The notes under the pieces are model-generated. The model did not search any database and had not been told where the DNA came from. It was given only the letters and a program-made list of their open reading frames with translations. A stretch of 64,000 bases of DNA, taken from assembly GCA_913774665.1 (NCBI GenBank), contig CAJYHN010000004.1, positions 186,001-250,000 on the forward strand. The letters run 5' to 3'. Shown here piece after piece: positions 1 to 64,000 of the stretch. This DNA is from an uncultured Microbacterium sp. (GTDB taxonomy: Bacteria; Actinomycetota; Actinomycetes; Actinomycetales; Microbacteriaceae). The first letter of the stretch is position 1. Every line of letters starts with the position of its first letter. The translations under genes were made by a program, and so were the position numbers.

Positions 1-77
1 TCGAGCACGCGGTTCGTGCCGAAGCTCTTCTGCAGGCCCGAGACGGAGAGCAGAGGGGCGGAGTCAGTGGGCGACAT
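1..77 (-). CDS. Amino-acid ABC transporter ATP-binding protein, N-terminal fragment
   Basis: Only the first 25 codons are in the window; the gene continues past position 1. The visible N-terminus (MSPTDSAPLLSVSGLQKSFG) is the typical first strand of a polar amino-acid ABC ATPase, just before the Walker A region. Its ATG overlaps the end of the permease gene by 14 bases, which suggests translational coupling. With the permease and binding protein upstream it completes a three-part importer. The family call rests on this short segment plus context. Confidence 0.75.
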   Translation of the reverse strand, partial: MSPTDSAPLLSVSGLQKSFGTNRVL

Positions 78-729
78 GGCGGTCCAGCCTCTTTTCCAGG
101 GCGTTCTGCCCGAACGACAGCACCAGGCAGAACAACCAGTAGATGAGCGCGGCTTCGAGGTACACCGCCATGAACTCGTACGAGAAGGCCGCGGTGGCCT
201 GTGCCTGGCGGAAGAGCTCGGTGACGAGGATGAGGGATGCCAGCGAGCTGTCCTTCACGAGCGAGATGAACGTGTTCGACAGCGGCGGCACCGACACGCG
301 AGCGGCCTGCGGGAGGATGATGCGCGTCAGCGTCTTGCGCGGAGACAGCCCCACCGTGTGCGCCGCCTCCCACTGCCCGCGCGGCACCGACAGGATCGCG
401 GCGCGGATGACCTCGGCCGCGTACCCGCCGACGTTCAACGAGAAGGCGATGACGGCGGCCGGGAAGGGATCGATCGTCAGGCCGAGCGAGGGAAGGCCGT
501 AGAAGATCACGAACAGCTGCACCAGCAGGGGCGTCCCGCGGATGATCGAGATGTAGAACCGGGCGACGCCCGACAGCACCACGTTCCGCGACAGCCGCAG
601 CAGCGCCATGGCCAACGCGATCACGAGACCGATCGCGAACGAGGCCAGGGACAGCGGGATCGTGCCCGTGATCCCGGCCAGAACCATCGGCCAGAACGAG
701 TCGACGAGCAGGGTCCAGATTTCGTTCAT
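64..729 (-). CDS. Polar amino-acid ABC transporter permease (HisM/GlnP type)
   Basis: Predicted 221-residue inner-membrane subunit of an amino-acid importer. About five hydrophobic segments are visible. The cytoplasmic loop contains the family EAA-like motif near residues 121-140 (EAAHTVGLSPRKTLTRIILP), the contact site for the ATPase. Length is normal for single-domain permeases of this family. It lies between the binding-protein gene (89 bp upstream) and the overlapping ATPase gene, so the order is binding protein, permease, ATPase. Substrate cannot be read from the sequence; the partner protein resembles cystine or polar amino-acid binders. Confidence 0.88.
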   Translation of the reverse strand: MNEIWTLLVDSFWPMVLAGITGTIPLSLASFAIGLVIALAMALLRLSRNVVLSGVARFYISIIRGTPLLVQLFVIFYGLPSLGLTIDPFPAAVIAFSLNVGGYAAEVIRAAILSVPRGQWEAAHTVGLSPRKTLTRIILPQAARVSVPPLSNTFISLVKDSSLASLILVTELFRQAQATAAFSYEFMAVYLEAALIYWLFCLVLSFGQNALEKRLDRHVAH

Positions 730-817
730 GGGCCTCCTTCCTCACGCGCGAGCGGATCATCCGCCCCCCACGCTACGGCGGGAGGGCGGATGATCCGCGG
801 GGGTTTACTCCGACGGG

Positions 818-1621
818 TTACTTCGTGACGTCGGCCCCGAAGTACTTGTCGCTGATCGACGCGAGGGTGCCGTCGGCACGGAGTTCGTCGAGCGCACCGT
901 CGACGGCATCCGCCAGCTTGTCCTTGCCCTTCTTGAAGGCGAAGGCGCTCTCGGAGGAGTCCTCCGTGGTCGCCGCGATCTTCAGACCCGTGGGGCTGTT
1001 CGTCTTCTCGTAGTCGAGGTAGGTCAGCTGGTCGTTGACCGTGGCGTCCACGCGGCCCTGCTTGAGCAGGGCGACCGCCTGGGCCCAGCCCTCGACGGCC
1101 TCGACCTGGGCGCCGCTCGAGGTGGCGAGTTCGTACCAGTTGCTCGTGAGCGACTGCGCGGTGGTCTTGCCCGACAGATCGGCGAAGCTCGAGATGGCGC
1201 TGTCGCCGTCGGTCGTCACGATGACGCCCCGCGAGACGGTGTACGGCGAGCTGAAGGTGTACTTCTCCTGGCGCTCGGGGTTGATCGACACCTGATTGGC
1301 GATGACGTCGAAGCGGCCGGCGTCCAGGCCCGCGAAGATCGCGTCCCACTGGGTCTCCTGGAACTTCACCTGCAGGCCGAGCTTGTCGGCGACCGCCTTC
1401 GCGATCTCGACGTCGAAGCCCGTCAGCTCCCCCGCACCCTCGTGGTACGAGAAGGGACGATAGGTCCCCTCGGTGGCCACGGTCAGCGTGCCGCCGGAGA
1501 CGAGGCCGAGGTCGGCTCCCGCGTCGGGGTTCGCTGCGGTGGAGCCGCCGCTGCAGGCGGTCAGCGCGAGGGCACTCAGACCCAGGGTGGCGGCGAGGAC
1601 GGTCAGACGGCGACGGGGCAT
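818..1621 (-). CDS. Amino-acid ABC transporter substrate-binding lipoprotein
   Basis: A 267-residue solute-binding protein (SBP_bac_3 family). The chosen ATG gives a clean lipoprotein signal: basic MPRRRLTV, a hydrophobic stretch, then lipobox LTAC with Cys near residue 22. A longer frame upstream encodes arginine-rich sequence typical of non-coding GC-rich DNA, so the upstream start is rejected. The mature part shows family landmarks: the GTYRPFSY segment, the GFDVEIAKAVADKLG segment and the FDVIANQVSI hinge. It is first in the minus-strand transporter operon and should act on the outer face of the membrane. Confidence 0.88.
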   Translation of the reverse strand: MPRRRLTVLAATLGLSALALTACSGGSTAANPDAGADLGLVSGGTLTVATEGTYRPFSYHEGAGELTGFDVEIAKAVADKLGLQVKFQETQWDAIFAGLDAGRFDVIANQVSINPERQEKYTFSSPYTVSRGVIVTTDGDSAISSFADLSGKTTAQSLTSNWYELATSSGAQVEAVEGWAQAVALLKQGRVDATVNDQLTYLDYEKTNSPTGLKIAATTEDSSESAFAFKKGKDKLADAVDGALDELRADGTLASISDKYFGADVTK

Positions 1622-1741
1622 GGCTGTTCCAGACGTGTGTGAGGTGGGGACCGCGCGGTGCGGGCGCGGGAGTATCGGCGCGAAGCGCGCCCTCCAGCAC
1701 AACACGATCAGGCGCACGGACCTTCCCGGATGACGCCGTGT

Positions 1742-1755
1742 TGCACGATCGTGCA
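1742..1755. promoter_or_regulatory. Perfect 14-bp palindrome upstream of the amino-acid transporter operon
   Basis: TGCACGATCGTGCA lies about 120 bp upstream of the binding-protein ATG. A related half-site (GATCGTG followed by TTGTGC) occurs about 40 bp closer to the gene. The position fits an operator, but no regulator gene is adjacent, so its role is inferred from symmetry only. Confidence 0.35.
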
Positions 1756-1779
1756 GGCCCGGCGCCCCTCGGAGACGCG

Positions 1780-1813
1780 AAAACCCCGCCGGCACAGGGC
1801 ACGGCGGGGCTTT
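1780..1813 (-). terminator. Intrinsic terminator of the rplK-rplA operon
   Basis: Stem CCCCGCCG / CGGCGGGG with an 11-base loop, 13 bp past the rplA stop codon. On the minus strand it is followed by TTTT, the usual signal for Rho-independent termination. The plus-strand side also has a short T run, so it may work both ways. Confidence 0.7.
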
Positions 1814-1825
1814 CGGTGACGGATG

Positions 1826-2518
1826 TCAGACGATGACGTTGACGTCCAGCGGGATGCCGGGGCCGAACGTGGTCGACACGGCACCCTTCTGGATGTAACG
1901 GCCCTTCGAGCTCGACGGCTTGAGGCGGACGATCTCCTCGAGAGCGGCGGCGAGGTTCTCGTCGAGCTGCTCAGCGGTGAACGACGCCTTGCCGACGACG
2001 AAGTGCACGTTGGCGTGCTTGTCGACGCGGAACTCGATCTTTCCGCCCTTGATCTCCTCGACGGCCTTGGCCGGGTTGGGGGTCACGGTGCCGGTCTTGG
2101 GGTTCGGCATGAGGCCGCGGGGTCCGAGGACCTTACCGAGGCGGCCGACCTGGCCCATGAGCTCGGGGGTCGAGACGGCGGCGTCGAACGACGTGTAGCC
2201 GGCCGCGACCTTCTCGATGAGCTCGGCGCCACCGACCTCGTCGGCGCCGGCGGCGAGAGCCGCCTCGGCCGCGGGGCCGTTGGCGAAGACGATGACGCGC
2301 GCGGTCTTACCCGTGCCGTGGGGGAGGATGACCGTGCCGCGGACCATCTGGTCTGCCTTACGGGGGTCGACCGAGAGCTTCAGCGCGACCTCGACGGTCG
2401 AGTCGAACTTCTTCGAGCCGGTCTCCTTCGCGAGGGCGACGGCCTCGGCCGGGGTGTAGAACGTGTCGGCCGCGATCTTCTCAGCTGCGGCGCGGAATGC
2501 CTTGGACTTGGTAGCCAT
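1826..2518 (-). CDS. rplA: 50S ribosomal protein L1
   Basis: A 230-residue protein, the normal size of bacterial L1. It contains the family signature for 23S rRNA binding: [12 protein letters not shown] follows GKVLGPR. L1 forms the stalk near the E site and in many bacteria represses its own operon by binding the mRNA leader. The ATG follows rplK by 11 bp and has an upstream GAGGGAGATAAC-type ribosome binding site. It is the second gene of the rplK-rplA transcript. The minus-strand frame stays open far upstream through rplK, but that is an overlap artefact. Confidence 0.98.
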
Positions 2519-2529
2519 TGTTATCTCCC

Positions 2530-2961
2530 TCAGTCCTCGACCGTGATGCCCATGGAACGGGCGGTGCCGGCGATGATCTTCGAGGCGGCCTCGATGTCGT
2601 TCGCGTTCAGGTCGGGCTGCTTCGTGGTGGCGATCTCGCGAACCTGCTCCTTGGTCAGCTTGCCGACCTTGGTGGTGTGCGGGGTCGGCGAACCCTTCGC
2701 GAGGCCGGCGGCCTTCTTGATGAGCTCTGCGGCCGGGGGCGTCTTCAGGATGAACGTGAAGCTGCGGTCCTCGTAGACGGTGATCTCGACGGGGATGACG
2801 TTGCCGCGCTGGGCCTCGGTCGCCGCGTTGTACGCCTTGCAGAACTCCATGATGTTGACGCCGTGCTGACCGAGCGCCGGACCGATCGGGGGCGCGGGGT
2901 TGGCCGCACCCGCCTTGATCTGGAGCTTGATCAGGCCGGTCACCTTTTTCTTGGGTGCCAT
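2530..2961 (-). CDS. rplK: 50S ribosomal protein L11
   Basis: A 143-residue ribosomal protein of the GTPase-associated centre, full length. The N-terminal proline-rich motif [14 protein letters not shown] and the C-terminal rRNA-binding domain ([14 protein letters not shown] onward) are intact. The ATG at 2961 has an AGGAAAAGG ribosome binding site. In most actinobacteria rplK follows nusG directly; here a 1.4-kb segment carrying a plus-strand gene separates them, so rplK probably depends on its own promoter near 3064. Confidence 0.98.
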
Positions 2962-3063
2962 ATCCTTTTCCTCTCTCGAGCGGGGGCCTCGCGGCTCCCT
3001 CTCTCCCGCACATCCGGCGGTTCCGGACAGCGGTCGTTGCGCACTGACGCACGCAACCTTGCC

Positions 3064-3069
3064 ATTGTA
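3064..3069 (-). promoter_or_regulatory. Candidate -10 element for rplK-rplA
   Basis: TACAAT on the minus strand, about 100 bp upstream of the rplK ATG, is a near-consensus -10 hexamer in an otherwise very GC-rich gap. The -35 region is weak. The element lies on the rplK side of the wedged DUF559 cassette, so rplK-rplA could be transcribed without nusG read-through. Confidence 0.5.
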
Positions 3070-3139
3070 CGCGACGCCGGGCGTTTCGGCATCCCGCCCT
3101 CCCGCCCCCTCCCTCCGATGGCCCGCCGCTGTCCGCGAC

Positions 3140-3198
3140 AAACGCGCCGGCGAGTGAAACAGCACCTGCTCTGCCGTGCCTCACTCACAGGGGCGTTT
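3140..3198. repeat. Family D nested palindrome, copy 1 (left of the DUF559 gene)
   Basis: Outer arms AAACGCGCC / GGGGCGTTT enclose inner arms GGCGAGTGA / TCACTC, with a CAC/GTG core. Copy 2 at 4221-4287 shares the same blocks in the same order (AAACG, GGCGAGTGA, TGCT, TGCCG, CTC, GCGTTT). The two copies bracket the DUF559-like gene between them. The rest of the 2962-3267 gap holds the rplK promoter and a TCCACAG motif at 3211-3217. Confidence 0.8.
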
Positions 3199-3267
3199 TT
3201 CACGGCGTCGTCCACAGATGCGCCCGCCCGCGATTCCCCGGGGGGCACAGGATGCCACTCTCGGGCG

Positions 3268-4098
3268 ATGACGCTCACCTCACCGCCCACAGCCGCAGGG
3301 CCACCGGCCTCCCTTCTGCGAGCTGCCGACGCGGCCTCCGCGGGCACCTACCCCGCCGCGGACCGCGCGCTCCTGCGTATCCGCCCCGCGGTCTACACCG
3401 TTCGCTCGGAGTGGGACGCGCTGCCGGAGTGGGACCGTTATCTCCTGCGCGTCCACGCATACGCGCTCGTTCGGCCCGATGTGATCTTCGCGCACGAATC
3501 GGCAGCGGCCCTGCTCGGCCTGCCGCTCTTCGGTCACCCCCGGGATGTGCACGTCTTCGATCCTCGCCGCGCGCGCTCTCTGCGCTTCGGCGACGTAGCG
3601 GTCCACACCAGCGCCGATCCACGAACACCCCTGCACCTCGGCCGGATCCGCACGACCTCGGTCACCGATACGGTCCTCGACCTCGTCCGATGCCTCCCGC
3701 CGGCATTCGGCCTCGCCGTCGCCGACCATGCCGCCCGAGCCGCGGGGACCACGAGCGTCCAGTTGCTCGGGCGAGCGACCGAGCAGCGAACGGAGCGGGG
3801 TCGGCGGCGAGTCGAATGGGTCTGCGCCCATATGGATGCGCGCGCGGAATCCGTCGCGGAGTCGATCAGTCGCGCCGTCGCACTGTGGTGCGGGTTCCCC
3901 GTTCCCGTTCTGCAGCGGGAGCATCGCGTCGGCGGACGGTCGTACCGCTCTGATCTTTGCTGGCCCGAGCACCGAGTGATCGGCGAGTGCGATGGATGGC
4001 AGAAGTACGGCGCGGGTGGCGACGCGACACGTGCCTTTCGCGAGGAGAAACGTCGCGAGGACACCCTGCGGCGCGCCGGCTGGAAAGTCGCGCGATGA
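3268..4098 (+). CDS. DUF559/Vsr-like PD-(D/E)xK nuclease protein, locus 1 (probably nonsense-truncated)
   Basis: A 276-residue protein with an AbiEi-like N-terminal region (FAHESAAALLGLPLFG near residues 75-90) and a C-terminal Vsr/DUF559-type nuclease fold. Candidate catalytic residues are Asp229 in RSDLCW and Glu240/Asp242 in GECDG. It reads plus-strand between nusG and rplK, both minus-strand, and is bracketed by family D palindromes. The stop TGA at 4096 falls where related proteins have the Trp of an RW-aromatic motif. The frame stays open beyond it for 47 more codons, so the intact gene probably ended at 4242 (see separate entry). The sequence supports a nuclease fold; activity and target are unknown. 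Confidence 0.75.
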   Translation: MTLTSPPTAAGPPASLLRAADAASAGTYPAADRALLRIRPAVYTVRSEWDALPEWDRYLLRVHAYALVRPDVIFAHESAAALLGLPLFGHPRDVHVFDPRRARSLRFGDVAVHTSADPRTPLHLGRIRTTSVTDTVLDLVRCLPPAFGLAVADHAARAAGTTSVQLLGRATEQRTERGRRRVEWVCAHMDARAESVAESISRAVALWCGFPVPVLQREHRVGGRSYRSDLCWPEHRVIGECDGWQKYGAGGDATRAFREEKRREDTLRRAGWKVAR

Positions 4099-4242
4099 GA
4101 CTATGCCGGCGCCCTCCAGATGCACGGCTTGCGCGATGCGCTCACGGCCGCCGGGCTCCCCCTCGTCCACCCAGCCGACACGGCGCGCCTGGTCACGCTG
4201 CGGCAGCGGCGGCCCTCTTTCGATAAACGGAGCGGCGAGTGA
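4096..4242 (+). pseudogene. Detached C-terminal tail of the locus 1 DUF559 gene after an in-frame TGA
   Basis: Directly after the TGA the same frame continues DYAGALQMHGLRDALTAAGL and stays open to a TGA at 4240-4242. This resembles the usual C-terminal tail of the family (aromatic-Asp-Tyr motif, then a helix ending in AAGLP). A single TGG-to-TGA change explains the break. The second stop lies inside the GGCGAGTGA block of palindrome copy 2, so the ancestral frame ran into the repeat. Confidence 0.6.
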
Positions 4243-4287
4243 GACACCACGTGCTGCGGCATGTCTCGCTCGCACGAGCGTTTATCG
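4221..4287. repeat. Family D nested palindrome, copy 2 (right of the DUF559 gene)
   Basis: Perfect outer arms CGATAAACG / CGTTTATCG enclose inner arms CGAGTGAGACA / TGTCTCGCTCG with a CACG/CATG core. It shares block order with copy 1 at 3140-3198. It lies between the DUF559 frame and the nusG terminator. Either strand could form a long hairpin. Confidence 0.82.
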
Positions 4288-4315
4288 AGGAGGGGCACGC
4301 GGCGCGGGGAAGCGA

Positions 4316-4352
4316 CGAACGCCCCGCCGGCCGGAGCCGTGCGGGGCGTTCG
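4316..4352 (-). terminator. Hairpin after nusG
   Basis: Perfect 12-bp stem CGAACGCCCCGC / GCGGGGCGTTCG, 18 bp past the nusG stop codon, with no real U-tract. This form is common for actinobacterial terminators. It would separate secE-nusG transcription from rplK-rplA. Confidence 0.55.
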
Positions 4353-4370
4353 CGAGAGACGCGGGTGGCG

Positions 4371-5495
4371 TCAGATCATCTTGGTGACCTGGTCGAACGA
4401 CAGCTCGACCGGGGTCTCGCGCTCGAAGAGCGACACCAGCACCGTGAGCTTGCCGCTCTCGGGCTTGATCTCGCTGATCGTGCCGGGCAGGCCCGCGAAC
4501 GAGCCTTCCTTGATCGTGATGGTCTCGCCGGTCTCGAAGTCGACCTCGGCGGGGATGACGCGGGCCGTGGTGGCCGAGCCCTTGGCCGCTGCGCCCTTGG
4601 CAGGAGCGGACTCCTTGACCTCGACGAGGCTCTTGAGCATGTTGAAGGCCTCTTCGAAACGCAGCGGTGTCGGGTTGTGGGCGTTGCCCACGAAGCCGGT
4701 GACGCCGGGGGTGTGACGAACGACCGACCAGGTGTCTTCGTTGAGGTCCATGCGCACCAGCACGTAGCCGGGGATGCGCACGCGGTTGACCATCTTGCGC
4801 TGGCCGTTCTTGATCTCGACGACGTCCTCCATGGGGACCTCGACCTGGTAGATGTCGTCCTCGACCTCGAGCGTCGACTTGCGCTGCTCGATGTTGGCCT
4901 TCACCTTGCGCTCGAAGCCGGCGTAGGAGTGGATGACGAACCACTTGCCGGGAAGCGAGCGCAGCTCGGCGCGGAACGCCTCGTACGGGTCGGCGTCTTC
5001 GTCGGTCTCGTCGGCGTCGACATCGGTCGCGGCGTCGGCCGGCGACTCGGAAGCCTCGACCTCGTCGACGACGGATGCCGCGGCGGAGACCTCGTCGACG
5101 AAGTCCTCGTCGAGCACGGGAGCGTCGGGCTCGCCGTTGACGTCCGGGCCGTCGTAGGCGGTGACCTCGTCGGCGGCCTCTGCGGCCTCTTCGGCCTGCT
5201 CCTCGGCGAGGGCGTCGGTGAGGACCTCGGCGGCGGCCTCGGCCTCGCTGGTCTCGTCGATCTCGAGAGCGTCGTTCACGATCGCGTCCGCCTCCGGGTC
5301 GGTGATGTCGATGTCGCCGAGGTCGGCGTCGTCGGTGTCGGTTTCGTCGTCGACGATGTGGACGGCCGTGTGCTCGGCCGAGTCGGAGGCGCGCTCCTGG
5401 GACTCGAGCACGTTGCCCTCCTGGGCTTCGTCGTCCTCGCTGGACTGCTCAGCGGCCGTCGCCCAGTCGGCGTCGTCGACATATCTTTCAGACAC
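4371..5495 (-). CDS. nusG: Transcription termination/antitermination protein NusG with long acidic N-terminus
   Basis: The NusG core starts near residue 180 ([20 protein letters not shown]), followed by the RNA-polymerase-binding NGN domain and a C-terminal KOW domain ([20 protein letters not shown]). NusG binds RNA polymerase, modulates pausing and links to Rho or ribosomes. At 374 residues it is about twice the E. coli length. The extra first 175 residues are almost all Asp, Glu, Ala, Ser and Thr, with no visible domain. Acidic extensions occur in actinobacterial NusG, but this one is long. It follows secE by about 60 bp in the conserved order. Confidence 0.96.
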
Positions 5496-5555
5496 TGTGA
5501 TCTCTTCCGTTCAGTGGCGGCCGCTCCTGGCGCCGCGCGTCCGCCCAGACGCCGG

Positions 5556-5831
5556 TCAGGCGCCGGCGGTACCGGGGACGCCGAAGACGGCGGTGGTGAT
5601 CCACACGAACAACACGTCGAGGCCGTAGACGATCGCCATCATGACGACGACGAACCCGAGGACGACGGCGGTGAACTTGATCAGCTCCTGCCGCGTCGGC
5701 GTGACGACCTTGCGCAGTTCCGCGAAGACCTGACGAATGAAGAGGGCGATCCGCGCGAAGAAGTTGAGCTTCTTCTCGCGGGGCGCGCCGCGCTCAGCGA
5801 CGATCTCGCCCTTCGCCTCGTCCTGCGTCAT
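5556..5831 (-). CDS. secE: Preprotein translocase subunit SecE
   Basis: A 91-residue protein with one C-terminal membrane span (residues 52-75, FTAVVLGFVVVMMAIVYGLD) preceded by the SecE amphipathic motif ELRKVVTPTRQELIKF. SecE clamps SecY in the plasma-membrane protein channel. The ATG at 5831 is chosen because the upstream part of the open frame runs towards the tRNA gene. The position between tRNA-Trp and nusG is the textbook order. Confidence 0.96.
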   Translation of the reverse strand: MTQDEAKGEIVAERGAPREKKLNFFARIALFIRQVFAELRKVVTPTRQELIKFTAVVLGFVVVMMAIVYGLDVLFVWITTAVFGVPGTAGA

Positions 5832-5873
5832 CGAACCACCTAGGTCTGTGTCTGTGCCAGCGTGCGCTGTGCG

Positions 5874-5946
<73 letters not shown>

Positions 5947-6134
5947 AAGATCCCGAGGGATCCAGGATTCGAAACCGACCCTCTTTCCGCCTGGAATCTC
6001 TCGGAGAGGGATGCCACGTGCCCGGGGGCACGGCGAAAGAATGCAGATTTCGACTGCACTCCCCAGTCTATGTCATGTCCTCCGGGCTGGCGAACCGAGG
6101 CCGCTCGTAGGACACCGCGCGCAAGGGAGATCGA

Positions 6135-6168
6135 CGTCTCCCGACACCGAGAAGCGGGTCGGGAGACG
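6135..6168 (-). terminator. Hairpin after the aldehyde dehydrogenase gene
   Basis: Perfect 11-bp stem CGTCTCCCGAC / GTCGGGAGACG with a 12-base loop, 8 bp past the stop codon of the minus-strand dehydrogenase gene. No strong U-tract follows. Confidence 0.55.
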
Positions 6169-6176
6169 CCGGAGAA

Positions 6177-7538
6177 TCACGCCGTGCGGATGAGCTTCTT
6201 GTTGACGAACTCGTCGGCCGCCAGCAGTCCCATCTCGCGCGAGGTGCCGCTGCGCTTGACCCCGCCGAACGGCAGCTCGGGCGAGTCGGCGAGGACCACG
6301 TTGACGTAGACCATGCCGGCCTCGATGCGATCCGCGATGCGCTGAGCCTGCTCGGCATCCGTCGTGAAGACGTACGAGCCGAGGCCGTAGCCGGTGTCGT
6401 TCGCGAGATCGACCGCCTCGTCCTCGCTCGAGACGCGGTAGACGGTACCGACGGGCCCGAAGAACTCCTCGCCGTACGCGTCCATCTCGCTCGTGACGCC
6501 CGTGAGGACGGTACCAGGGAAGAAGGCGCCGTCGCGGGTTCCGCCGACCTCCACGGTCGCCCCCTGGGCCACCGCGCGCTGCACCTGCTCGTCGAGGCGC
6601 TCAGCCGCCGCAAGAGACGACAGCGGGCCGAGCACGGTGTCGTCGGCGAAGGGGTCGCCGACCTTGGCCTCACCCAAGGCTGCCGTGAACTTCTCGAGGA
6701 AGGCGTCGTAGAGCTCGTCGATCACGATGAAGCGCTTGGCGCCGTTGCACGACTGCCCGTTGTTGTCGAGGCGCGCGTCGACGGCCGCCTGCACAGCGGC
6801 ATCCAGATCATCCGTCGACAGGAGGATGAAGGGGTCGGACCCGCCGAGCTCGAGCGCGACCTTCTTGAGGTTGCGGCCGGCGATCTCGGCGACAGCGGCG
6901 CCCGCGCGCTCCGAACCGGTGACCGAGACGCCCTGCACGCGGCGGTCGGCGATGATGGTCGCCGCCTGGTCGTTGGTGGCGCGGATGTTCACGTAGGCGC
7001 CCTCGGGGAGCCCGGCGTCGCGGTAGATCGCCTGGAGCGCTTCGGCCGACTCGGGGCACTGCGGCGCGTGCTTGAGGAGGATGGTGTTGCCGACCGCGAG
7101 GTTCGGGGCGGCGAAACGGGCGACCTGGTAGTAGGGGAAGTTCCACGGCATGATGCCGAGCAGCACGCCCAGCGGCGAACGGCGGATGACCGCGGTGCCC
7201 TCGCCCAGGATCTCGAGCGGGCTGTCACCGGTGATCTTGTCGATGTTGTCGGCGTAGTACTCGGTGATGTCGGCGGCGAAATCGACCTCGCCGAGGGCGG
7301 CCTCGAGCGGTTTGCCCATCTCGCGCACGATGATCGCGGCGAGATCGTCACGCCGATCGCGGTGCAGCTGAGCGACGCGGCGCAGGGCCTCGGCGCGCTC
7401 GGCCGGGGCGGTGCGCGACCAGACGCGGTATCCGTCGTGGGCGGAGGCGATGGCCTCTTCGACCCCGGAATCGCTCAGCGTGTCGTACTCGGCGAGGGTC
7501 TCACCGGTGGCGGGATTGACGACGGCGTAGTCGCTCAT
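6177..7538 (-). CDS. gabD: NAD(P)-dependent succinate-semialdehyde / aminobutyraldehyde dehydrogenase
   Basis: A 453-residue aldehyde dehydrogenase of the succinate-semialdehyde type. Visible landmarks are PWNFPYYQVARFAAPNLA in the cofactor-binding domain, ALELGGSDPF with the general-base Glu, and NNGQSCNGAKR with the catalytic Cys. It would oxidise the semialdehyde left by the GABA transaminase and might also handle 4-aminobutyraldehyde from the amine oxidase; only one such dehydrogenase is in the cluster. The ATG at 7538 has an AAAGGAG ribosome binding site. It is the last gene of the minus-strand operon. The symbol is by similarity. Confidence 0.85.
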   Translation of the reverse strand: MSDYAVVNPATGETLAEYDTLSDSGVEEAIASAHDGYRVWSRTAPAERAEALRRVAQLHRDRRDDLAAIIVREMGKPLEAALGEVDFAADITEYYADNIDKITGDSPLEILGEGTAVIRRSPLGVLLGIMPWNFPYYQVARFAAPNLAVGNTILLKHAPQCPESAEALQAIYRDAGLPEGAYVNIRATNDQAATIIADRRVQGVSVTGSERAGAAVAEIAGRNLKKVALELGGSDPFILLSTDDLDAAVQAAVDARLDNNGQSCNGAKRFIVIDELYDAFLEKFTAALGEAKVGDPFADDTVLGPLSSLAAAERLDEQVQRAVAQGATVEVGGTRDGAFFPGTVLTGVTSEMDAYGEEFFGPVGTVYRVSSEDEAVDLANDTGYGLGSYVFTTDAEQAQRIADRIEAGMVYVNVVLADSPELPFGGVKRSGTSREMGLLAADEFVNKKLIRTA

Positions 7539-7560
7539 GGTGCTCCTTTTCGTTTCGTTG

Positions 7561-9123
7561 TCAGGACGTGATGCGGCGGCGGCGGGCGCTGGCGGGCGCT
7601 TCCCGACCCAGGGTCTCACCCCGGAAGAAGCCGGGGCTGGCGATGCGCTGCGCGATCATGAGGACGAGGCCCGCGACGATGATGACCACTGTGATGACGA
7701 ACACGAGGCCCACACCGCCGATCTCCGAGCCCGAGCCGTAGTCGGGGCTCGCACTGTCGATGAGAGTCGTGACGAACAGCACCGCGAGGATCACGCCGCC
7801 CACGAGGGGAGCGAGCAGCGTCAGGAGGACGTTGCGCACCGAGTCGAACCATTGCTTGCGGAAGTACCAGACGCACGCGAACGCGGTGAGCCCGTAGTAG
7901 AAGCAGATCATCGCGCCGAGGGCCGTGATCGTGTCGGTCAGCACGTTCTCGCTCAGCACGCGCATGACCGCGTAGAACACCGAGGCGACGACCGCGGAGA
8001 CGATGGTGGCGTAGCCGGGAGTGAAGAAGCGCGGGCTGACCTTGGCGAACTTCTTGGGCAGGGCGTCGTAGTGCGCCATGGCGAGAAGCGTGCGCGCCGG
8101 GCCCACGAAGGTCGCCTGCAGCGAGGATGCCGAGCTGGTGAGCACCGCCAGCGAGACGAGGAACGCGAGCGGCCCGAGAATCGGCCCCGACAGGTGGAAG
8201 AACACGTTCTCCTGGATGTCCTCGTTGCCGAGTCCCAACTCCCCCGTGCCGTTGCCGGCGAACATCAGCAGCGCGACGGCGATGAGCAGGTACAGCGCCA
8301 CGATGAGGAACACCGTCGCGGTGGCGGCCCGACCGGGCGTCTTGTCGGGGTCCTTCGTCTCTTCGTTCATGGTGAGGATGACGTCCCATCCCCAGAAGAT
8401 GAAGATCGAGAGCGAGAGCCCGGCCGCGAACGCGCTGAACGAGTCGACCTCGAAGGGGTTGAACCACGACAGCTGAACCGGGCTCGCATCGAAGGCATTG
8501 CCGTTCAGCATCTCGACGACCGCGGCGCCGGCGAAGACGAGCAGCACGAGGATCTGGAAACCGACGAGACCGTACTGCAGGCGCTGCGTGGTCTGCAGGT
8601 CGCGATACGACACGATCGTCGCCAGCAGCATGAACAGCAGGCACACCGCGATGTTGATCGGGACGACGCGGGTGAGCTCGGCGATCTCGGGGGTGCCCGT
8701 GACCTGTGCGATCAGCAGGAACAGGAAGTCGACGGCGATGCCGGCCAGGTTGGACAGCACGATGACCGTGGCGGCGATCAGGCCCCACCCGGCCATCCAC
8801 CCGACCCAGGGGCCGAAGGCGCGAGCCGCCCAGGTGAAGGAGGTGCCGGCATCCGGCATCCGCGAATTCAGTTCTCGATACCCGAGAGCCACCAGCAGCA
8901 TCGGGATGAACCCGACGAGGATGATCGCCGGCACCTGGAAGCCGACCGCCGAGACGGTCGGTCCGAGCGCTCCGGTGAGCGTGTAGGCGGGGGCGATGGT
9001 CGAGATGCCGATGACGACGGCGCCGATCATGCCGATCGAGCCGACGCGGAGTCCCTTGTTGGAGATGCCGGTGGTGACGGCACTATCGGGTCCGGCGCTC
9101 GCGTCGTTGCGAGGGGTGGTCAT
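7561..9123 (-). CDS. APC-family amino acid / polyamine permease
   Basis: A 520-residue membrane protein with about 12 to 14 hydrophobic segments and APC landmarks near the N-terminus (GLRVGSIGMIGAVVIGISTI, later YRELNSRMPDAGTSFTW). The segment ending TPGRAATATVFLI matches the superfamily's loop after helix 6. Lying among amine oxidase, GABA transaminase and semialdehyde dehydrogenase genes, it most likely imports putrescine, GABA or a related amine. It overlaps the universal stress gene upstream by 4 bases (ATGA). Confidence 0.85.
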   Translation of the reverse strand: MTTPRNDASAGPDSAVTTGISNKGLRVGSIGMIGAVVIGISTIAPAYTLTGALGPTVSAVGFQVPAIILVGFIPMLLVALGYRELNSRMPDAGTSFTWAARAFGPWVGWMAGWGLIAATVIVLSNLAGIAVDFLFLLIAQVTGTPEIAELTRVVPINIAVCLLFMLLATIVSYRDLQTTQRLQYGLVGFQILVLLVFAGAAVVEMLNGNAFDASPVQLSWFNPFEVDSFSAFAAGLSLSIFIFWGWDVILTMNEETKDPDKTPGRAATATVFLIVALYLLIAVALLMFAGNGTGELGLGNEDIQENVFFHLSGPILGPLAFLVSLAVLTSSASSLQATFVGPARTLLAMAHYDALPKKFAKVSPRFFTPGYATIVSAVVASVFYAVMRVLSENVLTDTITALGAMICFYYGLTAFACVWYFRKQWFDSVRNVLLTLLAPLVGGVILAVLFVTTLIDSASPDYGSGSEIGGVGLVFVITVVIIVAGLVLMIAQRIASPGFFRGETLGREAPASARRRRITS

Positions 9124-9992
9124 GAGGAGGCCTCCGAGGTGCGGGGCACCACGATCATGGGAACGGGGAGGGCGCGAAGAATGCGCCCGGCGGTGGAGCC
9201 GAGGAACAGGCGACGCGGCTGCGCGAGACGGCTCGAGCCGACCAGCGCGACTTCGCCCGGCATCCAGTCGATGCGCGACACCGCGTCCTCGATGTCGGAT
9301 CCGGCGCCGACCAGGGCCTCGGCCTCGATCTCGGCGGGGAGGGCTGAACGGACGGACTCGAGCACGCTCTCGGCGTGGGCCTGACCGGTCAGCCGGGTCA
9401 GCGACGCGTCGACGCGTCCGGGTAGATCGACTCCGGCGAGGGAGAGGAGTCGCAGCGGAGCCTTCGTCCGGCGGGAGACGGATGCCGCCGTCTCGAGCAG
9501 GACGTCCGCCCCGGGGCGCGTGCCGATCGCGGCGGTGATGCGCGGGAGGCCCACACCCGGGTCGACGTCGCGCGCGCCCTCGGGGGCGAGGGCGACCGGG
9601 ATGGGAGCGGAATGCACGAGTTCTTCGGCGGTGGTGCCGAGGCGGTGTCGACCGCGCGGCCCTCCCCCGCCGGTACCGACGACGATCACGCCGGCGTCGA
9701 ACTCCTCGGCGGCGGCGACGAGACCGTCCGACACCGCCTGCGCGAAGCGGACGTGACCGCGGATGCCGGGGTACGGCGACACGGCCTCGCGCAACCAGCC
9801 GCGGGCGGTGTCCTGCACGAGACGCTCGTAGCCGGTATCGGTCGGGATCGAGACGTTGTTCTCGGCGGAGGGCAGCACGACCACCGCGTGCACGGGGGCG
9901 TCGAGGGCCGCGCCCAGACGCGCCCCGAGCGCGAGGGCGTCGGCGCCCGCGTCGGTCGCGGTGTACCCGACGACCACGCGGCGCGCGGTCAT
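9120..9992 (-). CDS. Universal stress protein with two Usp domains
   Basis: A 290-residue protein made of two tandem UspA folds. The first begins RRVVVGYTATDAGADAL and carries an ATP-loop signature around GVIVVGTGGGG; the second ends with VALVGSSRLAQPRRLFLGST. It is embedded between the permease and amine oxidase genes with 4-base overlaps on both sides. That suggests a regulatory or stress role tied to the amine pathway, but no direct substrate is known. Confidence 0.85.
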   Translation of the reverse strand: MTARRVVVGYTATDAGADALALGARLGAALDAPVHAVVVLPSAENNVSIPTDTGYERLVQDTARGWLREAVSPYPGIRGHVRFAQAVSDGLVAAAEEFDAGVIVVGTGGGGPRGRHRLGTTAEELVHSAPIPVALAPEGARDVDPGVGLPRITAAIGTRPGADVLLETAASVSRRTKAPLRLLSLAGVDLPGRVDASLTRLTGQAHAESVLESVRSALPAEIEAEALVGAGSDIEDAVSRIDWMPGEVALVGSSRLAQPRRLFLGSTAGRILRALPVPMIVVPRTSEASS

Positions 9993-11449
9993 CCGCGCGT
10001 CCGCTCGAGGATCTCGGCGGCGGCGCGGCGGCCCTGACGGATGGCGCCGTCGACGTGCTGGAACCCGGCACCGGCCATGTCGCTGCACGCGAGGTGGATC
10101 GCGCCCACGGGCTCGCGGAGGTCGGCGCCGTACCGGTGCAGACCGCCCATGTCGAAGCTCGCGGCGTACGCCCCGCGTGTCCACTCCTCGGTGCCCCAGT
10201 CGCTCTCGTAGTAGACGACGGGGTTCTTCGCCTCGGGGCCGTAGTAGTGCGACAGGGACTCGAGGATGCGCTCGCGGCGCTCCTCGGCGCTCAGCCGGAA
10301 AAGGTCGTCAGCGTTGTGGTCCGAGACGAAGCCCACGAGCGTTCCGCGCTCGTCTCCGTGGTTGGTGTTGTCGTAGGCCTCGTGGGCGAGCTCGTACGGG
10401 CTGAAGGCGGTGCCCGACAGGCCCTTCTCTCGCCAGAACGGCGTCTCGTAGACGGCGTGCACCTTGATGACGAAGCCCATGGAGATGTGCTGGTGCATCT
10501 GGTGCTGCAGGCGCGGCAGCGGGGGCTCGAACGAGATGCGCGAGTACAGCACCGGCGCGAGGGCGAGGATCGCGAAGCGCGCACGGACCGTGACGCCGTC
10601 GGCGATCACGGTGACGCCGTCGGTCGAGGACTTCGCCGCGTCGACGCGTGCGGTCAGCGCGCGCAGGTCGTCGACCCGCTGTCCCGTCGCGCTGTCGGCG
10701 GAGCGAGCCGGCGTCGGTGCCTCGGCGCCCCAGACGATGCGGCGCACCGGCTGATTCAGGATGACGTCGTCGCCCAGACGCTCGGCGAGCAGCTCGGGCA
10801 CCTGCTGGAGACCGCCGACCACGCGCTTGTCGAGGATGAAGTCGGCGTCGACGAGGTTCGAATACGAGCCCGCGGATGCCGCCATGTGCAGCGACTGCAG
10901 CAGCGAGAACGTGTGCGTGGGCTTGGTGAGCATCGCCGAGCCCGTGGCGAACGCGAGGTTGCGGATCGCCTCATCGTCGTCGGTCTGCTGACGGAGCCAC
11001 GCGTCCCACGAGATCGCATCCCACTCCGCGGCACGGGGGTGCGCCCACGGCCGGTCGGGATCGATCTCGGCGACCATCGCGTCGAGGCGCGCGGTGACCT
11101 CGTCGATGACCTTCTCGGTCTCGGGCGCGACGGGGAACATCTCGCCCGTGAACCGCTTCGTCTCACCGTCGGGGCCGACATACACGCTGTCGCCCTCGCG
11201 GTAGCGGCTGTACAGCGGCAAGCCGAGGTCGGCGGCGGTGTCGATGAGGGCCTGCTGGTCGGGCGAGACCCACTGACCGCCGAGCTCGAGCATGGCGCCG
11301 TCGATGACGTCGGTCCACAGGCGACCGCCGACGCGGTCGCGAGCCTCGAGCACGACGACCGAGAGGCCGGCCTTGCGCAGGTCGTTTGCGGCGGTGAGGC
11401 CGGCGGCGCCGGCTCCGATGACGACCACGTCGCGGGTGATCTCGTCCAT
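9989..11449 (-). CDS. puo: FAD-dependent amine oxidase, probably putrescine oxidase
   Basis: A 486-residue flavin monoamine oxidase. The N-terminal dinucleotide-binding motif VVVIGAGAAGLTAANDL is followed by the conserved RVGGRLWTD segment. The C-terminus has AGAGFQHVDGAIRQGRRAA, the second FAD contact. Members of this group oxidise putrescine to 4-aminobutanal with release of hydrogen peroxide and ammonia. Placement with GABA transaminase and a semialdehyde dehydrogenase supports the putrescine assignment; tyramine or another amine remains possible. An AAGGACG ribosome binding site precedes the ATG. Confidence 0.82.
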   Translation of the reverse strand: MDEITRDVVVIGAGAAGLTAANDLRKAGLSVVVLEARDRVGGRLWTDVIDGAMLELGGQWVSPDQQALIDTAADLGLPLYSRYREGDSVYVGPDGETKRFTGEMFPVAPETEKVIDEVTARLDAMVAEIDPDRPWAHPRAAEWDAISWDAWLRQQTDDDEAIRNLAFATGSAMLTKPTHTFSLLQSLHMAASAGSYSNLVDADFILDKRVVGGLQQVPELLAERLGDDVILNQPVRRIVWGAEAPTPARSADSATGQRVDDLRALTARVDAAKSSTDGVTVIADGVTVRARFAILALAPVLYSRISFEPPLPRLQHQMHQHISMGFVIKVHAVYETPFWREKGLSGTAFSPYELAHEAYDNTNHGDERGTLVGFVSDHNADDLFRLSAEERRERILESLSHYYGPEAKNPVVYYESDWGTEEWTRGAYAASFDMGGLHRYGADLREPVGAIHLACSDMAGAGFQHVDGAIRQGRRAAAEILERTRG

Positions 11450-11493
11450 GAAAGCGTCCTTACTTTTCGTGCGTCTTGCGAAGTCGGGCTGGC

Positions 11494-11534
11494 CCCGACG
11501 ACGGCGGGCTCTCGGGTCTTCCGCCGCCGTCGGG
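11494..11534 (-). terminator. Hairpin between gabT and the amine oxidase gene
   Basis: Imperfect 14-bp stem CCCGACGACGGCGG / CCGCCGCCGTCGGG in the 92-bp gap, shortly past the gabT stop codon. It may end or attenuate gabT transcription before the amine oxidase operon. Confidence 0.45.
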
Positions 11535-11541
11535 ACGACTG

Positions 11542-12891
11542 TCAGCTGCGGGCCAGGGCACCGGCGACGACGTCGAGGCCCTCGGTGAGGAGGTCATCGC
11601 CGATCGACAGCGGAGGCAGGAACCGGATGACGTTGCCGTAGGTGCCGCAGGTGAGCACGATCACGCCCTCGGCGATGGCGGCCTTGGCGACGGCGGAGGT
11701 GAGCGCCGCGTCGGGCGCACCGGTGGCGGGGTCGACGAACTCGGCGGCGATCATCGCCCCGTGGCCGCGGACGTCGCCGATGCGCGGGTCGCTCTGCTGC
11801 ATCTCGCGCAGGCGGCCGAGCAGCAGCTCGCCGATCTCGCGAGCACGCTCGACGAACCCTTCGTTCTCGAAGGCGTCGATCGAGGCCAGGGCGGCGGCGC
11901 AGGCGATGGGGTTTCCGCCGTAGGTGCCGCCGAGGCCGCCGGTGTGGGTGGCGTCCATGATCTCGGCACGGCCCGTGACCGCCGCGAGCGGCAGGCCTCC
12001 GGCGATGCCCTTGGCCGTGGTGACCAGGTCGGGCACGATACCGAAGTGCTCGCTGGCGAACATCGCGCCGGTACGGGCGAAGCCCGACTGCACCTCGTCG
12101 GCGATGAAGACGACGCCGTTGTCACGGCACCAGTCGACGATCGCGCCCAGGAAGCCGTCGGCGGGGACGATGAAGCCGCCCTCGCCCTGGATGGGTTCGA
12201 TGATGACCGCGGCGAGGTTCTCGGCGCCGACCTGCTTCTCGATCACCGAGATGGCCTTGGCTGCGGCATCCGGTCCCGAGAGTCCGTCACGGAACGGGTA
12301 CGACAGCGGAGCGCGGTAGACCTCGGCGGCGAACGGTCCGAAGCCGCTCTTGTACGGCATGTTCTTCGCCGTCAGCGCCATGGTGAGGTTGGTACGACCG
12401 TGGTAGGCGTGGTCGAACGCGACGACGGCCTGACGACCGGTGAACTTGCGGGCGATCTTGACGGCGTTCTCGACCGCCTCGGCGCCGGAGTTGAACAGCG
12501 CGCTCTTCTTGGCGTGGTCACCGGGGGTGAGGCGGTTGAGAGCCTCGGCGACCGAGACGTACGAGTCGTAGGGCGAGATCATGAAGCACGTGTGGGTGAA
12601 CGCGGCCACCTGATCCTGCACGGCCTTCACGACCGCGGGGTGGGCGTTGCCGACGCTGGTGACGGCGATGCCCGAGCCGAGGTCGATCAACGAGTTGCCA
12701 TCGGCGTCGACGACGACCCCGCCACCGGCGGCGACGGCCTGGATGGGCACGGTGTGGCCGACTCCGGATGCCACGGCGGCGGCCTTGCGCTCGAGCAGCT
12801 CCTGCGAGCGCGGGCCGGGGATGGCGGTGACGAGGCGGCGCTCCTGCGGAAGGGTCGGACCGCCGACGAGGGGAAGGGTGTCGAGGCTCAT
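11542..12891 (-). CDS. gabT: 4-aminobutyrate--2-oxoglutarate transaminase
   Basis: A 449-residue class III aminotransferase. It moves the amino group of GABA to 2-oxoglutarate, giving succinate semialdehyde. Visible motifs: GGGVVVDADGNSLIDLGSGI, the FADEVQ-type segment (FIADEVQSGFARTG) and the PLP lysine in TTAKGIAGGLPLAAV. The ATG at 12891 is chosen over an upstream in-frame start because only this gives the conserved N-terminus and leaves room for the promoter. It is transcribed divergently from the PucR regulator with a 92-bp shared control region. Confidence 0.94.
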   Translation of the reverse strand: MSLDTLPLVGGPTLPQERRLVTAIPGPRSQELLERKAAAVASGVGHTVPIQAVAAGGGVVVDADGNSLIDLGSGIAVTSVGNAHPAVVKAVQDQVAAFTHTCFMISPYDSYVSVAEALNRLTPGDHAKKSALFNSGAEAVENAVKIARKFTGRQAVVAFDHAYHGRTNLTMALTAKNMPYKSGFGPFAAEVYRAPLSYPFRDGLSGPDAAAKAISVIEKQVGAENLAAVIIEPIQGEGGFIVPADGFLGAIVDWCRDNGVVFIADEVQSGFARTGAMFASEHFGIVPDLVTTAKGIAGGLPLAAVTGRAEIMDATHTGGLGGTYGGNPIACAAALASIDAFENEGFVERAREIGELLLGRLREMQQSDPRIGDVRGHGAMIAAEFVDPATGAPDAALTSAVAKAAIAEGVIVLTCGTYGNVIRFLPPLSIGDDLLTEGLDVVAGALARS

Positions 12892-12936
12892 GGCGGCGAT
12901 GCTACGGACGCCGCGACGCGCCGCGCACTCTCCCCC

Positions 12937-12976
12937 CTGTACAGTCGCAGGCACCGTCATATACGAGCCGTACAGG
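12937..12976. promoter_or_regulatory. Paired CTGTACAG-like sites in the gabT / pucR divergent gap
   Basis: CTGTACAG (perfect 8-bp palindrome, 12937-12944) and CGTACAGG (12969-12976) are 32 bp apart, about three helical turns, in the 92-bp region between divergent genes. The spacing and location suit an operator pair, possibly for the adjacent PucR protein. The second site overlaps the ribosome binding site of the regulator gene. Confidence 0.4.
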
Positions 12977-12983
12977 AGCTGCC

Positions 12984-14513
12984 ATGGTCGACACCACCGT
13001 CGCGCCGCCGAGTCTGCGCGCCCTCCTCGCTCGGCGGGACCTTCGACTGCGCCTCGTCGTCGGCGAGGACGACCTTCCGGTCGGAAGCATCGACCGTCCC
13101 GTGCGGTGGGTGCACTCCAGCGACCTCGTCGACCCCACGCCGTTCCTCAGCGAGGGGCTCGTCCTGCTGACGACCGGGACGCAGTTCGCCGATACGGACG
13201 ACTACACCGCGTACGTGTCGCGGCTGCTCGCCCGGGGAGTTCGGGCCCTGGGGTTCGGCACCGAGGTCGTGCGCGACGGCATCCCGGCGGGGCTCACCGC
13301 CGCATGCCTCGCGGGCGGGATGCCGCTGTTCGAGGTGCCCTACCGCACCCCCTTCATCGCGGTGGCCCGCGCCGGCGCCGAGGCCATCGCCGCCGAGTCG
13401 TACGCGCGGCGCAGCTGGTCGCTCGCGGCGCAACGCGCGGTCTCGCTCGCGGCGCTGCGCCCCGACGGCCTCTCGGCGACCCTCGCCGAACTGTCGCGGC
13501 AGCTGGACTGCTGGGTCGGCCTCTTCGACGCGGCCGGCACGCTGAGCACCGAGCACCCCGCGGGCGGTCTCAGCGCAGTCGCCCTGGACGTCGTCGCGGC
13601 AGAGGTCACGACGATGCTCCGCCGCGGTACGCGCGCAGCCTCCACCGTGCGACCGAGCGACACCTCGGTCAGCCTCCAGACCCTGGGCCGCGGCGGACAC
13701 CTCCGCGGCGCGCTCGCGCTCGCGGCCGACGACCTCGACCACGAGGCGCGCAGCGTCGTGACCGCCGTGGTCGCGATGGCAGCCCTCGCCCTCGAGCAGC
13801 AGGACGGACTCGCACGGGCGATCGGCACCTTCCGCGCGGGACTCGTGCAGTCGCTCGCGACCGACGACCCCGCCCTGGCCCGGCGCGCCGGCCGCGACCT
13901 GTTCGGCCCGCTGCCCGCCGCCCCCGTCGTCGTGGCCCTGACGCCCGCGGCATCCACTCGCTCCACGGCCCTCGCGGAGTGGCTCGAGCTGCGCGCGCAG
14001 GAGAGCCGCGGCGAGCTGTTCTTCGGCCGGGGCGACGACGGGCTCGTCATCGTGGTGCCCGCCGCCGCGCGCGACACACTGACCGAGGTCGCCGACCGGT
14101 TCGAGATGGTCGTGGGATGCTCGGCGCCCAGCGGGTACGACGCCTTCTCGAGCGCCCTGACCCAGGCTCGGACCGCGCGCGACCGGCTGGCCACGCCCGG
14201 GGTCGCCGACTTCGCCGACACCGCGCGCGCGGGTCTTCTCGCCGCCCTCGGCTCCGAGGCCGCGCGCACCGTCGCCGCCGGCGCGTTGGTTCCGCTGCGC
14301 ACCTACGACGAGGCGCAGGGCTCCGCGCTGCTCGAGACGCTGGACGCCTGGCTCGCCCACGACTGCTCGCACGAGGCGACGGCGCAGGCCCTCGGCATCC
14401 ACCGCCACACCGTGCGCGCCCGCATCGCCCAGGCCGAGCGCGTGCTCGATCGCGACCTGTCGTCGTTCGCCGCGCGTGCCGAGCTGTGGGCGGCGCTGCG
14501 GCTGGCCGAGTAG
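12984..14513 (+). CDS. PucR-family transcriptional regulator of the amine/GABA cluster
   Basis: A 509-residue protein. The N-terminal PucR ligand domain (RLVVGEDDLPVGSIDRPVRW onward), a central region, and a C-terminal helix-turn-helix of the PucR type (HEATAQALGIHRHTVRARIA) are visible. Members near gabT genes usually respond to GABA or amino acids and control the divergent catabolic operon; that role is inferred here from the head-to-head arrangement with gabT. The ATG has an AGGAG ribosome binding site 6 bases upstream. Confidence 0.85.
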   Translation: MVDTTVAPPSLRALLARRDLRLRLVVGEDDLPVGSIDRPVRWVHSSDLVDPTPFLSEGLVLLTTGTQFADTDDYTAYVSRLLARGVRALGFGTEVVRDGIPAGLTAACLAGGMPLFEVPYRTPFIAVARAGAEAIAAESYARRSWSLAAQRAVSLAALRPDGLSATLAELSRQLDCWVGLFDAAGTLSTEHPAGGLSAVALDVVAAEVTTMLRRGTRAASTVRPSDTSVSLQTLGRGGHLRGALALAADDLDHEARSVVTAVVAMAALALEQQDGLARAIGTFRAGLVQSLATDDPALARRAGRDLFGPLPAAPVVVALTPAASTRSTALAEWLELRAQESRGELFFGRGDDGLVIVVPAAARDTLTEVADRFEMVVGCSAPSGYDAFSSALTQARTARDRLATPGVADFADTARAGLLAALGSEAARTVAAGALVPLRTYDEAQGSALLETLDAWLAHDCSHEATAQALGIHRHTVRARIAQAERVLDRDLSSFAARAELWAALRLAE

Positions 14514-14576
14514 GGCGGTCGGGCTGCATCGGGGCGGTCACCCACCGCCGCGCCCCGCCGCGCCTCGCCCCGCGCC

Positions 14577-14790
14577 GGGCACAACAGCGGGAGACCTCGC
14601 CGACACGCCGCCCCTCGGCATCCACCACCGGCGTGTCCCCTCCCGGGCCCGCCGTTGTGCACAACCTGGGGCGGTCACCCACCGCCCCGCCTCGCCCCGC
14701 GCCGAGCACAACAGCGGGAGATCTCGCCGACACGCCGCCCCTCGGCATCCACCACCGGCGTGTCCCCTCCCGGGCCCGCCGTTCTGCACA
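14577..14790. repeat. Family A palindromic repeats, two-copy orphan island
   Basis: Two near-identical 88-base units (14577-14664 and 14703-14790) lie in the convergent gap between the PucR and RpiR genes. Each has outer arms GCACAACAGCGGG / CCCGCCGTTGTGC and inner arms CGACACGCC / GGCGTGTC. The second copy's end differs by one base (GTTCTGC). A shared GC-rich lead (GGGGCGGTCACCCACCGCC) precedes each unit. No gene is seen in 14514-14844; no DUF559 gene is adjacent. Confidence 0.85.
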
Positions 14791-14844
14791 GCACCCGCCC
14801 ACGCCCGCGAGGGGCGTTCGGGCGAGGCCGGGCGCGAGCGCTGG

Positions 14845-15693
14845 TCAGCCGGCGTCGCCGAGGTTGTCGGAGAGGATCTCGAGCACGCGCTCGCGGGCGA
14901 GGTCGGCATCGCCCGCGCGGGCGCGGGCCACGGCGTCGACGAAGGCCTCCGCGAAAACCGCGTGCGCGATGCGCGAGGTGTGCTCCAGTTCGTCGCGGAA
15001 CGTCCCGCCCGAGGCGAGGACCAGCGAGAGGTCGGCGCGCTCGGTGAGGGGCGAGGCGACGAACGAGGTCAGGGCGATCACTCGCGCCCCGGCCGCCCGT
15101 GCAGCCGTGGCCGCGCGGAGGCTCGCCTCGTTCGCCCCGGAACCGCTGATAACCACGCACACATCGTCGGGCGAGAGGTGGCGGGCGGCGATCTGCTGGC
15201 CGATCGGATCGCCCAGGGTCTCGGCCGGGCGCCCCACGGCGGTCAGGCGCATCGCGAGATCCGTTGCGACCGGAGCCGACAACCCGCTCGCCACCACCAG
15301 CAGACGACGGGCCCCCACGACCGCGTCGACGGCGGCATCGACCCCGTCGGCGTCCAGCAGGCTGGTCACCGCGCGCAGATCGTCCGCGATGCGGTCGATG
15401 GCGGACCGGATGCCGCCGAGCACGCCGTCCTGGGCGACCGGAGGCACCACGCGGCGTCCGCGCTCCGCGGCGAGCGCCACCCGCAGCTGCGGGTACCCGC
15501 GGTAGCCGAAGGTCTGGCAGGCGCGCACGACGGAGGAGCGGCCCACCCCCACGCGGTCGGCGATCTGCTGCGCGGTGAGCTCGATCACGGCATCCGGATC
15601 GTCGACGATGAGGTCGGCGACCCGACGCTCGCTGGGCTGCAGGGAATTGCGGACGGCCGCGATGCGGGCGGTGACGGGGATCTCAGCGGACAC
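14845..15693 (-). CDS. RpiR/MurR-family regulator with SIS domain
   Basis: A 282-residue protein: N-terminal RpiR helix-turn-helix (residues 1-75, with LTAQQIADRVGVGRSSVVRACQ), then a SIS sugar-phosphate-binding domain (residues 120-250, with RLLVVASGLSAPVATDLA and VISGSGANEASL). It is the last gene of the phosphonate-type transporter operon and overlaps the upstream permease by 11 bases. Such regulators sense phosphosugars, so it may tune the operon by a phosphorylated product of the imported compound; this is inference from linkage. Confidence 0.85.
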   Translation of the reverse strand: MSAEIPVTARIAAVRNSLQPSERRVADLIVDDPDAVIELTAQQIADRVGVGRSSVVRACQTFGYRGYPQLRVALAAERGRRVVPPVAQDGVLGGIRSAIDRIADDLRAVTSLLDADGVDAAVDAVVGARRLLVVASGLSAPVATDLAMRLTAVGRPAETLGDPIGQQIAARHLSPDDVCVVISGSGANEASLRAATAARAAGARVIALTSFVASPLTERADLSLVLASGGTFRDELEHTSRIAHAVFAEAFVDAVARARAGDADLARERVLEILSDNLGDAG

Positions 15694-16507
15694 GCGGACC
15701 CTCCATGATGCGGCGGCGGATGCGGCCCGAGACCGCGTCGATCGCGACGGTGACGACGACCACGACGATCAGGAGCATTCCGACCGTCGACCACTCACGG
15801 TACTGGGTGTACGAGGTGAGCATGTCGCCGATCCCGCCGACGCCGATCAGCCCCAGCACGGCCGAGGCGCGCACGTTGATCTCGAAGCGGTACAGCCAGA
15901 ACGACAGGAACGTGGGCGACGCCTGGGGCCACACTCCCCAGCGCAGCACCTGGGAGGTCGAACCACCCGCGGCCCGCGCGGCCTCGATCGGCCCGGGAGC
16001 GACGTTCTCGACCGCCTCGTAGCCCCACTTGCCGAGGGTGCCGATCCCCCCGATCGCGAGGGCGAGCGCCCCGGTCAGAGGGGTCAGGCCGGTGACCGAG
16101 AGGATGATGATCGCGAAGACCAGCTCGGGCACGGCCCGCACCAGGGAGAAGACGAAGCGCAGCGCGACCCGCACGGGCGCCGGGCCGAAGCCGCGCGCGG
16201 CGACGAGCGAGAGCGGGGTCGCGATCAGGATGCCGAGCACGGTGCCGATCCACGCCATCTCGATGCTGCGCCAGGTCTGCCAGAGCGCCTCGGGCAGCTT
16301 CTCCCACGCGGGCGAGAGGAACATCAGTCCGAGGTACCGCACGATCTCGGCGGGGAGCTCCCCGAGCCGCGACCACGTGATGTCGGCCGACCAGAAGGCG
16401 GCGATCACGACGACGGTGACGACGACCCACGACAGGGTGCGCAGGGGCGTGCGCCGGCGCGGCGGCAGCGAGAGGCTCACGGGCCGTGAGGGGGCGAGGG
16501 CGGTCAT
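15683..16507 (-). CDS. phnE: Phosphonate-type ABC transporter permease (second)
   Basis: A 274-residue permease of the PhnE family with about six membrane spans and the conserved loop GPIEAARAAGGSTSQVLRWG, then NVRASAVLGLIGVGGIGDML typical of PhnE. It starts with ATGA overlapping the preceding phnE gene, making a heteromeric permease pair. Together with PhnC and PhnD it imports phosphonate, phosphite or a phosphate ester. Confidence 0.88.
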   Translation of the reverse strand: MTALAPSRPVSLSLPPRRRTPLRTLSWVVVTVVVIAAFWSADITWSRLGELPAEIVRYLGLMFLSPAWEKLPEALWQTWRSIEMAWIGTVLGILIATPLSLVAARGFGPAPVRVALRFVFSLVRAVPELVFAIIILSVTGLTPLTGALALAIGGIGTLGKWGYEAVENVAPGPIEAARAAGGSTSQVLRWGVWPQASPTFLSFWLYRFEINVRASAVLGLIGVGGIGDMLTSYTQYREWSTVGMLLIVVVVVTVAIDAVSGRIRRRIMEGPRVR

Positions 16508-17298
16508 ACGAGTCTCCGGCGGATCGCGTCGCTGACGGTGTCGAGCACGACGACGATCACGAGGATCTCGACGATGACGAGCGACAGCTGGTCGTAGCGG
16601 TAGAAGGTGCGCACGGCGTCGATGAGCAGACCGATGCCGCCCGCCCCGACGAGGCCGAGCACGGTGGAGGCGCGCACGTTGAGCTCGAAGACGTACAGCG
16701 TCTGCGAGACGAACGCGGGCCACGTGTCGGGCAGGGCGATCGCGCGGTTGATCTGCGTCTGGGTCGCCCCGGCGGCGCGCCCGGCTTCGAGGGGGCCGGC
16801 GTCGGTGGCGTCGATCGACTCCGACACGAGCTTGACGATGATGCCGACGTTGAACAGCACCAGAGCCAGGATCCCGGGGAGGGCGCCCACCCCGACCATC
16901 GCGACGAGGACGGCCGCGTACACGAGCTCAGGCACGGCGCGGATCACGTTCAGGATGCCGCGCACCAGCGCCCGCGTGGGAGCGAACGGGTTCGTCGGTC
17001 GAGCCGCCCAGAAGCTCACCGGCAGCGAGATCGCCGACCCGACCGCCGTCCCGATGACCGCCATCTGCAGCGTCTCGAGGATCGGACCGACCGTGCGCGG
17101 GAAGAACGACCAGTCCGGGGTGAGCAGTTCGCCCACCCGCAGCGCGCCCTGCTGCCAGTTGCGCGCGATCGCGGCGACGTCGAGGCCCACCCCGACCACC
17201 GGCAGGCACATGAACACGGTCACCGCGAAGACGATGCCCGCGGCGGTCCACGGCATCCATCGCCCCTTCGGCCGGGGCGGAACGGTGGTCACGGTCAT
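16504..17298 (-). CDS. phnE: Phosphonate-type ABC transporter permease (first)
   Basis: A 264-residue PhnE-family membrane protein. The ATPase-contact loop [20 protein letters not shown] and the C-terminal [20 protein letters not shown] are visible and parallel those in the neighbouring permease, so the two are related subunits. It overlaps phnC by 4 bases and phnE2 by 4 bases. Confidence 0.88.
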
Positions 17299-18113
17299 TG
17301 CTCGAGCCTGTCGGCCGCGGTGACGGAGCGACCGTAGATCTGCGCGAAATCAGCGTCGGTGGCGGATGCCGCGGGGCCGTCGTAGACGACCTCTCCGGCG
17401 CGCATCCCGATCATGCGCGTGCCGTACTCGCGGGCGAGATCGAGCAGATGCAGGTTGACCAGCACGGTGATGCCGAGGTCGACGTTGATGCGGCGGAGGT
17501 CGTCCATCACCCCGCGGGCCGTCGGTGGGTCGAGGCTCGCGACCGGCTCGTCGGCGAGGACGATGCGCGGCTGCTGGGTGAGCGCACGCGCGATCGCGAC
17601 GCGCTGCTGCTGGCCTCCCGAGAGGGCCGACGCGCGGTCCCACACCTTCGGCAGCAGCCCGACCCGGTCGAGCGCCTCGAAGGCCAGCCGGCGATCCGCG
17701 CCACGGTACGCGCCGAACAGCGTGCGCCAGAGCGGGGTGTGAGCGAGGCGACCGACCAGCACATTGTTGAGGACCGTGGTGCGACCGGCGAGGTTGAAGC
17801 TCTGGAACACCATGCCGATGTGCCCGCGGAGTTCGCGCAGGCGACGCCCCGAGGCGTTGTCGACGCGTCGGCCGCCGACCTCGACGACACCGGAGGTCGC
17901 GGGCACCAGCCCGTTGATGGTGCGGATCAGGGTCGACTTGCCCGAACCCGACAGTCCCACCACGGCGACGAGCTCGCCGGGCGCGATGTCGAGGGTGACG
18001 TCGTTCAGTCCCACCGTGCCGTTGGGGTAGCGCACCGAGACCCCGTCGAGACGGATGCCCCAGGGCGCCGAGGCCAGAGCCTCGACGCCCGGGGTGAGCG
18101 ATCCGGTCGTCAC
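17295..18113 (-). CDS. phnC: Phosphonate-type ABC transporter ATP-binding protein
   Basis: A 272-residue ABC ATPase: Walker [10 protein letters not shown] near residue 50, signature [17 protein letters not shown], Walker [13 protein letters not shown]. The GTG start at 18113 overlaps the phnD stop as GTGA. The in-frame sequence further upstream lies over phnD and is not coding. It energises the PhnE pair in the plasma membrane. Confidence 0.9.
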
Positions 18114-19087
18114 TGGAGTCCGAGCTGCTGGGCGGCGCGCGCGACGACGTCGAGCGACGACGGGTCGGCCGGAGCGAGCTTGGTGATCGAGTAGACGGCC
18201 TTGAGGGCGGCGGAGCCCTCGTCGGTCGCGGAGTAGTCGGCGAGAGCCGTCGAGATCTTCTTCTGCAGCTCGGGCGAGAGATCCTTCGAGACGGCCACAC
18301 CGTCGTTGGGGATCTCGTTCGTCAGGCCGAACACGACGACCTTCTGGCCCACGTCGGGCTTGTCCTTCTTCACGAGGGTGCGGGCGTCCCAGAAGCTGAA
18401 GCCGACCTCGGCGTCGCCGTTGTAGACCGCGAGGACGGACGCGTCGTTGGCCGTGACGGGCACTTTCTGGAATCCGCTGTCGATGTCGACGCCGGCCTCC
18501 TTCAGCGCCAGCATCGGGTAGATGTATCCGGCGGGCGAGCCGGGTCCGAGGACGGCGACCTTGGCGCCGGCGATCTTGGTGATGCTGTCGAGACCGGCGG
18601 GGCCCTGCAGCGCGTCGGCGCCGTTGCAGAACGACATGCCGTCGCGCTCGACGACGGGGGTGTCGCAGTACTTGTCGGGGTCGTTCGTCATGAACTGGCC
18701 CGGGTAGGTGATGTTGCCGTTGCGCTCGGTCTGCAGCACGACCGAAGCGCCGTAGCGGTCGTTCGCCTGCCACAGCTGCAGCGAGGGCAGGAAGCCGATC
18801 TGCGCCTGGCCGGCGCCCATCGCCTCGACGGCGGCCTGGTAGTCCTTCGACACGACACCCGAAACCGGGATGCCGAGCTTCTCGGTGAGCATGTCGGTGA
18901 GGGGCTTCGCGGTGTCGACGAGGTTGGCCTGGTCTTGCGAGGGAACGAGCGCGAGCACGAGCGAGCTCGGGTCGGCGGCGGGGGCGGCCGAGTCGGCGCC
19001 CGCGGCACCGGAGCAGCCGGCGAGGGCGATCGAGGCGAGAGCGGCCGTGGCGACGGCCGCGGCGAGACGGGAGCGACGAGTGTTCAT
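18110..19087 (-). CDS. phnD: Phosphate/phosphite/phosphonate-binding lipoprotein
   Basis: A 325-residue PhnD-family binding protein. The signal peptide ends in lipobox LAGC (Cys near residue 25). The mature part shows [42 protein letters not shown] and a [11 protein letters not shown] segment like those contacting the phosphonate group in the family. It should act at the outer membrane face. The exact ligand cannot be assigned. It is separated by 25 bp from the upstream HAD gene. Confidence 0.9.
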
Positions 19088-19112
19088 GATTCCTCTGCGG
19101 TTCGGGTGGGAT

Positions 19113-19799
19113 TCAGGCGGGGGACGGGAGGTGCGCGGCGGGGGGAGCGTCGACGCGGGCGGCGTCGACCCACGCGGCGAGTGCGGGCAGCAGCTCGTCG
19201 AGGGTGTCGGCGCGGAAGGTGGGGGCGGCGACGGCATCGGCGTAGCCGCCGACGAGCGCGGTGTGGAAGCCACGGGCGTGGGCGGGGGCGAGGTCGTTGC
19301 GCCAGACGTCGCCGACCGCGAGCACCGGCACGCCCTCGCCGAGGCTGGCCAGCAGGGCCTCGAGCCCGGCGGGCTTGGCGGCGTCGGTGACCACGCGGTC
19401 GAAGAGGCCGGCGAGCCCCATCCCGGACAGGGCGGCGTCGAGACGGGTGGCGGGTGCGTTCGTGACGAGGAGTCGCTCGGCATCCACGTGCGCCAGGAAC
19501 TCCGCCAGCCCGACGGCGGTCGACACCGGTGCGTCGACGCTGCCCAGCTGCGTGCGGCTGAGGGTGTACGCCGCTGCCAGGGCGTCGTCATCGACCCCGG
19601 CTTCGAGAGCGAGACGGCGGACGGCGTCGTACCCGTCGATGACGTCGCCGGTCGGGGCGGCGAGGTGAGCGGAGACGGTCGAGACGAAGGCGTCGACGGA
19701 TGCCGTGTGGGCGGCGACCGCGCGGGCGTAGGCCAGCAGGGGGCCGTCGCCGACGGCGACGGTACCGTCGAAGTCGAAGATGAGGACGGGGCGGGGCAC
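19113..19799 (-). CDS. HAD-family hydrolase, first gene of the phn operon
   Basis: A 228-residue phosphatase-like protein with HAD motif I LIFDFDGTVA at the N-terminus, the motif II region LLVTNAPATRL and a C-terminal VLAVGDVWRNDLAPA. The GTG at 19799 is chosen because an AGGAG ribosome binding site lies 8 bases upstream and motif I is then at the normal distance; a longer frame to 19862 would run through the operator repeats. Likely role: dephosphorylation or C-P processing of the imported compound, inferred from operon position. Confidence 0.8.
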   Translation of the reverse strand: MPRPVLIFDFDGTVAVGDGPLLAYARAVAAHTASVDAFVSTVSAHLAAPTGDVIDGYDAVRRLALEAGVDDDALAAAYTLSRTQLGSVDAPVSTAVGLAEFLAHVDAERLLVTNAPATRLDAALSGMGLAGLFDRVVTDAAKPAGLEALLASLGEGVPVLAVGDVWRNDLAPAHARGFHTALVGGYADAVAAPTFRADTLDELLPALAAWVDAARVDAPPAAHLPSPA

Positions 19800-19815
19800 G
19801 GGGGAACTCCTGTCG

Positions 19816-19862
19816 TGGACGTTGCGTCCATGATGCACATCGAATGTGGACGGGATGTCCAC
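19816..19862. promoter_or_regulatory. Two TGGAC-N5-GTCCA operators upstream of the phn operon
   Basis: TGGAC GTTGC GTCCA (19816-19830) and GTGGAC GGGAT GTCCAC (19846-19862) share identical half-sites and 5-base spacers. Their centres are 31 bp apart, three helical turns, so one protein face could bind both. They sit between the HAD ribosome binding site and the divergent gene at 19924. No regulator is immediately adjacent except the RpiR protein at the far end of the operon. Confidence 0.65.
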
Positions 19863-19923
19863 GTCGTGTAAACGCTGGATGAACGACGGCTGTGCGCCCC
19901 CGGGGTCCGCCTACCGTGGGACC

Positions 19924-20547
19924 GTGACCTCCCCCGCAGCCCTCGACGCCGCTGCCGCCCTGGCGGCCGAGACCCCTTCGGCGGCGATCGACGCGCTCCC
20001 GTGGCTCGCGGCATCCCTCATCGATGACGCCGCCGCCGGCCGCTTCGCCGCCTGGGGCCGCTCGACGATCGTCGACGAGAACGTCGGACAGGCGGTCCTC
20101 CCCCGCGCACTGTTCGACGAGCTGCACGCGCGAGCCGGGCTCGACGCCTCCTGGCCGGTGGGCAACGCCGGCCTGCTGCATGTCTACGGGTACCTGCTGT
20201 CGACGACGCCGACCCCGTACGGGCTCAAGCGCGAGCGGTGGCTCGCCGACGACCTGGCCCTCGCCTGCGGACTCTCCCGCGGGGCGTTCTCCCCCTGGAC
20301 CGGGGCCGACACCCTGCTCTCGCGGGTCACCGCCGCCGCGGCATCCCTCCTCTCCCGCCCCGACACGATCGACGAGGCCGTCGAGGGGCTGTCGACCCGC
20401 ATCGCGCTCGGCGACCCGCTCCCCGACGGCACCACCGCCCTGGCCTACGCGGTCGACGGGCTCATCGTCACGATGTTCCCGGTGGCCGACGCGGCGGCGC
20501 TACGGTCGGGACTCGGCGGACCGCGACTGCGGTGGAACGCGGCGTGA
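19924..20547 (+). CDS. Uncharacterised 207-residue protein divergent from the phn operon
   Basis: I do not recognise this family. The GTG at 19924 is favoured since the region before it carries operators. The protein is alanine-rich, lacks a signal peptide or membrane span, and contains conserved-looking aromatic stretches (AGLLHVYGYLLSTTPTPYGLKR, then GAFSPW), which suggest a folded enzyme or binding domain. It faces the phn operon and could share its operators. The downstream gap 20548-21086 holds the family A tandem array. Confidence 0.6.
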   Translation: MTSPAALDAAAALAAETPSAAIDALPWLAASLIDDAAAGRFAAWGRSTIVDENVGQAVLPRALFDELHARAGLDASWPVGNAGLLHVYGYLLSTTPTPYGLKRERWLADDLALACGLSRGAFSPWTGADTLLSRVTAAAASLLSRPDTIDEAVEGLSTRIALGDPLPDGTTALAYAVDGLIVTMFPVADAAALRSGLGGPRLRWNAA

Positions 20548-20600
20548 CCGGAGCGCGTCGACGAGGGAACGCGCGGTCCTGAGGCGGCGACGGAGATTTT

Positions 20601-21000
20601 GAGCACAACCGCGGAACGAACGCCGACACGCCGGACGCCGGCAGCCCACCCACGGCGCGCCACCGAAAAACCCCGCCGCTGTGCACCGGGAGCCACCGGT
20701 GAACACAACCGCGGAACGAATGCCGACACGCCGCACACCGACAGCCCACCCACGGCGCGCCACCGAAAACCCCCGCCGCTGTGCACCGGGAGCCACCGGC
20801 GAGCACAACCGCGGAACGAATGCCGACACGCCGCACACCGACAGCCCACCCACGGCGCGCCACCGAAAAACCCCGCCGTTGCGCACCGGGAGCCACCGGC
20901 GAGCACAACCGCGGAGCAAATGCCGACACACCGCACACCGACAACCAACCCACGGCGCGCCACCGAAAAACCCCGCCACTGTGCACCGGGAGTCGCGGGT
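20601..21000. repeat. Family A array: four tandem 100-bp units upstream of DUF559 locus 2
   Basis: Units begin at 20601, 20701, 20801 and 20901, an exact 100-bp period. Each runs from GAGCACAACCGCGG through CCGACACGCC and CACGGCGCGCCACCG to CCCCGCCGCTGTGCACCGGG, so the ends are inverted (GCACA.CCGCGG against CCGC..TGTGC). Units differ at only a few positions. The array ends 87 bp before the DUF559 start. No gene is seen in it. Confidence 0.88.
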
Positions 21001-21086
21001 GGCGAGGGTTCCTCCACAGGCGGAGTTCATCCACAGATACGGGATCCGCGACCTGCCGCAGACCGTCCTCGCGACAGGCTGTCCGA

Positions 21087-21914
21087 GTGTGCGCACCGGG
21101 TAAGGGAGTCGAAACGCTGAGGGGCCTGCGGGCGAAGGGCCTGTCGCGCCGCGCCATCGCCGCGGCCGTCGAGTCAGGAGACCTCCTGCACCTGCGACGG
21201 GGGATTTACGCCGATCGCGACACGTGTTCGCCCGTCGTCACCGCAGCCCGCCATGGCGGCCGGCTGGGCTGTGTGAGCGCTGCACGCCATCTCGGCTTGT
21301 GGACCCTCGCCGAAGACCACCCCACCCACGTGTGGATGGGTGGAGCCGGGCACGCCTACGCCCACGAGGGGTGCGCGTGCATCGCGCACTGGGACGACGG
21401 ACCGGTCGAGCAGGGTTTCGCGCTGCCCTCGATCCCGCGCGTGCTTCGTCAGGTGCTGCGGTGCCAAGGGGTGGAATCCTTCTTCACCGCGCTGGAGTCC
21501 GCCCTCCGGCGCGACGAGTTATCGGCGTCGGGACGGGACTGGCTGCGGGACCACACGAACGACGCCGCTCGCGAAGCGCTCGCCTTCGCCCGGTTCGACG
21601 CCGATAGCGGGCTGGAATCGCTCGTCCGATGGCGACTTCGCACGTGGAATCTTCCGGTACGCACGCAGGTACGCGTCATCTCGGTCGGTCGGGTCGACCT
21701 TCTGATCGGAGACGCCCTGATCGTCGAGATCGACGGCGCCGGCAACCATGACGGACCGGCGCACAGGCACCGCGACCTGCGACGGGACGCACACGCTGCC
21801 ATCTGGGGATTCGTCTCGCTGCGGTTCGACTACGCGCTCGTCGTCCACGACTGGCCGACCGTCGAGCACGCCATCCTGGCGTACGTCGATCGCGGTCTGC
21901 ATCTGCGGCGGTGA
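21087..21914 (+). CDS. DUF559/Vsr-like PD-(D/E)xK nuclease protein, locus 2
   Basis: A 275-residue protein. Residues 5-75 form an AbiEi-type winged-helix start (LRAKGLSRRAIAAAVESGDL, then LRRGIYA). The C-terminus is a Vsr/DUF559 nuclease fold with Asp204 in GRVDLLIGD and Glu214/Asp216 in VEIDGAGNH. The GTG at 21087 is the nearest plausible start; the frame is open further up but there it encodes repeat sequence. Two TCCACAG motifs lie at 21013 and 21030. It is bracketed on both sides by family A palindromes. Nuclease chemistry is inferred from the residues; the substrate is unknown. Confidence 0.78.
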   Translation: MCAPGKGVETLRGLRAKGLSRRAIAAAVESGDLLHLRRGIYADRDTCSPVVTAARHGGRLGCVSAARHLGLWTLAEDHPTHVWMGGAGHAYAHEGCACIAHWDDGPVEQGFALPSIPRVLRQVLRCQGVESFFTALESALRRDELSASGRDWLRDHTNDAAREALAFARFDADSGLESLVRWRLRTWNLPVRTQVRVISVGRVDLLIGDALIVEIDGAGNHDGPAHRHRDLRRDAHAAIWGFVSLRFDYALVVHDWPTVEHAILAYVDRGLHLRR

Positions 21915-21934
21915 CCCGCCGGGTCGGGATACCC

Positions 21935-22378
21935 GAGCAAAACGGCGGGAGATTTTGCGACACGCCCCGCACCGGCGTCCAATCGCGGCGTGTCGACGAT
22001 GACTCCCGCAGTTGTGCACGGGCGCGCTCGTCCCGGGCCTCGGCGAGATCGCGGGCGCAGGAGATTCTGCCGCCCCGGCCCGAGCACAACGGCGGCGCCC
22101 TGTGCCGACACGCCGCGCCGCGGCATCCCACCACGGCGTTTCACGCCAACACCCGCCGTTGTGCACGCACGCCCCGGGCCCGAGCACAACGGCGGCCCCC
22201 TGTGCCGACACGCCGCGCCGCGGCATCCGGTCGTGGTGTTTCACACCAACACACCCCGCCGTTGCGCACTCACGCCCCGGCCCGAGCACAACGGCGGCCC
22301 CCTGTGCCGACACGCCGCGCCGCGGCATCCCACCACGGCGTTTCACGCCAACACCCCGCCGTTGTGCACGCCCGCCCC
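21935..22378. repeat. Family A array downstream of DUF559 locus 2 (four units)
   Basis: A diverged unit at 21935-22019 (GAGCAAAACGGCGGGAGATT, CGACACGCC, GGCGTGTCG, CCCGCAGTTGTGCACG) is followed by three close copies starting 22082, 22182 and 22284, about 100 bp apart. Copies have outer arms GAGCACAACGGCGG / CCCGCCGTTGTGCAC and inner CGACACGCC / GGCGTTTCACGCC. The array ends 30 bp before the stop of the RamB-like gene. The same core occurs upstream at 20601-21000 and in the island at 14577. Confidence 0.86.
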
Positions 22379-22408
22379 GGGCGACGCGCTCGACGGCGGC
22401 CGGCGCCC

Positions 22409-23887
22409 TCACTCGCGTGGCGCGTGCGCCTCGAGGAACTCGTACATCTCGGTCGTATCCACGCCCGGGAACGCCCCCGTCGGCAGGGTCGCGAGCAGGG
22501 TGCGGGGCGTGCGCACGTTGGGCCAGGCCTGACCGCGCCACGCGTTCTCCAGCGAAGCGGGCGCCCGACGGCAGCACGCCTCGACCGAGTGACGCGAGAT
22601 CGCACGGTTGGGGGTGTCGCGACCGCGGAACCACCTCGTGTCGTCGAAGCGTACGCCCACGCTCACCGAGTGCGCGCCCTCGCTCGACTGCTCCACGCGC
22701 GCGGTGCACCAGTAGGTTCCGTTGCCGGTGTCGGTGTACTGGTAGTAGGGGTTGAAGAGGTCGTCCTCGTCGAAGACCACGCGACTCGTCCAGCGCCGGC
22801 AGCACATCTGCCCCTCGATCGAGCCGAGGCGGTCGGTGGGGAAGTTCACGTCGTCGTTCTCGTAGGCCTTCGTGATGGTGCCCGACTCGTGCACCTTCAG
22901 GAAGTGCACCGGGATGCCGAGGTGCACGGTCGCGAGATTGGTGAAGCGGTGCGCGGCGGTCTCGTACGACACCGAGTAGGCGTCGCGCAGGTCTTCGATG
23001 CTGATCGTGCGCCGCTCCTTGGCCTCGCGGAGCGCCGGCACGACGTGCGCCTCGGGCATGAGCAGGGCCCCGGTGAGGTAGTTCGTCTCGACGCGCTGGC
23101 GCAGGAACTCGTCGTAGCTCGTCGGCTCGCCGTGGCCGAGCATGCGGCTCGACAGCGCCTGCAGCACCGCCGCGCGCGGGTCTCCCTTCGCGACCTTCGT
23201 CGAGAGGTAGAGCCGGCCGTTCTTGACGTCGGCAATGCTCCGCGTCGACGAGGGCAGGTCGGGGACGTAGTGCAGCGTGAAGCCGAGATGCGCGGCGATG
23301 TCGCTCGCCCCACGCTGTGTGAGCGGCCCGCCCGGGTGCTCGATCGCGGTCAGAATCCCGGATGCCGTGCGCTCGAGGTCCGGGAAGTGGTTGTCCTGCG
23401 TGCGCATGAGCCGGCGCAGCGCCACGTTCGCCCGTCGCGCCTCTTCGGGTGTCGCTGAGCGCTCCTCGCGGAGGCGCTCGATCTCGCCCTGCAGCGCGAG
23501 CATCGCCGACAGCACCTCGTCGGGCACCGACCGCCCCACACGGAACGGCTCGATGCCGAGCGCCTGGAACGTCTGCCCGCGCATCGCGCGCTCGACCGAG
23601 ATCTCCAGAGCCGCGCGCTCGTCGAGGGGCTCGGCGTCGAGGATCTGCTCGAGCTTGCACTCCAGCGACCGCGCGATCGCCTGCAGCAGCGTGAGCTTCG
23701 GCTCGCGCCGACCGTTCTCGATCATCGACATCTGGCTCGGGGCACGACCGATCGCCGCGGCGAGCTCGTCGAGCGTGAGGCCGCGCGCGGTGCGCAACTG
23801 GCGGATGCGTCGGCCGATGGTGAGGGTGTCCACCTCGTCATCGTCGGACGGGAGGGATGCCGAAGAGGGGGAGACGCCGGTGTCCAT
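22409..23887 (-). CDS. ramB: RamB-like XRE-family regulator of acetate/glyoxylate metabolism
   Basis: A 492-residue protein: N-terminal XRE helix-turn-helix (residues 25-75, [20 protein letters not shown]), a central IrrE/ImmA-like region and a C-terminal short-chain fatty acyl regulator domain with cysteines ([15 protein letters not shown]). In Corynebacterium RamB controls aceA, aceB and other acetate genes. Here it is divergent from aceA with a 129-bp gap, which supports the same role. The ATG at 23887 gives the normal HTH placement; the frame upstream overlaps aceA and is not real. Confidence 0.85.
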
Positions 23888-23893
23888 ACGCCA

Positions 23894-23927
23894 TGTTCTC
23901 ACCAGAACAGAAGATCGCAAGATCTTC
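23894..23927. promoter_or_regulatory. Two adjacent inverted repeats in the ramB / aceA divergent gap
   Basis: TGTTCT-CACC-AGAACA (23894-23909) is followed at once by GAAGATC-GCAA-GATCTTC (23910-23927). Both have 4-base spacers and lie 7 bp from the regulator ATG and about 90 bp from aceA. They are good operator candidates for the RamB-like protein or another regulator of the glyoxylate shunt. The classical RamB motif (AACTTTGCAAA type) is not clearly present. Confidence 0.5.
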
Positions 23928-24016
23928 ACACGAGAAATGCCCTTCGAGGGGTTTGTTCTTCGCCCACAGTGGTCTCCACGGGGCACCGCAGCCCCGGCAT
24001 CCGAAGGAGAACGCTC

Positions 24017-25333
24017 ATGACGATCCAGGCCACCCCCGCCCAGCAGCCCCTGCGCCCCGGCGACCAGACCGAGACCGCCGACGAGATCCGCGCCGCGTGG
24101 GAGAACGATCCCCGCTGGGACGGCATCGAGCGCACGTACTCGGCGGAAGACGTCGTGCGCCTCCGCGGGAGCGTCCGCGAGGAGTCCACTCTCGCCCGCC
24201 GCGGAGCCGAGAATCTCTGGAACCTCATCCACACCGAGGAGTACGTCCGGGCCCTCGGCGCCTACACCGGCGGCCAGGCCGTGCAGCAGGTGCGAGCGGG
24301 GCTCAAGGCCATCTACCTGAGCGGCTGGCAGGTCGCCGCCGACGGCAACCTCGCGGGACAGACCTACCCCGACCAGAGCCTGTACCCCGCCAACAGCGTG
24401 CCCGCGGTCGTGCGCCGCATCAACAACGCGCTGCTGCGGCAGGACCAGATCGAGCACGCCGAGGGTGAAATCACCCAGGACTGGCTCGCCCCGATCGTCG
24501 CCGACGCCGAGGCCGGATTCGGCGGTCCGCTCAACGCCTACGAGCTGGCCCAGTCGCTGATCGCGGCCGGGGCCGCCGGCATCCACTGGGAAGACCAGCT
24601 CGCGAGCGAGAAGAAGTGCGGTCACCTCGGGGGCAAGGTCCTGGTGCCGATCCAGCAGCACATCCGCACCCTCAACGCCGCGCGCCTGGCCGCCGATGTC
24701 GCGGGGGTACCGACCGTGATCATCGCGCGCACCGACGCCCTCGCCGCCGACCTGCTCACCAGCGATGTCGACCCGCGCGACGCGGAGTTCCTCACCGGCG
24801 AGCGCACGACGGAGGGCTTCTACCGCGTGCGGCCGGGGCTCGACGCGGTCATCGCGCGCGGCCTCGCCTTCGCCCCCTACGCCGACCTCCTGTGGGTGGA
24901 GACCGGCGAGCCCGACATCGAACTCGCCCGCGCCTTCGCCGAGGCGATCCGCGCCCGCTACCCGGGCAAAAAGCTCGCCTACAACTGCTCGCCGAGCTTC
25001 AACTGGAAGCGCCACCTCGACGACGAGCAGATCGCCACGTTCCAGGCCGACCTGGCCGCTCTCGGCTACGCCTTCCAGTTCATCACGCTGGCCGGCTTCC
25101 ACGCCGTGAACCACTCGATGTTCGACCTCGCCCGCGGCTACGCCGAGCGCGCCATGAGCGCGTACGTCGAGCTGCAGGAGGCCGAGTTCGCCGCCGAAGC
25201 AGACGGCTACACCGCCACGCGCCACCAGCGCGAAGCGGGCACCGGCTACTTCGACGTCGTCTCGACCGCGCTCAACCCCGACAGCGCCACCCTCGCCCTC
25301 GCCGGCTCCACCGAGACCGCCCAGTTCCACTGA
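24017..25333 (+). CDS. aceA: Isocitrate lyase
   Basis: A 438-residue enzyme splitting isocitrate to succinate and glyoxylate, first step of the glyoxylate shunt. The catalytic loop KKCGH is present (Cys201), as are [10 protein letters not shown] and the C-terminal NCSPSFNWK loop. Length is normal for the bacterial class. The ATG has a GAAGGAG-type ribosome binding site (CCGAAGGAGAACGCTC). It is followed by malate synthase in the same direction, but 422 bp of palindromes and short tandem repeats separate them. Confidence 0.97.
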
Positions 25334-25364
25334 CCCCCGGCGACCCCGCCGCGCGTCGCGAGAA

Positions 25365-25442
25365 CCTCGTCCCACTTATGGCGGACCTCGTCCCACTTAT
25401 GGCCACCTGAGCCACCCTCAACCAGCCACATGTGGGACGAGG
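25365..25442. repeat. Family C palindromic element, copy 1 (aceA-aceB gap)
   Basis: Two direct 18-mers CCTCGTCCCACTTATGGC start at 25365 and 25386 (21 bp apart), and one inverted copy GCCACATGTGGGACGAGG lies at 25425-25442 after a 21-base spacer. The same two-direct-one-inverted layout recurs at 25553-25630. It starts 31 bp past the aceA stop codon. Confidence 0.85.
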
Positions 25443-25499
25443 CCGCAAGCGGCCCCTCCCGCCGCAAGCGGCCCCTCCCGCCGCAAGCGGCCCCTCGCC
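25443..25499 (+). repeat. 19-bp tandem repeat between the two family C elements
   Basis: The unit CCGCAAGCGGCCCCTCCCG occurs at 25443, 25462 and 25481 (the last copy ends differently). Each unit contains a small palindrome CCGCAAGCGG. It sits exactly between the two family C palindromes. Confidence 0.85.
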
Positions 25500-25552
25500 G
25501 CCGCACCTCCCTTTCCGCCGCGCACACCGCCCCTCATCTCGCTCATCACGGA

Positions 25553-25630
25553 CCTCGTCCCACTCATGGCGGACCTCGTCCCACATATGGCCGGTCAAGC
25601 GACCCCCGACCAGCCATAAGTGGGACAAGG
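25553..25630. repeat. Family C palindromic element, copy 2 (aceA-aceB gap)
   Basis: Direct arms CCTCGTCCCACTCATGGC (25553) and CCTCGTCCCACATATGGC (25574) are again 21 bp apart, followed by inverted arm GCCATAAGTGGGACAAGG (25613-25630). Arm spacing is the same as in copy 1 while the arms differ at a few bases, so the geometry is conserved. No gene is seen in the gap. Confidence 0.85.
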
Positions 25631-25755
25631 TGTGAGGGGAGAGGGGCACAGCGCGACACAGACAGAAAGCCACGATCATGACCCTCCTCACCTCTCCCCC
25701 GCCCACCGCCTCGACCCCGCCCACCCCGACCCGCACGGACACCGAAGGATCCCGG

Positions 25756-27369
25756 ATGCCGAGCGCCCCGGCATCCACCCCGCACCTGCGCCTCGAGCGC
25801 CCCCTCGAAGGACGCGACGGCGAGATCCTCACCCCGGCCGCGGTCGCCTTCGTCACCGAACTCCACGATCGCTTCGCCCGGCGTCGGCACGACCGCCTCG
25901 CTGCTCGCCTGCGCCGTCGTTTCGAGATCGGCACGGGCGACGACCCGCACTTCCGCGCCGACACCGCGCACATCCGCGACGACCCCTCGTGGCGCGTGGC
26001 CGGGGCGGGCCCCGGGCTCGAAGACCGCCGCGTCGAGATCACCGGGCCCACCGACCCGAAGATGACCATCAACGCGCTGAACTCCGGCGCGCGGGTCTGG
26101 CTCGCCGACCAGGAGGATGCCACGAGCCCCACCTGGAGCAACGTCATCGGCGGGCAGCTGTCGCTGTTCGACGCGATCCGCGGCCAGCTGTCGTTCACGA
26201 GCCCCGAGGGGAAGCACTACGAGGTCACCGCCGAGCGCACCCCGACGATCGTGATGCGTCCGCGCGGCTGGCACCTGCCCGAGAAGCACATGACGTTCGT
26301 CGATCGCGCGGGGCGGGAGCTCCCGGCATCCGGGTCTCTCGTCGACTACGGCCTGTACGTCTTCCACAATGCGCACCCGCTGATCGCGGCGGGACGCGGG
26401 CCGTACTTCTACCTGCCGAAGATCGAGTCGGCCGAAGAGGCGCGGCTGTGGGACGACGTGTTCTCCTTCACCGAAGAGCGTCTGGGCCTGGACCACGGCA
26501 CGATCCGCGCGACGGTGCTGATCGAGACCCTGCCCGCGGCGTTCGAGATGGAGGAGATCCTCTTCGCCCTGCGCGACCACTGCGCGGGCCTGAACGCCGG
26601 GCGCTGGGACTACATCTTCTCGATCATCAAGACCTACCGCGGTCGGGGCGCCCGCTTCGTGCTCCCCGACCGCAGCGAGGTCACGATGACCGTGCCGTTC
26701 ATGCGGGCATACACCGAACTGCTCGTGAGGACGTGCCACAAGCGCGGCGCCTACGCGATCGGCGGCATGAGCGCCTTCATCCCCAACCGGCGCAAGCCCG
26801 AGGTGACCGAGGCGGCCTTCGAGAAGGTCGCCGCCGACAAGCGGCGCGAGGCCGGCGACGGCTTCGACGGCACCTGGGTGGCCCACCCCGACCTCATCCC
26901 GGTGGCGCGCGCCGAGTTCGACGCGGTGCTCGGCGACGAACCGAACCAGCTCGGGCGCACCCGCGACGAGGTGGAGGTCGACCCCGCCGATCTGCTCGAC
27001 GTGCGCATCGGCCTGCCGGTGACCACGGCGGGTGTGCGGGGCAACGTCTCGGTGGCGATCCGCTACCTCGAGGCGTGGTTGCGGGGCCTGGGCGCCGTCG
27101 CGATCGACGACCTCATGGAAGACGCCGCGACCGCCGAGATCTCGCGGTCGCAGATCTGGCAGTGGATCCACCAGGATCGGGTCACCGCCGAGGGCGACAC
27201 GATCACCCGCCCCTTCGTCGAGGGCCTCCTCGACGAGGTGCTGGCCGACCTGCCGCGTTCCGAGGGCGATCGCTTCGACGACGCGGCCGCAGTGTTCCGC
27301 GAGGTGGCGCTGCGCCCGGAGTTCCCCGCGTTCCTGACGCTGCCGGCGTACGCGAAGTACCTCGACTGA
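25756..27369 (+). CDS. aceB: Malate synthase A
   Basis: A 537-residue enzyme condensing glyoxylate with acetyl-CoA to malate, second step of the glyoxylate shunt. Family segments are intact: LEDRRVEITGPTDPKMTINAL, RPRGWHLPEKH with the catalytic Arg region, GPYFYLPKIES, LRDHCAGLNAGRWDYIFS and MEDAATAEISRSQIWQWIH. The start at 25756 is chosen because GAAGGA lies 8 bases upstream and gives the E. coli-like length. An in-frame ATG at 25678 would add 26 residues but has only a weak ribosome binding site. It ends just before a strong shared terminator. Confidence 0.95.
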   Translation: MPSAPASTPHLRLERPLEGRDGEILTPAAVAFVTELHDRFARRRHDRLAARLRRRFEIGTGDDPHFRADTAHIRDDPSWRVAGAGPGLEDRRVEITGPTDPKMTINALNSGARVWLADQEDATSPTWSNVIGGQLSLFDAIRGQLSFTSPEGKHYEVTAERTPTIVMRPRGWHLPEKHMTFVDRAGRELPASGSLVDYGLYVFHNAHPLIAAGRGPYFYLPKIESAEEARLWDDVFSFTEERLGLDHGTIRATVLIETLPAAFEMEEILFALRDHCAGLNAGRWDYIFSIIKTYRGRGARFVLPDRSEVTMTVPFMRAYTELLVRTCHKRGAYAIGGMSAFIPNRRKPEVTEAAFEKVAADKRREAGDGFDGTWVAHPDLIPVARAEFDAVLGDEPNQLGRTRDEVEVDPADLLDVRIGLPVTTAGVRGNVSVAIRYLEAWLRGLGAVAIDDLMEDAATAEISRSQIWQWIHQDRVTAEGDTITRPFVEGLLDEVLADLPRSEGDRFDDAAAVFREVALRPEFPAFLTLPAYAKYLD

Positions 27370-27382
27370 ACCCGGCCCCGCG

Positions 27383-27418
27383 CGCGAGCCCCCTCCCCGT
27401 CTCGGGAGGGGGCTCGCG
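27383..27418. terminator. Bidirectional terminator between aceB and the PaaK-like gene
   Basis: Perfect 15-bp stem CGCGAGCCCCCTCCC / GGGAGGGGGCTCGCG with a 6-base loop, between convergent genes. It begins 14 bp after the aceB stop and abuts the stop of the minus-strand gene. Confidence 0.75.
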
Positions 27419-28897
27419 TCACGTCGGCGCGGTGCCGCGCCCCGGGGCCACCGCGTGCGAGACGAAGCGCCGCGGCTTGCCTTCGCCGAGGTCGATGAGC
27501 CGTTCCACCCGCTCGACCTCGACGGGCTGGTCGAGCAGGGCCCGGAGTGCGCCGCGAATCAGCCGCGCGTCTCCCCCGGCGACCGTCACCTCGACCGCGC
27601 CGTCCGCCGCCTGCACGACGGACCACCCGAGCGCCCCGTGACTCTGCAGCTGCTGCGTGAGATCGACCGAGGGAGCGCGCGCGCCCGAGCCGGTGACGAA
27701 CTCGGTGTGCTCGCGCCCCTCGAGATCCGCGATCCCGACCGCTCCGTCGGAGAACCGCACGAGACGCCCCACGTCACCCGTGCGGTACCGCACGAGCGGG
27801 AGCAGGGGGTTCTCGCCCGCCGTCACGGTGATCTCGCCCATCTCACCGTCGGGGACGGGGGCGCCCCCGGCATCCAGGATCTCGACGTGCACCCGCCGAT
27901 CCAGCACGCGGAACGGCCCATCGTCGGTGCGCGCGGCGATCGGCCGGGTCTCGTGGAGGCCGTAGACGTCGATGACCGGGCACGAGAACGCGGCCTCGAG
28001 TCGCGCGCGGAGCGGACCCGACAGCGCCATCGCGCCCGAGAACAGCGCGAGCGGCCGCAGCACGTCGCGCAGGTCGTCGCTCAGCAGCTCGGCGAGGCTC
28101 GTCGGGTTGCCCGAGATCACCTGCGGGTTCGCGTCGGCGAGGAACCCGGAGCGATCGGATGCCGTGCGCCAGGCGCGCGCGTCAAGGTTGACGCGCGCCA
28201 TCGCCCGGTGCGCGAACCCGCTGATCAGGGAGACGTAGGTGAACGCCTGGCGTTGCTGCAGCACCCAGACGAGCGCGAGGCGCTCGGCATCCGGAGTCCA
28301 CTCGACGCCCGCGCGGCGGGCGAGGTCGACGAGGAGGTGGAAGCCGCGCGCGACCTCTTCGACGTCGTCGGGGATCACGAGCGCGGCTCCGGTCGAGCCC
28401 GAACTCGTGCCATGGAGCATCCGATCGAGGTCGGCGTCGAGCGGGACGAAGGCCGACACGTCGGCCGCGAGGTCGGCGCGGCCGATGGGCGGGAAGTCCG
28501 TGAGCGTCGCGAGAGGCGTGCGGCGGCGGTAGAACGGGAGCTCCCGCGCGGTCTCGAGATGCTCGTCGAGCCAGCCGTCGAGAGGGAGGGGGCGGCGCGC
28601 GCGGTCGACCGCCTCCGCCGTGAGCCGATCCCCGGTCGCGTGCACCCACGCGGGCGCCGCGGGATGCGTGCGCCAGCGATGCAGGCGGGCCGCGGCCTCG
28701 GCGTCAAGGGTCGGCCAGCGCTCGGCATCCGTCAGCACCGCCGCGGAGCCCGGGCGGTACTCGCCGAGCGCCAGCGGATCGTCGGGGTCGCTCGTCTCCC
28801 CCGGATCCGGTCCATCCGCGGGACGAAGGGAGCTCCCGTCGGGGTCGTGCACCGTCGCCGACGCCGCGGGGAGGAGGGGATCGTCGGAGTCACTCAC
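27419..28897 (-). CDS. PaaK-like adenylate-forming ligase, last gene of the MoxR-vWA cassette
   Basis: A 492-residue protein of the phenylacetate-CoA ligase/adenylate-forming superfamily. Visible motifs: TSSGSTGAAL (AMP/phosphate loop), YGLHETRP (A5-like) and YRTGDVGRL (A7-like). It has about 130 extra N-terminal residues with an acidic, Pro-rich start. The GTG at 28897 overlaps the preceding gene by 8 bases. No phenylacetate pathway gene is nearby in this operon, so it more likely activates a carboxylate or peptide-like target in concert with the MoxR/vWA proteins; that is inference. Substrate unknown. Confidence 0.72.
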   Translation of the reverse strand: MSDSDDPLLPAASATVHDPDGSSLRPADGPDPGETSDPDDPLALGEYRPGSAAVLTDAERWPTLDAEAAARLHRWRTHPAAPAWVHATGDRLTAEAVDRARRPLPLDGWLDEHLETARELPFYRRRTPLATLTDFPPIGRADLAADVSAFVPLDADLDRMLHGTSSGSTGAALVIPDDVEEVARGFHLLVDLARRAGVEWTPDAERLALVWVLQQRQAFTYVSLISGFAHRAMARVNLDARAWRTASDRSGFLADANPQVISGNPTSLAELLSDDLRDVLRPLALFSGAMALSGPLRARLEAAFSCPVIDVYGLHETRPIAARTDDGPFRVLDRRVHVEILDAGGAPVPDGEMGEITVTAGENPLLPLVRYRTGDVGRLVRFSDGAVGIADLEGREHTEFVTGSGARAPSVDLTQQLQSHGALGWSVVQAADGAVEVTVAGGDARLIRGALRALLDQPVEVERVERLIDLGEGKPRRFVSHAVAPGRGTAPT

Positions 28898-29498
28898 TCG
28901 AGTACCTCGCCGCCGCCTCCTTCGCGCGAGCCTCGGCCAGGCGCCGCGCGATCTCCTCGCGGTGCTCGTACGCCGCGTAGGCCTCGGCGAGCGCACTGCT
29001 GCGCCGGAGCGAGTCGCGGGCCTGCCAGAGAACCCGCGCGGTCTCGCGGTCCTCGCCGGCGGGGAGGAACCCCGCCCACAGCAGGTAGGTACGGGCGGCC
29101 TCCTCGCGCCGTTCATCGTCGGCGAGCCAATCGAGGGGGTCGACGACGGGCGCGACGCGCAACGCGAGGGCATCGACGGCCCGGAGCGCCCAGGGGCCGG
29201 CCAGGGGCGGATCGAACGGCTCGACGAGCTCTTCGCCGGCGAGCAGCCACAGCCCGATCGCGGCCCCGCGCCGGACCCGGACGTCGTCGGCGTACGCGGC
29301 GGAGGCGCACGCGACCCCGGCGATGTCGCACGACAGCGCGGTGATCGAGACCTCGTCGTCGAGGAACGACCGCGGCACGCTCGACAACCGCGCGGCGACG
29401 GCGTCGAGCGGAGGCCCGGGGCGCGCGGACGACCACGTCTCGCTTTCCGGTGGAGCGAGGCTCGACCACACCCGCAACAACTCGTCGGCGTCAGCCAT
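28890..29498 (-). CDS. Uncharacterised 202-residue protein of the MoxR-vWA cassette
   Basis: I do not recognise a named domain. The protein is helical and Ala/Leu-rich, soluble, with a long charged C-terminal helix (AYAAYEHREEIARRLAEARA) that may form a coiled coil. It starts inside the end of the vWA gene (8-base overlap) and runs into the ligase gene (8-base overlap). Strict coupling suggests equal dosage and a complex with its neighbours. It could be one of the small accessory subunits known from MoxR-vWA systems; a profile search is needed to tell. Confidence 0.6.
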   Translation of the reverse strand: MADADELLRVWSSLAPPESETWSSARPGPPLDAVAARLSSVPRSFLDDEVSITALSCDIAGVACASAAYADDVRVRRGAAIGLWLLAGEELVEPFDPPLAGPWALRAVDALALRVAPVVDPLDWLADDERREEAARTYLLWAGFLPAGEDRETARVLWQARDSLRRSSALAEAYAAYEHREEIARRLAEARAKEAAARYSSE

Positions 29499-31308
29499 TC
29501 AGCACCTCCGCCAGGTCCGCGCACGCCCGGGGTGCGTCATCCATCGTCTCCAGGTACAGGATCTCGTAGCCCGCCGCCGTGGCGAGAGGCTCCACCCGGC
29601 GCGAGCGATCGAGGAGGACGAGCGTGCCGGTCGACAGGGTCGCACGCACGCGCGCCGCGACGTCGGCGCGATCGGGATCGCCCGCGCCGAACATCGACAC
29701 CAGGCCGTCGTCCGAGAGCACCACGAGGTGGCGACGCTCCTCCGCCGTCGCGCGGCCGAGCCCTTCGGCGCGACGCTCCAGCAGGTCGAGGGGGAAGGTC
29801 GTCCCGCCGGCGAAGAAGAGGGCGAGGTCGCGCACGACCTGGCCCGCGTCGCGCGTGAAACCCTCGCTGCCACCGACCTGGCCGGGGCCCGAGAAGCTCG
29901 CCACACGCACCCGACCTCCCCCGCGCAGGATCGACAGCGCGAGGATCGTGCCGGCGAGCACGGCCGGCGACCCGACTCGCGGGTTCGGCATCGACCCGGA
30001 CGAGTCGATGTAGAGGTCGAGGGTGATGCTCGTCTCGCGCGGGAGGGGATCGTCGGCGAGATACGAACGACGTCGGGTCGTGATACCCGGCACCACGGCG
30101 CCGCCGGCGCGCAGCGTCGCGGGCCAGTCCAGCTCGGCCAGATCGTCGCCGGTCTCCCAGGTCTCGACGGGTCCCGGCAGCTCCTCGGCGGGTGTCGCGG
30201 GCGCACGCTGCGTCAGCGGACGCACCCAGCGCGCTGCCTCAGAGCGGTACCACGCCGCGATCACGGCATCCTGATCCGCTCCCTCGTACAGCTCGAGAGT
30301 CCGCGCGACTCCGAGCGCCTGACCCGCCCCGGTCCGTGCGGACTGCGGCCCCGCGGACGAGCGCCCCTCAGGAACGGGGATCGGCTCCCGCAGCCGTGGA
30401 TCGGCGAGCACGCGGCCGAGCTCCGCAGCTCCGGGCGGGGCGTCGTCGGCTGAGCACTCCCCGCCCGGCATCGACGCCCCCGCGGCCCGCTCGGCCACCA
30501 GGTAGGGGGCGATCAGCACGCCGAAGCGCAGAGCGCCCGAGACGGCGTCGCCCGCGAATGTGCGGACGAGCCCGGCGAGGAGGTCGGCGTCGAGACCGGG
30601 GCGCGTGATCGTCGCCTCGGCGAGCTCGCGCGCCACGCGCTCGGCCTCGGCCCGCGCGTCGCGCAGCTTCTGCTCGGCCTCGCGATGCCGCTCGGGGATC
30701 CTGTCGAGGGGGCGCTCCGCCGTCGTCGTCGCGGCGGGCGGTGGCGGAGCGGCCGGCGGCTGGGCCGCGCACAGCGTGCCCGGCGGAAGGTCCCACAGCA
30801 GCTCGTACGTGCGCAGGTACACCCACCACAGACGACCACCCGTGTCGCGCGAGGCCCGGTAGAGCGACCGCGACAGCCGCACGATGCCGGGCTCCCCCGG
30901 CCCGTCCCGACGGTGCTGCAGCAGACCGACCTGGGCGTTGACGAGCAGGTCGGTCCACAGGTTCGACAGCATCGCGACGTCGTCGTCGCGCACGGAGGTC
31001 GCCCCGGCGGCCACGAGCGTCCGAGCGAGCTGATGACGGATCTTCAGCGAATCCAGGCGCGTCCCGGGGGCGAGCGCGTGGTGGCCGAGCTCGTGCGCGA
31101 AGACGCTCTCCATCTCGTCGGCGCCGCCCAGCTCCGCGATCATCCGCGGGTCGACGACGATCGCCGGAGGGAAGCGGAACCACGCGGGAGCCCCGTGCGT
31201 CTTACCCACACCCGGCCGCAGCTCCGCATCGTGCATGTGCACGCCCCAGAGCTCCTGCGCGCTCTCCCACGCGCGGCGGATGTCTCCCTCGAGCGCGGCC
31301 GTCTTCAT
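29491..31308 (-). CDS. Fused HExxH metallopeptidase-like and von Willebrand A protein
   Basis: A 605-residue protein. The N-terminal domain has a zinc-protease signature AHELGHHALA (His72, Glu73, His76) preceded by PPAIVVDPRMIAEL. A Pro-rich linker (near 200-215) and a charged helix follow. The C-terminal vWA domain carries the MIDAS motif DSSGS at 435-439, a Thr near 504 and Asp near 533. vWA proteins partner with MoxR ATPases to load metal or remodel targets. The fusion with a peptidase-like domain suggests regulated proteolysis, which is inferred. Overlaps its upstream neighbour as ATGA. Confidence 0.78.
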   Translation of the reverse strand: MKTAALEGDIRRAWESAQELWGVHMHDAELRPGVGKTHGAPAWFRFPPAIVVDPRMIAELGGADEMESVFAHELGHHALAPGTRLDSLKIRHQLARTLVAAGATSVRDDDVAMLSNLWTDLLVNAQVGLLQHRRDGPGEPGIVRLSRSLYRASRDTGGRLWWVYLRTYELLWDLPPGTLCAAQPPAAPPPPAATTTAERPLDRIPERHREAEQKLRDARAEAERVARELAEATITRPGLDADLLAGLVRTFAGDAVSGALRFGVLIAPYLVAERAAGASMPGGECSADDAPPGAAELGRVLADPRLREPIPVPEGRSSAGPQSARTGAGQALGVARTLELYEGADQDAVIAAWYRSEAARWVRPLTQRAPATPAEELPGPVETWETGDDLAELDWPATLRAGGAVVPGITTRRRSYLADDPLPRETSITLDLYIDSSGSMPNPRVGSPAVLAGTILALSILRGGGRVRVASFSGPGQVGGSEGFTRDAGQVVRDLALFFAGGTTFPLDLLERRAEGLGRATAEERRHLVVLSDDGLVSMFGAGDPDRADVAARVRATLSTGTLVLLDRSRRVEPLATAAGYEILYLETMDDAPRACADLAEVLNG

Positions 31309-31958
31309 TCGGGCTCCGGAACGTAGACCCACGCCAGGTACGACTCGGCGAAGGTGAGGAGGGATGCCGTCGGCCCGGTGCCCCGGTCGGACGCGGTCGG
31401 CGGCTCCCGGTCGAGAGCGAGCAGCCGCGACCCCCAGACATCGGCATCCACCCGCCACCACCGCTCCCCGGTGCGCACGGCGAAGGATCCGTCGTCGTCG
31501 AGAGGACGCGCGTCGTCGGGCGGCGCCGTCCACGCGCCCCCGAGCCCGGCGAAGCCGCCTACCGCGCACACGTACCCGCGCTGGGCCCGGCGCCCCGGCC
31601 ACCAGAAGCGATCGGCGCGCTGGCGCTCCGCGAACGCGTCGAGGTCGCCCTCGGCGATCCCGAGCGCGGCCGCCGCGACCGGGGGCGGAACGTCGGCGAG
31701 GTGAGACAGGGCGTCGTCGCGGAGCCCCAGGACGCCGGCGCGCCAGCCCGCGATCCCCGCGAGTGTGACGACGGAATCGGTCGATGCGTCGGCCGGCAGC
31801 GCGGCCTGCCCCGCGGCGAGCGCATGCCGGAACCGATCGGCCGAACCTCCCGCCGCCTCGACGGTGCGCCCCGCACGCTCGAGATCGAGGCCGGGGACGT
31901 CGGCGGGCACCCCGGTCGGCGGAGCGGTGTCGGCCAGATGCCCGGGGCGCCGGATCAC
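31305..31958 (-). CDS. Uncharacterised 217-residue protein of the MoxR-vWA cassette
   Basis: No family is recognised. The GTG at 31958 overlaps the MoxR stop as GTGA, and the end overlaps the vWA ATG by 4 bases. The N-terminal half is Ala-rich and helical; the C-terminal half has many Trp and aromatic residues (DRFWWPGRRAQRGYVC, ERWWRVDADVWGSR), suggesting a beta-rich binding domain. Obligate translational coupling to both the ATPase and the vWA gene points to an adaptor or substrate-recognition subunit. Confidence 0.6.
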   Translation of the reverse strand: MIRRPGHLADTAPPTGVPADVPGLDLERAGRTVEAAGGSADRFRHALAAGQAALPADASTDSVVTLAGIAGWRAGVLGLRDDALSHLADVPPPVAAAALGIAEGDLDAFAERQRADRFWWPGRRAQRGYVCAVGGFAGLGGAWTAPPDDARPLDDDGSFAVRTGERWWRVDADVWGSRLLALDREPPTASDRGTGPTASLLTFAESYLAWVYVPEPE

Positions 31959-33526
31959 GCGCGCCCCTCGACCCAGCGAAGGTACGCGGTGTAACGCTGG
32001 TGCAGGTACTTCAGGGCCGTGAGGTCGTCGAAGTCCCGGCCGTAGAGCTTGCCCGACGCCGACGCCGCGCGCAGGCGCGCCTCGATCGCGGTCAGCCGGC
32101 GCGACGCCTCGATGGCCGAGACCCCGTCGAGTCCGGCATCCAGTTGCGCGAGCAGCTCCCCGACCGGGTCCGCGCGCCCCCGCCCGAGGGCGTCGTACTG
32201 ACGGCACGACTCGGCGAACAGGTCGCCGAGCCAGCTCATGAGGTCGGTCGACAGCTCGCGTTCGACGCCGACGTCGAAGCGCGGGTGCGTGGGGTTCGGC
32301 AGCAGCTTGCCGCGCAGCACGAACGGCACCATCGCGGCGACGTCGGCGAGCGAGACCTCGTCACGCCCGCGGAACCACGCGACCGCCTTGGCATAGACGA
32401 TGAGCGTCTGCAGCGCGCGGACCGACAGCCCGTTCAGCGTCTGCGCGCCGAGATCGGCCATGAGGTCGGCCCCCGAGTTCGCCTCGATGGTCTCGGCGAC
32501 CTTGCCCCCGGCGGTGGTGACGGTGTCCTTCGTGCGGTACTCGAACCTCCGCCCGCCGCCCTGAACGAACTCGAAGTGGCTGAGGAAGAACTCCAACCGA
32601 CGTCGCACCGGGGCGGGCACCGGTAGCGCGCGGATCGCCGCCCGCATCGCGGTCTGCTCGTCGGGCGCGAAGACGAGCTCGGCGGGAACGTGCTCCTCGG
32701 GCTTCTCGCCCGCCTCGACGCGCGTGATCAGCTCGTCGAGGAAGCGGCTGTTGAACCCGGCCGCGGGCACGGTGACGTCCATGCGGTCGCGGAGCGCCTG
32801 GATCACCGGGAACGTCCCGCCGCCGGCATCGTCGTTCGCCGTGAAGAACCAGCTCTCCACGCCCGACGCCGGTGCGGTCCGCCGCAGCTGGTCGTGGCTT
32901 TCGACGTACCCCTCGGCGACCATCGTCAGGAGCGCCGATTGGGTCTTGGTGGGGATGCGGTTGTACTCGTCGACGATCTTCACCGGTCGCGACAGCCAGT
33001 CGCGCCACGCGACCCCGACCTCGGCGAGACTCGCCGCGTTCATGAGGTCACGCGGGAGGGGGATGCCGACGAGGTCGCTGATCGTGAGCTGCGGCTGCCC
33101 CTGCTGCACCCCGCGGCGCACGTCGTCGGGCGTGGAGCCGGCGAGCACCCCCATGAGCACCGCGACGGTCGTCTTGCCGCGTCCCGGTCCTCCGACGAGA
33201 AGGCACTTGCCCCCGACGGCGAAACTCAGCAGCGGGAGCAGGACGTTGGACGAGAACGACGCCTCGCTCGGCAGCGTCAGCTCGGCTCCGGCGTCGCCGA
33301 GGGAGAAAGCCAGCGGTGCGCCGGAGGAGAACTCGACGTCGTAGTAGGGCGAGATCACCGCACGATTGACGATCCAGTAGTAGGTCTGACGAAGCTTCTC
33401 ATCGAGCGGCACCGTGGTCGACACGGGAGCATCGCGGAAGAGGTCGGCGGCCGTCATCGCGGCCGCTCCCTCCCCCGGACCCGACGTGGTGGGTGCCTGC
33501 GAGAGCTTGTGCCAGCGGTCCGCCAT
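31955..33526 (-). CDS. MoxR-family AAA+ ATPase
   Basis: A 523-residue AAA+ protein. Walker A GGPGRGKTT at 112-120, Walker B-like VKIVDEYNR at 182-190 and sensor FFTANDD at 227-233 are clear. An N-terminal extension of about 90 residues precedes the ATPase. MoxR ATPases usually act as chaperones together with vWA partners. It begins 9 bp after the nadR stop codon; an internal ATG at 33457 (MTAADLFRDAP) is an alternative start. First gene of the five-gene overlapping cassette. Confidence 0.88.
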   Translation of the reverse strand: MADRWHKLSQAPTTSGPGEGAAAMTAADLFRDAPVSTTVPLDEKLRQTYYWIVNRAVISPYYDVEFSSGAPLAFSLGDAGAELTLPSEASFSSNVLLPLLSFAVGGKCLLVGGPGRGKTTVAVLMGVLAGSTPDDVRRGVQQGQPQLTISDLVGIPLPRDLMNAASLAEVGVAWRDWLSRPVKIVDEYNRIPTKTQSALLTMVAEGYVESHDQLRRTAPASGVESWFFTANDDAGGGTFPVIQALRDRMDVTVPAAGFNSRFLDELITRVEAGEKPEEHVPAELVFAPDEQTAMRAAIRALPVPAPVRRRLEFFLSHFEFVQGGGRRFEYRTKDTVTTAGGKVAETIEANSGADLMADLGAQTLNGLSVRALQTLIVYAKAVAWFRGRDEVSLADVAAMVPFVLRGKLLPNPTHPRFDVGVERELSTDLMSWLGDLFAESCRQYDALGRGRADPVGELLAQLDAGLDGVSAIEASRRLTAIEARLRAASASGKLYGRDFDDLTALKYLHQRYTAYLRWVEGRA

Positions 33527-33535
33527 CGCGCCAGC

Positions 33536-34612
33536 CTAACCGCCGGCCCGCCGACGGAGCTCCTCTTGCTCGGCGTGCGGGCGCCCCTCCATGGGGGCGG
33601 CGAACGAGGTCGCCTCGGCCACCGCGCGGCGCACGGAGGGAAGGGCGGATGCCACCCGCTCGGCGACGCTCCCCCGCACCTCGAACCACGGCACCGGCTG
33701 CGCCGCGAGCACCTCGCGGAAGCGCTCCTGCATGTCGGCGCGGATGTGCTCGCCGTCGCGCATCCCGTCCTGTACGAAGGGGATCTCGTCCCCGGTGAGG
33801 ATGTACAGCGCGGGCCGGTGCGCCTCGGCGCGCTGCAGGATGCGCGGCGCGGGAGTACCCACGTACCGCTCGTGCCACAGGGCGGTGGCGAGCACGTCGG
33901 TGTCGCAGATCAGCACGGACCGCGGCGCACGGCGGGCGGCATCCTGTTCCCAGGCGATCTGCCGATCGACGACGAGGTCGAACTCGTCGCTGCGCCAGGG
34001 CGCGTCGAGCCCGCCCTCGCGGGTCTCGCTCAGTTCGCGCCCGTACTCGGGCACCCACAACGTTCCGAGCTCGGTGGCGAGCGCCTCGGCGAGCGTGGTC
34101 GAGCCCGTCGACTCGGCGCCGAGGACGACGACGCGCGCGGTGAGGTCGGCGCGGACCGCGGGCGACAGCTCGTGCCAGTGCGCGTCGAGGTCGGCGCGGA
34201 TCGCGGTCCCGGACACGGGGTTCAGGCGACGCCCCGGGTCGACCTGCACCCAGTCCGCGCCGAGGCGGCGCGCGAGCTCGGCCCCGTAGTCGTCGGAGGT
34301 GAAGACGACGTCGACCGGCTCGTCGAGCAGCCCCGCGATGGTCGCTGTGTGCGCGTCCCACGCGGTCTCGGAGGCGAAGTCGACCGGGGTGTCGTCGAGG
34401 AGGTCGACCACGCGAACCGTCGGGTGGTCCTCGCGCACCCACGCGGCCCGGCGTTCGAGGGGGATCGATTCGACGGATGCCGCGATCACCTCGACCGTGA
34501 CTCTCTCGCAGGCGCGGACGGCCGAGCGGATGAGGTGCGCGTGCCCGACGTGGAGGGGGTAGAACTTGCCGACCACCACACCGTGCCGGTAGCGGCGCTC
34601 AGGCACGGGCAT
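33536..34612 (-). CDS. nadR: NadR-like NMN adenylyltransferase / ribosylnicotinamide kinase
   Basis: A 358-residue bifunctional NAD-salvage protein. The nucleotidyltransferase domain has GKFYPLHVGHAHLI (residues 15-28). The C-terminal kinase-like domain has GAESTGSTTLAEAL near 165-178, where the usual Walker A Lys is Ser. The first activity makes NAD from NMN; the second would phosphorylate nicotinamide riboside. There is no N-terminal HTH as in E. coli NadR. It overlaps pnuC by 14 bases, forming an uptake-and-salvage pair, and is followed within 9 bp by the MoxR gene. Confidence 0.88.
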   Translation of the reverse strand: MPVPERRYRHGVVVGKFYPLHVGHAHLIRSAVRACERVTVEVIAASVESIPLERRAAWVREDHPTVRVVDLLDDTPVDFASETAWDAHTATIAGLLDEPVDVVFTSDDYGAELARRLGADWVQVDPGRRLNPVSGTAIRADLDAHWHELSPAVRADLTARVVVLGAESTGSTTLAEALATELGTLWVPEYGRELSETREGGLDAPWRSDEFDLVVDRQIAWEQDAARRAPRSVLICDTDVLATALWHERYVGTPAPRILQRAEAHRPALYILTGDEIPFVQDGMRDGEHIRADMQERFREVLAAQPVPWFEVRGSVAERVASALPSVRRAVAEATSFAAPMEGRPHAEQEELRRRAGG

Positions 34613-35207
34613 CGGCTGCGCGTGCGGCGTCCGTCGCCTCGTGCGCCACGCGGCGCCACGACCACAGCCCGCTCACGCACAGCAGGATGAACAGGGCGTA
34701 CAGCGCGGCGATGATCCACAACCCGGTCGCGATCGAGAGCGCCACGAAGGCGACGTCCACACCGATCCACACGAACCAGTTCTCGATCCATTTGCGGTTG
34801 AGCATGTACTGCGCGACGAGGCTCGCCGAGGTGGTCGCGGCGTCCGCCAACGCGACCTGCGAGTCGGTGAAGGTGGCGAGCACCCAGGTGAGCAGAGCCG
34901 TTCCGGCCACGCCGACGACGATGAGCCAGGGCACCGCGCGGCGAGGGGTGCGGGCGACGTACTCGCGGTCGTGCTCGACGCCGCGCGTCCACCGCAGCCA
35001 GCCGTGCACACCGAGCACGAGATACACCACCTGCAGCGCGGCGCTGGCGTAGAGCCCCGCCGGAACGAAAACCACGAGGAAGACGAGGTTGTTCGCGATG
35101 CCGATCGGGTACGTCCACACGTTCCGCCGGGCCGCCAGCAGCACGCACGCGGCGCCCGTCGCGAAGCCGAGGATCTGCGTCCACTCGGCCAGAATCCACT
35201 CGATCAC
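34599..35207 (-). CDS. pnuC: Nicotinamide riboside transporter PnuC
   Basis: A 202-residue membrane protein with about seven hydrophobic segments. PnuC landmarks: WTYPIGIANNLVFLVVF and YMLNRKWIENWFVWIGVDV, including the WxxN/Q-type substrate motifs. It facilitates uptake of nicotinamide riboside, which is trapped by phosphorylation through NadR encoded just downstream. The gap to the DeoR gene upstream is only 34 bp, too short for a riboswitch of the known NAD or pnuC types. Confidence 0.92.
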   Translation of the reverse strand: MIEWILAEWTQILGFATGAACVLLAARRNVWTYPIGIANNLVFLVVFVPAGLYASAALQVVYLVLGVHGWLRWTRGVEHDREYVARTPRRAVPWLIVVGVAGTALLTWVLATFTDSQVALADAATTSASLVAQYMLNRKWIENWFVWIGVDVAFVALSIATGLWIIAALYALFILLCVSGLWSWRRVAHEATDAARAADARA

Positions 35208-35241
35208 CCGTCGAGCCTAGGTGTTCTGACGCGGTGTCCCG

Positions 35242-36033
35242 TCAGTCCTCCGCGGTCCACAGCTCGACGCCCATCTCCGCGATCGCCGCGGCCGCGCTCT
35301 CGGGCAATTCAGCGTCGCTCACGATGACGTCGAGCGCGTCGAGGGGCACGACGCGGAAACGCTCCGCCGTGCCGTACTTCGTGCTGTCGGCGATCAGGGC
35401 GCCCGAGGTGGCGGCATCCAGGACCGCCCGCTTCAAGACGACCTTGTCGAGCTCGGGGGTCGTCAGCCCGTGCGCGGTGTCCCAGGTGCCGGTGCTGAGG
35501 ATCGCGAGGTCGAGGGTCATGGCAGAGACGGTCGCGGCGGCGAGAGCCCCGCTCGACGAACCGCTCGCGGCATCCACCACCCCGCCGGTGTGGATGACTT
35601 CGATCGAGGGGTGCGCGTACAGCGCCGAGACGGTGAAGAAGTCGTTGGTCACCACGGTCAGGCCACGCCGCGCCGTGAGATGGGGGACGAGCGCCTGGCA
35701 GGTCGTCCCCGCATCGATGAAGACGGTCATCTCGTCGGCGATGAGCGCGGCGGCGCGACGGGCGACGGCCTCCTTGCGCGGGAGCTCGAGCACGGCGCGG
35801 GACCCGCGCTCGCGCGGCGGCTCCACGCCGGTGCGCTCGCGAAGGCGCACGCCGCCCTGCACGGCATCCACCAGACCCTCGTCTTCGAGCGCAGCGATGT
35901 CGCGCCGCACGGTCATGTGCGACACCCCCAACGACGAGGCCAGGTGGCGGATGCTGAGCGCGCCCGCACCGCGCAGCAGACGCATCAGTTCTCGTTGGCG
36001 CTGTTCCGGGATGAGGGGCGGCGGTGTCGACAT
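35242..36033 (-). CDS. DeoR-family transcriptional regulator
   Basis: A 263-residue regulator: N-terminal DeoR helix-turn-helix (residues 8-65, LSIRHLASSLGVSHMTVRRD) and a C-terminal DeoRC sensor domain (FIDAGTTCQALVPHL, LAILSTGTWD) that binds phosphorylated sugars. It is divergent from the KDPG aldolase operon with a 76-bp shared gap holding phased direct repeats. Likely a repressor of that sugar-acid operon, relieved by an intermediate. Confidence 0.88.
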   Translation of the reverse strand: MSTPPPLIPEQRQRELMRLLRGAGALSIRHLASSLGVSHMTVRRDIAALEDEGLVDAVQGGVRLRERTGVEPPRERGSRAVLELPRKEAVARRAAALIADEMTVFIDAGTTCQALVPHLTARRGLTVVTNDFFTVSALYAHPSIEVIHTGGVVDAASGSSSGALAAATVSAMTLDLAILSTGTWDTAHGLTTPELDKVVLKRAVLDAATSGALIADSTKYGTAERFRVVPLDALDVIVSDAELPESAAAAIAEMGVELWTAED

Positions 36034-36067
36034 CCCTCCGAGCCTAAGCCTCCGCCGTCATGAGACA

Positions 36068-36103
36068 CCGTGTTCTGCCGTGTGAATTCTCGTGATACCG
36101 TGT
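36068..36103. promoter_or_regulatory. Three helically phased CCGTGT direct repeats, candidate DeoR operator
   Basis: CCGTGT occurs at 36068, 36078 and 36098, i.e. at 0, 10 and 30 bp, so all copies face the same side of the helix. Context is ACCGTGTTC, GCCGTGTGA, ACCGTGTGC. They fill the gap between the regulator and the aldolase start, overlapping the likely promoter. Multiple direct repeats are typical of DeoR operators. Confidence 0.6.
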
Positions 36104-36109
36104 GCAACA

Positions 36110-36760
36110 ATGTTAAAGAAACACGAAGTCCTGTCTGCCGTCGTCGACACCGGCGTGGTCCTGATCGTCCGCCTCGATTCCCCCGACGAGGCGCTCGCCG
36201 TCTCGCGCGCCGCCGTCGCCGGCGGCATCCGGGCCCTCGAGATCACCCTGTCGGTGCCGCGGGCACTCGAGGTCGTGCGGACCCTCGTCGACGAGTTCGG
36301 CGATCACGTCGCCGTGGGCGTCGGCACGGTTCTGGATGCCGAGATGGCCGTCGCCTCGGTCCAGGCGGGCGCTCGCATGCTCGTGAGCCCGAACCTGAAC
36401 CCCGACATGATCCGTGCCGCGAACCGCTACCAGGCGCTCACGATCAGCGGGGCGTTCACCCCCACCGAGATCGTCGCCACCATGGAAGCCGGTGCCGACA
36501 TCGTCAAGCTCTTCCCGACCGAGATCGCCGGCCCCGATTACCTCCGTACCGTCATGGCCCCCTTGGCGCACGCGCCGATCCTGCCCGCCGGCGGCGCGAC
36601 GCGCGACAACGTCGGCGACTGGTTCTCAGCCGGAGCGCTGGCGGTCGGCGTCGGGAGCGCCATCACCAAAGCTGCGCGTGCGAGCGGCGACCACGCCGAC
36701 GTGACCCGCGCCGCGGAAGACTTCCTCGCCGCCGTCGCGAGCGCCCGGCAGACGGCCTGA
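36110..36760 (+). CDS. eda: 2-dehydro-3-deoxyphosphogluconate (KDPG/KDPGal) aldolase
   Basis: A 216-residue class I aldolase. The Schiff-base Lys lies in ADIVKLFPTEIAG and the general-base Glu in ALEITLSVPRAL; GVGTVLDAEMA and LPAGGATRDN are also conserved. It cleaves KDPG (or the galactose analogue) to pyruvate and glyceraldehyde-3-phosphate. The ATG at 36110 lacks a ribosome binding site and the -10-like sequence is close, so the mRNA may be leaderless; an in-frame ATG at 36092 is less likely. First gene of a sugar-acid operon with a transporter and a kinase. Confidence 0.92.
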   Translation: MLKKHEVLSAVVDTGVVLIVRLDSPDEALAVSRAAVAGGIRALEITLSVPRALEVVRTLVDEFGDHVAVGVGTVLDAEMAVASVQAGARMLVSPNLNPDMIRAANRYQALTISGAFTPTEIVATMEAGADIVKLFPTEIAGPDYLRTVMAPLAHAPILPAGGATRDNVGDWFSAGALAVGVGSAITKAARASGDHADVTRAAEDFLAAVASARQTA

Positions 36761-36816
36761 CACACCCACGGCGGACCACGACGTCCGCCTCTCACCCGAA
36801 CACGAAGGAGTGGACC

Positions 36817-38109
36817 ATGAGCGAGACGACGGCAGACACGCCGCAGCTCACGCGCGACGAGAAGAAGACGATCCGGATCCGATGGTTCCTGGTCGGATTC
36901 CTCATCCTCGGCGGGGTGGTGAACTATCTCGACCGCTCGACGCTGAGCGTGGCCAACACGACCATCGCGGGTGAGTTCGGGCTCGACCCGTTCGCCATGG
37001 GTCTGCTGCTGTCGGCCTTCTCGTGGCCGTACGCCATCGCCAACCTCCCGGCGGGCTACCTCGTCGACAAGTTCGGGCCGAAGAAGATGTTCGCCTTCGC
37101 GGCGGGTGCCTGGTCGCTCGTCTCGATCGTCACCGCCGCCGCGAACTCGTTCGGCGTGCTGTACGCCTGCCGTGTCGCCCTCGGCATCACCGAGTCGCCG
37201 TTCTTCACCTCGGCCCTCAAGGTCAACGAGCGCTGGTTCAACAGGTCCGAGCGGGCGCTCCCGGTCTCGCTCGTGAACACGGGCTCGCAGATCGCCAACG
37301 CGATCGCGCCGCCGCTGCTGACCTTCCTCCTGCTGACGATGAGCTGGCGCGGGATGTTCATCATCGTGGGAGCCTTCGGCATCGTCGTCGCCCTCGTGTG
37401 GCTGCGCATCTACCGCGACCCGACACTGAAGGAGCAGGCCCTCATCAAGGGTGCCGAGGCCGAAGCGCGCGTCGCCGCATCGGTCGAGAAGGTCGGGTGG
37501 GGGCGTCTGCTCCTGCAGTCGAACACCTGGTTCATGGTGCTCGGTGCGTTCGGCATCTTCTACACCGTGTGGGTCTACCTCACGTGGCTCCCCAGCTACC
37601 TGCAAACCGCCCGCGGCTTCAGCCTCGCGCAGAGCGGGTGGCTCGCGTCGTTGACGTTCCTCTGCGGCATCATCGGCGTGATCTTCGGCGGGTGGCTCTC
37701 GAACCGGCTCGTCCGCCGCGGCGTGAACACGGTCCGCGCGCGCAAGATCCCGATCGTCGGCGGCGCGGTCCTCGCCGCCGCGGCGGTGCTCCCCGTCGCG
37801 TACGTCGACAGCACCCCGCTCGCCATCGTGCTGCTGTCGGTCGGCTACTTCGCCTCACAGGTGCCGATCGGATGCCTCTGGACCCTCGCCTCGGACGTCG
37901 CTCCCTCCAACCAGGTGGCCTCGCTCGGCGCGATCCAGAACTTCGGTGGATTCATCGGAGCGGCCGTCGCGCCCATCGTCACCGGTGCGATCCTCACCTC
38001 CACGGGAGGCAACTACACGACGGTGTTCCTCATCGGCGGCGTGCTGCTGCTGGTCGGCGCCCTGTCGTACGGACTGTTCGTGAAGGACCGCTCCCTCGCG
38101 GCATCCTGA
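36817..38109 (+). CDS. MFS transporter of the anion:cation symporter family (hexuronate/sugar acid)
   Basis: A 430-residue 12-span major facilitator. NYLDRSTLSVANTTIAGEFG near the N-terminus is typical of the ACS group, which carries hexuronates, galactonate and similar sugar acids. The loop DKFGPKKMF is the motif A equivalent. The ATG follows a GAAGGAG ribosome binding site. Location between KDPG aldolase and kinase supports uptake of a sugar acid that ends in KDPG. Confidence 0.9.
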   Translation: MSETTADTPQLTRDEKKTIRIRWFLVGFLILGGVVNYLDRSTLSVANTTIAGEFGLDPFAMGLLLSAFSWPYAIANLPAGYLVDKFGPKKMFAFAAGAWSLVSIVTAAANSFGVLYACRVALGITESPFFTSALKVNERWFNRSERALPVSLVNTGSQIANAIAPPLLTFLLLTMSWRGMFIIVGAFGIVVALVWLRIYRDPTLKEQALIKGAEAEARVAASVEKVGWGRLLLQSNTWFMVLGAFGIFYTVWVYLTWLPSYLQTARGFSLAQSGWLASLTFLCGIIGVIFGGWLSNRLVRRGVNTVRARKIPIVGGAVLAAAAVLPVAYVDSTPLAIVLLSVGYFASQVPIGCLWTLASDVAPSNQVASLGAIQNFGGFIGAAVAPIVTGAILTSTGGNYTTVFLIGGVLLLVGALSYGLFVKDRSLAAS

Positions 38110-38163
38110 TTCCGCGCGGGGAGGACGGCCTCTCGTCCTCCCCGCCCTCCGGGAGGAGCCCCC

Positions 38164-38742
38164 ATGACCGCACGACTGTTCTTCGTGATCGGCCCGGCCG
38201 GTAGCGGCAAGTCGACCGTGAGCACCCTCATCGCTCGCCGGATCGGTGCCGCGTACCTCGACAAGGACTCCGTCGCGACGGCGTTCACCGAGGCCCTGCT
38301 CGAGGCCGCCGGCAGCGACAAGAACGACCGCGACAACAACGCCTACTACCAGGACGTGGTGATGGGCTTGGAGTACGCCACCCTGCTGAAGCTGGCGGGC
38401 GACAACCTCCGCCTCGGCACCGATGTCGTGCTCGACGCCCCGTTCGTCCGCTACTTCCCCGAGGCGGACTACCTCGAGCGCGCCGCCGTGGAGCACGACT
38501 GGCCGGACGACCTCACCATCACCGTCGTGCACGTCACCGTGGACGGCGATCTCGTCCGCGAGCGCGTCGACTCGCGCGGCTACGGTCGCGACGCATGGAA
38601 ACTCGCCCACTGGGACGAGTTCTGGGCCACGGCGCAGGCCGCCGACTGCCGGTGGCGCGGCGCGCACCACGTGCTCTTCGACAACAGCGCCTCCGGCGCC
38701 GATCCCACCGCGCTCGAGACCGCCCTGGCCGCCTTCGTCTGA
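38164..38742 (+). CDS. P-loop kinase of the sugar-acid operon
   Basis: A 192-residue P-loop protein with Walker A FVIGPAGSGKST at residues 7-18 and a lid-like segment RVDSRGYGRDAWKL. Size and motif resemble shikimate/gluconate-type small kinases and generic AAA-family annotations. In this operon a kinase is needed to make the phosphorylated substrate of the aldolase, so it may phosphorylate the imported acid or its 2-keto-3-deoxy product; inferred from context. Confidence 0.75.
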   Translation: MTARLFFVIGPAGSGKSTVSTLIARRIGAAYLDKDSVATAFTEALLEAAGSDKNDRDNNAYYQDVVMGLEYATLLKLAGDNLRLGTDVVLDAPFVRYFPEADYLERAAVEHDWPDDLTITVVHVTVDGDLVRERVDSRGYGRDAWKLAHWDEFWATAQAADCRWRGAHHVLFDNSASGADPTALETALAAFV

Positions 38743-38764
38743 GCAGACTCCCGCGGCACCGCGA

Positions 38765-40060
38765 TCAGGGACGCGCCGGATCGATCGGTGTGAAGCGCCG
38801 CAGACCCGCGCCCGAGCTGAGCCGCGAGGCGGCGAGCGAGCCCGCCACCGCGAGGAAGATCGGCAGCAGCAGGGTGAAGCCGGTGTCGGTGAACTCGATG
38901 ATCAACGCGATCGCGGTGAAGGGCGCCCGCATGTTGGATGCCAGGAACGCCGCCGCCGCGACGATCGCGAGCGCCCTGCCGTCGGTGCCCGGCCAGATCA
39001 GCGCCCACCCGGCCGCGGCGGCCGCGCCCAGTGCCGCACCGATCGCGACCGAGGGCTGGAGGGTGCCGCCGATCGCGCCGGAGCCGAGCGAGATCGTCGT
39101 GGCCACGTACTTGAGCAGGGCGAGCAGCAGGAGCAGGAGCGCGGGCTGCGAGAGGTCGAAGCCCGCGGTGGCCAGAGCACGGCCGTTGCCGAGGATGAGC
39201 GGGAAGAACGCCCCCAGAAGGCCCACCGCCGCAAAGGTGAGGGGCAGGACGACGAGGAGCTTCCAGCCCTTCGGACGGAACCGCCCGAGCGCCTTCGTCA
39301 CGGTCGCGAAGCTCGTCGCCCCCCAGCCCATGAGCGGGCCGATGAGGATCGCCGCGACGACGAGCGAAGCGTTCACCTCGAGGGCGGGCACCTGGTAGAG
39401 GGACCCGTCACCGACGAGGGGACGCGCCACGAACGTGGCGATCGCGCTGACCGAGAGGGCGACGACGGCGGCGCCGACGCTGAACTGCGCGAGCAGGATC
39501 TCGATCGCGAACAGCGCCCCGGCGAGCGGGACGTTGTACACGGCCGCGAGACCGGCGCCGGCGGCCGAGGCGATGAGGATGCGTCGCCACCGCGGATCGA
39601 GGCCGAACCACCCCACGATCTTCGATCCCGCCATCGCCGACAGCTCGCGCGGCGCGACCTCTTTCCCGATCGAGGCGCCGAGGGCCACCGAGGTCACCTG
39701 GATGACGGTGTCGGCGAGCGTCTCCCACCACGGCATCCGGGCCCCGTCGACCCCCTGCTCGACCGTGGCGAGCGTGCGCCCGAAACGCCGCAGCAGATAC
39801 CAGCCGAGCGCCGCGAGCACGCCCGCCCCGCCGACCGTCACGATCGGCAGCCACCACGGCGACGGCAGCGCAAGCCCGTCGAGGAACGGCCCCTCCTCGT
39901 GCCCCCAGACCAGGTGCTCGATCGAGTGCACGATCCACACCAGCAGCAGCACGGCGAGTCCGGTCGCGAGCCCGACGATCAGGGTGGCGAGTCCGAGCTT
40001 CGACAGCGCGAGGACGGCACGGCGATGCGGGCGCGTCGGCGCCGAGGGCTCTGCTGTCAC
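38765..40060 (-). CDS. ClC-family chloride channel / antiporter
   Basis: A 431-residue membrane protein with about ten hydrophobic segments. The ClC selectivity regions are recognisable: GASIGKEVAPREL (equivalent of GREGP, gating Glu retained) and GSGAIGGTLQPSVAIGA (equivalent of GGIFAP). No cytoplasmic CBS domains are present. It ends 22 bp from the kinase stop in a convergent arrangement. Confidence 0.9.
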   Translation of the reverse strand: MTAEPSAPTRPHRRAVLALSKLGLATLIVGLATGLAVLLLVWIVHSIEHLVWGHEEGPFLDGLALPSPWWLPIVTVGGAGVLAALGWYLLRRFGRTLATVEQGVDGARMPWWETLADTVIQVTSVALGASIGKEVAPRELSAMAGSKIVGWFGLDPRWRRILIASAAGAGLAAVYNVPLAGALFAIEILLAQFSVGAAVVALSVSAIATFVARPLVGDGSLYQVPALEVNASLVVAAILIGPLMGWGATSFATVTKALGRFRPKGWKLLVVLPLTFAAVGLLGAFFPLILGNGRALATAGFDLSQPALLLLLLALLKYVATTISLGSGAIGGTLQPSVAIGAALGAAAAAGWALIWPGTDGRALAIVAAAAFLASNMRAPFTAIALIIEFTDTGFTLLLPIFLAVAGSLAASRLSSGAGLRRFTPIDPARP

Positions 40061-40150
40061 CCCGCAACGTTAACGGACCCGCGTTACCGTCCCGTGACGC
40101 CGTCCGCCCGGCGTCTCGACCGCTCGCGCGGCCAGCGCTACGGTGACCGC

Positions 40151-40468
40151 ATGGCCTCTCCCCCCGTCTCCCTGCGGCGCCCCGCCGACGTCCTCGGCAT
40201 CGTCGCGGTGATCCTCGCCGCCGGCCTGCTGATCCCGACGCTCTTCGTCTACGTCGTGGGCCTCATCCCCGAGATGAACGCGATCTGGTGGGTGGGCATC
40301 ATCCTGCTGCCGTTGCTCTTCGCCGACGGGGTCCTCGTGATCGTGCTCTCCGTGATCGGCCTGATCGTCGCGGTACGCCGCGCCGGCCGACGCGCATGGT
40401 CGATCGTGGCGCTGTTGCTCGGCATCCTGATGCTCGTCCCGGCCCTGCTGATCCTCATACCTTCCTGA
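40151..40468 (+). CDS. Small membrane protein with three hydrophobic segments
   Basis: A 105-residue protein, family not recognised. Three membrane spans are visible: near residues 15-38, 46-72 and 83-103, with positive charges (RRAGRRA) between the last two, so the loop there is cytoplasmic. No motif suggests function. It is divergent from the ClC gene (90-bp gap) and precedes the aminotransferase by 57 bp. Confidence 0.65.
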   Translation: MASPPVSLRRPADVLGIVAVILAAGLLIPTLFVYVVGLIPEMNAIWWVGIILLPLLFADGVLVIVLSVIGLIVAVRRAGRRAWSIVALLLGILMLVPALLILIPS

Positions 40469-40525
40469 GGCTCTTCGGCGTCATGCCCCTCGGCAGGAAA
40501 GCGCGGAAACACTAGGCTCGGAACC

Positions 40526-41725
40526 GTGACTTCCCGCGCCCCGCTCTCCCGCAAGCTCTCCGCCATCGCCGAGTCCGCGACCCTCAAGGTCGATGCCAAG
40601 GCCAAGGCCCTCCAGGCCGCCGGCCGACCGGTCATCTCGTATGCCGCGGGCGAGCCGGATTTCGCGACGCCCTCGTTCATCGTGGATGCCGCCGCCGAGG
40701 CGCTGCAGGACCCCAAGAACTACCGCTACACCCCCGCCGCCGGCCTCCCGGTGCTGCGCGAGGCGATCGCGGCGAAGACGCTGCGCGACTCGGGCCTCGA
40801 GGTCGCGCCCTCGCAGGTCATCGTGACCAACGGCGGCAAGCAGTCGGTGTACCAGGCGTTCCAGACCGTCGTGAACCCCGGCGACGAGGTGCTGCTGCCC
40901 GCGCCGTACTGGACGACGTACCCCGAGGCCATCGCACTGGCCGACGGTGCCCCTGTCGAGGTCTTCGCCGGTGCCGACCAGGACTACAAGGTCACCGTCG
41001 CCCAGCTCGAGGCCGCGCGCACCGACAAGACGACCGTGCTGGTGTTCGTGTCGCCGTCGAACCCGACCGGCTCGGTCTACACCCCCGAAGAGACCGCCGA
41101 GATCGGACGCTGGGCGCTCGAGCACGGCATCTGGGTCATCACCGACGAGATCTACCAGAACCTCACCTACGAGGGCGTCAAGGCGGTCTCGATCGTCGAG
41201 GCCGTGCCCGAGCTCGCGGGCCAGACCATCCTCGTCAACGGCGTCGCGAAGACCTACGCCATGACCGGATGGCGCGTGGGCTGGATGGTGGGACCGGCGG
41301 ATGCCATGAAGCTCGCCGGCAACCTGCAGTCGCACCTGACGAGCAACGTCAACAACATCGCGCAGCTCGCCGCCGCCGCGGCGCTCAATGGCCCCCAGGA
41401 CGAGGCCGAGCAGTTTCGCCTCGCCTTCGACCGTCGCCGGAAGCTGATCGTGTCGGAGCTGTCGAGAATCGACGGCGTCCAGGTGCCCAACCCCCTCGGT
41501 GCGTTCTACGTGTACCCCGACGTGCAGGGCCTGCTGAACCGCTCGTGGGACGGGGTGACGCCGACGACCTCGCTGGAGCTCGCCGACCTCATCCTCGAGA
41601 AGGCCGAGGTGGCCGTGGTCCCCGGCGAGGCCTTCGGCCCCAGCGGCTACCTGCGCCTGTCGTACGCTCTCGGCGACGACCAGCTCCTCGAGGGCATCCA
41701 GCGCCTTCAGCGCCTGTTCTCCTGA
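40526..41725 (+). CDS. Class I pyridoxal-phosphate aminotransferase (aspartate type)
   Basis: A 399-residue fold-type I aminotransferase. Family residues are clear: [12 protein letters not shown], the [11 protein letters not shown] segment, [12 protein letters not shown] with the PLP-contacting Asn, PLP Lys in [16 protein letters not shown] and substrate Arg in GYLRLSYAL. It most likely interconverts aspartate and oxaloacetate with glutamate/2-oxoglutarate. GTG start at 40526. A family B palindrome follows 25 bp after the stop. Confidence 0.9.
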
Positions 41726-41750
41726 CCCCCTCCCCCACAGGCGCGCGCGC

Positions 41751-41809
41751 GTGAGGGGTCACGAACTGTCGCCTCGCACGCGCGCAAGCGACACGAACTG
41801 ACCCCTCAC
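41751..41809. repeat. Family B palindrome upstream of DUF559 locus 3
   Basis: Outer arms GTGAGGGGTCA / TGACCCCTCAC and inner arms TGTCGC / GCGACA. Between the arm blocks both sides carry CGAAC in direct orientation, giving a symmetric internal loop. The loop is CCTCGCACGCGCGCAA. The DUF559 gene starts 67 bp downstream. Related copies: the array at 42845 and an orphan at 46909. Confidence 0.85.
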
Positions 41810-41876
41810 CCGCCCGCCCGGGCGAGGGCTGTGGACAACGTCAGCGGGCCCGCGGCCCAGGCGAACAAGATGGCGG

Positions 41877-42773
41877 ATGCCGATTCCTCGCTGCAGCGCC
41901 TCGCTCGCCCCCTCCGCCGCCTTCACCGTTGCCGAAGGGCGGCGCGCCGGACTCTCGACGACCACGTTGCGTTCGGCCGCATGGCGGACGCCCTTCCGCG
42001 GTACGCGGGTCACCGCCGAGCACGACGACCACGCACGGCTGGCGGCGCTGCTGCGCGCCTGCCGCGATTCCGCGTTTCTCTGCAACACGACAGCAGCGGT
42101 CATCCACGGATTCCCCCTCCCCCTGCGCCTCGCCGAGAGCGCACGACGGATGCCGGTGATCGGTGTCCCGAATGATCAGGTGCGAGTCCGCCGTTCGGGC
42201 GTCATCGGCCGACGGCTGATCGTCGAAGCGGACGACATCGTGGAGGTCGATGGCATCCGGTGCACGTCCCGTCTGCGCACCTGGGCGGAACTGTCGGAGA
42301 TCCTGTCGGTCGCGCAGCTGACGGCGGTGACGGACTTCCTCATCGCCCGTCGACTGCCGCTCGCGACGCGCGACCAGCTCGAGGCGACGCATCGACGATT
42401 CCTCGGCGGTCGCGGCTCGAAGGCGCGACGTCTCGCGATCGATCTCGCGAACGACGGTTCCGAGTCGCCCCGTGAATCAGAGCTGCGAGTGCTCCTGGTC
42501 ACGGCGGGTCTTCCCGAGCCGGAGTGCAACGTCGAGATCTACGACGGGACGCGTTTCATCGCACGGGTCGACCTGCTGTTTCGGGACGAGCGAACCATCC
42601 TCGAGTACGACGGAGACCATCATCGCGATCCGCGGCAGTGGAGCCGGGATCAGCGACGACGCGCCGAGCTCGAATCGCTGGGGTACCGGTACACGAGCGT
42701 GACCGCCCGTGATTTCGACGACCCGTCGGCGCTGCTCGCTCGGATCCGTCGCCTCCTCGCTCAGGGGCGGTGA
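41877..42773 (+). CDS. DUF559/Vsr-like PD-(D/E)xK nuclease protein, locus 3
   Basis: A 298-residue protein with a middle domain (LLRACRDSAFLCNTTAAVIH, like AbiEi-associated proteins) and a C-terminal Vsr/DUF559 nuclease fold: Asp232 in ARVDLLFRD, Glu243/Asp245 in LEYDGDHHRD, then a Tyr/Arg-rich last strand. A TCCACAG motif (reverse strand) lies at 41829-41835. A second ATG at 41870 is out of frame. The gene is bracketed by family B palindromes, upstream at 41751 and downstream from 42845, and a 16-bp tandem repeat starts at its stop codon. Catalysis is inferred from residues. Confidence 0.78.
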   Translation: MPIPRCSASLAPSAAFTVAEGRRAGLSTTTLRSAAWRTPFRGTRVTAEHDDHARLAALLRACRDSAFLCNTTAAVIHGFPLPLRLAESARRMPVIGVPNDQVRVRRSGVIGRRLIVEADDIVEVDGIRCTSRLRTWAELSEILSVAQLTAVTDFLIARRLPLATRDQLEATHRRFLGGRGSKARRLAIDLANDGSESPRESELRVLLVTAGLPEPECNVEIYDGTRFIARVDLLFRDERTILEYDGDHHRDPRQWSRDQRRRAELESLGYRYTSVTARDFDDPSALLARIRRLLAQGR

Positions 42774-42774
42774 A

Positions 42775-42838
42775 GGCGCACCCGCGCGACGGCGCGCCCA
42801 CGCGCAGGCGCACCCGCGCGAAGGCGCACCCGCGCGAC
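42775..42838 (+). repeat. 16-bp tandem repeat at the end of DUF559 locus 3
   Basis: Copies of GGCGCACCCGCGCGAC or close variants start at 42775, 42791, 42807 and 42823, with a partial fifth at 42839. The run begins 2 bp after the stop codon and leads straight into the family B array. Confidence 0.8.
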
Positions 42839-42844
42839 GGCGCA

Positions 42845-43117
42845 CGAGGGGTCGAGAACTGTCGCCTCGCACGCGCGCAAGCGACACGAAACGACCCCTC
42901 ACGCCACCGGCCCCGCGAGCGGTCAAAAACTGTCGCCTCACAGCCGCCCAAGCGACACAAACCGACCCCTCACGCCACCAGCCCCGCGAGCGGTCAAGAA
43001 CTGTCGCCTCGCGGCCGCGCAAGCGACACAAAACGACCCCTCACGCCACCAGCCCCGCGAGCGGTCAAGAACTGTCGCCTCACAGCCGCCCAAGCGACAC
43101 AAAACGACCCCTCACGC
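42845..43117. repeat. Family B array: four units of 71-bp period downstream of DUF559 locus 3
   Basis: The block GTCGCCTC occurs at 42861, 42932, 43003 and 43074, exactly 71 bp apart. Each unit pairs a left arm (GGTC..GAACTGTCGCC or variant) with a right arm (AAGCGACAC.AA.CGACCCCTC). Left and right arms share TGTCGC / GCGACA and GGTC / GACC, with A-rich unpaired segments on both sides. It ends 11 bp before the murB stop. No gene is seen. Confidence 0.87.
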
Positions 43118-43127
43118 GGCGGTGGAG

Positions 43128-44264
43128 CTACAGCTCGACGTTCACCAGGACCGGCTCGGGCTGCAGCACGAGGCCGAACTCCGAGGCCACACGGTTCTGC
43201 ACGAAGCGGGCGAGCTCGGCGATCTCAGCCGCGGTCGCTTCTCCGCGGTTGGTCAGGGCGAGCGTGTGCTTGGTCGAGAGCCCGGCGCGCGAGCGCGGAA
43301 AGCGGAACCCGCGCGACAGACCGGCGTTCTCGATGAGCCAGGCTGCGCTCACCTTCACCTGCCGCGAGACCACGGGGGGCGGGGGCAGGATGCCGTCGAA
43401 GGCGGCGAGCGGGATGACCGTCACCGGATCGAGGATCGGTGTGAGGGGCCACCGGGGACATTCGGCCGGGAGGGTCCGGGCGAAGGCCTCCGAGACGATC
43501 GCGTTCTGGAAGAACGACCCGGCGCTCCAGGTGTCGGGGTCTTCGGCGTCGAGGACCATGCCCTTGCGGGCACGGGTGGTGAGGACGTGATCGCGGATCC
43601 ACCGGAGCGAGACGGCGTGACCCGGTTCGAGACCGAGGGCGCCGCGCAGCTGCTCGCTCGCGATGGGCCGTTCCTCCGCGCCCACTCGCTCGAGCTCGAG
43701 CGTCACCGAGAGGATGACCGCGGAGCGCTCGGGCACCGAACCGTAGTGGCGCTTCAGCACCGACGTGCGGAAGCCGAGGCCCAGTTCTTCGGCGGAGACG
43801 GTCTCGACGTCACCCGTCGACTCGTCGATCAGCTCGACCTCGACGAGGGTCTGCACGATCTCCTGGCCGTACGCCCCGACGTTCTGCACGGGGGCGGCAC
43901 CGACCGTGCCGGGGATGCCCGACATCGCCTCGATGCCGGCGAAGCCGCGCGCGACCGTCTCGGCGACGAGGGCGTCCCAGTCGTGTCCGGCCTGCACCCG
44001 CAGGCGTACCGTGCCTTCGCGCGAGCCCGGCAGCTCTTCGATCCCCGAGGTGCGTAGGCGCACCACCGTGCCCTCGAACGGCTCGTCGCCGACGAAGAGG
44101 TTCGAGCCGCCGCCGAGCACGAACCACGGCTCGCCCTCGGCCCACACCCCGCGGAGCGCGGCGACCGCCTCGTCGAGCGTCGACGCGTCGATGAGACGGG
44201 CGGGTTCTCCCCCCGTGCGCAGGGTGGTCAACTGCGAGAGGGGGACGGGGGCGACCTCGGGCAT
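43128..44264 (-). CDS. murB: UDP-N-acetylenolpyruvoylglucosamine reductase
   Basis: A 378-residue flavoprotein that reduces UDP-GlcNAc-enolpyruvate to UDP-MurNAc with NADPH, a cytosolic step of peptidoglycan synthesis. FAD-binding segments FVLGGGSNLFVGDEPFEGTV and AMSGIPGTVGAAPVQNVGAYGQE are intact; SFFQNAIV contains the catalytic Ser region and the C-terminal Glu is in LQPEPVLVNVEL. Long type with an insertion, as in actinobacteria. It starts at the last base of the MaoC gene stop. Confidence 0.96.
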   Translation of the reverse strand: MPEVAPVPLSQLTTLRTGGEPARLIDASTLDEAVAALRGVWAEGEPWFVLGGGSNLFVGDEPFEGTVVRLRTSGIEELPGSREGTVRLRVQAGHDWDALVAETVARGFAGIEAMSGIPGTVGAAPVQNVGAYGQEIVQTLVEVELIDESTGDVETVSAEELGLGFRTSVLKRHYGSVPERSAVILSVTLELERVGAEERPIASEQLRGALGLEPGHAVSLRWIRDHVLTTRARKGMVLDAEDPDTWSAGSFFQNAIVSEAFARTLPAECPRWPLTPILDPVTVIPLAAFDGILPPPPVVSRQVKVSAAWLIENAGLSRGFRFPRSRAGLSTKHTLALTNRGEATAAEIAELARFVQNRVASEFGLVLQPEPVLVNVEL

Positions 44265-44668
44265 CAGGACAACCGCACCCGCACCTGCGCCTTGCCGAGC
44301 ACCGACGTCTCGGCGAACGTGACGGTCAGATCGATGCGGGCGGTGTCGTCGTCGACGGCTCCGACCTTCGCGCTGACGTGCAGGTCGGCGCCGGTCTCGG
44401 GGTGGACGACCACGGGACGCGTGAAGCGCACGCCGTACTCCACGATGCGTCCGCTGTCGCCCAGGGCCTCGGCCAGCGTGCCGACGGCGACGCCCATGGT
44501 GAGCATGCCGTGAGCGAGCACGCCCGGAAGACCGACGGCCGCGGCGACATCGTCGCGGTAGTGGATGGGGTTGAAGTCGCCCGACGCGCCCGCGTAGCGG
44601 ACGAGCGACTCACGGGTGAGGTGAACCGAGCGTTCGGCGACGACCTCGCCGACGGTGAACGCGCTCAT
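44264..44668 (-). CDS. MaoC-like hydratase (HadB-type)
   Basis: A 134-residue hot-dog-fold dehydratase. The MaoC motif is visible: YAGASGDFNPIHYRDDVA with the catalytic Asp and His, then GVLAHGMLTMG. It probably pairs with the upstream gene as the HadA/HadB heterodimer of (3R)-hydroxyacyl-ACP dehydratases in fatty acid elongation. Overlaps that gene by 4 bases and touches murB. Confidence 0.88.
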   Translation of the reverse strand: MSAFTVGEVVAERSVHLTRESLVRYAGASGDFNPIHYRDDVAAAVGLPGVLAHGMLTMGVAVGTLAEALGDSGRIVEYGVRFTRPVVVHPETGADLHVSAKVGAVDDDTARIDLTVTFAETSVLGKAQVRVRLS

Positions 44669-45114
44669 GCGCCGGCCTCCCCCGCGAGCAGGACGCTCGT
44701 CGTCGTCACGACGTGGGCGCCGTCGGCATCCACGATCTCGGCCTCGCTCGTGATCATCGCGTTGCCGCCCATGCTCCGGATGCCGGTGACCGAGAGCGTC
44801 GCGACGAGCTCGTCACCCGCGACGATGGGCCGCGTGTAGCGGAACCGCTGCTCGGCGTGCACGAGGCGCGACAGCTCGATGCCGGAGTCGGGGTCGCCGA
44901 GCAACTGCTGGAGCGTGAGGTCTTGAACGACCATCGCGAAGGTCGGCGGGGCCACCACGTCGGCGTACCCCAGGGCGCGCGCGGCCTCGGGGTCGGTGTG
45001 CTGGGGGGCGTCGGCGAAGACGGCGCGCGCGAACTCGCGCACCTTCTCGCGGCCGACCAGGTAGGGGGCGGTCGGCGCGAAGGCACGACCGACGAGTTCG
45101 GGGTTCACGGGCAC
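44665..45114 (-). CDS. FAS1-type/MaoC N-terminal dehydratase subunit (HadA-type)
   Basis: A 149-residue hot-dog protein of the non-catalytic MaoC N-terminal type. Visible motifs: LVGREKVREFARAV and DVVAPPTFAMVVQ, then RFRYTRPIVAGDEL. Such proteins bind substrate while the HadB partner supplies the Asp/His dyad. The ATG at 45114 has little upstream space (40 bp to the TauE stop). Confidence 0.85.
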   Translation of the reverse strand: MPVNPELVGRAFAPTAPYLVGREKVREFARAVFADAPQHTDPEAARALGYADVVAPPTFAMVVQDLTLQQLLGDPDSGIELSRLVHAEQRFRYTRPIVAGDELVATLSVTGIRSMGGNAMITSEAEIVDADGAHVVTTTSVLLAGEAGA

Positions 45115-45154
45115 CCGCTCAGTCTATCGAGCGGGTTCGCGCCGCCGCGGTGGG

Positions 45155-45952
45155 TCAGCGCTGGTGACGCCCGCGCACCGCTTTGACGGCCATCTGCGAG
45201 GCGATGAAGACGAGGAAGATCGCGAACAGCACGTTGCCTACGAACGGGTCGACGAACTTCGCGATGAGGGCGCCCACCGGGGTGGTGAGACAGGCGGCGG
45301 TCCCGATGCACAGGGCGGCACGGATGTCGACGTTCGAGCGCCGCAGGTTTCCGACCGTCCCCGAGATCGCCGTGGGGATCATCATGAGCAGCGAGGTGCC
45401 CTTGGCGATGAGGTCGCTCGTCCCGAACAGCAGCAGAAGGGCGGGGACGACGATGATGCCGCCGCCCACACCGAGCAGGCCCGCCAGGGTTCCGGTGATC
45501 ACCCCCAGCAGCGCAAGACTCGGTCCGGTGATCCAGGTGAGCTCGAGTTCGGCGTCGCGCGAGGGGATGACGAAGAACAGACTCACCATCACGACGAGGA
45601 GGAACGCCACGAACGCCCAGCGCAGCGCCGTCTGCGACAGCCTCGGGAGCAGCCACGTGCCGATCTGGGCGCCGACCACCGCGAAGGCGGCCAGGATGAG
45701 CGCGGGGACCCACGCGACGTGCCCGTCGATCGCGTAGGTGATCACGCCGACGGATGCCGTGGGCACGATCGCCGCGAGAGAGGTTCCGGCCCCGAGCCGC
45801 TGGTCGAAACCGAGCAGCAGCACCAGCAACGGCACGATGACGGTTCCGCCCCCGACGCCGAACAGGCCCGACATGAGACCGGCCAGAAGACCGACACCGA
45901 TGCAGACGAAGAAGAAGCGGGTGGAGCGCGCGGGGCGGGTCTCGGGGGTCAC
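45155..45952 (-). CDS. TauE/SafE-family sulfite or organosulfonate exporter
   Basis: A 265-residue membrane protein with two repeats of about four spans. Each repeat starts with the family motif: LMSGLFGVGGGTVIVPLLVL (residues 24-43) and LAGLLGVGGGIIVVPALLLL. TauE/SafE proteins move sulfite, sulfoacetate or other anions. Sulfur-amino-acid genes lie 1 kb away, but linkage is loose. Confidence 0.87.
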   Translation of the reverse strand: MTPETRPARSTRFFFVCIGVGLLAGLMSGLFGVGGGTVIVPLLVLLLGFDQRLGAGTSLAAIVPTASVGVITYAIDGHVAWVPALILAAFAVVGAQIGTWLLPRLSQTALRWAFVAFLLVVMVSLFFVIPSRDAELELTWITGPSLALLGVITGTLAGLLGVGGGIIVVPALLLLFGTSDLIAKGTSLLMMIPTAISGTVGNLRRSNVDIRAALCIGTAACLTTPVGALIAKFVDPFVGNVLFAIFLVFIASQMAVKAVRGRHQR

Positions 45953-46014
45953 GGCATCCAGTCTTCCACCGTCCTCGCGACGGTCTGACGAGGTGACTCA
46001 GCCGGAAACGAAAG

Positions 46015-46053
46015 CGGCCCCCGGTGGTCCGAAGCCGCGTCCACCGGGGGCCG
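46015..46053. terminator. Strong hairpin in the TauE / NAD(P)-reductase gap, no obvious parent gene
   Basis: Perfect 13-bp stem CGGCCCCCGGTGG / CCACCGGGGGCCG. On the minus strand it is followed by CTTTCGTTT, a fair U-tract, yet no minus-strand gene ends here; the TauE gene starts 62 bp further on. The 307-bp gap 45953-46259 otherwise holds the promoter at 46164. Confidence 0.6.
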
Positions 46054-46163
46054 TCGCCCTCACAGGTCAAACAGGACGGTGACCCGAACACCGGACTGCG
46101 ACCACTCGCGTGAGGGTGCGACAGGAATGACGATAAACGGACGCCGTCCACGAACCCGACCGG

Positions 46164-46197
46164 TTGACACCGATTACTAGGCGTGCTAAATATTTAG
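46164..46197 (+). promoter_or_regulatory. Near-consensus sigma-70 promoter with palindrome over the -10
   Basis: TTGACA (46164-46169), 17-bp spacer, TAAATA (46187-46192), about 68 bp upstream of the reductase ATG. A perfect 12-bp AT-rich palindrome CTAAATATTTAG (46186-46197) covers the -10. In a genome this GC-rich the match is striking. The palindrome could be an operator for repression. Confidence 0.75.
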
Positions 46198-46259
46198 GCC
46201 GCTGAAGGTTTGGTACCGCTCCCGGGAATGAGTCACCGGATGCCGCGGTTCTCCCCTCC

Positions 46260-46895
46260 ATGACGACTGTAGGAATCATCGGAGCAGGCAACATCGGTTC
46301 GGCCCTGGCGAAGGGCTTCGCCGATCACGGCTACGACGTGGTCATCGCCAATTCGCGAGGCCCCGAGACGCTGAGCGACCTGGTCGCGGAAGTGGGCGAG
46401 AAGGCGCGCGCGGCAACGGCTCAGGAGGCCGCCGAGGCCGGGGACATCGTCGTGGTGACGGTGCCGTTGAAGGCGATCGACGCCGTGCCCGTGGCTCCCC
46501 TCGTGGGCAAGACCGTCCTCGACACGAACAACTACTATTTCGAGCGCGACGGCCAGATCGCCGAGCTCGACGAGAAGAAGACGACCACCTCGCAGATGCT
46601 TCAGGAGCACCTGCCCGAGTCGGTCGTCGTGAAGGCGTTCAATCACATCCCCGCCGCCGACATCCTCACCGACGGATCCCCCGCCGGCAGCGAGAACCGT
46701 CGGGCTCTGGCGACCTCGAGCGACTCCGACGAGGCCGTCGCCCTGGTGACGCGCATCTACGACGAGTTCGGTTTCGACACCGTCAACGTCGGCCCGCTGA
46801 GCGAGAGCTGGCGCGTCGAGCGCGACCAGCCCGCATACGTCGTGCGCCAGAACCGCGACGAGCTGGAGCAGAACCTGGCGCGCGCCGAGCGCTGA
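46260..46895 (+). CDS. NADPH-dependent F420 reductase-like oxidoreductase
   Basis: A 211-residue NAD(P)-binding protein (F420-dependent NADP reductase superfamily). The N-terminal Rossmann motif is TTVGIIGAGNIGSALAKGF, followed by VVIANSRGPETL that fixes NADPH preference (Ser/Arg). The C-terminus is shorter than archaeal Fno. It is likely an NADPH-linked reductase; electron partner unknown. It has the strongest promoter seen in the window. Confidence 0.78.
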   Translation: MTTVGIIGAGNIGSALAKGFADHGYDVVIANSRGPETLSDLVAEVGEKARAATAQEAAEAGDIVVVTVPLKAIDAVPVAPLVGKTVLDTNNYYFERDGQIAELDEKKTTTSQMLQEHLPESVVVKAFNHIPAADILTDGSPAGSENRRALATSSDSDEAVALVTRIYDEFGFDTVNVGPLSESWRVERDQPAYVVRQNRDELEQNLARAER

Positions 46896-46908
46896 CCCGC
46901 ACCCCTCC

Positions 46909-46974
46909 CGCGTGAGGGGTCACTTTCTGTCGCTTCGGGGCACCCGCAAGCGACAGAAAGTGACCCCTCACGCG
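46909..46974. repeat. Orphan family B palindrome with perfect 27-bp stem
   Basis: The arms 46909-46935 and 46948-46974 are exact reverse complements over 27 bases, from CGCGTGAGGGGTCA to TGTCGCTT, with a 12-base loop. Unlike the copies near DUF559 locus 3, the central pentamer (CTTTC / GAAAG) is fully paired. It lies in a convergent gap and abuts the metB terminator. Confidence 0.9.
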
Positions 46975-46979
46975 AAGAG

Positions 46980-47012
46980 AACCCGGCCCCCGCATGTGCG
47001 GGAGGCCGGGTT
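46980..47012 (-). terminator. Intrinsic terminator of metB
   Basis: Stem AACCCGGCC / GGCCGGGTT with an internal CCCGC / GCGGG pairing, followed on the minus strand by CTCTT. It begins 20 bp past the metB stop and directly neighbours the family B palindrome. Confidence 0.65.
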
Positions 47013-47032
47013 CGTCGTCTCCGGGCGCCGCG

Positions 47033-48193
47033 TCAGAGCGCGGCGAGGGCCTGATCCACGTCGGCGACCAGGTCGTCGACCGACTCGATGCCGACCGACA
47101 GGCGCACGATGGTCTCGGGGACGGCGAGCTCGGTGCCGCGGACCGAGGCGTGGGTCATGGCATCCGGGTAGTTCACGAGCGACTCCACGCCCCCCAGCGA
47201 CTCGGCGAGGGTGAACAGGCGGGTCGACTCGGCGAAGCGGCGGGCCGCCGCACCGTCGGCGAGCTCGAGCGACACGATGCCGCCGAACCCGCTCATCTGC
47301 CGCGCCGCCAGCTCGTGACCGGGGTGCGAGGGCAGACCCGGGTAGTAGACCTTCGCCACGCGGTCGTGGGTGAGCAGGTGCTCGGCCACCGCCTGCGCGT
47401 TCGAGCTGTGCCGCTGCATGCGCACCGCGAGAGTCTTGATGCCGCGCGTGGTGAGGTAGGCGTCGAAGGGACCCGACACCGCGCCCGCGGCGAACTGCAG
47501 GAACTTCACCTTCTCTGCGAGGTCGTCATCGGCGAAGGCGAGCGCTCCCCCGACGACGTCGCTGTGGCCGCCCAGGTACTTCGTCGCGGAATGCACGACG
47601 ACATCGGCACCGAGCGACAGCGGACGCTGCAGAGCCGGCGAGGCGAAGGTGTTGTCCACCACCACGAGGGCACCCGCGGCGTGGCCGAGGGCGGCGAGCC
47701 CGGCGATGTCGGTGATGCGCAGCATCGGATTGCTGGGGGTCTCGACCCAGACCATGCGCGGCGCGCGCTCCTCGATGGCGGATGCCGCGGCATCCAGGTC
47801 GCTCATGTCGACCACGCGCAGCTTCACACCCCACGGGCCGAGCACGCGAGCGAGCAGACGGTAGGTGCCGCCGTATACGTCGTTGCCGAGCAGCACCTCG
47901 TCGCCGGGCTGGAGGGCCGCGCGCAGCAGCGCGTCTTCGCCGGCGAGGCCCGAGGCGAACGACAGTGCACGAGCGCCCCCCTCGAGGGCGGCGATCTGCG
48001 TCTCGAGCGCCGTGCGGGTGGGGTTGCCGCTGCGACCGTACTCGTAGCCGCCGCGCAGACCCCCGATACCGTCCTGCGCGTACGTCGTCGACACATGGAT
48101 GGGCGGGATCACCGCGCCGGTGGTCTCGTCGGGCGCCTGGCCGGCGTGGACGGCGAGGCTGTCGAAGCCGCGCGCGGCGTCGTGGGTGCTCAT
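47033..48193 (-). CDS. metB: Cystathionine gamma-synthase/lyase
   Basis: A 386-residue Cys/Met-metabolism PLP enzyme. Motifs: YEYGRSGNPTRTALE, FASGLAGEDALL, ETPSNPMLRI and PLP Lys in VVHSATKYLGGHSD. Family members make cystathionine from O-acyl-homoserine and Cys, or cleave it. Because it is translationally coupled (ATGA) to a beta-synthase gene, a reverse transsulfuration role (homocysteine to cysteine) is quite possible. The symbol is by family only. Confidence 0.88.
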   Translation of the reverse strand: MSTHDAARGFDSLAVHAGQAPDETTGAVIPPIHVSTTYAQDGIGGLRGGYEYGRSGNPTRTALETQIAALEGGARALSFASGLAGEDALLRAALQPGDEVLLGNDVYGGTYRLLARVLGPWGVKLRVVDMSDLDAAASAIEERAPRMVWVETPSNPMLRITDIAGLAALGHAAGALVVVDNTFASPALQRPLSLGADVVVHSATKYLGGHSDVVGGALAFADDDLAEKVKFLQFAAGAVSGPFDAYLTTRGIKTLAVRMQRHSSNAQAVAEHLLTHDRVAKVYYPGLPSHPGHELAARQMSGFGGIVSLELADGAAARRFAESTRLFTLAESLGGVESLVNYPDAMTHASVRGTELAVPETIVRLSVGIESVDDLVADVDQALAAL

Positions 48194-49194
48194 GCGGAGT
48201 GCTCCTCGGAGGGGGTCGGAAGAAGGGATGCCACGGGTGCAACGTCGTAGCCGCGCTCGATCATCCAGTCGTCGTCGAAGATCTTGCTCAGGTAGCCGCG
48301 ACCGTGATCGGGAAGGACCACGACGACCACGGCATCGGCCGGCAGCTCCCGCGCGACGCGGAGGGCGCCGACGACGGCCATACCGCTGGAGCCGCCGACG
48401 AGCAGCCCCTCTTCTCGAGCGAGGCGGCGGGTCATCGCGAACGACTCGGCGTCGGAGACGCGCTCGTAGCCATCGACGAGGGTCGGGTCGAAGGCCGCCG
48501 GCCAGAAGTCCTCGCCGACGCCCTCGACGTCGTAGCCGTGGATGTCGTCGCCCGAGTAGATCGAACCCTCGGGGTCGACGCCGACGATGCGCACCGACGA
48601 CCCCGCTACCTCTCGGAGGTACCGGCCTGTCCCGGTGATCGTGCCGCCCGTGCCGACGCCGGCGACGAAGTGGGTCAACCCCCCCTCGGTGTCTCGCCAG
48701 ATCTCGGGACCGGTGGTCTCGTAATGGCTGCGCGGGCCGTTCGGGTTGGCGTACTGGTTGGGCTTGAAGGCCCCGGGGATCTCGCGGACGAGCCGGTCCG
48801 ACACGCTGTAGTACGAGTTCGGATCGTCGGGCTCGACGTTCGTCGGTGTCACGACGACCTCTGCGCCGTAGGCCCGCAGCACCGCCCTCTTGTCTTCGGC
48901 GACCTTGTCGGGCACGACGAACACGCAGCGGTACCCGCGCTGCTGCGCGATGAGGGCGAGACCGACGCCGGTGTTGCCGCTGGTGGGCTCGACGATCACG
49001 CCGCCCGGCTTCAGCAGGCCGTCGCGCTCGGCGGCGTCGACGATGTTCGCGGCGATGCGGTCTTTGGCCGAGCCGCCGGGGTTGAAGTACTCGATCTTCG
49101 CCAGCACCGTGGCGGCGATGCCGTCGGTGACGCGGGAGAGACGGACGAGGGGGGTGTTGCCGACGAGGTCGGCGACGCTCTGGGCGTAACGCAC
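48190..49194 (-). CDS. Cystathionine beta-synthase / cysteine synthase-type PLP enzyme lacking CBS domains
   Basis: A 334-residue fold-type II PLP enzyme. The PLP Lys is in NPGGSAKDRIAANIV, with the PTSGNTGVGLAL and GVGTGGTITGTGRYL loops intact. The GTG at 49194 is chosen because RYAQSVADLVGNTPLVRL is the normal N-terminus and an AGGA ribosome binding site precedes it; a TTG at 49278 would add 28 atypical residues. Actinobacterial cystathionine beta-synthases of about 460 residues carry a CBS pair; here the protein ends right after the catalytic core. Confidence 0.85.
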   Translation of the reverse strand: MRYAQSVADLVGNTPLVRLSRVTDGIAATVLAKIEYFNPGGSAKDRIAANIVDAAERDGLLKPGGVIVEPTSGNTGVGLALIAQQRGYRCVFVVPDKVAEDKRAVLRAYGAEVVVTPTNVEPDDPNSYYSVSDRLVREIPGAFKPNQYANPNGPRSHYETTGPEIWRDTEGGLTHFVAGVGTGGTITGTGRYLREVAGSSVRIVGVDPEGSIYSGDDIHGYDVEGVGEDFWPAAFDPTLVDGYERVSDAESFAMTRRLAREEGLLVGGSSGMAVVGALRVARELPADAVVVVVLPDHGRGYLSKIFDDDWMIERGYDVAPVASLLPTPSEEHSA

Positions 49195-49322
49195 GATGGA
49201 GTCCTGGAGGGTTGTGCGCCCGGGGCGGGCGCGGCTGACGGGGTCGTCGAAAGAGAACGCGAGGGCGTTCAGCGACAACAGCGACAGGTCAGCACGCCGT
49301 CAGCATACCCGAGGAGCCCGCC

Positions 49323-50171
49323 TCAGGACACGGCGCCGAGGAACTCCTCGAAACTCTGGGCGGGGCGGCCGGTGACGCGCTCGACGTCGCTAGAGACGGC
49401 GGCCTGGTCGCCGCTCGCGATCGACGTGTAGGTGCTCACCCACGCGTCGACCTGCCAGCGCGGGGCCCCGTACGCGGCGCGCGAGGCGTACGCCTCTTCG
49501 ACCGTCTCGTCGACGAAGCGCACGCGATGGCCGCGGACCGCCGAGATCTTCTCGGCGACCTCGGCCATGGTCAGTGCTTCGGGTCCGGTCAGGTCGTAGG
49601 TCACGTCGGCGTGGGCCTCGGGAGCGAGCAGCACCGCGACGGCCGTCGCCGCGACGTCGGCGCGCGAGACGAGAGAGCAGCGCCCGGCGCCCGCGGGGCC
49701 GCGGATCACTCCGTCGTCACCGGCGAAGAGCTCCATCATGTCCATGTAGAAGTTGTCGCGCAGGAACGTGTACCGCATGCCGGAGGCGCGGATGATGTCC
49801 TCGGTGGCCGCGTGGTCGCGTCCGAGCGTGAACACCGCGTCGGGGGCCGCCGCGAAGAACGAGGTGTACACGATCGAGCGGACACCCGCGGCTGCGGCGG
49901 CCTCGACGAACGTGCGGTGGTGCTCCACGCGATCGGCTGTCTCGGACGCCGACACCATGAAGAGGGTCTCGACCCCCTCGAGGGCTGCGCGCGCGGCATC
50001 CGCGTCCGAATAGCGGGCGACGTGCACCTCGGCACCGTCGAGCGAGGGGGCCCGAGAGGCGTCGCGAACGAGCAGACGCTGGGGGATGCCGCGGGCGGCG
50101 AGGTCTCGCGCGACGCGACCCCCCACGGCTCCGGTGGATCCGGTGACGGCGATGACGGGCGGCGTGGACAT
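49323..50171 (-). CDS. NmrA-like NAD(P)H-binding protein
   Basis: A 282-residue Rossmann protein with VIAVTGSTGAVGGRVARDLA at the N-terminus (NAD(P) motif GxTGxxG) and SIVYTSFFAAAPDA in the middle, typical of NmrA/atypical SDR proteins (quinone reductase 2 or similar). The Tyr-x3-Lys dyad of classical SDRs is absent. It stands alone; substrate unknown. Confidence 0.82.
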   Translation of the reverse strand: MSTPPVIAVTGSTGAVGGRVARDLAARGIPQRLLVRDASRAPSLDGAEVHVARYSDADAARAALEGVETLFMVSASETADRVEHHRTFVEAAAAAGVRSIVYTSFFAAAPDAVFTLGRDHAATEDIIRASGMRYTFLRDNFYMDMMELFAGDDGVIRGPAGAGRCSLVSRADVAATAVAVLLAPEAHADVTYDLTGPEALTMAEVAEKISAVRGHRVRFVDETVEEAYASRAAYGAPRWQVDAWVSTYTSIASGDQAAVSSDVERVTGRPAQSFEEFLGAVS

Positions 50172-50241
50172 TCGGCCTCCGGGACGAGTGGGCGGTCCTC
50201 CCAGGGTATGCCGGTTCTCGCACCCCTGGACGGGAACCCTC

Positions 50242-50562
50242 TCAGGCGGGCGGCGCGACGAGGCGGGCCACGCGGACCCGCACCGAGGACGGAGTCCCGT
50301 CCTCGCCGGCCCCACGCGCGGCCGTGGCGACGGCGGCGGCGACCACGGCCGCGTCGTCGTCGCGGGAGACCCCGATGCAGACCGTGATGGCGCGGGCACC
50401 GGCGGCTTCCGCGACCTCGGAGAGAGAGCCCTCGACGTCGGCGAGGTGCTCGACGGCGCGGGCGACGACGGGGCGCGCCGAATAGCACTCGCGAACGCCG
50501 TCGACCGCGGTGACTGCGAGATCGATGCGCGGCGCGAGTTCCGCTGCGGAGATGGTCGTCAT
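50242..50562 (-). CDS. Small protein of the Asp23 locus
   Basis: A 106-residue soluble protein whose beta-alpha pattern near residues 55-100 (RAITVCIGVSRDDDAAVVAA, then SVRVRVARL) resembles a shortened Asp23/Gls24 domain. It overlaps the next gene by 4 bases. Probably an accessory of the Asp23 envelope-stress locus; not recognised with certainty. Confidence 0.6.
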   Translation of the reverse strand: MTTISAAELAPRIDLAVTAVDGVRECYSARPVVARAVEHLADVEGSLSEVAEAAGARAITVCIGVSRDDDAAVVAAAVATAARGAGEDGTPSSVRVRVARLVAPPA

Positions 50563-51131
50563 GATTCCTCCCCCTCGTCGACGTGGACGTCGCCGACGGT
50601 GACGTCCACTCGTCCGACCCGAAGGTCACCGTGGCGTTCGATGGCCGAGCGGATGCCCTCGCGCATCTCCTCGACGGCGGTGTTCATCGCCCGGCCGAAT
50701 CGCACGCTGACCGTGACGCGCACGTCGAGGGGCGCATCTTCTTTCGGCTGGTCGAGTCGGACCCGGCCCACCAGCAGTCCCTCGACGCCGTCGCCGACCG
50801 TGCGGATGAGCTCGTAGAGAGCGCCCTCGGTCACGACCAGCTCCGTCCCGTCGTCGGTGCGCGCGAGGGGGATGTCGCGACCGGCTCGGAACTCGCGCAT
50901 GACCTCGCGCATGATGTCGTCGTACCAGGACTCCGAGATGGGCTCGGCCGCCTGCTCCTCCACGATCTCGCGGGAGAGTCGTCCCATCCGCTCCATCGAC
51001 GCCAGAATCGCCTGACACTCGGCATTGCGCTCGATGGCGGGGATACGGGGGATGCGGCCGCGATCGAGGTACGCCGAGAGGTCTTCGAGGGAGTATCCCG
51101 ACCCGCCGATGTCGTCATTGTTCACGCTCAT
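50559..51131 (-). CDS. Asp23/Gls24-like protein with N-terminal extension
   Basis: A 190-residue protein. The C-terminal 70 residues (LDVRVTVSVRFGRAMNTAVE, then VGRVDVTVGDV) match the Asp23 fold; the first 100 contain an anti-sigma-like helical segment (AYLDRGRIPRIPAIERNAEC). It follows the ECF sigma gene by 5 bp, so it might also restrain that sigma factor. The ATG at 51131 is chosen; sequence upstream overlaps the sigma gene. Confidence 0.68.
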   Translation of the reverse strand: MSVNNDDIGGSGYSLEDLSAYLDRGRIPRIPAIERNAECQAILASMERMGRLSREIVEEQAAEPISESWYDDIMREVMREFRAGRDIPLARTDDGTELVVTEGALYELIRTVGDGVEGLLVGRVRLDQPKEDAPLDVRVTVSVRFGRAMNTAVEEMREGIRSAIERHGDLRVGRVDVTVGDVHVDEGEES

Positions 51132-51136
51132 TGGGG

Positions 51137-51679
51137 TCACCTCCACTCCTCCATGCGTTCCAGAACCGTTTTCCTCGCTCGCGCGAGGCGCCCGCGCACG
51201 GTGGCGGCGGACTCGCCCACTTCGACGGCGATCTCGTCGTAGCTGTGCCCGCCGACCTCGCGCAGCACCCACACCACACGGAGGTCCTCGGGCAACTCGC
51301 CGAGGATCTTCTTGAGCGCGTCCATCTGAGAAGATGCCACAACCGCACGCTCCGGGTCGTCGCGACCCGAGACCATCTCTTCGTCGATCTCTTCGGAGAT
51401 CTTGCGTGAACGCAAGCGATCGGTGGCCTTGCGCGACACGATGGTCGTCAACCAGCTTCGCACCTTCTCGGGGTCGGTGAGATCCGGAAGACGCCGCCAC
51501 GCCGTGATGAGGGCCTCTTGCACGCAATCGTCCGCATCGGCGCGCGAGCCCGTGAGCCTGGTCGCGAACGCGACGAGGAACGGCGCATGCCGACGCACCA
51601 GCACCCCGAAGGCGAGCTGGTCGCCGTCGGCCGCGCGCGACGCGAGGAATGCGTCGGTGGCGGAGGACAAAGAGGGCAT
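51137..51679 (-). CDS. ECF-type RNA polymerase sigma factor of the Asp23 locus
   Basis: A 180-residue sigma factor: region 2 (FGVLVRRHAPFLVAFATRLT, then ADDCVQEALITAWRRLPD) and region 4 (LGELPEDLRVVWVLREVGGH, then TVRGRLARARKTVLERM). The ATG at 51679 has an AGGA ribosome binding site 8 bases upstream; a TTG six codons earlier is less likely. It is divergent from the Asp23 gene and first in a minus-strand operon with two Asp23-like proteins, so it probably drives both directions under envelope or alkaline stress (inferred). Confidence 0.87.
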   Translation of the reverse strand: MPSLSSATDAFLASRAADGDQLAFGVLVRRHAPFLVAFATRLTGSRADADDCVQEALITAWRRLPDLTDPEKVRSWLTTIVSRKATDRLRSRKISEEIDEEMVSGRDDPERAVVASSQMDALKKILGELPEDLRVVWVLREVGGHSYDEIAVEVGESAATVRGRLARARKTVLERMEEWR

Positions 51680-51800
51680 CGAGGTTCCTGTCAGCAATTA
51701 CTCAGGCTCGACGCGTGACGTTTCACGAATCGGGCTCGTCCACATAGCGAAACACCTCGGGGTCGGAACGCTCCGGGATCTTGACGAAAGGACCTTCCTC

Positions 51801-52217
51801 ATGGCACAGAACTCCTCCCTCCCCACCTCGCCCCGCACCGACGGCGGCAAGACCGTCATCGTCGACGCCGTCGTCGCCAAGGTCGCCGGCATCGCCGCGG
51901 CCGAGGTCCCCGGCGTCCACGCCCTCGGCGGCGGAGCGGCCCGCGTCATCGGCAACATCCGCCAGGCCGTCGGGGCGAAGGACTACGCGCAGGGCGTGAG
52001 CGTCGAGGTCGGAGAGACCGAGGTCGCCGCCGACATCGCGATCCAGGTGGAGTACCCCGAGCGGATCCAGAAGGTCGCGGGGAACGTCCGCTCGGCCGTG
52101 GAGAAGGCCATCACCGAGATCGTCGGCATGAAGGCCGTCGAGATCAACGTCACCGTCGTCGACGTCTTCATCCCGGGCGATGACACGGACGACGAGGAAG
52201 AGGCGCGCGTCCACTGA
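51801..52217 (+). CDS. Asp23/Gls24 family envelope stress response protein
   Basis: A 138-residue Asp23-domain protein: TVIVDAVVAKVAGIAAAEVPGVHAL at the start and VGMKAVEINVTVVDVFIP near the end are diagnostic. In firmicutes such proteins are membrane-associated and alkaline/cell-envelope-stress induced. An AAAGGA ribosome binding site precedes the ATG. It faces the ECF sigma operon. Confidence 0.92.
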   Translation: MAQNSSLPTSPRTDGGKTVIVDAVVAKVAGIAAAEVPGVHALGGGAARVIGNIRQAVGAKDYAQGVSVEVGETEVAADIAIQVEYPERIQKVAGNVRSAVEKAITEIVGMKAVEINVTVVDVFIPGDDTDDEEEARVH

Positions 52218-52226
52218 CGCCGCTCC

Positions 52227-52257
52227 GGCCCGCGGGACGTGCTCCCGCGGGCCTTCG
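52227..52257 (+). terminator. Intrinsic terminator of the Asp23 gene
   Basis: Perfect 11-bp stem GGCCCGCGGGA / TCCCGCGGGCC with a 5-base loop then TTCG, starting 9 bp past the Asp23 stop codon. Confidence 0.65.
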
Positions 52258-52341
52258 ACGTGGGTGGAAGCCGACAACCCGCTCGATGGATGTCGGAGAC
52301 CGCGGCTATTGTCGCCTCATCCCCGACCCCGAAGGACACTC

Positions 52342-53184
52342 ATGCGCATCGCCCTCACCGGTTCGTCCGGAAAGCTCGGTTCGGTCGTCGCCCGCGAACT
52401 GCGTGCGGCCGGCCACGATGTCATCGGCCTCGACGTCCGCGGAGAACGCGGCCCGGGCTTCGTCCAGGTCGATCTCACCGACTACGGCCAGGTCATCGAT
52501 GCCCTCACCGCCGTGAACGACCAGCACGACGGCTTCGACGCTCTCGTGCACCTCGCGGCGATCCCGGCCCCCGGCATCCGCTCCGACATCGCGACCTTCC
52601 ACAACAACATGGCGAGCACCTTCAACGTCTTCTGGGCGGCGACGCGTCTCGGCATCCAGAAGATCGTCTACGCGTCGAGCGAGACCGTCCTCGGCCTCCC
52701 CTTCGATGTGCCGCCCCCGTACATCCCGGTCGACGAGGAGTACGCCCCGCGACCCGAGTCGGTCTACTCGCTCGTGAAGACGCTCGAGGAGCGCCTGGCG
52801 GTGGAGCTCGTCCGCTGGCACCCCGAGCTGTCGATCACCGCGTTGAGGTTCTCGAACGTGATGGTCCCCGAGGACTACGCGGAGTTCCCCTTCGACGACG
52901 ACGCCCGCACCCGCAAGTGGAACCTGTGGGGTTACATCGATGCGCGCGATGGGGCGCAGGCGGTGGAGCGCGCCCTCGAGACCGCGCCCCCAGGCTTCGA
53001 CACGTTCATCATCGCCGCGGCCGACACGGTCATGACGCGCCCCAACGCGGAGTTGGTCGCCGAGGTCTTCCCCGGCGTCGCCACGCACGGCGACCTGGGC
53101 GAGAACACCACGCTGCTGTCGATCGACAAAGCCCGCCGCCTGCTCGGATTCGACCCGCAGCACTCCTGGCGCGACGCGCGCTGA
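52342..53184 (+). CDS. NAD-dependent epimerase/dehydratase (extended SDR)
   Basis: A 280-residue extended SDR. N-terminal NAD motif MRIALTGSSGKLGSVVAREL; active-site Tyr and Lys in ESVYSLVKTLEE; Ser/Thr region KIVYASSETVLG. Resembles UDP-sugar epimerase-like or uronate dehydrogenase-like proteins. The ATG has a GAAGGA ribosome binding site. No sugar genes adjoin, so the substrate stays open. Confidence 0.82.
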   Translation: MRIALTGSSGKLGSVVARELRAAGHDVIGLDVRGERGPGFVQVDLTDYGQVIDALTAVNDQHDGFDALVHLAAIPAPGIRSDIATFHNNMASTFNVFWAATRLGIQKIVYASSETVLGLPFDVPPPYIPVDEEYAPRPESVYSLVKTLEERLAVELVRWHPELSITALRFSNVMVPEDYAEFPFDDDARTRKWNLWGYIDARDGAQAVERALETAPPGFDTFIIAAADTVMTRPNAELVAEVFPGVATHGDLGENTTLLSIDKARRLLGFDPQHSWRDAR

Positions 53185-53238
53185 ACCGGGATCGGGGTCC
53201 GACCGCCCCCGGGCCCCGGCGCATGACAGACTCGCCGG

Positions 53239-53532
53239 ATGGACGCCGACGCACAGACTCCCCCCGCTTCGCCGACGCCCGCGGCGGACGAGCCGGTCAT
53301 CCCCCTCCCGAACGCCCGCGAGAAGGAGGTCAGTTTCGTGGCGCGCAGCGGGGCGGTGGTCACCCTTCGCCTCATCGACACGGGACGATTCGAGCTCAAG
53401 CTCGACACGAGGGGCGACTACACCGCCGTCCTCCTCCACGACGGAGAGAGCTTCGAGCTGCACCCCGCCCCCGGCGTCCACGCGCTCGGCGGAACCGGCC
53501 TGACGGCGACCCAGATCTACGAGGGGTTCTGA
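53239..53532 (+). CDS. Uncharacterised 97-residue protein
   Basis: Not recognised. After a Pro/Ala-rich start of about 25 residues, the remainder is beta-rich and contains VARSGAVVTLRLIDTGRFEL and DYTAVLLHDGESFEL. No signal peptide, membrane span or Cys. It lies between the epimerase (54 bp) and the flavoprotein gene (75 bp), same strand. Coding potential is supported by codon pattern and a plausible start. Confidence 0.5.
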   Translation: MDADAQTPPASPTPAADEPVIPLPNAREKEVSFVARSGAVVTLRLIDTGRFELKLDTRGDYTAVLLHDGESFELHPAPGVHALGGTGLTATQIYEGF

Positions 53533-53607
53533 CCGGCGACGCAAGCCCCACGGCGCGACCTGCACGACGGGATTGACTGAACTCCTCGATCCCCCGGGAG
53601 GACAGCC

Positions 53608-55017
53608 GTGAGCCACGACGCCGACAGCTACGACATCGCCGTGATCGGAGCGGGCCCCGCGGGCACCGCCGCCGCCTTGCGCGCGGCGGAACTCGGCGCG
53701 TCCGTGGTCGTCCTCGAAGCCGGCCGGGTGGGCGGAACCTGCGTCAACACGGGCTGCGTTCCCACGCGGGTACTCGCGAAGGCCGCGCGCCTCATGCGCG
53801 AGACCCGCTCCGCGGACGACTACGGCATCGTCGTGGACGAGCCCCGCGTCGACTGGGCGGCGGTGGTGTCGAGGGTGCACGAGCGAGTGGATGCCGTGCG
53901 CTCGATCAAGCGCGAGGCCGAGCGCTTCGCGCAGGCCGGGGTGGATCTGGTGCACGAGGGCCGCGCGCGTTTCGCGGACGACCATACTCTCGTGCTCGAC
54001 AGCGGCCGTCGCATCCGCGCCGAATCGATCCTGGTCTGCGTGGGCGGACACTCCCGTCGCCTGCCGATTCCCGGGGCCGAGCTCGCCACCGTCCCCGAGG
54101 ACGTGCTCACCCTGGCCGAACTGCCCGGTCGCGTCGCCGTCATCGGCGCCGGCAACACGGGCGCTCAACTGGTGACGGTCTTCCGCTCCTTCGGCTCGGA
54201 GGTCACCCTGCTCGATGTCGCACCGCGCGTTCTCATGGCATCCGACGCCGCGATCTCCCGGGTGATCGCCGACTCCCTCTCGGAGCACGGCGTCGACGTG
54301 CGGACCGGGATCGAGACGGTCGAGCGCATCGACCGCGCCGCCGACGGGTCGCTCACCCTCTCCTGGCGCGAGGAAGGCTCCTCCCGGACCGTCGACGTCG
54401 ACGTCGTCATCATGGCCACCGGATGGCCCGCCGACGTCGACGACCTCGGCCTCGAGAACGCCGGTGTCGACGTACAGCGCTCGGCCATCCCGGTCGATCG
54501 CTATTTCCGGACGATCGTTCCGCACATCCTGGCCGTCGGCGACGCGAACGGTCGCGACATGCTCGTCCAGGCGGCGCAGTTCGAGGGCGAAGCGGCGGCC
54601 GAGAACGCCGTTCTGGGCGCCAACCGGCGCACCCCGCACCATCTGTTGCCCGCGGGCGGGTTCACCGACCCCGACTACGCGGGCGTCGGCTTGACCGAAG
54701 AGCAGGCGCGAGACCGCGACCCCTCGTGCGTCGTGGCGACCGTCCGCTTCGCCGACCTCGACCGCGCGGTCATCGACGATCGCGAGCGCGGCTTCCTCAT
54801 GCTCATCGCCGACCGTCGACGCGAGCTGGTGCTCGGTGCGCACGCGGTGGGCGAGAACGCCGTCGAGGTCATCCAGTCGGTGACCACGGCGATGGCGGCC
54901 GGCATCGACGTGTCGACGCTCGCGGGGGTGCGCTTCGCGTACCCCACCTACAGCGCGGTGATCGGCAACGCCGCGCGCGCTCTACTGCACGCGGACTCAC
55001 CCGCCCTGCTGGAGTGA
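53608..55017 (+). CDS. Pyridine nucleotide-disulfide oxidoreductase (dihydrolipoyl dehydrogenase-like)
   Basis: A 469-residue flavoprotein: FAD motif IAVIGAGPAGTAAALRAAEL, redox disulfide GGTCVNTGCVPTRVLAKA, NAD motif VAVIGAGNTGAQLV and second FAD contact ILAVGDANGRDML. The C-terminal dimer region reads RFAYPTYSAVIG where lipoamide dehydrogenases have HPT followed by Glu, so the active-site His is replaced. It may be a quinone or other NAD(P)H-disulfide reductase rather than lipoamide dehydrogenase. GTG start at 53608 with a GGGAGGA ribosome binding site. Confidence 0.83.
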   Translation: MSHDADSYDIAVIGAGPAGTAAALRAAELGASVVVLEAGRVGGTCVNTGCVPTRVLAKAARLMRETRSADDYGIVVDEPRVDWAAVVSRVHERVDAVRSIKREAERFAQAGVDLVHEGRARFADDHTLVLDSGRRIRAESILVCVGGHSRRLPIPGAELATVPEDVLTLAELPGRVAVIGAGNTGAQLVTVFRSFGSEVTLLDVAPRVLMASDAAISRVIADSLSEHGVDVRTGIETVERIDRAADGSLTLSWREEGSSRTVDVDVVIMATGWPADVDDLGLENAGVDVQRSAIPVDRYFRTIVPHILAVGDANGRDMLVQAAQFEGEAAAENAVLGANRRTPHHLLPAGGFTDPDYAGVGLTEEQARDRDPSCVVATVRFADLDRAVIDDRERGFLMLIADRRRELVLGAHAVGENAVEVIQSVTTAMAAGIDVSTLAGVRFAYPTYSAVIGNAARALLHADSPALLE

Positions 55018-55029
55018 CACACTGAATCC

Positions 55030-55677
55030 GTGCCCGCCGATCCCGTGACGACCCCGCCGACCGCCGACATCGCGGGTGCAACGGGAGACGCTCCCGCGCG
55101 TCGGGGCCGCCCGGGTTACGACCGCGAAGGGCTGCTCGCCGTGGCGGTGCAGTTGTTCAACGAGCAGGGGTACGACGCCACGAGTGTCGCCGACCTCGCC
55201 AAACGCCTCGGGCTGACCAAGTCGGCGCTCTACCACCACTTCTCTTCGAAAGAGGAGCTGTTGGCGGTGGCCCTCGAGTCCGCGCTCGGCGGCCTCGAGG
55301 CCGTCCTCGACGAGCCCGGCGCTCGCGAGGGCGCGGCGTCCGATCGCCTGCGTTTCGTACTCACGGGGGCGACCGACGTCCTCGTCGCTCAGTTGCCGGC
55401 GGTGACCCTGCTGCTGCGGGTGCGCGGCAACAGCGCCGTCGAGCAGGCCGCGCTCGAGCGTCGCCGCGTCTTCGACCATCGCGTGACGGGCCTCGTCGCC
55501 GAAGCCCAGGCCGAGGGGAGCGTGCGCGACGACGTCGATGCCGCGGTCGCCGCTCGCCTGCTGTTCGGCATGATCAACTCCGTCGTCGAGTGGTACCGCC
55601 CCGGCGGCGGCGTCGACGGCGATCGTCTCGGCGCCGACATCGTGCGCATCGCCCTCGACGGCCTGCGCACCGCCTGA
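55030..55677 (+). CDS. TetR-family transcriptional regulator
   Basis: A 215-residue regulator. The HTH runs from YDREGLLAVAVQLFNEQGYD to TKSALYHHFSSKEELL, very typical for TetR. GTG start at 55030 follows the flavoprotein gene by 12 bp. TetR proteins with this HTH often control acyl-CoA or aromatic acid pathways; the thioesterase/MHS gap 1.4 kb downstream holds a TetR-like palindrome that it may bind. Confidence 0.88.
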   Translation: MPADPVTTPPTADIAGATGDAPARRGRPGYDREGLLAVAVQLFNEQGYDATSVADLAKRLGLTKSALYHHFSSKEELLAVALESALGGLEAVLDEPGAREGAASDRLRFVLTGATDVLVAQLPAVTLLLRVRGNSAVEQAALERRRVFDHRVTGLVAEAQAEGSVRDDVDAAVAARLLFGMINSVVEWYRPGGGVDGDRLGADIVRIALDGLRTA

Positions 55678-55702
55678 CCTGCGGTCTCGCCGCACGGACG
55701 AC

Positions 55703-55733
55703 GAGGAGCCCCGCGCTCAGCGCGAGGCCCCTC
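55703..55733. terminator. Bidirectional hairpin between the TetR and MHS genes
   Basis: Stem GAGGAGCCCCGCGCT / AGCGCGAGGCCCCTC (two mismatches) with a one-base centre, in the 70-bp convergent gap. No U-tract. Confidence 0.5.
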
Positions 55734-55747
55734 CGTGGCATCCGGGA

Positions 55748-57067
55748 TCACGCCCTCAGGTCGACGCCCTTCGTCTCCGAGATGAGCGAGACGGCACCGA
55801 GCGAGATGAGCGCGGCGACGGCGATGTACAGACCGATGGTCCACGAGGCGCCGGTCGAGCGCAGCAGGGCCTCGGCGATCATCGGGGCGAAGGCTCCACC
55901 CAGGATCGCGCCGAGCGCGTAACCGATCGAGACGCCCGAGTATCGCACGTTCGCGGGGAACATCTCGGCGTACAGCGCCGCCTGCGGTCCGTACGACAGG
56001 CCGAGGCCGAGCGTCATCACGAACAGCGCGACGAAGTACCAGAGGATGTTCGCGGTGTCGATGAGGAACCACATCGGCACCGCCCACACGGCCAGCAACA
56101 GGTAGCCGAGCTGGAAGGTCCGCACGCGACCGAGGCGGTCCGAGAGTCGGCCGCCCCAGAGGGTGAAGCCGAGCCACCCGAACGATGCCAGGGTCGTGGC
56201 CAGCAGCACGGTCGGGCGGTCCATGCCCAGCGCCGAGACGGAGTAGGTCGCGAAGAACGCGATGAGCAGGTAGCCCGCGGCGTTGTTGCCGATGAAGACG
56301 AACGCCGTGAGAGCGACCTGGCGCCAGTTCTTGCGGAAGAGCTGGCCGAGCGGAGCCGAGGACTCCTTGCGGCGGCGCACGAGGTCTTCGAACACGGGGC
56401 TCTCCTCCACCGCGCGGCGGATGACGTATCCGACCACGATGAGCACGATCGAGAAGAGGAACGGCACGCGCCATCCCCAGGCGAGGAATGCCTCGGCCGA
56501 CATCGACGAGGTGAGCACCCACAGGGTCGCGGTGGCGAGGATCATGCCGACCGGCACACCGATCTGCGGGTAGGCGCCGAAGTATCCGCGACGGTTGACG
56601 GGGGCGTGCTCGACCGAGAGCAGCGCGGCGCCGCCCCATTCACCACCGGCCGAGAAGCCCTGCAGCACGCGCAGCAGGATCAGCAGAACGGGGGCGGCCA
56701 CGCCGATCGCGGCGTAGGTGGGCAGCACGCCGATGAGGGCCGTCGACACGCCCATCATGATGAGGGTCAGCACGAGCATCTTCTTGCGCCCGAGGCGGTC
56801 GCCCAGGTAACCGGCCACGATCGCGCCGAGGGGGCGGAAGAGGAACGAGATGCCGATCGTCGCGAACGACAGCACCTGGGCGATGGCCGGGTCGGTCTGA
56901 GCGAGAGGGGCGAGGAACAGCGGCGCGAGCACGAGGCCCGCCGCCTGGGCGTAGATGAAGAAGTCATACCACTCGATCGAGGTGCCCACGAGGGTGCCGG
57001 CGAGAACGCGCCGTTCCTCTCGTTTCATCCCGGTGGCAGGGGCGGATGCCGAGGTCAGCGAGGCCAT
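55748..57067 (-). CDS. Metabolite:H+ symporter family MFS transporter
   Basis: A 439-residue 12-span transporter of the MHS group. Diagnostic segments: GTSIEWYDFFIYAQAAGL near the N-terminus, GYLGDRLGRKKML (motif A) and RVLQGFSAGGEWGGAALL. MHS proteins import organic acids such as shikimate, citrate or benzoate derivatives. Its promoter region, shared with the divergent thioesterase gene, carries a TetR-type palindrome. Confidence 0.9.
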   Translation of the reverse strand: MASLTSASAPATGMKREERRVLAGTLVGTSIEWYDFFIYAQAAGLVLAPLFLAPLAQTDPAIAQVLSFATIGISFLFRPLGAIVAGYLGDRLGRKKMLVLTLIMMGVSTALIGVLPTYAAIGVAAPVLLILLRVLQGFSAGGEWGGAALLSVEHAPVNRRGYFGAYPQIGVPVGMILATATLWVLTSSMSAEAFLAWGWRVPFLFSIVLIVVGYVIRRAVEESPVFEDLVRRRKESSAPLGQLFRKNWRQVALTAFVFIGNNAAGYLLIAFFATYSVSALGMDRPTVLLATTLASFGWLGFTLWGGRLSDRLGRVRTFQLGYLLLAVWAVPMWFLIDTANILWYFVALFVMTLGLGLSYGPQAALYAEMFPANVRYSGVSIGYALGAILGGAFAPMIAEALLRSTGASWTIGLYIAVAALISLGAVSLISETKGVDLRA

Positions 57068-57118
57068 GAGAACTCCGTCGTTCTGTGGGGCGGGGTGTGA
57101 GGACTCGACCGGAATATG

Positions 57119-57140
57119 TTACCGACCGAGCGTTCAGTAA
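57119..57140. promoter_or_regulatory. TetR-type operator between the MHS and thioesterase genes
   Basis: TTACCGACCGAGCGTTCAGTAA is an imperfect 22-bp palindrome (8 or 9 paired positions on each side of the centre, GA.CG against CG.TC). The ACCGACCG core resembles operators of TetR proteins in acyl-CoA/phenylacetate pathways. Centred 51 bp from the thioesterase ATG and 62 bp from the MHS ATG. Confidence 0.65.
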
Positions 57141-57190
57141 TAGTGTCAGAGGGACGCGCACCCGACAAGAGGGAGCCGGAAGGAGCCCCC

Positions 57191-57583
57191 ATGACGCCCT
57201 GGACCATCGTTCCCGGAGCCCTCGACGACCGGATGGGCATCACCGTGACGGAACAGTCGACCGACCGGGTCTGCGCGTGGATGCCCGTCGAGGGCAACAC
57301 GCAGTCCCTCGGCCGCCTGCACGGCGGCGCGACGGCCGCGCTCTCCGAGGCCGTCGGGTCGTGGGCGGCCATGATCCACGCCTCGACCCTCGGCATGGTG
57401 TGCGTCGGCGTCGACCTGAACATCACGCACCATCGCGGGGTCACCGCAGGCCGCATCCACGCCACGGCGACACCCGCTCATCGCGGTCGCCGACTGGCCA
57501 CGTACGACGTCCGCGTGGTCGACGACCAGGACCGCCTCATCGCCACGGCGCGGATCACGAATCTGCTGGTCGCCCCCGACTGA
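57191..57583 (+). CDS. PaaI-type hot-dog thioesterase
   Basis: A 130-residue acyl-CoA thioesterase. The catalytic region LGRLHGGATAALSEAVGSWA and VGVDLNITHHRGVTAG define the PaaI/DUF4442-like family. It frees CoA from aromatic or dead-end acyl thioesters. GGAAGGAG ribosome binding site. Shares its control region with the MHS importer, suggesting joint use in organic acid catabolism. Confidence 0.87.
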   Translation: MTPWTIVPGALDDRMGITVTEQSTDRVCAWMPVEGNTQSLGRLHGGATAALSEAVGSWAAMIHASTLGMVCVGVDLNITHHRGVTAGRIHATATPAHRGRRLATYDVRVVDDQDRLIATARITNLLVAPD

Positions 57584-57646
57584 ACAGTCCGGCGTCGTCT
57601 CGGGGCACAGCCCGTCTCTGCCATTGTGGATCGCATGACGAAGATC

Positions 57647-57719
57647 CGAGGGGTTGCGCCGCCCCCAAGCAGCGCAACCCCTCGCCCGTCGTCGTCAGAC
57701 CCGAACATCGGACGACGGG
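57647..57719 (+). terminator. Two adjacent hairpins after the thioesterase gene
   Basis: Hairpin 1: perfect 13-bp stem CGAGGGGTTGCGC / GCGCAACCCCTCG with a C-rich loop. Hairpin 2 follows with no gap: 9-bp stem CCCGTCGTC / GACGACGGG. They lie in the 302-bp gap 57584-57885, together with an inverted repeat (CGAGAA / TTCTCG at 57804-57820, nested in CCTTACA / TGTAAGG) upstream of the sigma gene that may be regulatory. Confidence 0.6.
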
Positions 57720-57885
57720 CGTATGGGTGCCTTCTCGAAGCCGGAGTCGGCACCCACCCCCGCATATGTCGTGTCCGTCGAGCACCTTTCCTTACACACG
57801 GCCCGAGAATTCTTTTCTCGCGCGACTCTGTAAGGTCCGCGACCGCCCCGACACAGCCCGGGTACACGCACGAGGAAAGACAGCG

Positions 57886-58404
57886 GTGACGGACGACGCG
57901 GATTTCGTGGCGCTCTTCCGTGAGCACTACAACGCCGTTCGGCGATTCATCGAACGACGGGTGTCGGACCGCGAGGCCGCGGACGACCTCACGATGGAAT
58001 GCTTCGAGATCGCGTGGCGCAAGCGCGATCCGCGAGAGCCGTTCGGGTTGCCGTGGCTGTACCGCACGGCGCGGAACCTCATCGCGAACGAATACCGACG
58101 ACGAGACCGAGAGGGGGCGCTGTGGACGCACATCGAGGACCAGGTGCGCACCCTCTCGAACGCGTCGGAGGGCGAGATGATCGATCGGCTCGTCGACGCG
58201 ATCCGCGGACTCTCCGAGAAGGAGCGCGAGATCCTCTGGCTCACCTATTGGGAGGATCTCTCGGCCGCCGAGGTGGGTGTGGTCGTCGGGGCGAGCGCGG
58301 GGACCGTGTGGACACGTCTGAATCGCGTCCGCGCCAAACTCCGCCCCCTCCTGTCCGATGGGCCCCTGTCCGCCGAGGAGGTGCTCGATGAACGACGACG
58401 ATGA
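57886..58404 (+). CDS. ECF-type RNA polymerase sigma factor
   Basis: A 172-residue sigma factor: region 2 FVALFREHYNAVRRFIERRV and TMECFEIAWRKR; region 4 IRGLSEKEREILWLTYWEDL, then AAEVGVVVGASAGTVWTRLN. The GTG at 57886 has a GAGGAAAGA ribosome binding site. It overlaps the downstream membrane-protein gene by 17 bases, the usual sign of sigma/anti-sigma-like coupling. Confidence 0.88.
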   Translation: MTDDADFVALFREHYNAVRRFIERRVSDREAADDLTMECFEIAWRKRDPREPFGLPWLYRTARNLIANEYRRRDREGALWTHIEDQVRTLSNASEGEMIDRLVDAIRGLSEKEREILWLTYWEDLSAAEVGVVVGASAGTVWTRLNRVRAKLRPLLSDGPLSAEEVLDERRR

Positions 58405-59386
58405 CCTCGCACGCGCGTTGAGCCGACTCGATCCCGCGCAGACGCCCCCCGACGCGCCGATCCCCCTCGCCGCCGAGCGACGTGCCCGCGAGTTCGCGCG
58501 AACGGCTCCGCGGGCGCGCCGTCGACCCGTCTATGCCGCCTGGGGCTCAGCCGCCGCGGTCGTCGTCCTGGTCCTCGCGATCGTCACCGGGGTCCTCTGG
58601 ATGCCGAGCCCCCCGGCATCCGCTCTCACCCCTCAACCGCTCGCGTTCACCTCGATCCCCGAGGACGCGTCGCAGGTGATCACGCAGGCGCAGCAGCGAT
58701 TGACGGACGGCTCCGGTCCTTCCTCCCCCGAACGACGATCGTTGTCGCTCGGCTGGTACTTCAGCGGGTCGCCCGACGAGGCCGAGGCGACGGTGTTCCG
58801 CCGCGAGTGGATCGATGTGCAGTGGAACGAGGACCTCTCCGGTTCGGTCGTGACCACCGCTGCCGAGGCGACCAACGCCACGGGCGACACGGTGCCCGCG
58901 GGCGAACCGACGCCGGGGACCGTGGTCGGCGACCTCCGATTCGTGCAGAACCAGTTCTCGCCGCTCTCCCCCACCGCCCCCGAGCCCACCGTCGAGGCGA
59001 TGCGGGCTCTCGTGCTCACCTCGACCGGCGCCGGAGACCAGCTGACGGCGGGCGATGCGATGCTCGGCGCCCGGGCTCTTCTGGGCGAGTGGACCTTGAC
59101 CGGCCCGCAGCAGGCGGCTCTGCTCGAGGTGGTCGCTGAGGCGCCCGGCCTGCGCGTCGTCGGGTCGGCGTTCGACCGACTGGGGCGCCCGGTGGTCGGT
59201 CTCGCGGCGGTGCCGTCCGGGCTGACCACCTCCGAGGCGACGCTGCTCCTGTCGGCCGACACCGGGCGCATCGTCGGCTTCGAGTCCGAACTGCTCGCCG
59301 ACAACCCGAACCTCAAACTCCCGGCCGGTTCGATCACCGACTACACCCTCTGGGACGTCTCCGACAGAAAGGCGAACTCCGAATGA
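58388..59386 (+). CDS. Membrane-anchored partner of the ECF sigma factor (CU044_5270-like)
   Basis: A 332-residue protein with a cytoplasmic N-terminus of about 55 residues (ARALSRLDPAQTPPDAP, then basic RRRP), one membrane span (AAVVVLVLAIVTGVLWM) and a large extracytoplasmic domain. Organisation and genetic linkage match the CU044_5270 family found with ECF sigma genes in actinobacteria. No zinc-binding anti-sigma motif is present. Start at 58388 has a GAGGAGG ribosome binding site inside the sigma gene. Confidence 0.78.
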   Translation: MNDDDDLARALSRLDPAQTPPDAPIPLAAERRAREFARTAPRARRRPVYAAWGSAAAVVVLVLAIVTGVLWMPSPPASALTPQPLAFTSIPEDASQVITQAQQRLTDGSGPSSPERRSLSLGWYFSGSPDEAEATVFRREWIDVQWNEDLSGSVVTTAAEATNATGDTVPAGEPTPGTVVGDLRFVQNQFSPLSPTAPEPTVEAMRALVLTSTGAGDQLTAGDAMLGARALLGEWTLTGPQQAALLEVVAEAPGLRVVGSAFDRLGRPVVGLAAVPSGLTTSEATLLLSADTGRIVGFESELLADNPNLKLPAGSITDYTLWDVSDRKANSE

Positions 59387-59766
59387 CCACGACCGACGAT
59401 CTGCATCCCGACATCGCCGCGGCTCTCGCCGAGATCCCCGGCGGAGTCGTCATCGACTCGCATCACGCGGAGTGGCCCGAGCTCGGCATGACCATCGACG
59501 TCCCGTCCGGGCACGAGCGGTCGGTCGGAAGCTGCGCCGACGGAAACGTCTGCGCCTTCAGCGGATCGAGCCTCTCGGGGACGCGGGTGTCGTTCTCGTA
59601 CTGCGGCACCTACTCGCCCGGTATCAGCGTGCGCTCGATCGCCAACGCGCGGTCCGCCGGGTACGTGCAGGCCCGCTCCTCGTCGGGATCGGTCCTCGCC
59701 ACCGCGATCGCCACGTCGTGGGCGAATGTCTCGGGCACGGTCGCCACGCTGAACTGCGTCCCCTGA
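59383..59766 (+). CDS. Small Cys-containing protein with double-glycine-type leader
   Basis: A 127-residue protein overlapping the upstream gene as ATGA. The first 21 residues (LHPDIAAALAEIPGG at 7-21) look like a Gly-Gly leader: hydrophobic Ile at -4, Leu at -7. The rest is Ser/Gly-rich and contains four Cys (CADGNVC, SYCGTYS, LNCVP), with a pattern reminiscent of gamma-crystallin-like I36 inhibitor domains. No Sec signal is visible. Function and export route unknown; no peptidase-ABC transporter is nearby. Confidence 0.6.
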   Translation: MTTTDDLHPDIAAALAEIPGGVVIDSHHAEWPELGMTIDVPSGHERSVGSCADGNVCAFSGSSLSGTRVSFSYCGTYSPGISVRSIANARSAGYVQARSSSGSVLATAIATSWANVSGTVATLNCVP

Positions 59767-59773
59767 GTCCGGC

Positions 59774-60694
59774 TCAGCGCCAGGGACGTTCCGAGCGCCG
59801 GCGCCAGTACTCGACGGGGTCCGTCGCGAGCTCGGCCGGGGCGGCGATCGGGCGTGCGCTCGCGCCGCGGCGCAGGTGCGCGGTCGTGGTGGCGCCGCTG
59901 AGCACCACGTCGGCCCACGGTTGCGCCAGCGCGGCGCCGAGCGAGTAGACGTCCACGGGCATGCCGGATGCCGACACCTCGAGGCGGCTCCCCGGTTCGG
60001 CGTGAGCGAGCTCGCCGTTGGCGAGGACTTCTTTGACGACGACCGTCCAGCCCGCGTCGTGAGCGGTCTGCGCGGCCGGACCCACCGAGGGCTCGAGCAG
60101 GTTCCACGTGGACTGCACGACGGAGAACGGCGAATCGGCGAGAGCGAGGGCGGCGCGGATCACGGCGTCCTGGTGCGGCCCACTCGTGGACAGCCCGATC
60201 CGCACTCCGTCCGAGCGCAGACGGCGGAGTCGGTCCAGCAGTTCTCCGTCGCCGAGGGCGGCGCTCTCCGGGGTCACGGAGTGGATCAGGTAAAAATCCG
60301 GAGCCGAGCCGAGCGCCGCGAGCGTCTCGGGCCACTGCCTGTCGAACATGGCCACCGAGTGCTCTTTGCGCTCGTGCACGGCGGCATCCATCCTCCATCC
60401 GCCGACGTACTCGTAGCCCCACTTCGACCCGATCGTCAGCTCGGCGCGGCGCTCGGGGTGTTCGTCGAGCCACGACCCGAGGAACTCCTCGGCCCGGCCG
60501 TAGGAGCGGGCGGCATCGACGTACCGGATGCCGAGTGCCCAGGCCTCGTCGAGCAACGTGTGGGAGCGCTCGCGCAGGGCTTCGACCGAGCGCTCGGCGG
60601 GGTCGCCCAGGTCGCTCTCCCGCGCGGTCGTGATGTAGGCGGGGCGTCCGACGGCGGCGAGGCCCAGGCCCAGCCGGGCGGGGGTGGAGTGCAT
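59774..60694 (-). CDS. Aldo/keto reductase
   Basis: A 306-residue TIM-barrel oxidoreductase. Catalytic residues are visible: Asp and Tyr in YVDAARSYGRAEEFLGSWL, Lys in TIGSKWGYEY and His in FYLIHSV. C-terminal NADPH-binding loop is VLSGATTTAHLRRGASA. Substrate not predictable. Convergent with the Cys-peptide operon, only 7 bp apart. Confidence 0.87.
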   Translation of the reverse strand: MHSTPARLGLGLAAVGRPAYITTARESDLGDPAERSVEALRERSHTLLDEAWALGIRYVDAARSYGRAEEFLGSWLDEHPERRAELTIGSKWGYEYVGGWRMDAAVHERKEHSVAMFDRQWPETLAALGSAPDFYLIHSVTPESAALGDGELLDRLRRLRSDGVRIGLSTSGPHQDAVIRAALALADSPFSVVQSTWNLLEPSVGPAAQTAHDAGWTVVVKEVLANGELAHAEPGSRLEVSASGMPVDVYSLGAALAQPWADVVLSGATTTAHLRRGASARPIAAPAELATDPVEYWRRRSERPWR

Positions 60695-60728
60695 CCCTCG
60701 ACGCTAGCGTCCCCGCGTGCGGCGCGCG

Positions 60729-62198
60729 TCAGCCGTTCCGGTGCCGACGCACCTCGATGGCACTGAGGAGGATGGCGGAGCCCGAGAAGACCACCGACAC
60801 CGCGAGGGCGAGGGTGAGGGCGTCGGCGAACGTCGCCGGATCCCCCGCCGGGGAGCCCGCGCCCGCGGACCCCGCCGCACCCGCGACCGCCAGCACGAAG
60901 GCCGTGCCGAGGACGGTCTGACCGATCGAGGACCCCACCCGCTGAGCCGTCTGGACCACTCCCCCGGCGACGCCGCCCCGCCGGGGATCGACGTCGGCCA
61001 GGGTCAACGTCTGGTTCGGCGTGACGATCGCCCCGCCCGCGATGCCGAGGACGAACAGCGGCACGCACAGGCGCAGGATGACCCCTGCCGGGTCCGTCGC
61101 CTCGGCCCCGACCTGAACCAGCAGTCCGAGGACGATCGTGACGCTCGTGAACACGGCGACGGCACCGACGAGAAGCGGTCGCCCCACCCGCGACACGAAA
61201 CGTCCGGCGAGCGGAGCCCCGACGACCGAGCCGATCGCGTACGCCGTGACGCCGAGGCCGGACTGCAGCGCGGTGAAGCCGAGACCGTTCTGGTAGTAGA
61301 GCGCGAGCACCAGGGGGATTCCGGTGTTGCTGCAGAAGAAGACGACCGCGAAGACGACACCCGTGACGAAGGACCGGACGCGGAACAGGCGCAGATCGAG
61401 AAGGGGCCCGGCATCCGCCTTCGTCAGACGCGCCTCGTGACGCACGAGCGCGACGAGGAAACCCGCGGCGGGAAGGAGCAGGAGGAGCGTGAGCGGGCCG
61501 CCGCTCTGCCCCGTCTCGACGATCGGGAACAGCAGGCACAGCACTCCCGCGCCGAGCAGCACCGCGCCGAGGACGTCGACGCGTCGACCGGATGCCGGAG
61601 AGGACGGCTCGTCGGGCGGAACCACGCGCCGGGCGAGGAGGACGGCGGCGATCCCCACCGGCACGTTGATGAAGAACACCAGACGCCACCCGATCTCCGG
61701 GCCTCCCGCCGCGATCAGGACGCCCGCGATCACCGGGCCGAGGGCCGTTCCGGCACCGACCGTCAGCCCCAGCCTGCCGAAAGCGCGCCCTCGTTCCCAC
61801 GCGGGGAACGCGTTCTGGATGAAGCCCGAGACCTGCGGCCCCATCATCCCGCCGAAGAGCCCCTGGACGACCCGCGCCGCGATCAGCAGGCCCGCGTTCG
61901 GGGCGAGACCGACGGCCGCACTCGCGATCACGAACCCGAGGACGGCGATCACGAAGATGCGCCGCCGACCATGCTGATCGCCCAGCCTCCCGCCGATGAC
62001 CGGCACGAGCGCGAAGGCCAGCACGTACCCCGTCACGATCCACTGCAGCTCGCTCGCGCCCGCTCCGGTGGAGCGCCCGATCGACGGCAGAGCCACGTTC
62101 GTCACGCTGACGTCGAGGAGGGCGGCGAACTGCCCCATCAGCATCACCGAGAGGGCGCGCCAACGGCGCGGGTCGGGAACGGGGGCGGATGCCGTCAT
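60729..62198 (-). CDS. DHA2-type MFS drug/efflux transporter
   Basis: A 489-residue 14-span facilitator of the EmrB/QacA kind: FAALLDVSVTNVALPSI at the first span (motif D1), GGRLGDQHGRRRIF (motif A) and WRLVFFINVPVGI (motif C region). Likely a proton-driven exporter of toxic compounds. The ATG at 62198 is chosen because upstream sequence has no signal of coding. No TetR or MarR regulator is adjacent. Confidence 0.88.
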   Translation of the reverse strand: MTASAPVPDPRRWRALSVMLMGQFAALLDVSVTNVALPSIGRSTGAGASELQWIVTGYVLAFALVPVIGGRLGDQHGRRRIFVIAVLGFVIASAAVGLAPNAGLLIAARVVQGLFGGMMGPQVSGFIQNAFPAWERGRAFGRLGLTVGAGTALGPVIAGVLIAAGGPEIGWRLVFFINVPVGIAAVLLARRVVPPDEPSSPASGRRVDVLGAVLLGAGVLCLLFPIVETGQSGGPLTLLLLLPAAGFLVALVRHEARLTKADAGPLLDLRLFRVRSFVTGVVFAVVFFCSNTGIPLVLALYYQNGLGFTALQSGLGVTAYAIGSVVGAPLAGRFVSRVGRPLLVGAVAVFTSVTIVLGLLVQVGAEATDPAGVILRLCVPLFVLGIAGGAIVTPNQTLTLADVDPRRGGVAGGVVQTAQRVGSSIGQTVLGTAFVLAVAGAAGSAGAGSPAGDPATFADALTLALAVSVVFSGSAILLSAIEVRRHRNG

Positions 62199-62336
62199 GC
62201 GGTGCCCGCCGTCGGACCGGGGTCCGCCGCGGCACAAGAGATCGGCATGGGCCGAGCCTATGCCTGCGGGGCAGGGCCGGGGCCGCCCGCGCGAGGGGAA
62301 CACCTCGACGGGAATGCGGGTTGAGTCTCTCGACGG

Positions 62337-62555
62337 ATGACGAGCGGGACGGCCATGACCTACAGAGACCCTTACGACGACGGCGCACAACCGATCTGCC
62401 CCTCGTGCGGCGTGACGATGCACCCGATGCTCGAGCAGGGCGGCGGGGCCGACGAGTGCCGCGAGTGCGGGTTCCAGCTGGAGTGGTCCACCCCGGGCCG
62501 CGCCCGCGACGAGGATGACGACCGGCCTCGCGACCGCTGGTCCGAGGAGTCCTAG
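62337..62555 (+). CDS. Small zinc-ribbon protein
   Basis: A 72-residue acidic protein with a CPSC...CREC pair (Cys at 21, 24, 40 and 43), a classical zinc ribbon. The rest is charged and likely disordered. Start is uncertain: ATG at 62337 or an in-frame ATG at 62355 with a weak GGGA ribosome binding site. May bind nucleic acid or protein; no partner visible. A family E palindrome follows. Confidence 0.68.
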   Translation: MTSGTAMTYRDPYDDGAQPICPSCGVTMHPMLEQGGGADECRECGFQLEWSTPGRARDEDDDRPRDRWSEES

Positions 62556-62578
62556 CCCGAGCGACGCGAGCCGCCACC

Positions 62579-62650
62579 GGAACAGGACGGGAGACGAGAA
62601 CAGGTCGACTCCGCGCTGACCGTCCTGCTCCCCGTGCGACGCCTGTTCTC
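62579..62650. repeat. Family E palindrome
   Basis: Arms GAACAGG at two positions (GGAACAGGACGG and GAGAACAGG) face CCTGTTCTC, and CAGGACGG faces CCGTCCTG, giving two alternative nested pairings. Lies in the convergent gap between the zinc-ribbon and thiolase genes. No gene adjoins that would belong to it; only one copy in the window. Confidence 0.7.
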
Positions 62651-62676
62651 GGGACACGGATGCCGCGGCGGCGGGC

Positions 62677-63843
<1,167 letters not shown>

Positions 63844-63846
63844 GGC

Positions 63847-64000
63847 TCAGGCCTCCAGGGTCAGACCGAGGAGGTGCTCGATCTCGGCGTGGGTGTTGTC
63901 GCCGAACAGCTCGCGCACGCGGAAGCCGTCGGCGGTGACGTCGAAGACGCCGTGGTCGGTGTAGACCCGCGAGACGCAGCCCACCCCGGTCGGCGGGTAG
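63847..64000 (-). CDS. 3-oxoacid CoA-transferase subunit B, C-terminal fragment
   Basis: The last 50 codons of a gene that continues beyond position 64000. The fragment contains YPPTGVGCVSRVYTDHGVFD and GFRVRELFG, matching the end of PcaJ/ScoB beta subunits. It lies directly upstream of the thiolase gene, as in pcaIJ-pcaF operons. Confidence 0.82.
   Translation of the reverse strand, partial: YPPTGVGCVSRVYTDHGVFDVTADGFRVRELFGDNTHAEIEHLLGLTLEA

What the first reader, a model, noticed from the sequence alone, without database searches (positions are those of the whole stretch)
3140..43117. Three DUF559/Vsr-like nuclease genes, each bracketed by its own palindrome family
Seen: the genes at 3268, 21087 and 41877 each have long nested palindromes on both sides, and the palindromes differ between loci (D, A, B) but match across each gene. 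Known: REP sequences travel with RAYT transposases in a similar layout, and DUF559/Vsr proteins are PD-(D/E)xK nucleases. Inference: the nuclease-like protein may recognise, cut or spread its cognate hairpin, a repeat-partner system I have not seen described. Three of three loci following the rule in 64 kb makes chance unlikely.
Basis: partly seen in the sequence, partly recalled or inferred. Interest (0 to 1): 0.88.

Follow-up and report, generated by a model that had tools for sequence, protein, structure and literature searches.

The report
Palindrome families paired with AbiEi-nuclease genes
In Microbacterium-like bacteria, genes for a DNA-reading protein fused to a DNA-cutting-type domain are bracketed by their own scattered palindromic repeat, and gene and repeat change together, which looks like a second, unrelated version of the known REP-RAYT repeat-and-enzyme partnership.

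Summary
Flank-to-flank similarity across the three genes is 23.5, 55.5 and 50.5; 313 shifted window positions reach at most 21.5. Of 77 related loci in Microbacterium and other genera, 58 reach 20, against 10 of 1169 same-locus controls. Three families counted genome-wide have 31-74 half-sites; 33 of 39 places examined are intergenic. The protein is an AbiEi-type module fused to a Vsr/EDxHD-like nuclease domain. Where the outer box is GAGGGGTC rather than GAGTCGCCA, residues 102 and 113 differ in all 18 proteins compared, and genome-wide counts largely follow. One syntenic site shows palindrome-gene-palindrome, a lone palindrome, gene relics or neither in different genomes. Loop lengths of 15-16 and unpaired spacers suggest a duplex dimer site, not a hairpin. 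Best reading: a REPtron-like repeat-nuclease partnership with parts unrelated to RAYT. Recognition is well supported but unproven biochemically; nuclease-driven spread is inferred. Ten open-access literature searches found no earlier description.

The parts
3133..3205 (.). family D palindrome, upstream copy (AAACG..GGCGAGTGA / TCACTCAC..CGTTT)
3268..4098 (+). gene D, AbiEi/Vsr-like; frame closed by TGA at 4096-4098, probably decayed
   Evidence: only weak PF18741 hits
4220..4288 (.). family D palindrome, downstream copy
14577..14790 (.). two solitary family A palindromes, no gene between them
20594..20995 (.). upstream array of four family A palindromes (GAGCACAACnGCGG..CCGACACGCCG)
21087..21914 (+). 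gene A: AbiEi-like module plus DUF559/Vsr-like nuclease domain
21935..22369 (.). downstream array of four family A palindromes
25365..25631 (.). family E palindromes (GTCCCACTTATGG..); cognate gene at C13:226516 on another contig
41753..41807 (.). family B palindrome (GAGGGGTC-N6-TGTCGC, inverted), upstream copy ending 69 bp before gene B
41877..42773 (+). gene B: residues 1-180 AbiEi fold, about 198-298 Vsr/EDxHD-like nuclease domain; residues 102 and 113 vary with the outer box
42846..43113 (.). tandem array of four family B palindromes, period 71 bp
46909..46974 (.). solitary family B palindrome; diverged copy in L017, absent in L019, other palindrome in L018 and L020

Best explanation
A repeat-nuclease partnership that works like a REPtron but is built from other parts. 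The AbiEi-type module of the protein reads a bipartite half-site (outer box 7-9 bp, 4-6 bp spacer, inner box 5-8 bp); two monomers sit on the two arms of a roughly 45-64 bp double-stranded palindrome. The fused EDxHD/Vsr-like nuclease domain then acts at or near it, and repair or copying seeds new palindromes at intergenic sites and keeps the copies around the gene in step with the protein's current specificity. Gene B is inherited at a fixed place, evolves fast and is sometimes lost, leaving lone or orphan palindromes. Shown here: two-sided association, dispersal, co-variation, differing states of one site between genomes, AbiEi and Vsr-like folds. Inferred: physical binding, cleavage, and the nuclease as the cause of spread. 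Autoregulation through the upstream palindrome is a likely additional role, as in AbiEi.
For: Association: 58 of 77 loci at score 20 or more against 10 of 1169 shifted controls and 9 of 770 mismatched flank pairs; second subtype 16 of 30 at 18 or more against 18 of 300. Dispersal: B 45 half-sites (reversed-pattern control 1), E 31 (control 1), A 74 (control 9); of the 90 half-sites held as loci, grouped into 39 places, 33 places are intergenic by a crude gene call while the window is about 86% coding by the same kind of call. Co-occurrence: 7 of 7 genomes with a B gene of at least 63% identity have 5 or more half-sites of one type, 10 of 191 others do (Fisher 9e-9, phylogeny not corrected). 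GAGTCGCCA-type counts are 60, 62, 23, 17 where the gene's own flanks are of that type and 3, 5, 4 where they are GAGGGGTC. Residues 102 (V/T against N) and 113 (R against A/S) separate 8 GAGGGGTC from 10 GAGTCGCCA proteins completely; the box changes 3 times on a tree built without that segment. Differing site states. E200, D232, H249, D258 invariant in 51 of 51; dN/dS 0.18-0.27, with dN 0.095 against 0.008-0.017 for six neighbours in the comparison with L017. Folds: AbiEi, I-Bth0305I and Vsr. Geometry: AbiEi binds two 23-bp inverted repeats, 3 bp apart, and its homologue pairs 13 bp apart (PMC7319586 passages); I-Bth0305I dimerises on a target of nearly 60 bp (PMC3943268 passages).
Against: No biochemistry. 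A genome holds dozens of the putative sites, so plain double-strand cutting at each would be lethal; nicking, distant, conditional or structure-dependent cutting must be assumed. Ten genomes have repeats without a close gene. In G055 the gene is flanked by GAGTCGCCA but the other type is commoner (24 against 17); G058 is nearly even (23 against 19). 19 of 77 loci score under 20. Only 2-3 independent box switches, so the paired sign test has no power (p 0.5). L092 has a GAGTCGCCA box with R102/E113. Overall rank correlation of arm and protein similarity is 0.22 and no single domain stands out. Foldseek E-values for the nuclease domain are all above 0.001 and its top two ranks are poorly superposed mitoribosomal chains. 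Mobility is inferred from differences between species, not observed.
Confidence: 0.6

Rival explanations
1. Operator network: the protein is an autoregulator (AbiEi-like) and the palindromes are its regulatory sites, dispersed by unrelated processes; the nuclease domain has another job.
For: AbiEi binds inverted repeats in its own promoter (PMC7319586 passages); the B palindrome lies 69-124 bp before the start; in 7 full B copies compared (10 places tried) boxes are identical while spacers are 0.38 and loops 0.49 identical (the search itself demanded near-exact boxes).
Against: Copies also lie downstream of the gene, in tandem arrays, and between genes of every relative orientation; an operator set does not explain lone palindromes or different families at one site in different species, nor invariant nuclease residues in 51 of 51.
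Confidence: 0.2
2. Homing-type gene drive: the palindrome is the homing site; cutting an empty palindrome lets repair copy palindrome-gene-palindrome into it.
For: Nuclease domain close to I-Bth0305I; G009 has one palindrome where six other genomes and the window have palindrome-gene-palindrome; raised dS of gene B (0.52 against 0.13-0.27) would fit allele replacement.
Against: Gene B stays at one syntenic place in L017-L020 and dozens of free palindromes per genome are not occupied; the lone palindrome may equally be a deletion between flanking repeats.
Confidence: 0.15
3. Defence: the palindromes are bait or self-marks and the nuclease acts on invading DNA.
For: AbiEi, methyl-directed restriction enzyme and other defence profiles are hit in PADLOC.
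Against: The AbiEi hits mark the DNA-binding module; immediate neighbours tested by Pfam are an aminotransferase and MurB (B) and L11 and NusG (D), no AbiEii toxin beside B; protein B has few relatives in phages (1 of 50,697 records) and plasmids (6 of 72,556). Neighbours were not scanned with PADLOC.
Confidence: 0.1
4. RAYT-like single-strand hairpin processing by the nuclease.
For: Palindromic shape and layout as in REPtrons.
Against: Spacer pairing 0.46 against 0.43 expected; loop length 15 or 16 in 30 of 30 copies; Vsr acts on duplex DNA (recalled).
Confidence: 0.05

Closest known systems
REPtron (RAYT/TnpA-REP gene with REP repeats)
   Same: Gene flanked by repeats of one family, generally one gene per family, palindromes dispersed largely between genes and in clusters, fast gene evolution, gene presence tracks repeat number (PMC2817692 and PMC6006769, passages seen).
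   Different: No HuH-tyrosine transposase; enzyme is AbiEi module plus Vsr/EDxHD-like domain; palindromes are longer bipartite sites without a shared GTAG tag.
AbiEi antitoxin of type IV toxin-antitoxin systems
   Same: Fold of residues 1-180; pairs of inverted repeats of about 23 bp with a short gap.
   Different: Fused to a nuclease domain, no toxin partner beside B, sites dispersed through the genome.
EDxHD homing endonuclease I-Bth0305I and Vsr endonuclease
   Same: Nuclease domain fold, invariant E, D, H, D residues, very long dimeric target for I-Bth0305I.
   Different: Free-standing chromosomal gene with AbiEi module; not in an intron or intein; putative target repeated dozens of times.
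MTES_1575 / DUF559 Pfam families
   Same: 41 of 51 aligned proteins match each.
   Different: Pfam calls DUF559 a protein of unknown function; PMC3710099 passages describe MTES_1575 as a Vsr-type domain in a HEPN fusion, without repeats.

Membership tests
RAYT/REPtron | HuH-Y1 transposase | tested here: not met
   Pfam, Foldseek and profile searches give AbiEi-like and Vsr-like domains, no HuH hit listed
RAYT/REPtron | gene flanked by its own dispersed palindrome family | tested here: met
RAYT/REPtron | GTAG-tagged hairpin as substrate | tested here: not met
   no tag common to the families in the arm list (GTAG occurs inside arms of L073, L076 and L093); spacer pairing at chance for family B; substrate itself not testable here
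AbiE type IV toxin-antitoxin | AbiEi fold | tested here: met
   6y8q (E 2.3e-4) and 1zel (E 9.5e-4) are the best PDB matches of residues 1-180, TM 0.40-0.59; one AbiEi profile hits 33 of 51
AbiE type IV toxin-antitoxin | adjacent AbiEii nucleotidyltransferase toxin | tested here: not met
   neighbours of B are an aminotransferase and MurB; other loci not checked
EDxHD homing endonuclease | EDxHD/Vsr-like catalytic fold and residues | tested here: met
   E-values modest, residue-to-motif assignment is mine
EDxHD homing endonuclease | gene copied into a cut cognate site | not testable with these tools
   G009 lone palindrome is compatible, not proof
Sequence-specific nuclease | cleavage of the palindrome | not testable with these tools
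   needs purified protein

The most novel reading that the evidence does not exclude
A second, independently evolved class of REP-like system: AbiEi-EDxHD nucleases in many parallel lineages of Microbacterium, Cryobacterium, Arthrobacter and relatives, each reading its own bipartite duplex palindrome of about 45-64 bp through a short recognition code (residues 102 and 113 for the outer box in the B clade) and spreading and homogenising that palindrome in its genome, with up to eight such genes coexisting in one chromosome.
Probability: 0.5. Interest if true: 0.92.

Novelty: categorically new. Interest (0 to 1): 0.85.

Why it matters
REP/RAYT is the textbook case of a repeat with a cognate enzyme; a counterpart with no homologous part would show that the arrangement evolves repeatedly. 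It would explain many intergenic palindromes in Microbacterium and relatives, suggest a function for AbiEi-DUF559/MTES_1575 fusions found in most genomes of this genus examined (56 of 59), and offer a naturally diversified set of proteins with very long DNA targets whose specificity can be read from comparative data. Several families in one cell make the question of how such repeats spread directly testable.

Tried and rejected
Domain-wise partial correlations did not say which domain reads the arms. The inner-box contrast (TGTCGC against ACACGCCG) gave several separating columns but rests on three ACACGCCG sequences and is not claimed. Hairpin reading set aside on spacer pairing. Little sign of plasmid or phage carriage for protein B. 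The G006 A-type gene next to the equivalent of window 14480 could be gene movement or a deletion between repeats; left open. Stretches of G009, G053, G063, G072, G055 and G197 holding B palindromes were searched for a gene between them: none, while the two known gene stretches (G166, G197) rang. Literature: ten searches of the open-access library; subscription papers are mostly not covered. Papers seen only as listings, abstracts or passages.
Full report
WHAT IS THERE. The window lies in a 3.58-Mb genome of 14 contigs; its nearest named relatives are Microbacterium. By local alignment of the 500 bp before and after each gene, D scores 23.5, A 55.5 and B 50.5; 313 shifted positions in the window have a median of 13.0 and a maximum of 21.5, and one of 37 other genes reaches 20. 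The genome holds eight genes of this type. Six have two-sided matches of 23.5 or more, L007 a weak one (17.0), and L009 a clear upstream copy only. L015, a Vsr-like hit outside this family, scores 13.5; L012, another, could not be scored.

GENERALITY. With the B-type alignment I fetched 80 loci from named genomes of Microbacterium, Cryobacterium, Arthrobacter, Agromyces, Rathayibacter and others (411 relatives were found, the best 80 kept). Three lacked enough flank; of the other 77, 58 score 20 or more, against 10 of 1169 pseudo-gene positions in the same loci (p 5e-41) and 9 of 770 pairs of upstream and downstream flanks from different loci. A second subtype (A; 30 loci, one per genome from the best-matching genomes) gives 16 of 30 at 18 or more against 18 of 300, and 11 of 30 at 20 or more against 7 of 300. 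Of 59 genomes of the window's genus searched, 56 have an A-type gene at E 1e-20 or better.

ANATOMY OF THE REPEAT. In 98 of 120 loci (some of them the same locus fetched twice) the flank match reached 18. Where arms were resolved they mostly follow one plan: an outer box of 7-9 bp, a variable spacer of 4-6 bp, an inner box of 5-8 bp, a loop, and the mirror image; spans are mostly about 45-64 bp (40-65 were searched). For family B, GAGGGGTC-N6-TGTCGC, 30 distinct complete copies have loops of 15 (26) or 16 (4) nt although 13-19 were allowed, and the two spacers pair at 0.46 per position against 0.43 expected from composition. A hairpin stem would favour paired spacers and tolerate loop changes; a protein dimer on duplex DNA the opposite. 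This fits AbiEi, which binds two 23-bp inverted repeats 3 bp apart, with pairs 13 bp apart for its homologue (PMC7319586, passages seen).

DISPERSAL. In this genome family B has 45 half-sites with at most one mismatch (reversed-pattern control 1), E 31 (control 1), A 74 (control 9; 30 exact). The 30 best half-sites of each family became loci; these 90 group into 39 places, of which 33 are intergenic by a crude codon-usage gene call (B 12 of 14, E 9 of 10, A 12 of 15); the window is about 86% coding by such a call. Comparing positions, a gene of this family lies only at the places flanking genes A, B and E.

THE PROTEIN. An AlphaFold2 model of B is confident (pLDDT 94.2, pTM 0.90). In Foldseek the first two ranks are T. 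gondii mitoribosomal chains with rmsd near 17, then I-Bth0305I (3r3p, TM 0.79 by target, rmsd 2.7), later Vsr (1vsr, 1cw0); no E-value is below 0.001. A profile search supports the nuclease assignment (3hrl 2e-5, 3r3p 0.01). Residues 1-180 modelled alone (pLDDT 93.5) match S. agalactiae AbiEi (6y8q, E 2.3e-4) and its homologue 1zel (E 9.5e-4) first, with TM 0.40-0.59, and one AbiEi profile hits 33 of 51 relatives. E200, D232, H249 and D258 are invariant in 51 sequences; reading these as the EDxHD residues is my assignment. The review PMC3943268 (passages) says I-Bth0305I dimerises on a target of nearly 60 bp.

CO-VARIATION. Orthologues of B at 63-100% identity keep the inner box TGTCGC, but the outer box is GAGGGGTC in some and GAGTCGCCA in others; at 53-54% the inner box is ACACGCCG-like in some. 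Scanning the alignment, columns 102 and 113 score highest and separate 8 GAGGGGTC proteins (V/T and R) from 10 GAGTCGCCA proteins (N and A/S) without exception; L228, one of the ten, has a weak flank match (15.5). On a tree built without residues 96-117 the box changes three times; box and both residues coincide in all 18 rows, so they change together, but only two pairs lie on well supported branches and the sign test has no power (p 0.5). A distant exception is L092, GAGTCGCCA with R and E. Over 61 clean loci, arm similarity and protein identity correlate weakly but significantly (rho 0.22, Mantel p 0.001): arms are shared (score 12 or more) in 70% of pairs at 65% identity or more, 22% at 50-65%, 4% at 40-50%, 0.00 below.

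GENE AND GENOME-WIDE REPEATS. In 198 genomes of the genus, all 7 with a B gene of 63% or more have 5 or more half-sites of one type; 10 of the other 191 do (counted by hand from the lists). GAGTCGCCA counts are 60, 62, 23, 17 where the gene's flanks are of that type (G027, G197, G058, G055) and 3, 5, 4 where they are GAGGGGTC (G000, G166, G016). GAGGGGTC counts are 37, 43, 21 in the latter and 0, 19, 19, 24 in the former, so G055 is discordant and G058 nearly even. Of the ten genomes with repeats and no close gene, G009 has a lone palindrome and G024 and G006 have gene relics at the gene's site; the other seven show neither there.

STATES OF ONE SITE. Between the aminotransferase and murB genes 28 genomes were examined. 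Six have palindrome-gene-palindrome, like the window. G009 has 77 bp with one palindrome and no gene; G024 and G006 a gene relic with palindrome; G083 a 63-bp gap with neither; G063, G007, G053 and G149 palindromes of other families. Ten more show no B gene or B palindrome in what was printed (for three only the ends were printed). In four (G001, G010, G011, G017) the right side did not align. The lone B palindrome at window 46909 has a diverged copy in L017, is absent in L019 and replaced by a different palindrome in L018 and L020. Gene B is syntenic in L017-L020, so the gene is inherited in place while its flanking repeats change type. Against L017, gene B has dN 0.095 and dS 0.52, six neighbours dN 0.008-0.017 and dS 0.13-0.27; its dN/dS is 0.18, 0.20 and 0.27 against L017, L018 and L020: fast but under purifying selection. 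Rapid evolution is also reported for rayt genes (PMC2817692, passages).

MECHANISM. Shown: association, dispersal, co-variation, different site states, folds. Inferred: a dimer binds the duplex palindrome through the AbiEi modules; the nuclease acts there under some restraint, because dozens of self sites could not be cut freely; repair spreads and homogenises palindromes. I put specific recognition at about 0.9 and nuclease-driven spread at about 0.55. The upstream copy may also serve autoregulation.

KNOWN OR NEW. It works like a REPtron but fails RAYT membership (no HuH enzyme found, no shared GTAG hairpin). It carries an AbiEi fold but B is not an AbiE toxin-antitoxin pair. Its nuclease domain is of homing-endonuclease/Vsr type, but the gene is free-standing and its putative site is repeated. 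No homologous part is shared with the system it most resembles, hence the rating categorically new; a reader who ranks by behaviour alone could call it a new variant of the REPtron kind. Ten searches of an open-access library found no link between DUF559/Vsr-like genes and palindromes; other literature was not available, so novelty is provisional.

Noticed in passing
window 2530-5495: Gene D lies between the L11 (rplK) and NusG genes, a pair normally adjacent in one operon (the usual order is recalled), on the opposite strand; it looks like an insertion.
   Followed up: partly
window 4096-4098: The D frame is closed by TGA while the same frame runs on open to about 4240 (read by eye); likely a decayed gene whose palindromes persist.
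   Followed up: no
window 25365-25631: Family E palindromes next to the malate synthase gene; relatives carry other palindromes or none at the same intergenic site.
   Followed up: partly
L288 (G006:C10, around 395100-396660): A-type gene sits beside the equivalent of window 14480, where the window has two solitary A palindromes.
   Followed up: partly
window 41877-42773: Synonymous divergence of gene B from L017 is about two to four times that of its neighbours, suggesting allele exchange or weak codon selection.
   Followed up: no
L309, L311, L315: Another palindrome family (CCGTCCTGCGGA..CCGACACGCCG) occupies the B site in these genomes; its inner box resembles family A.
   Followed up: no
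L277 (G008:C1:1789108-1789468): A long inverted repeat CGTTTCGTCTCCTCGC..GCGAGACGAAACG in several copies at the malate synthase site; partner gene unknown.
   Followed up: no
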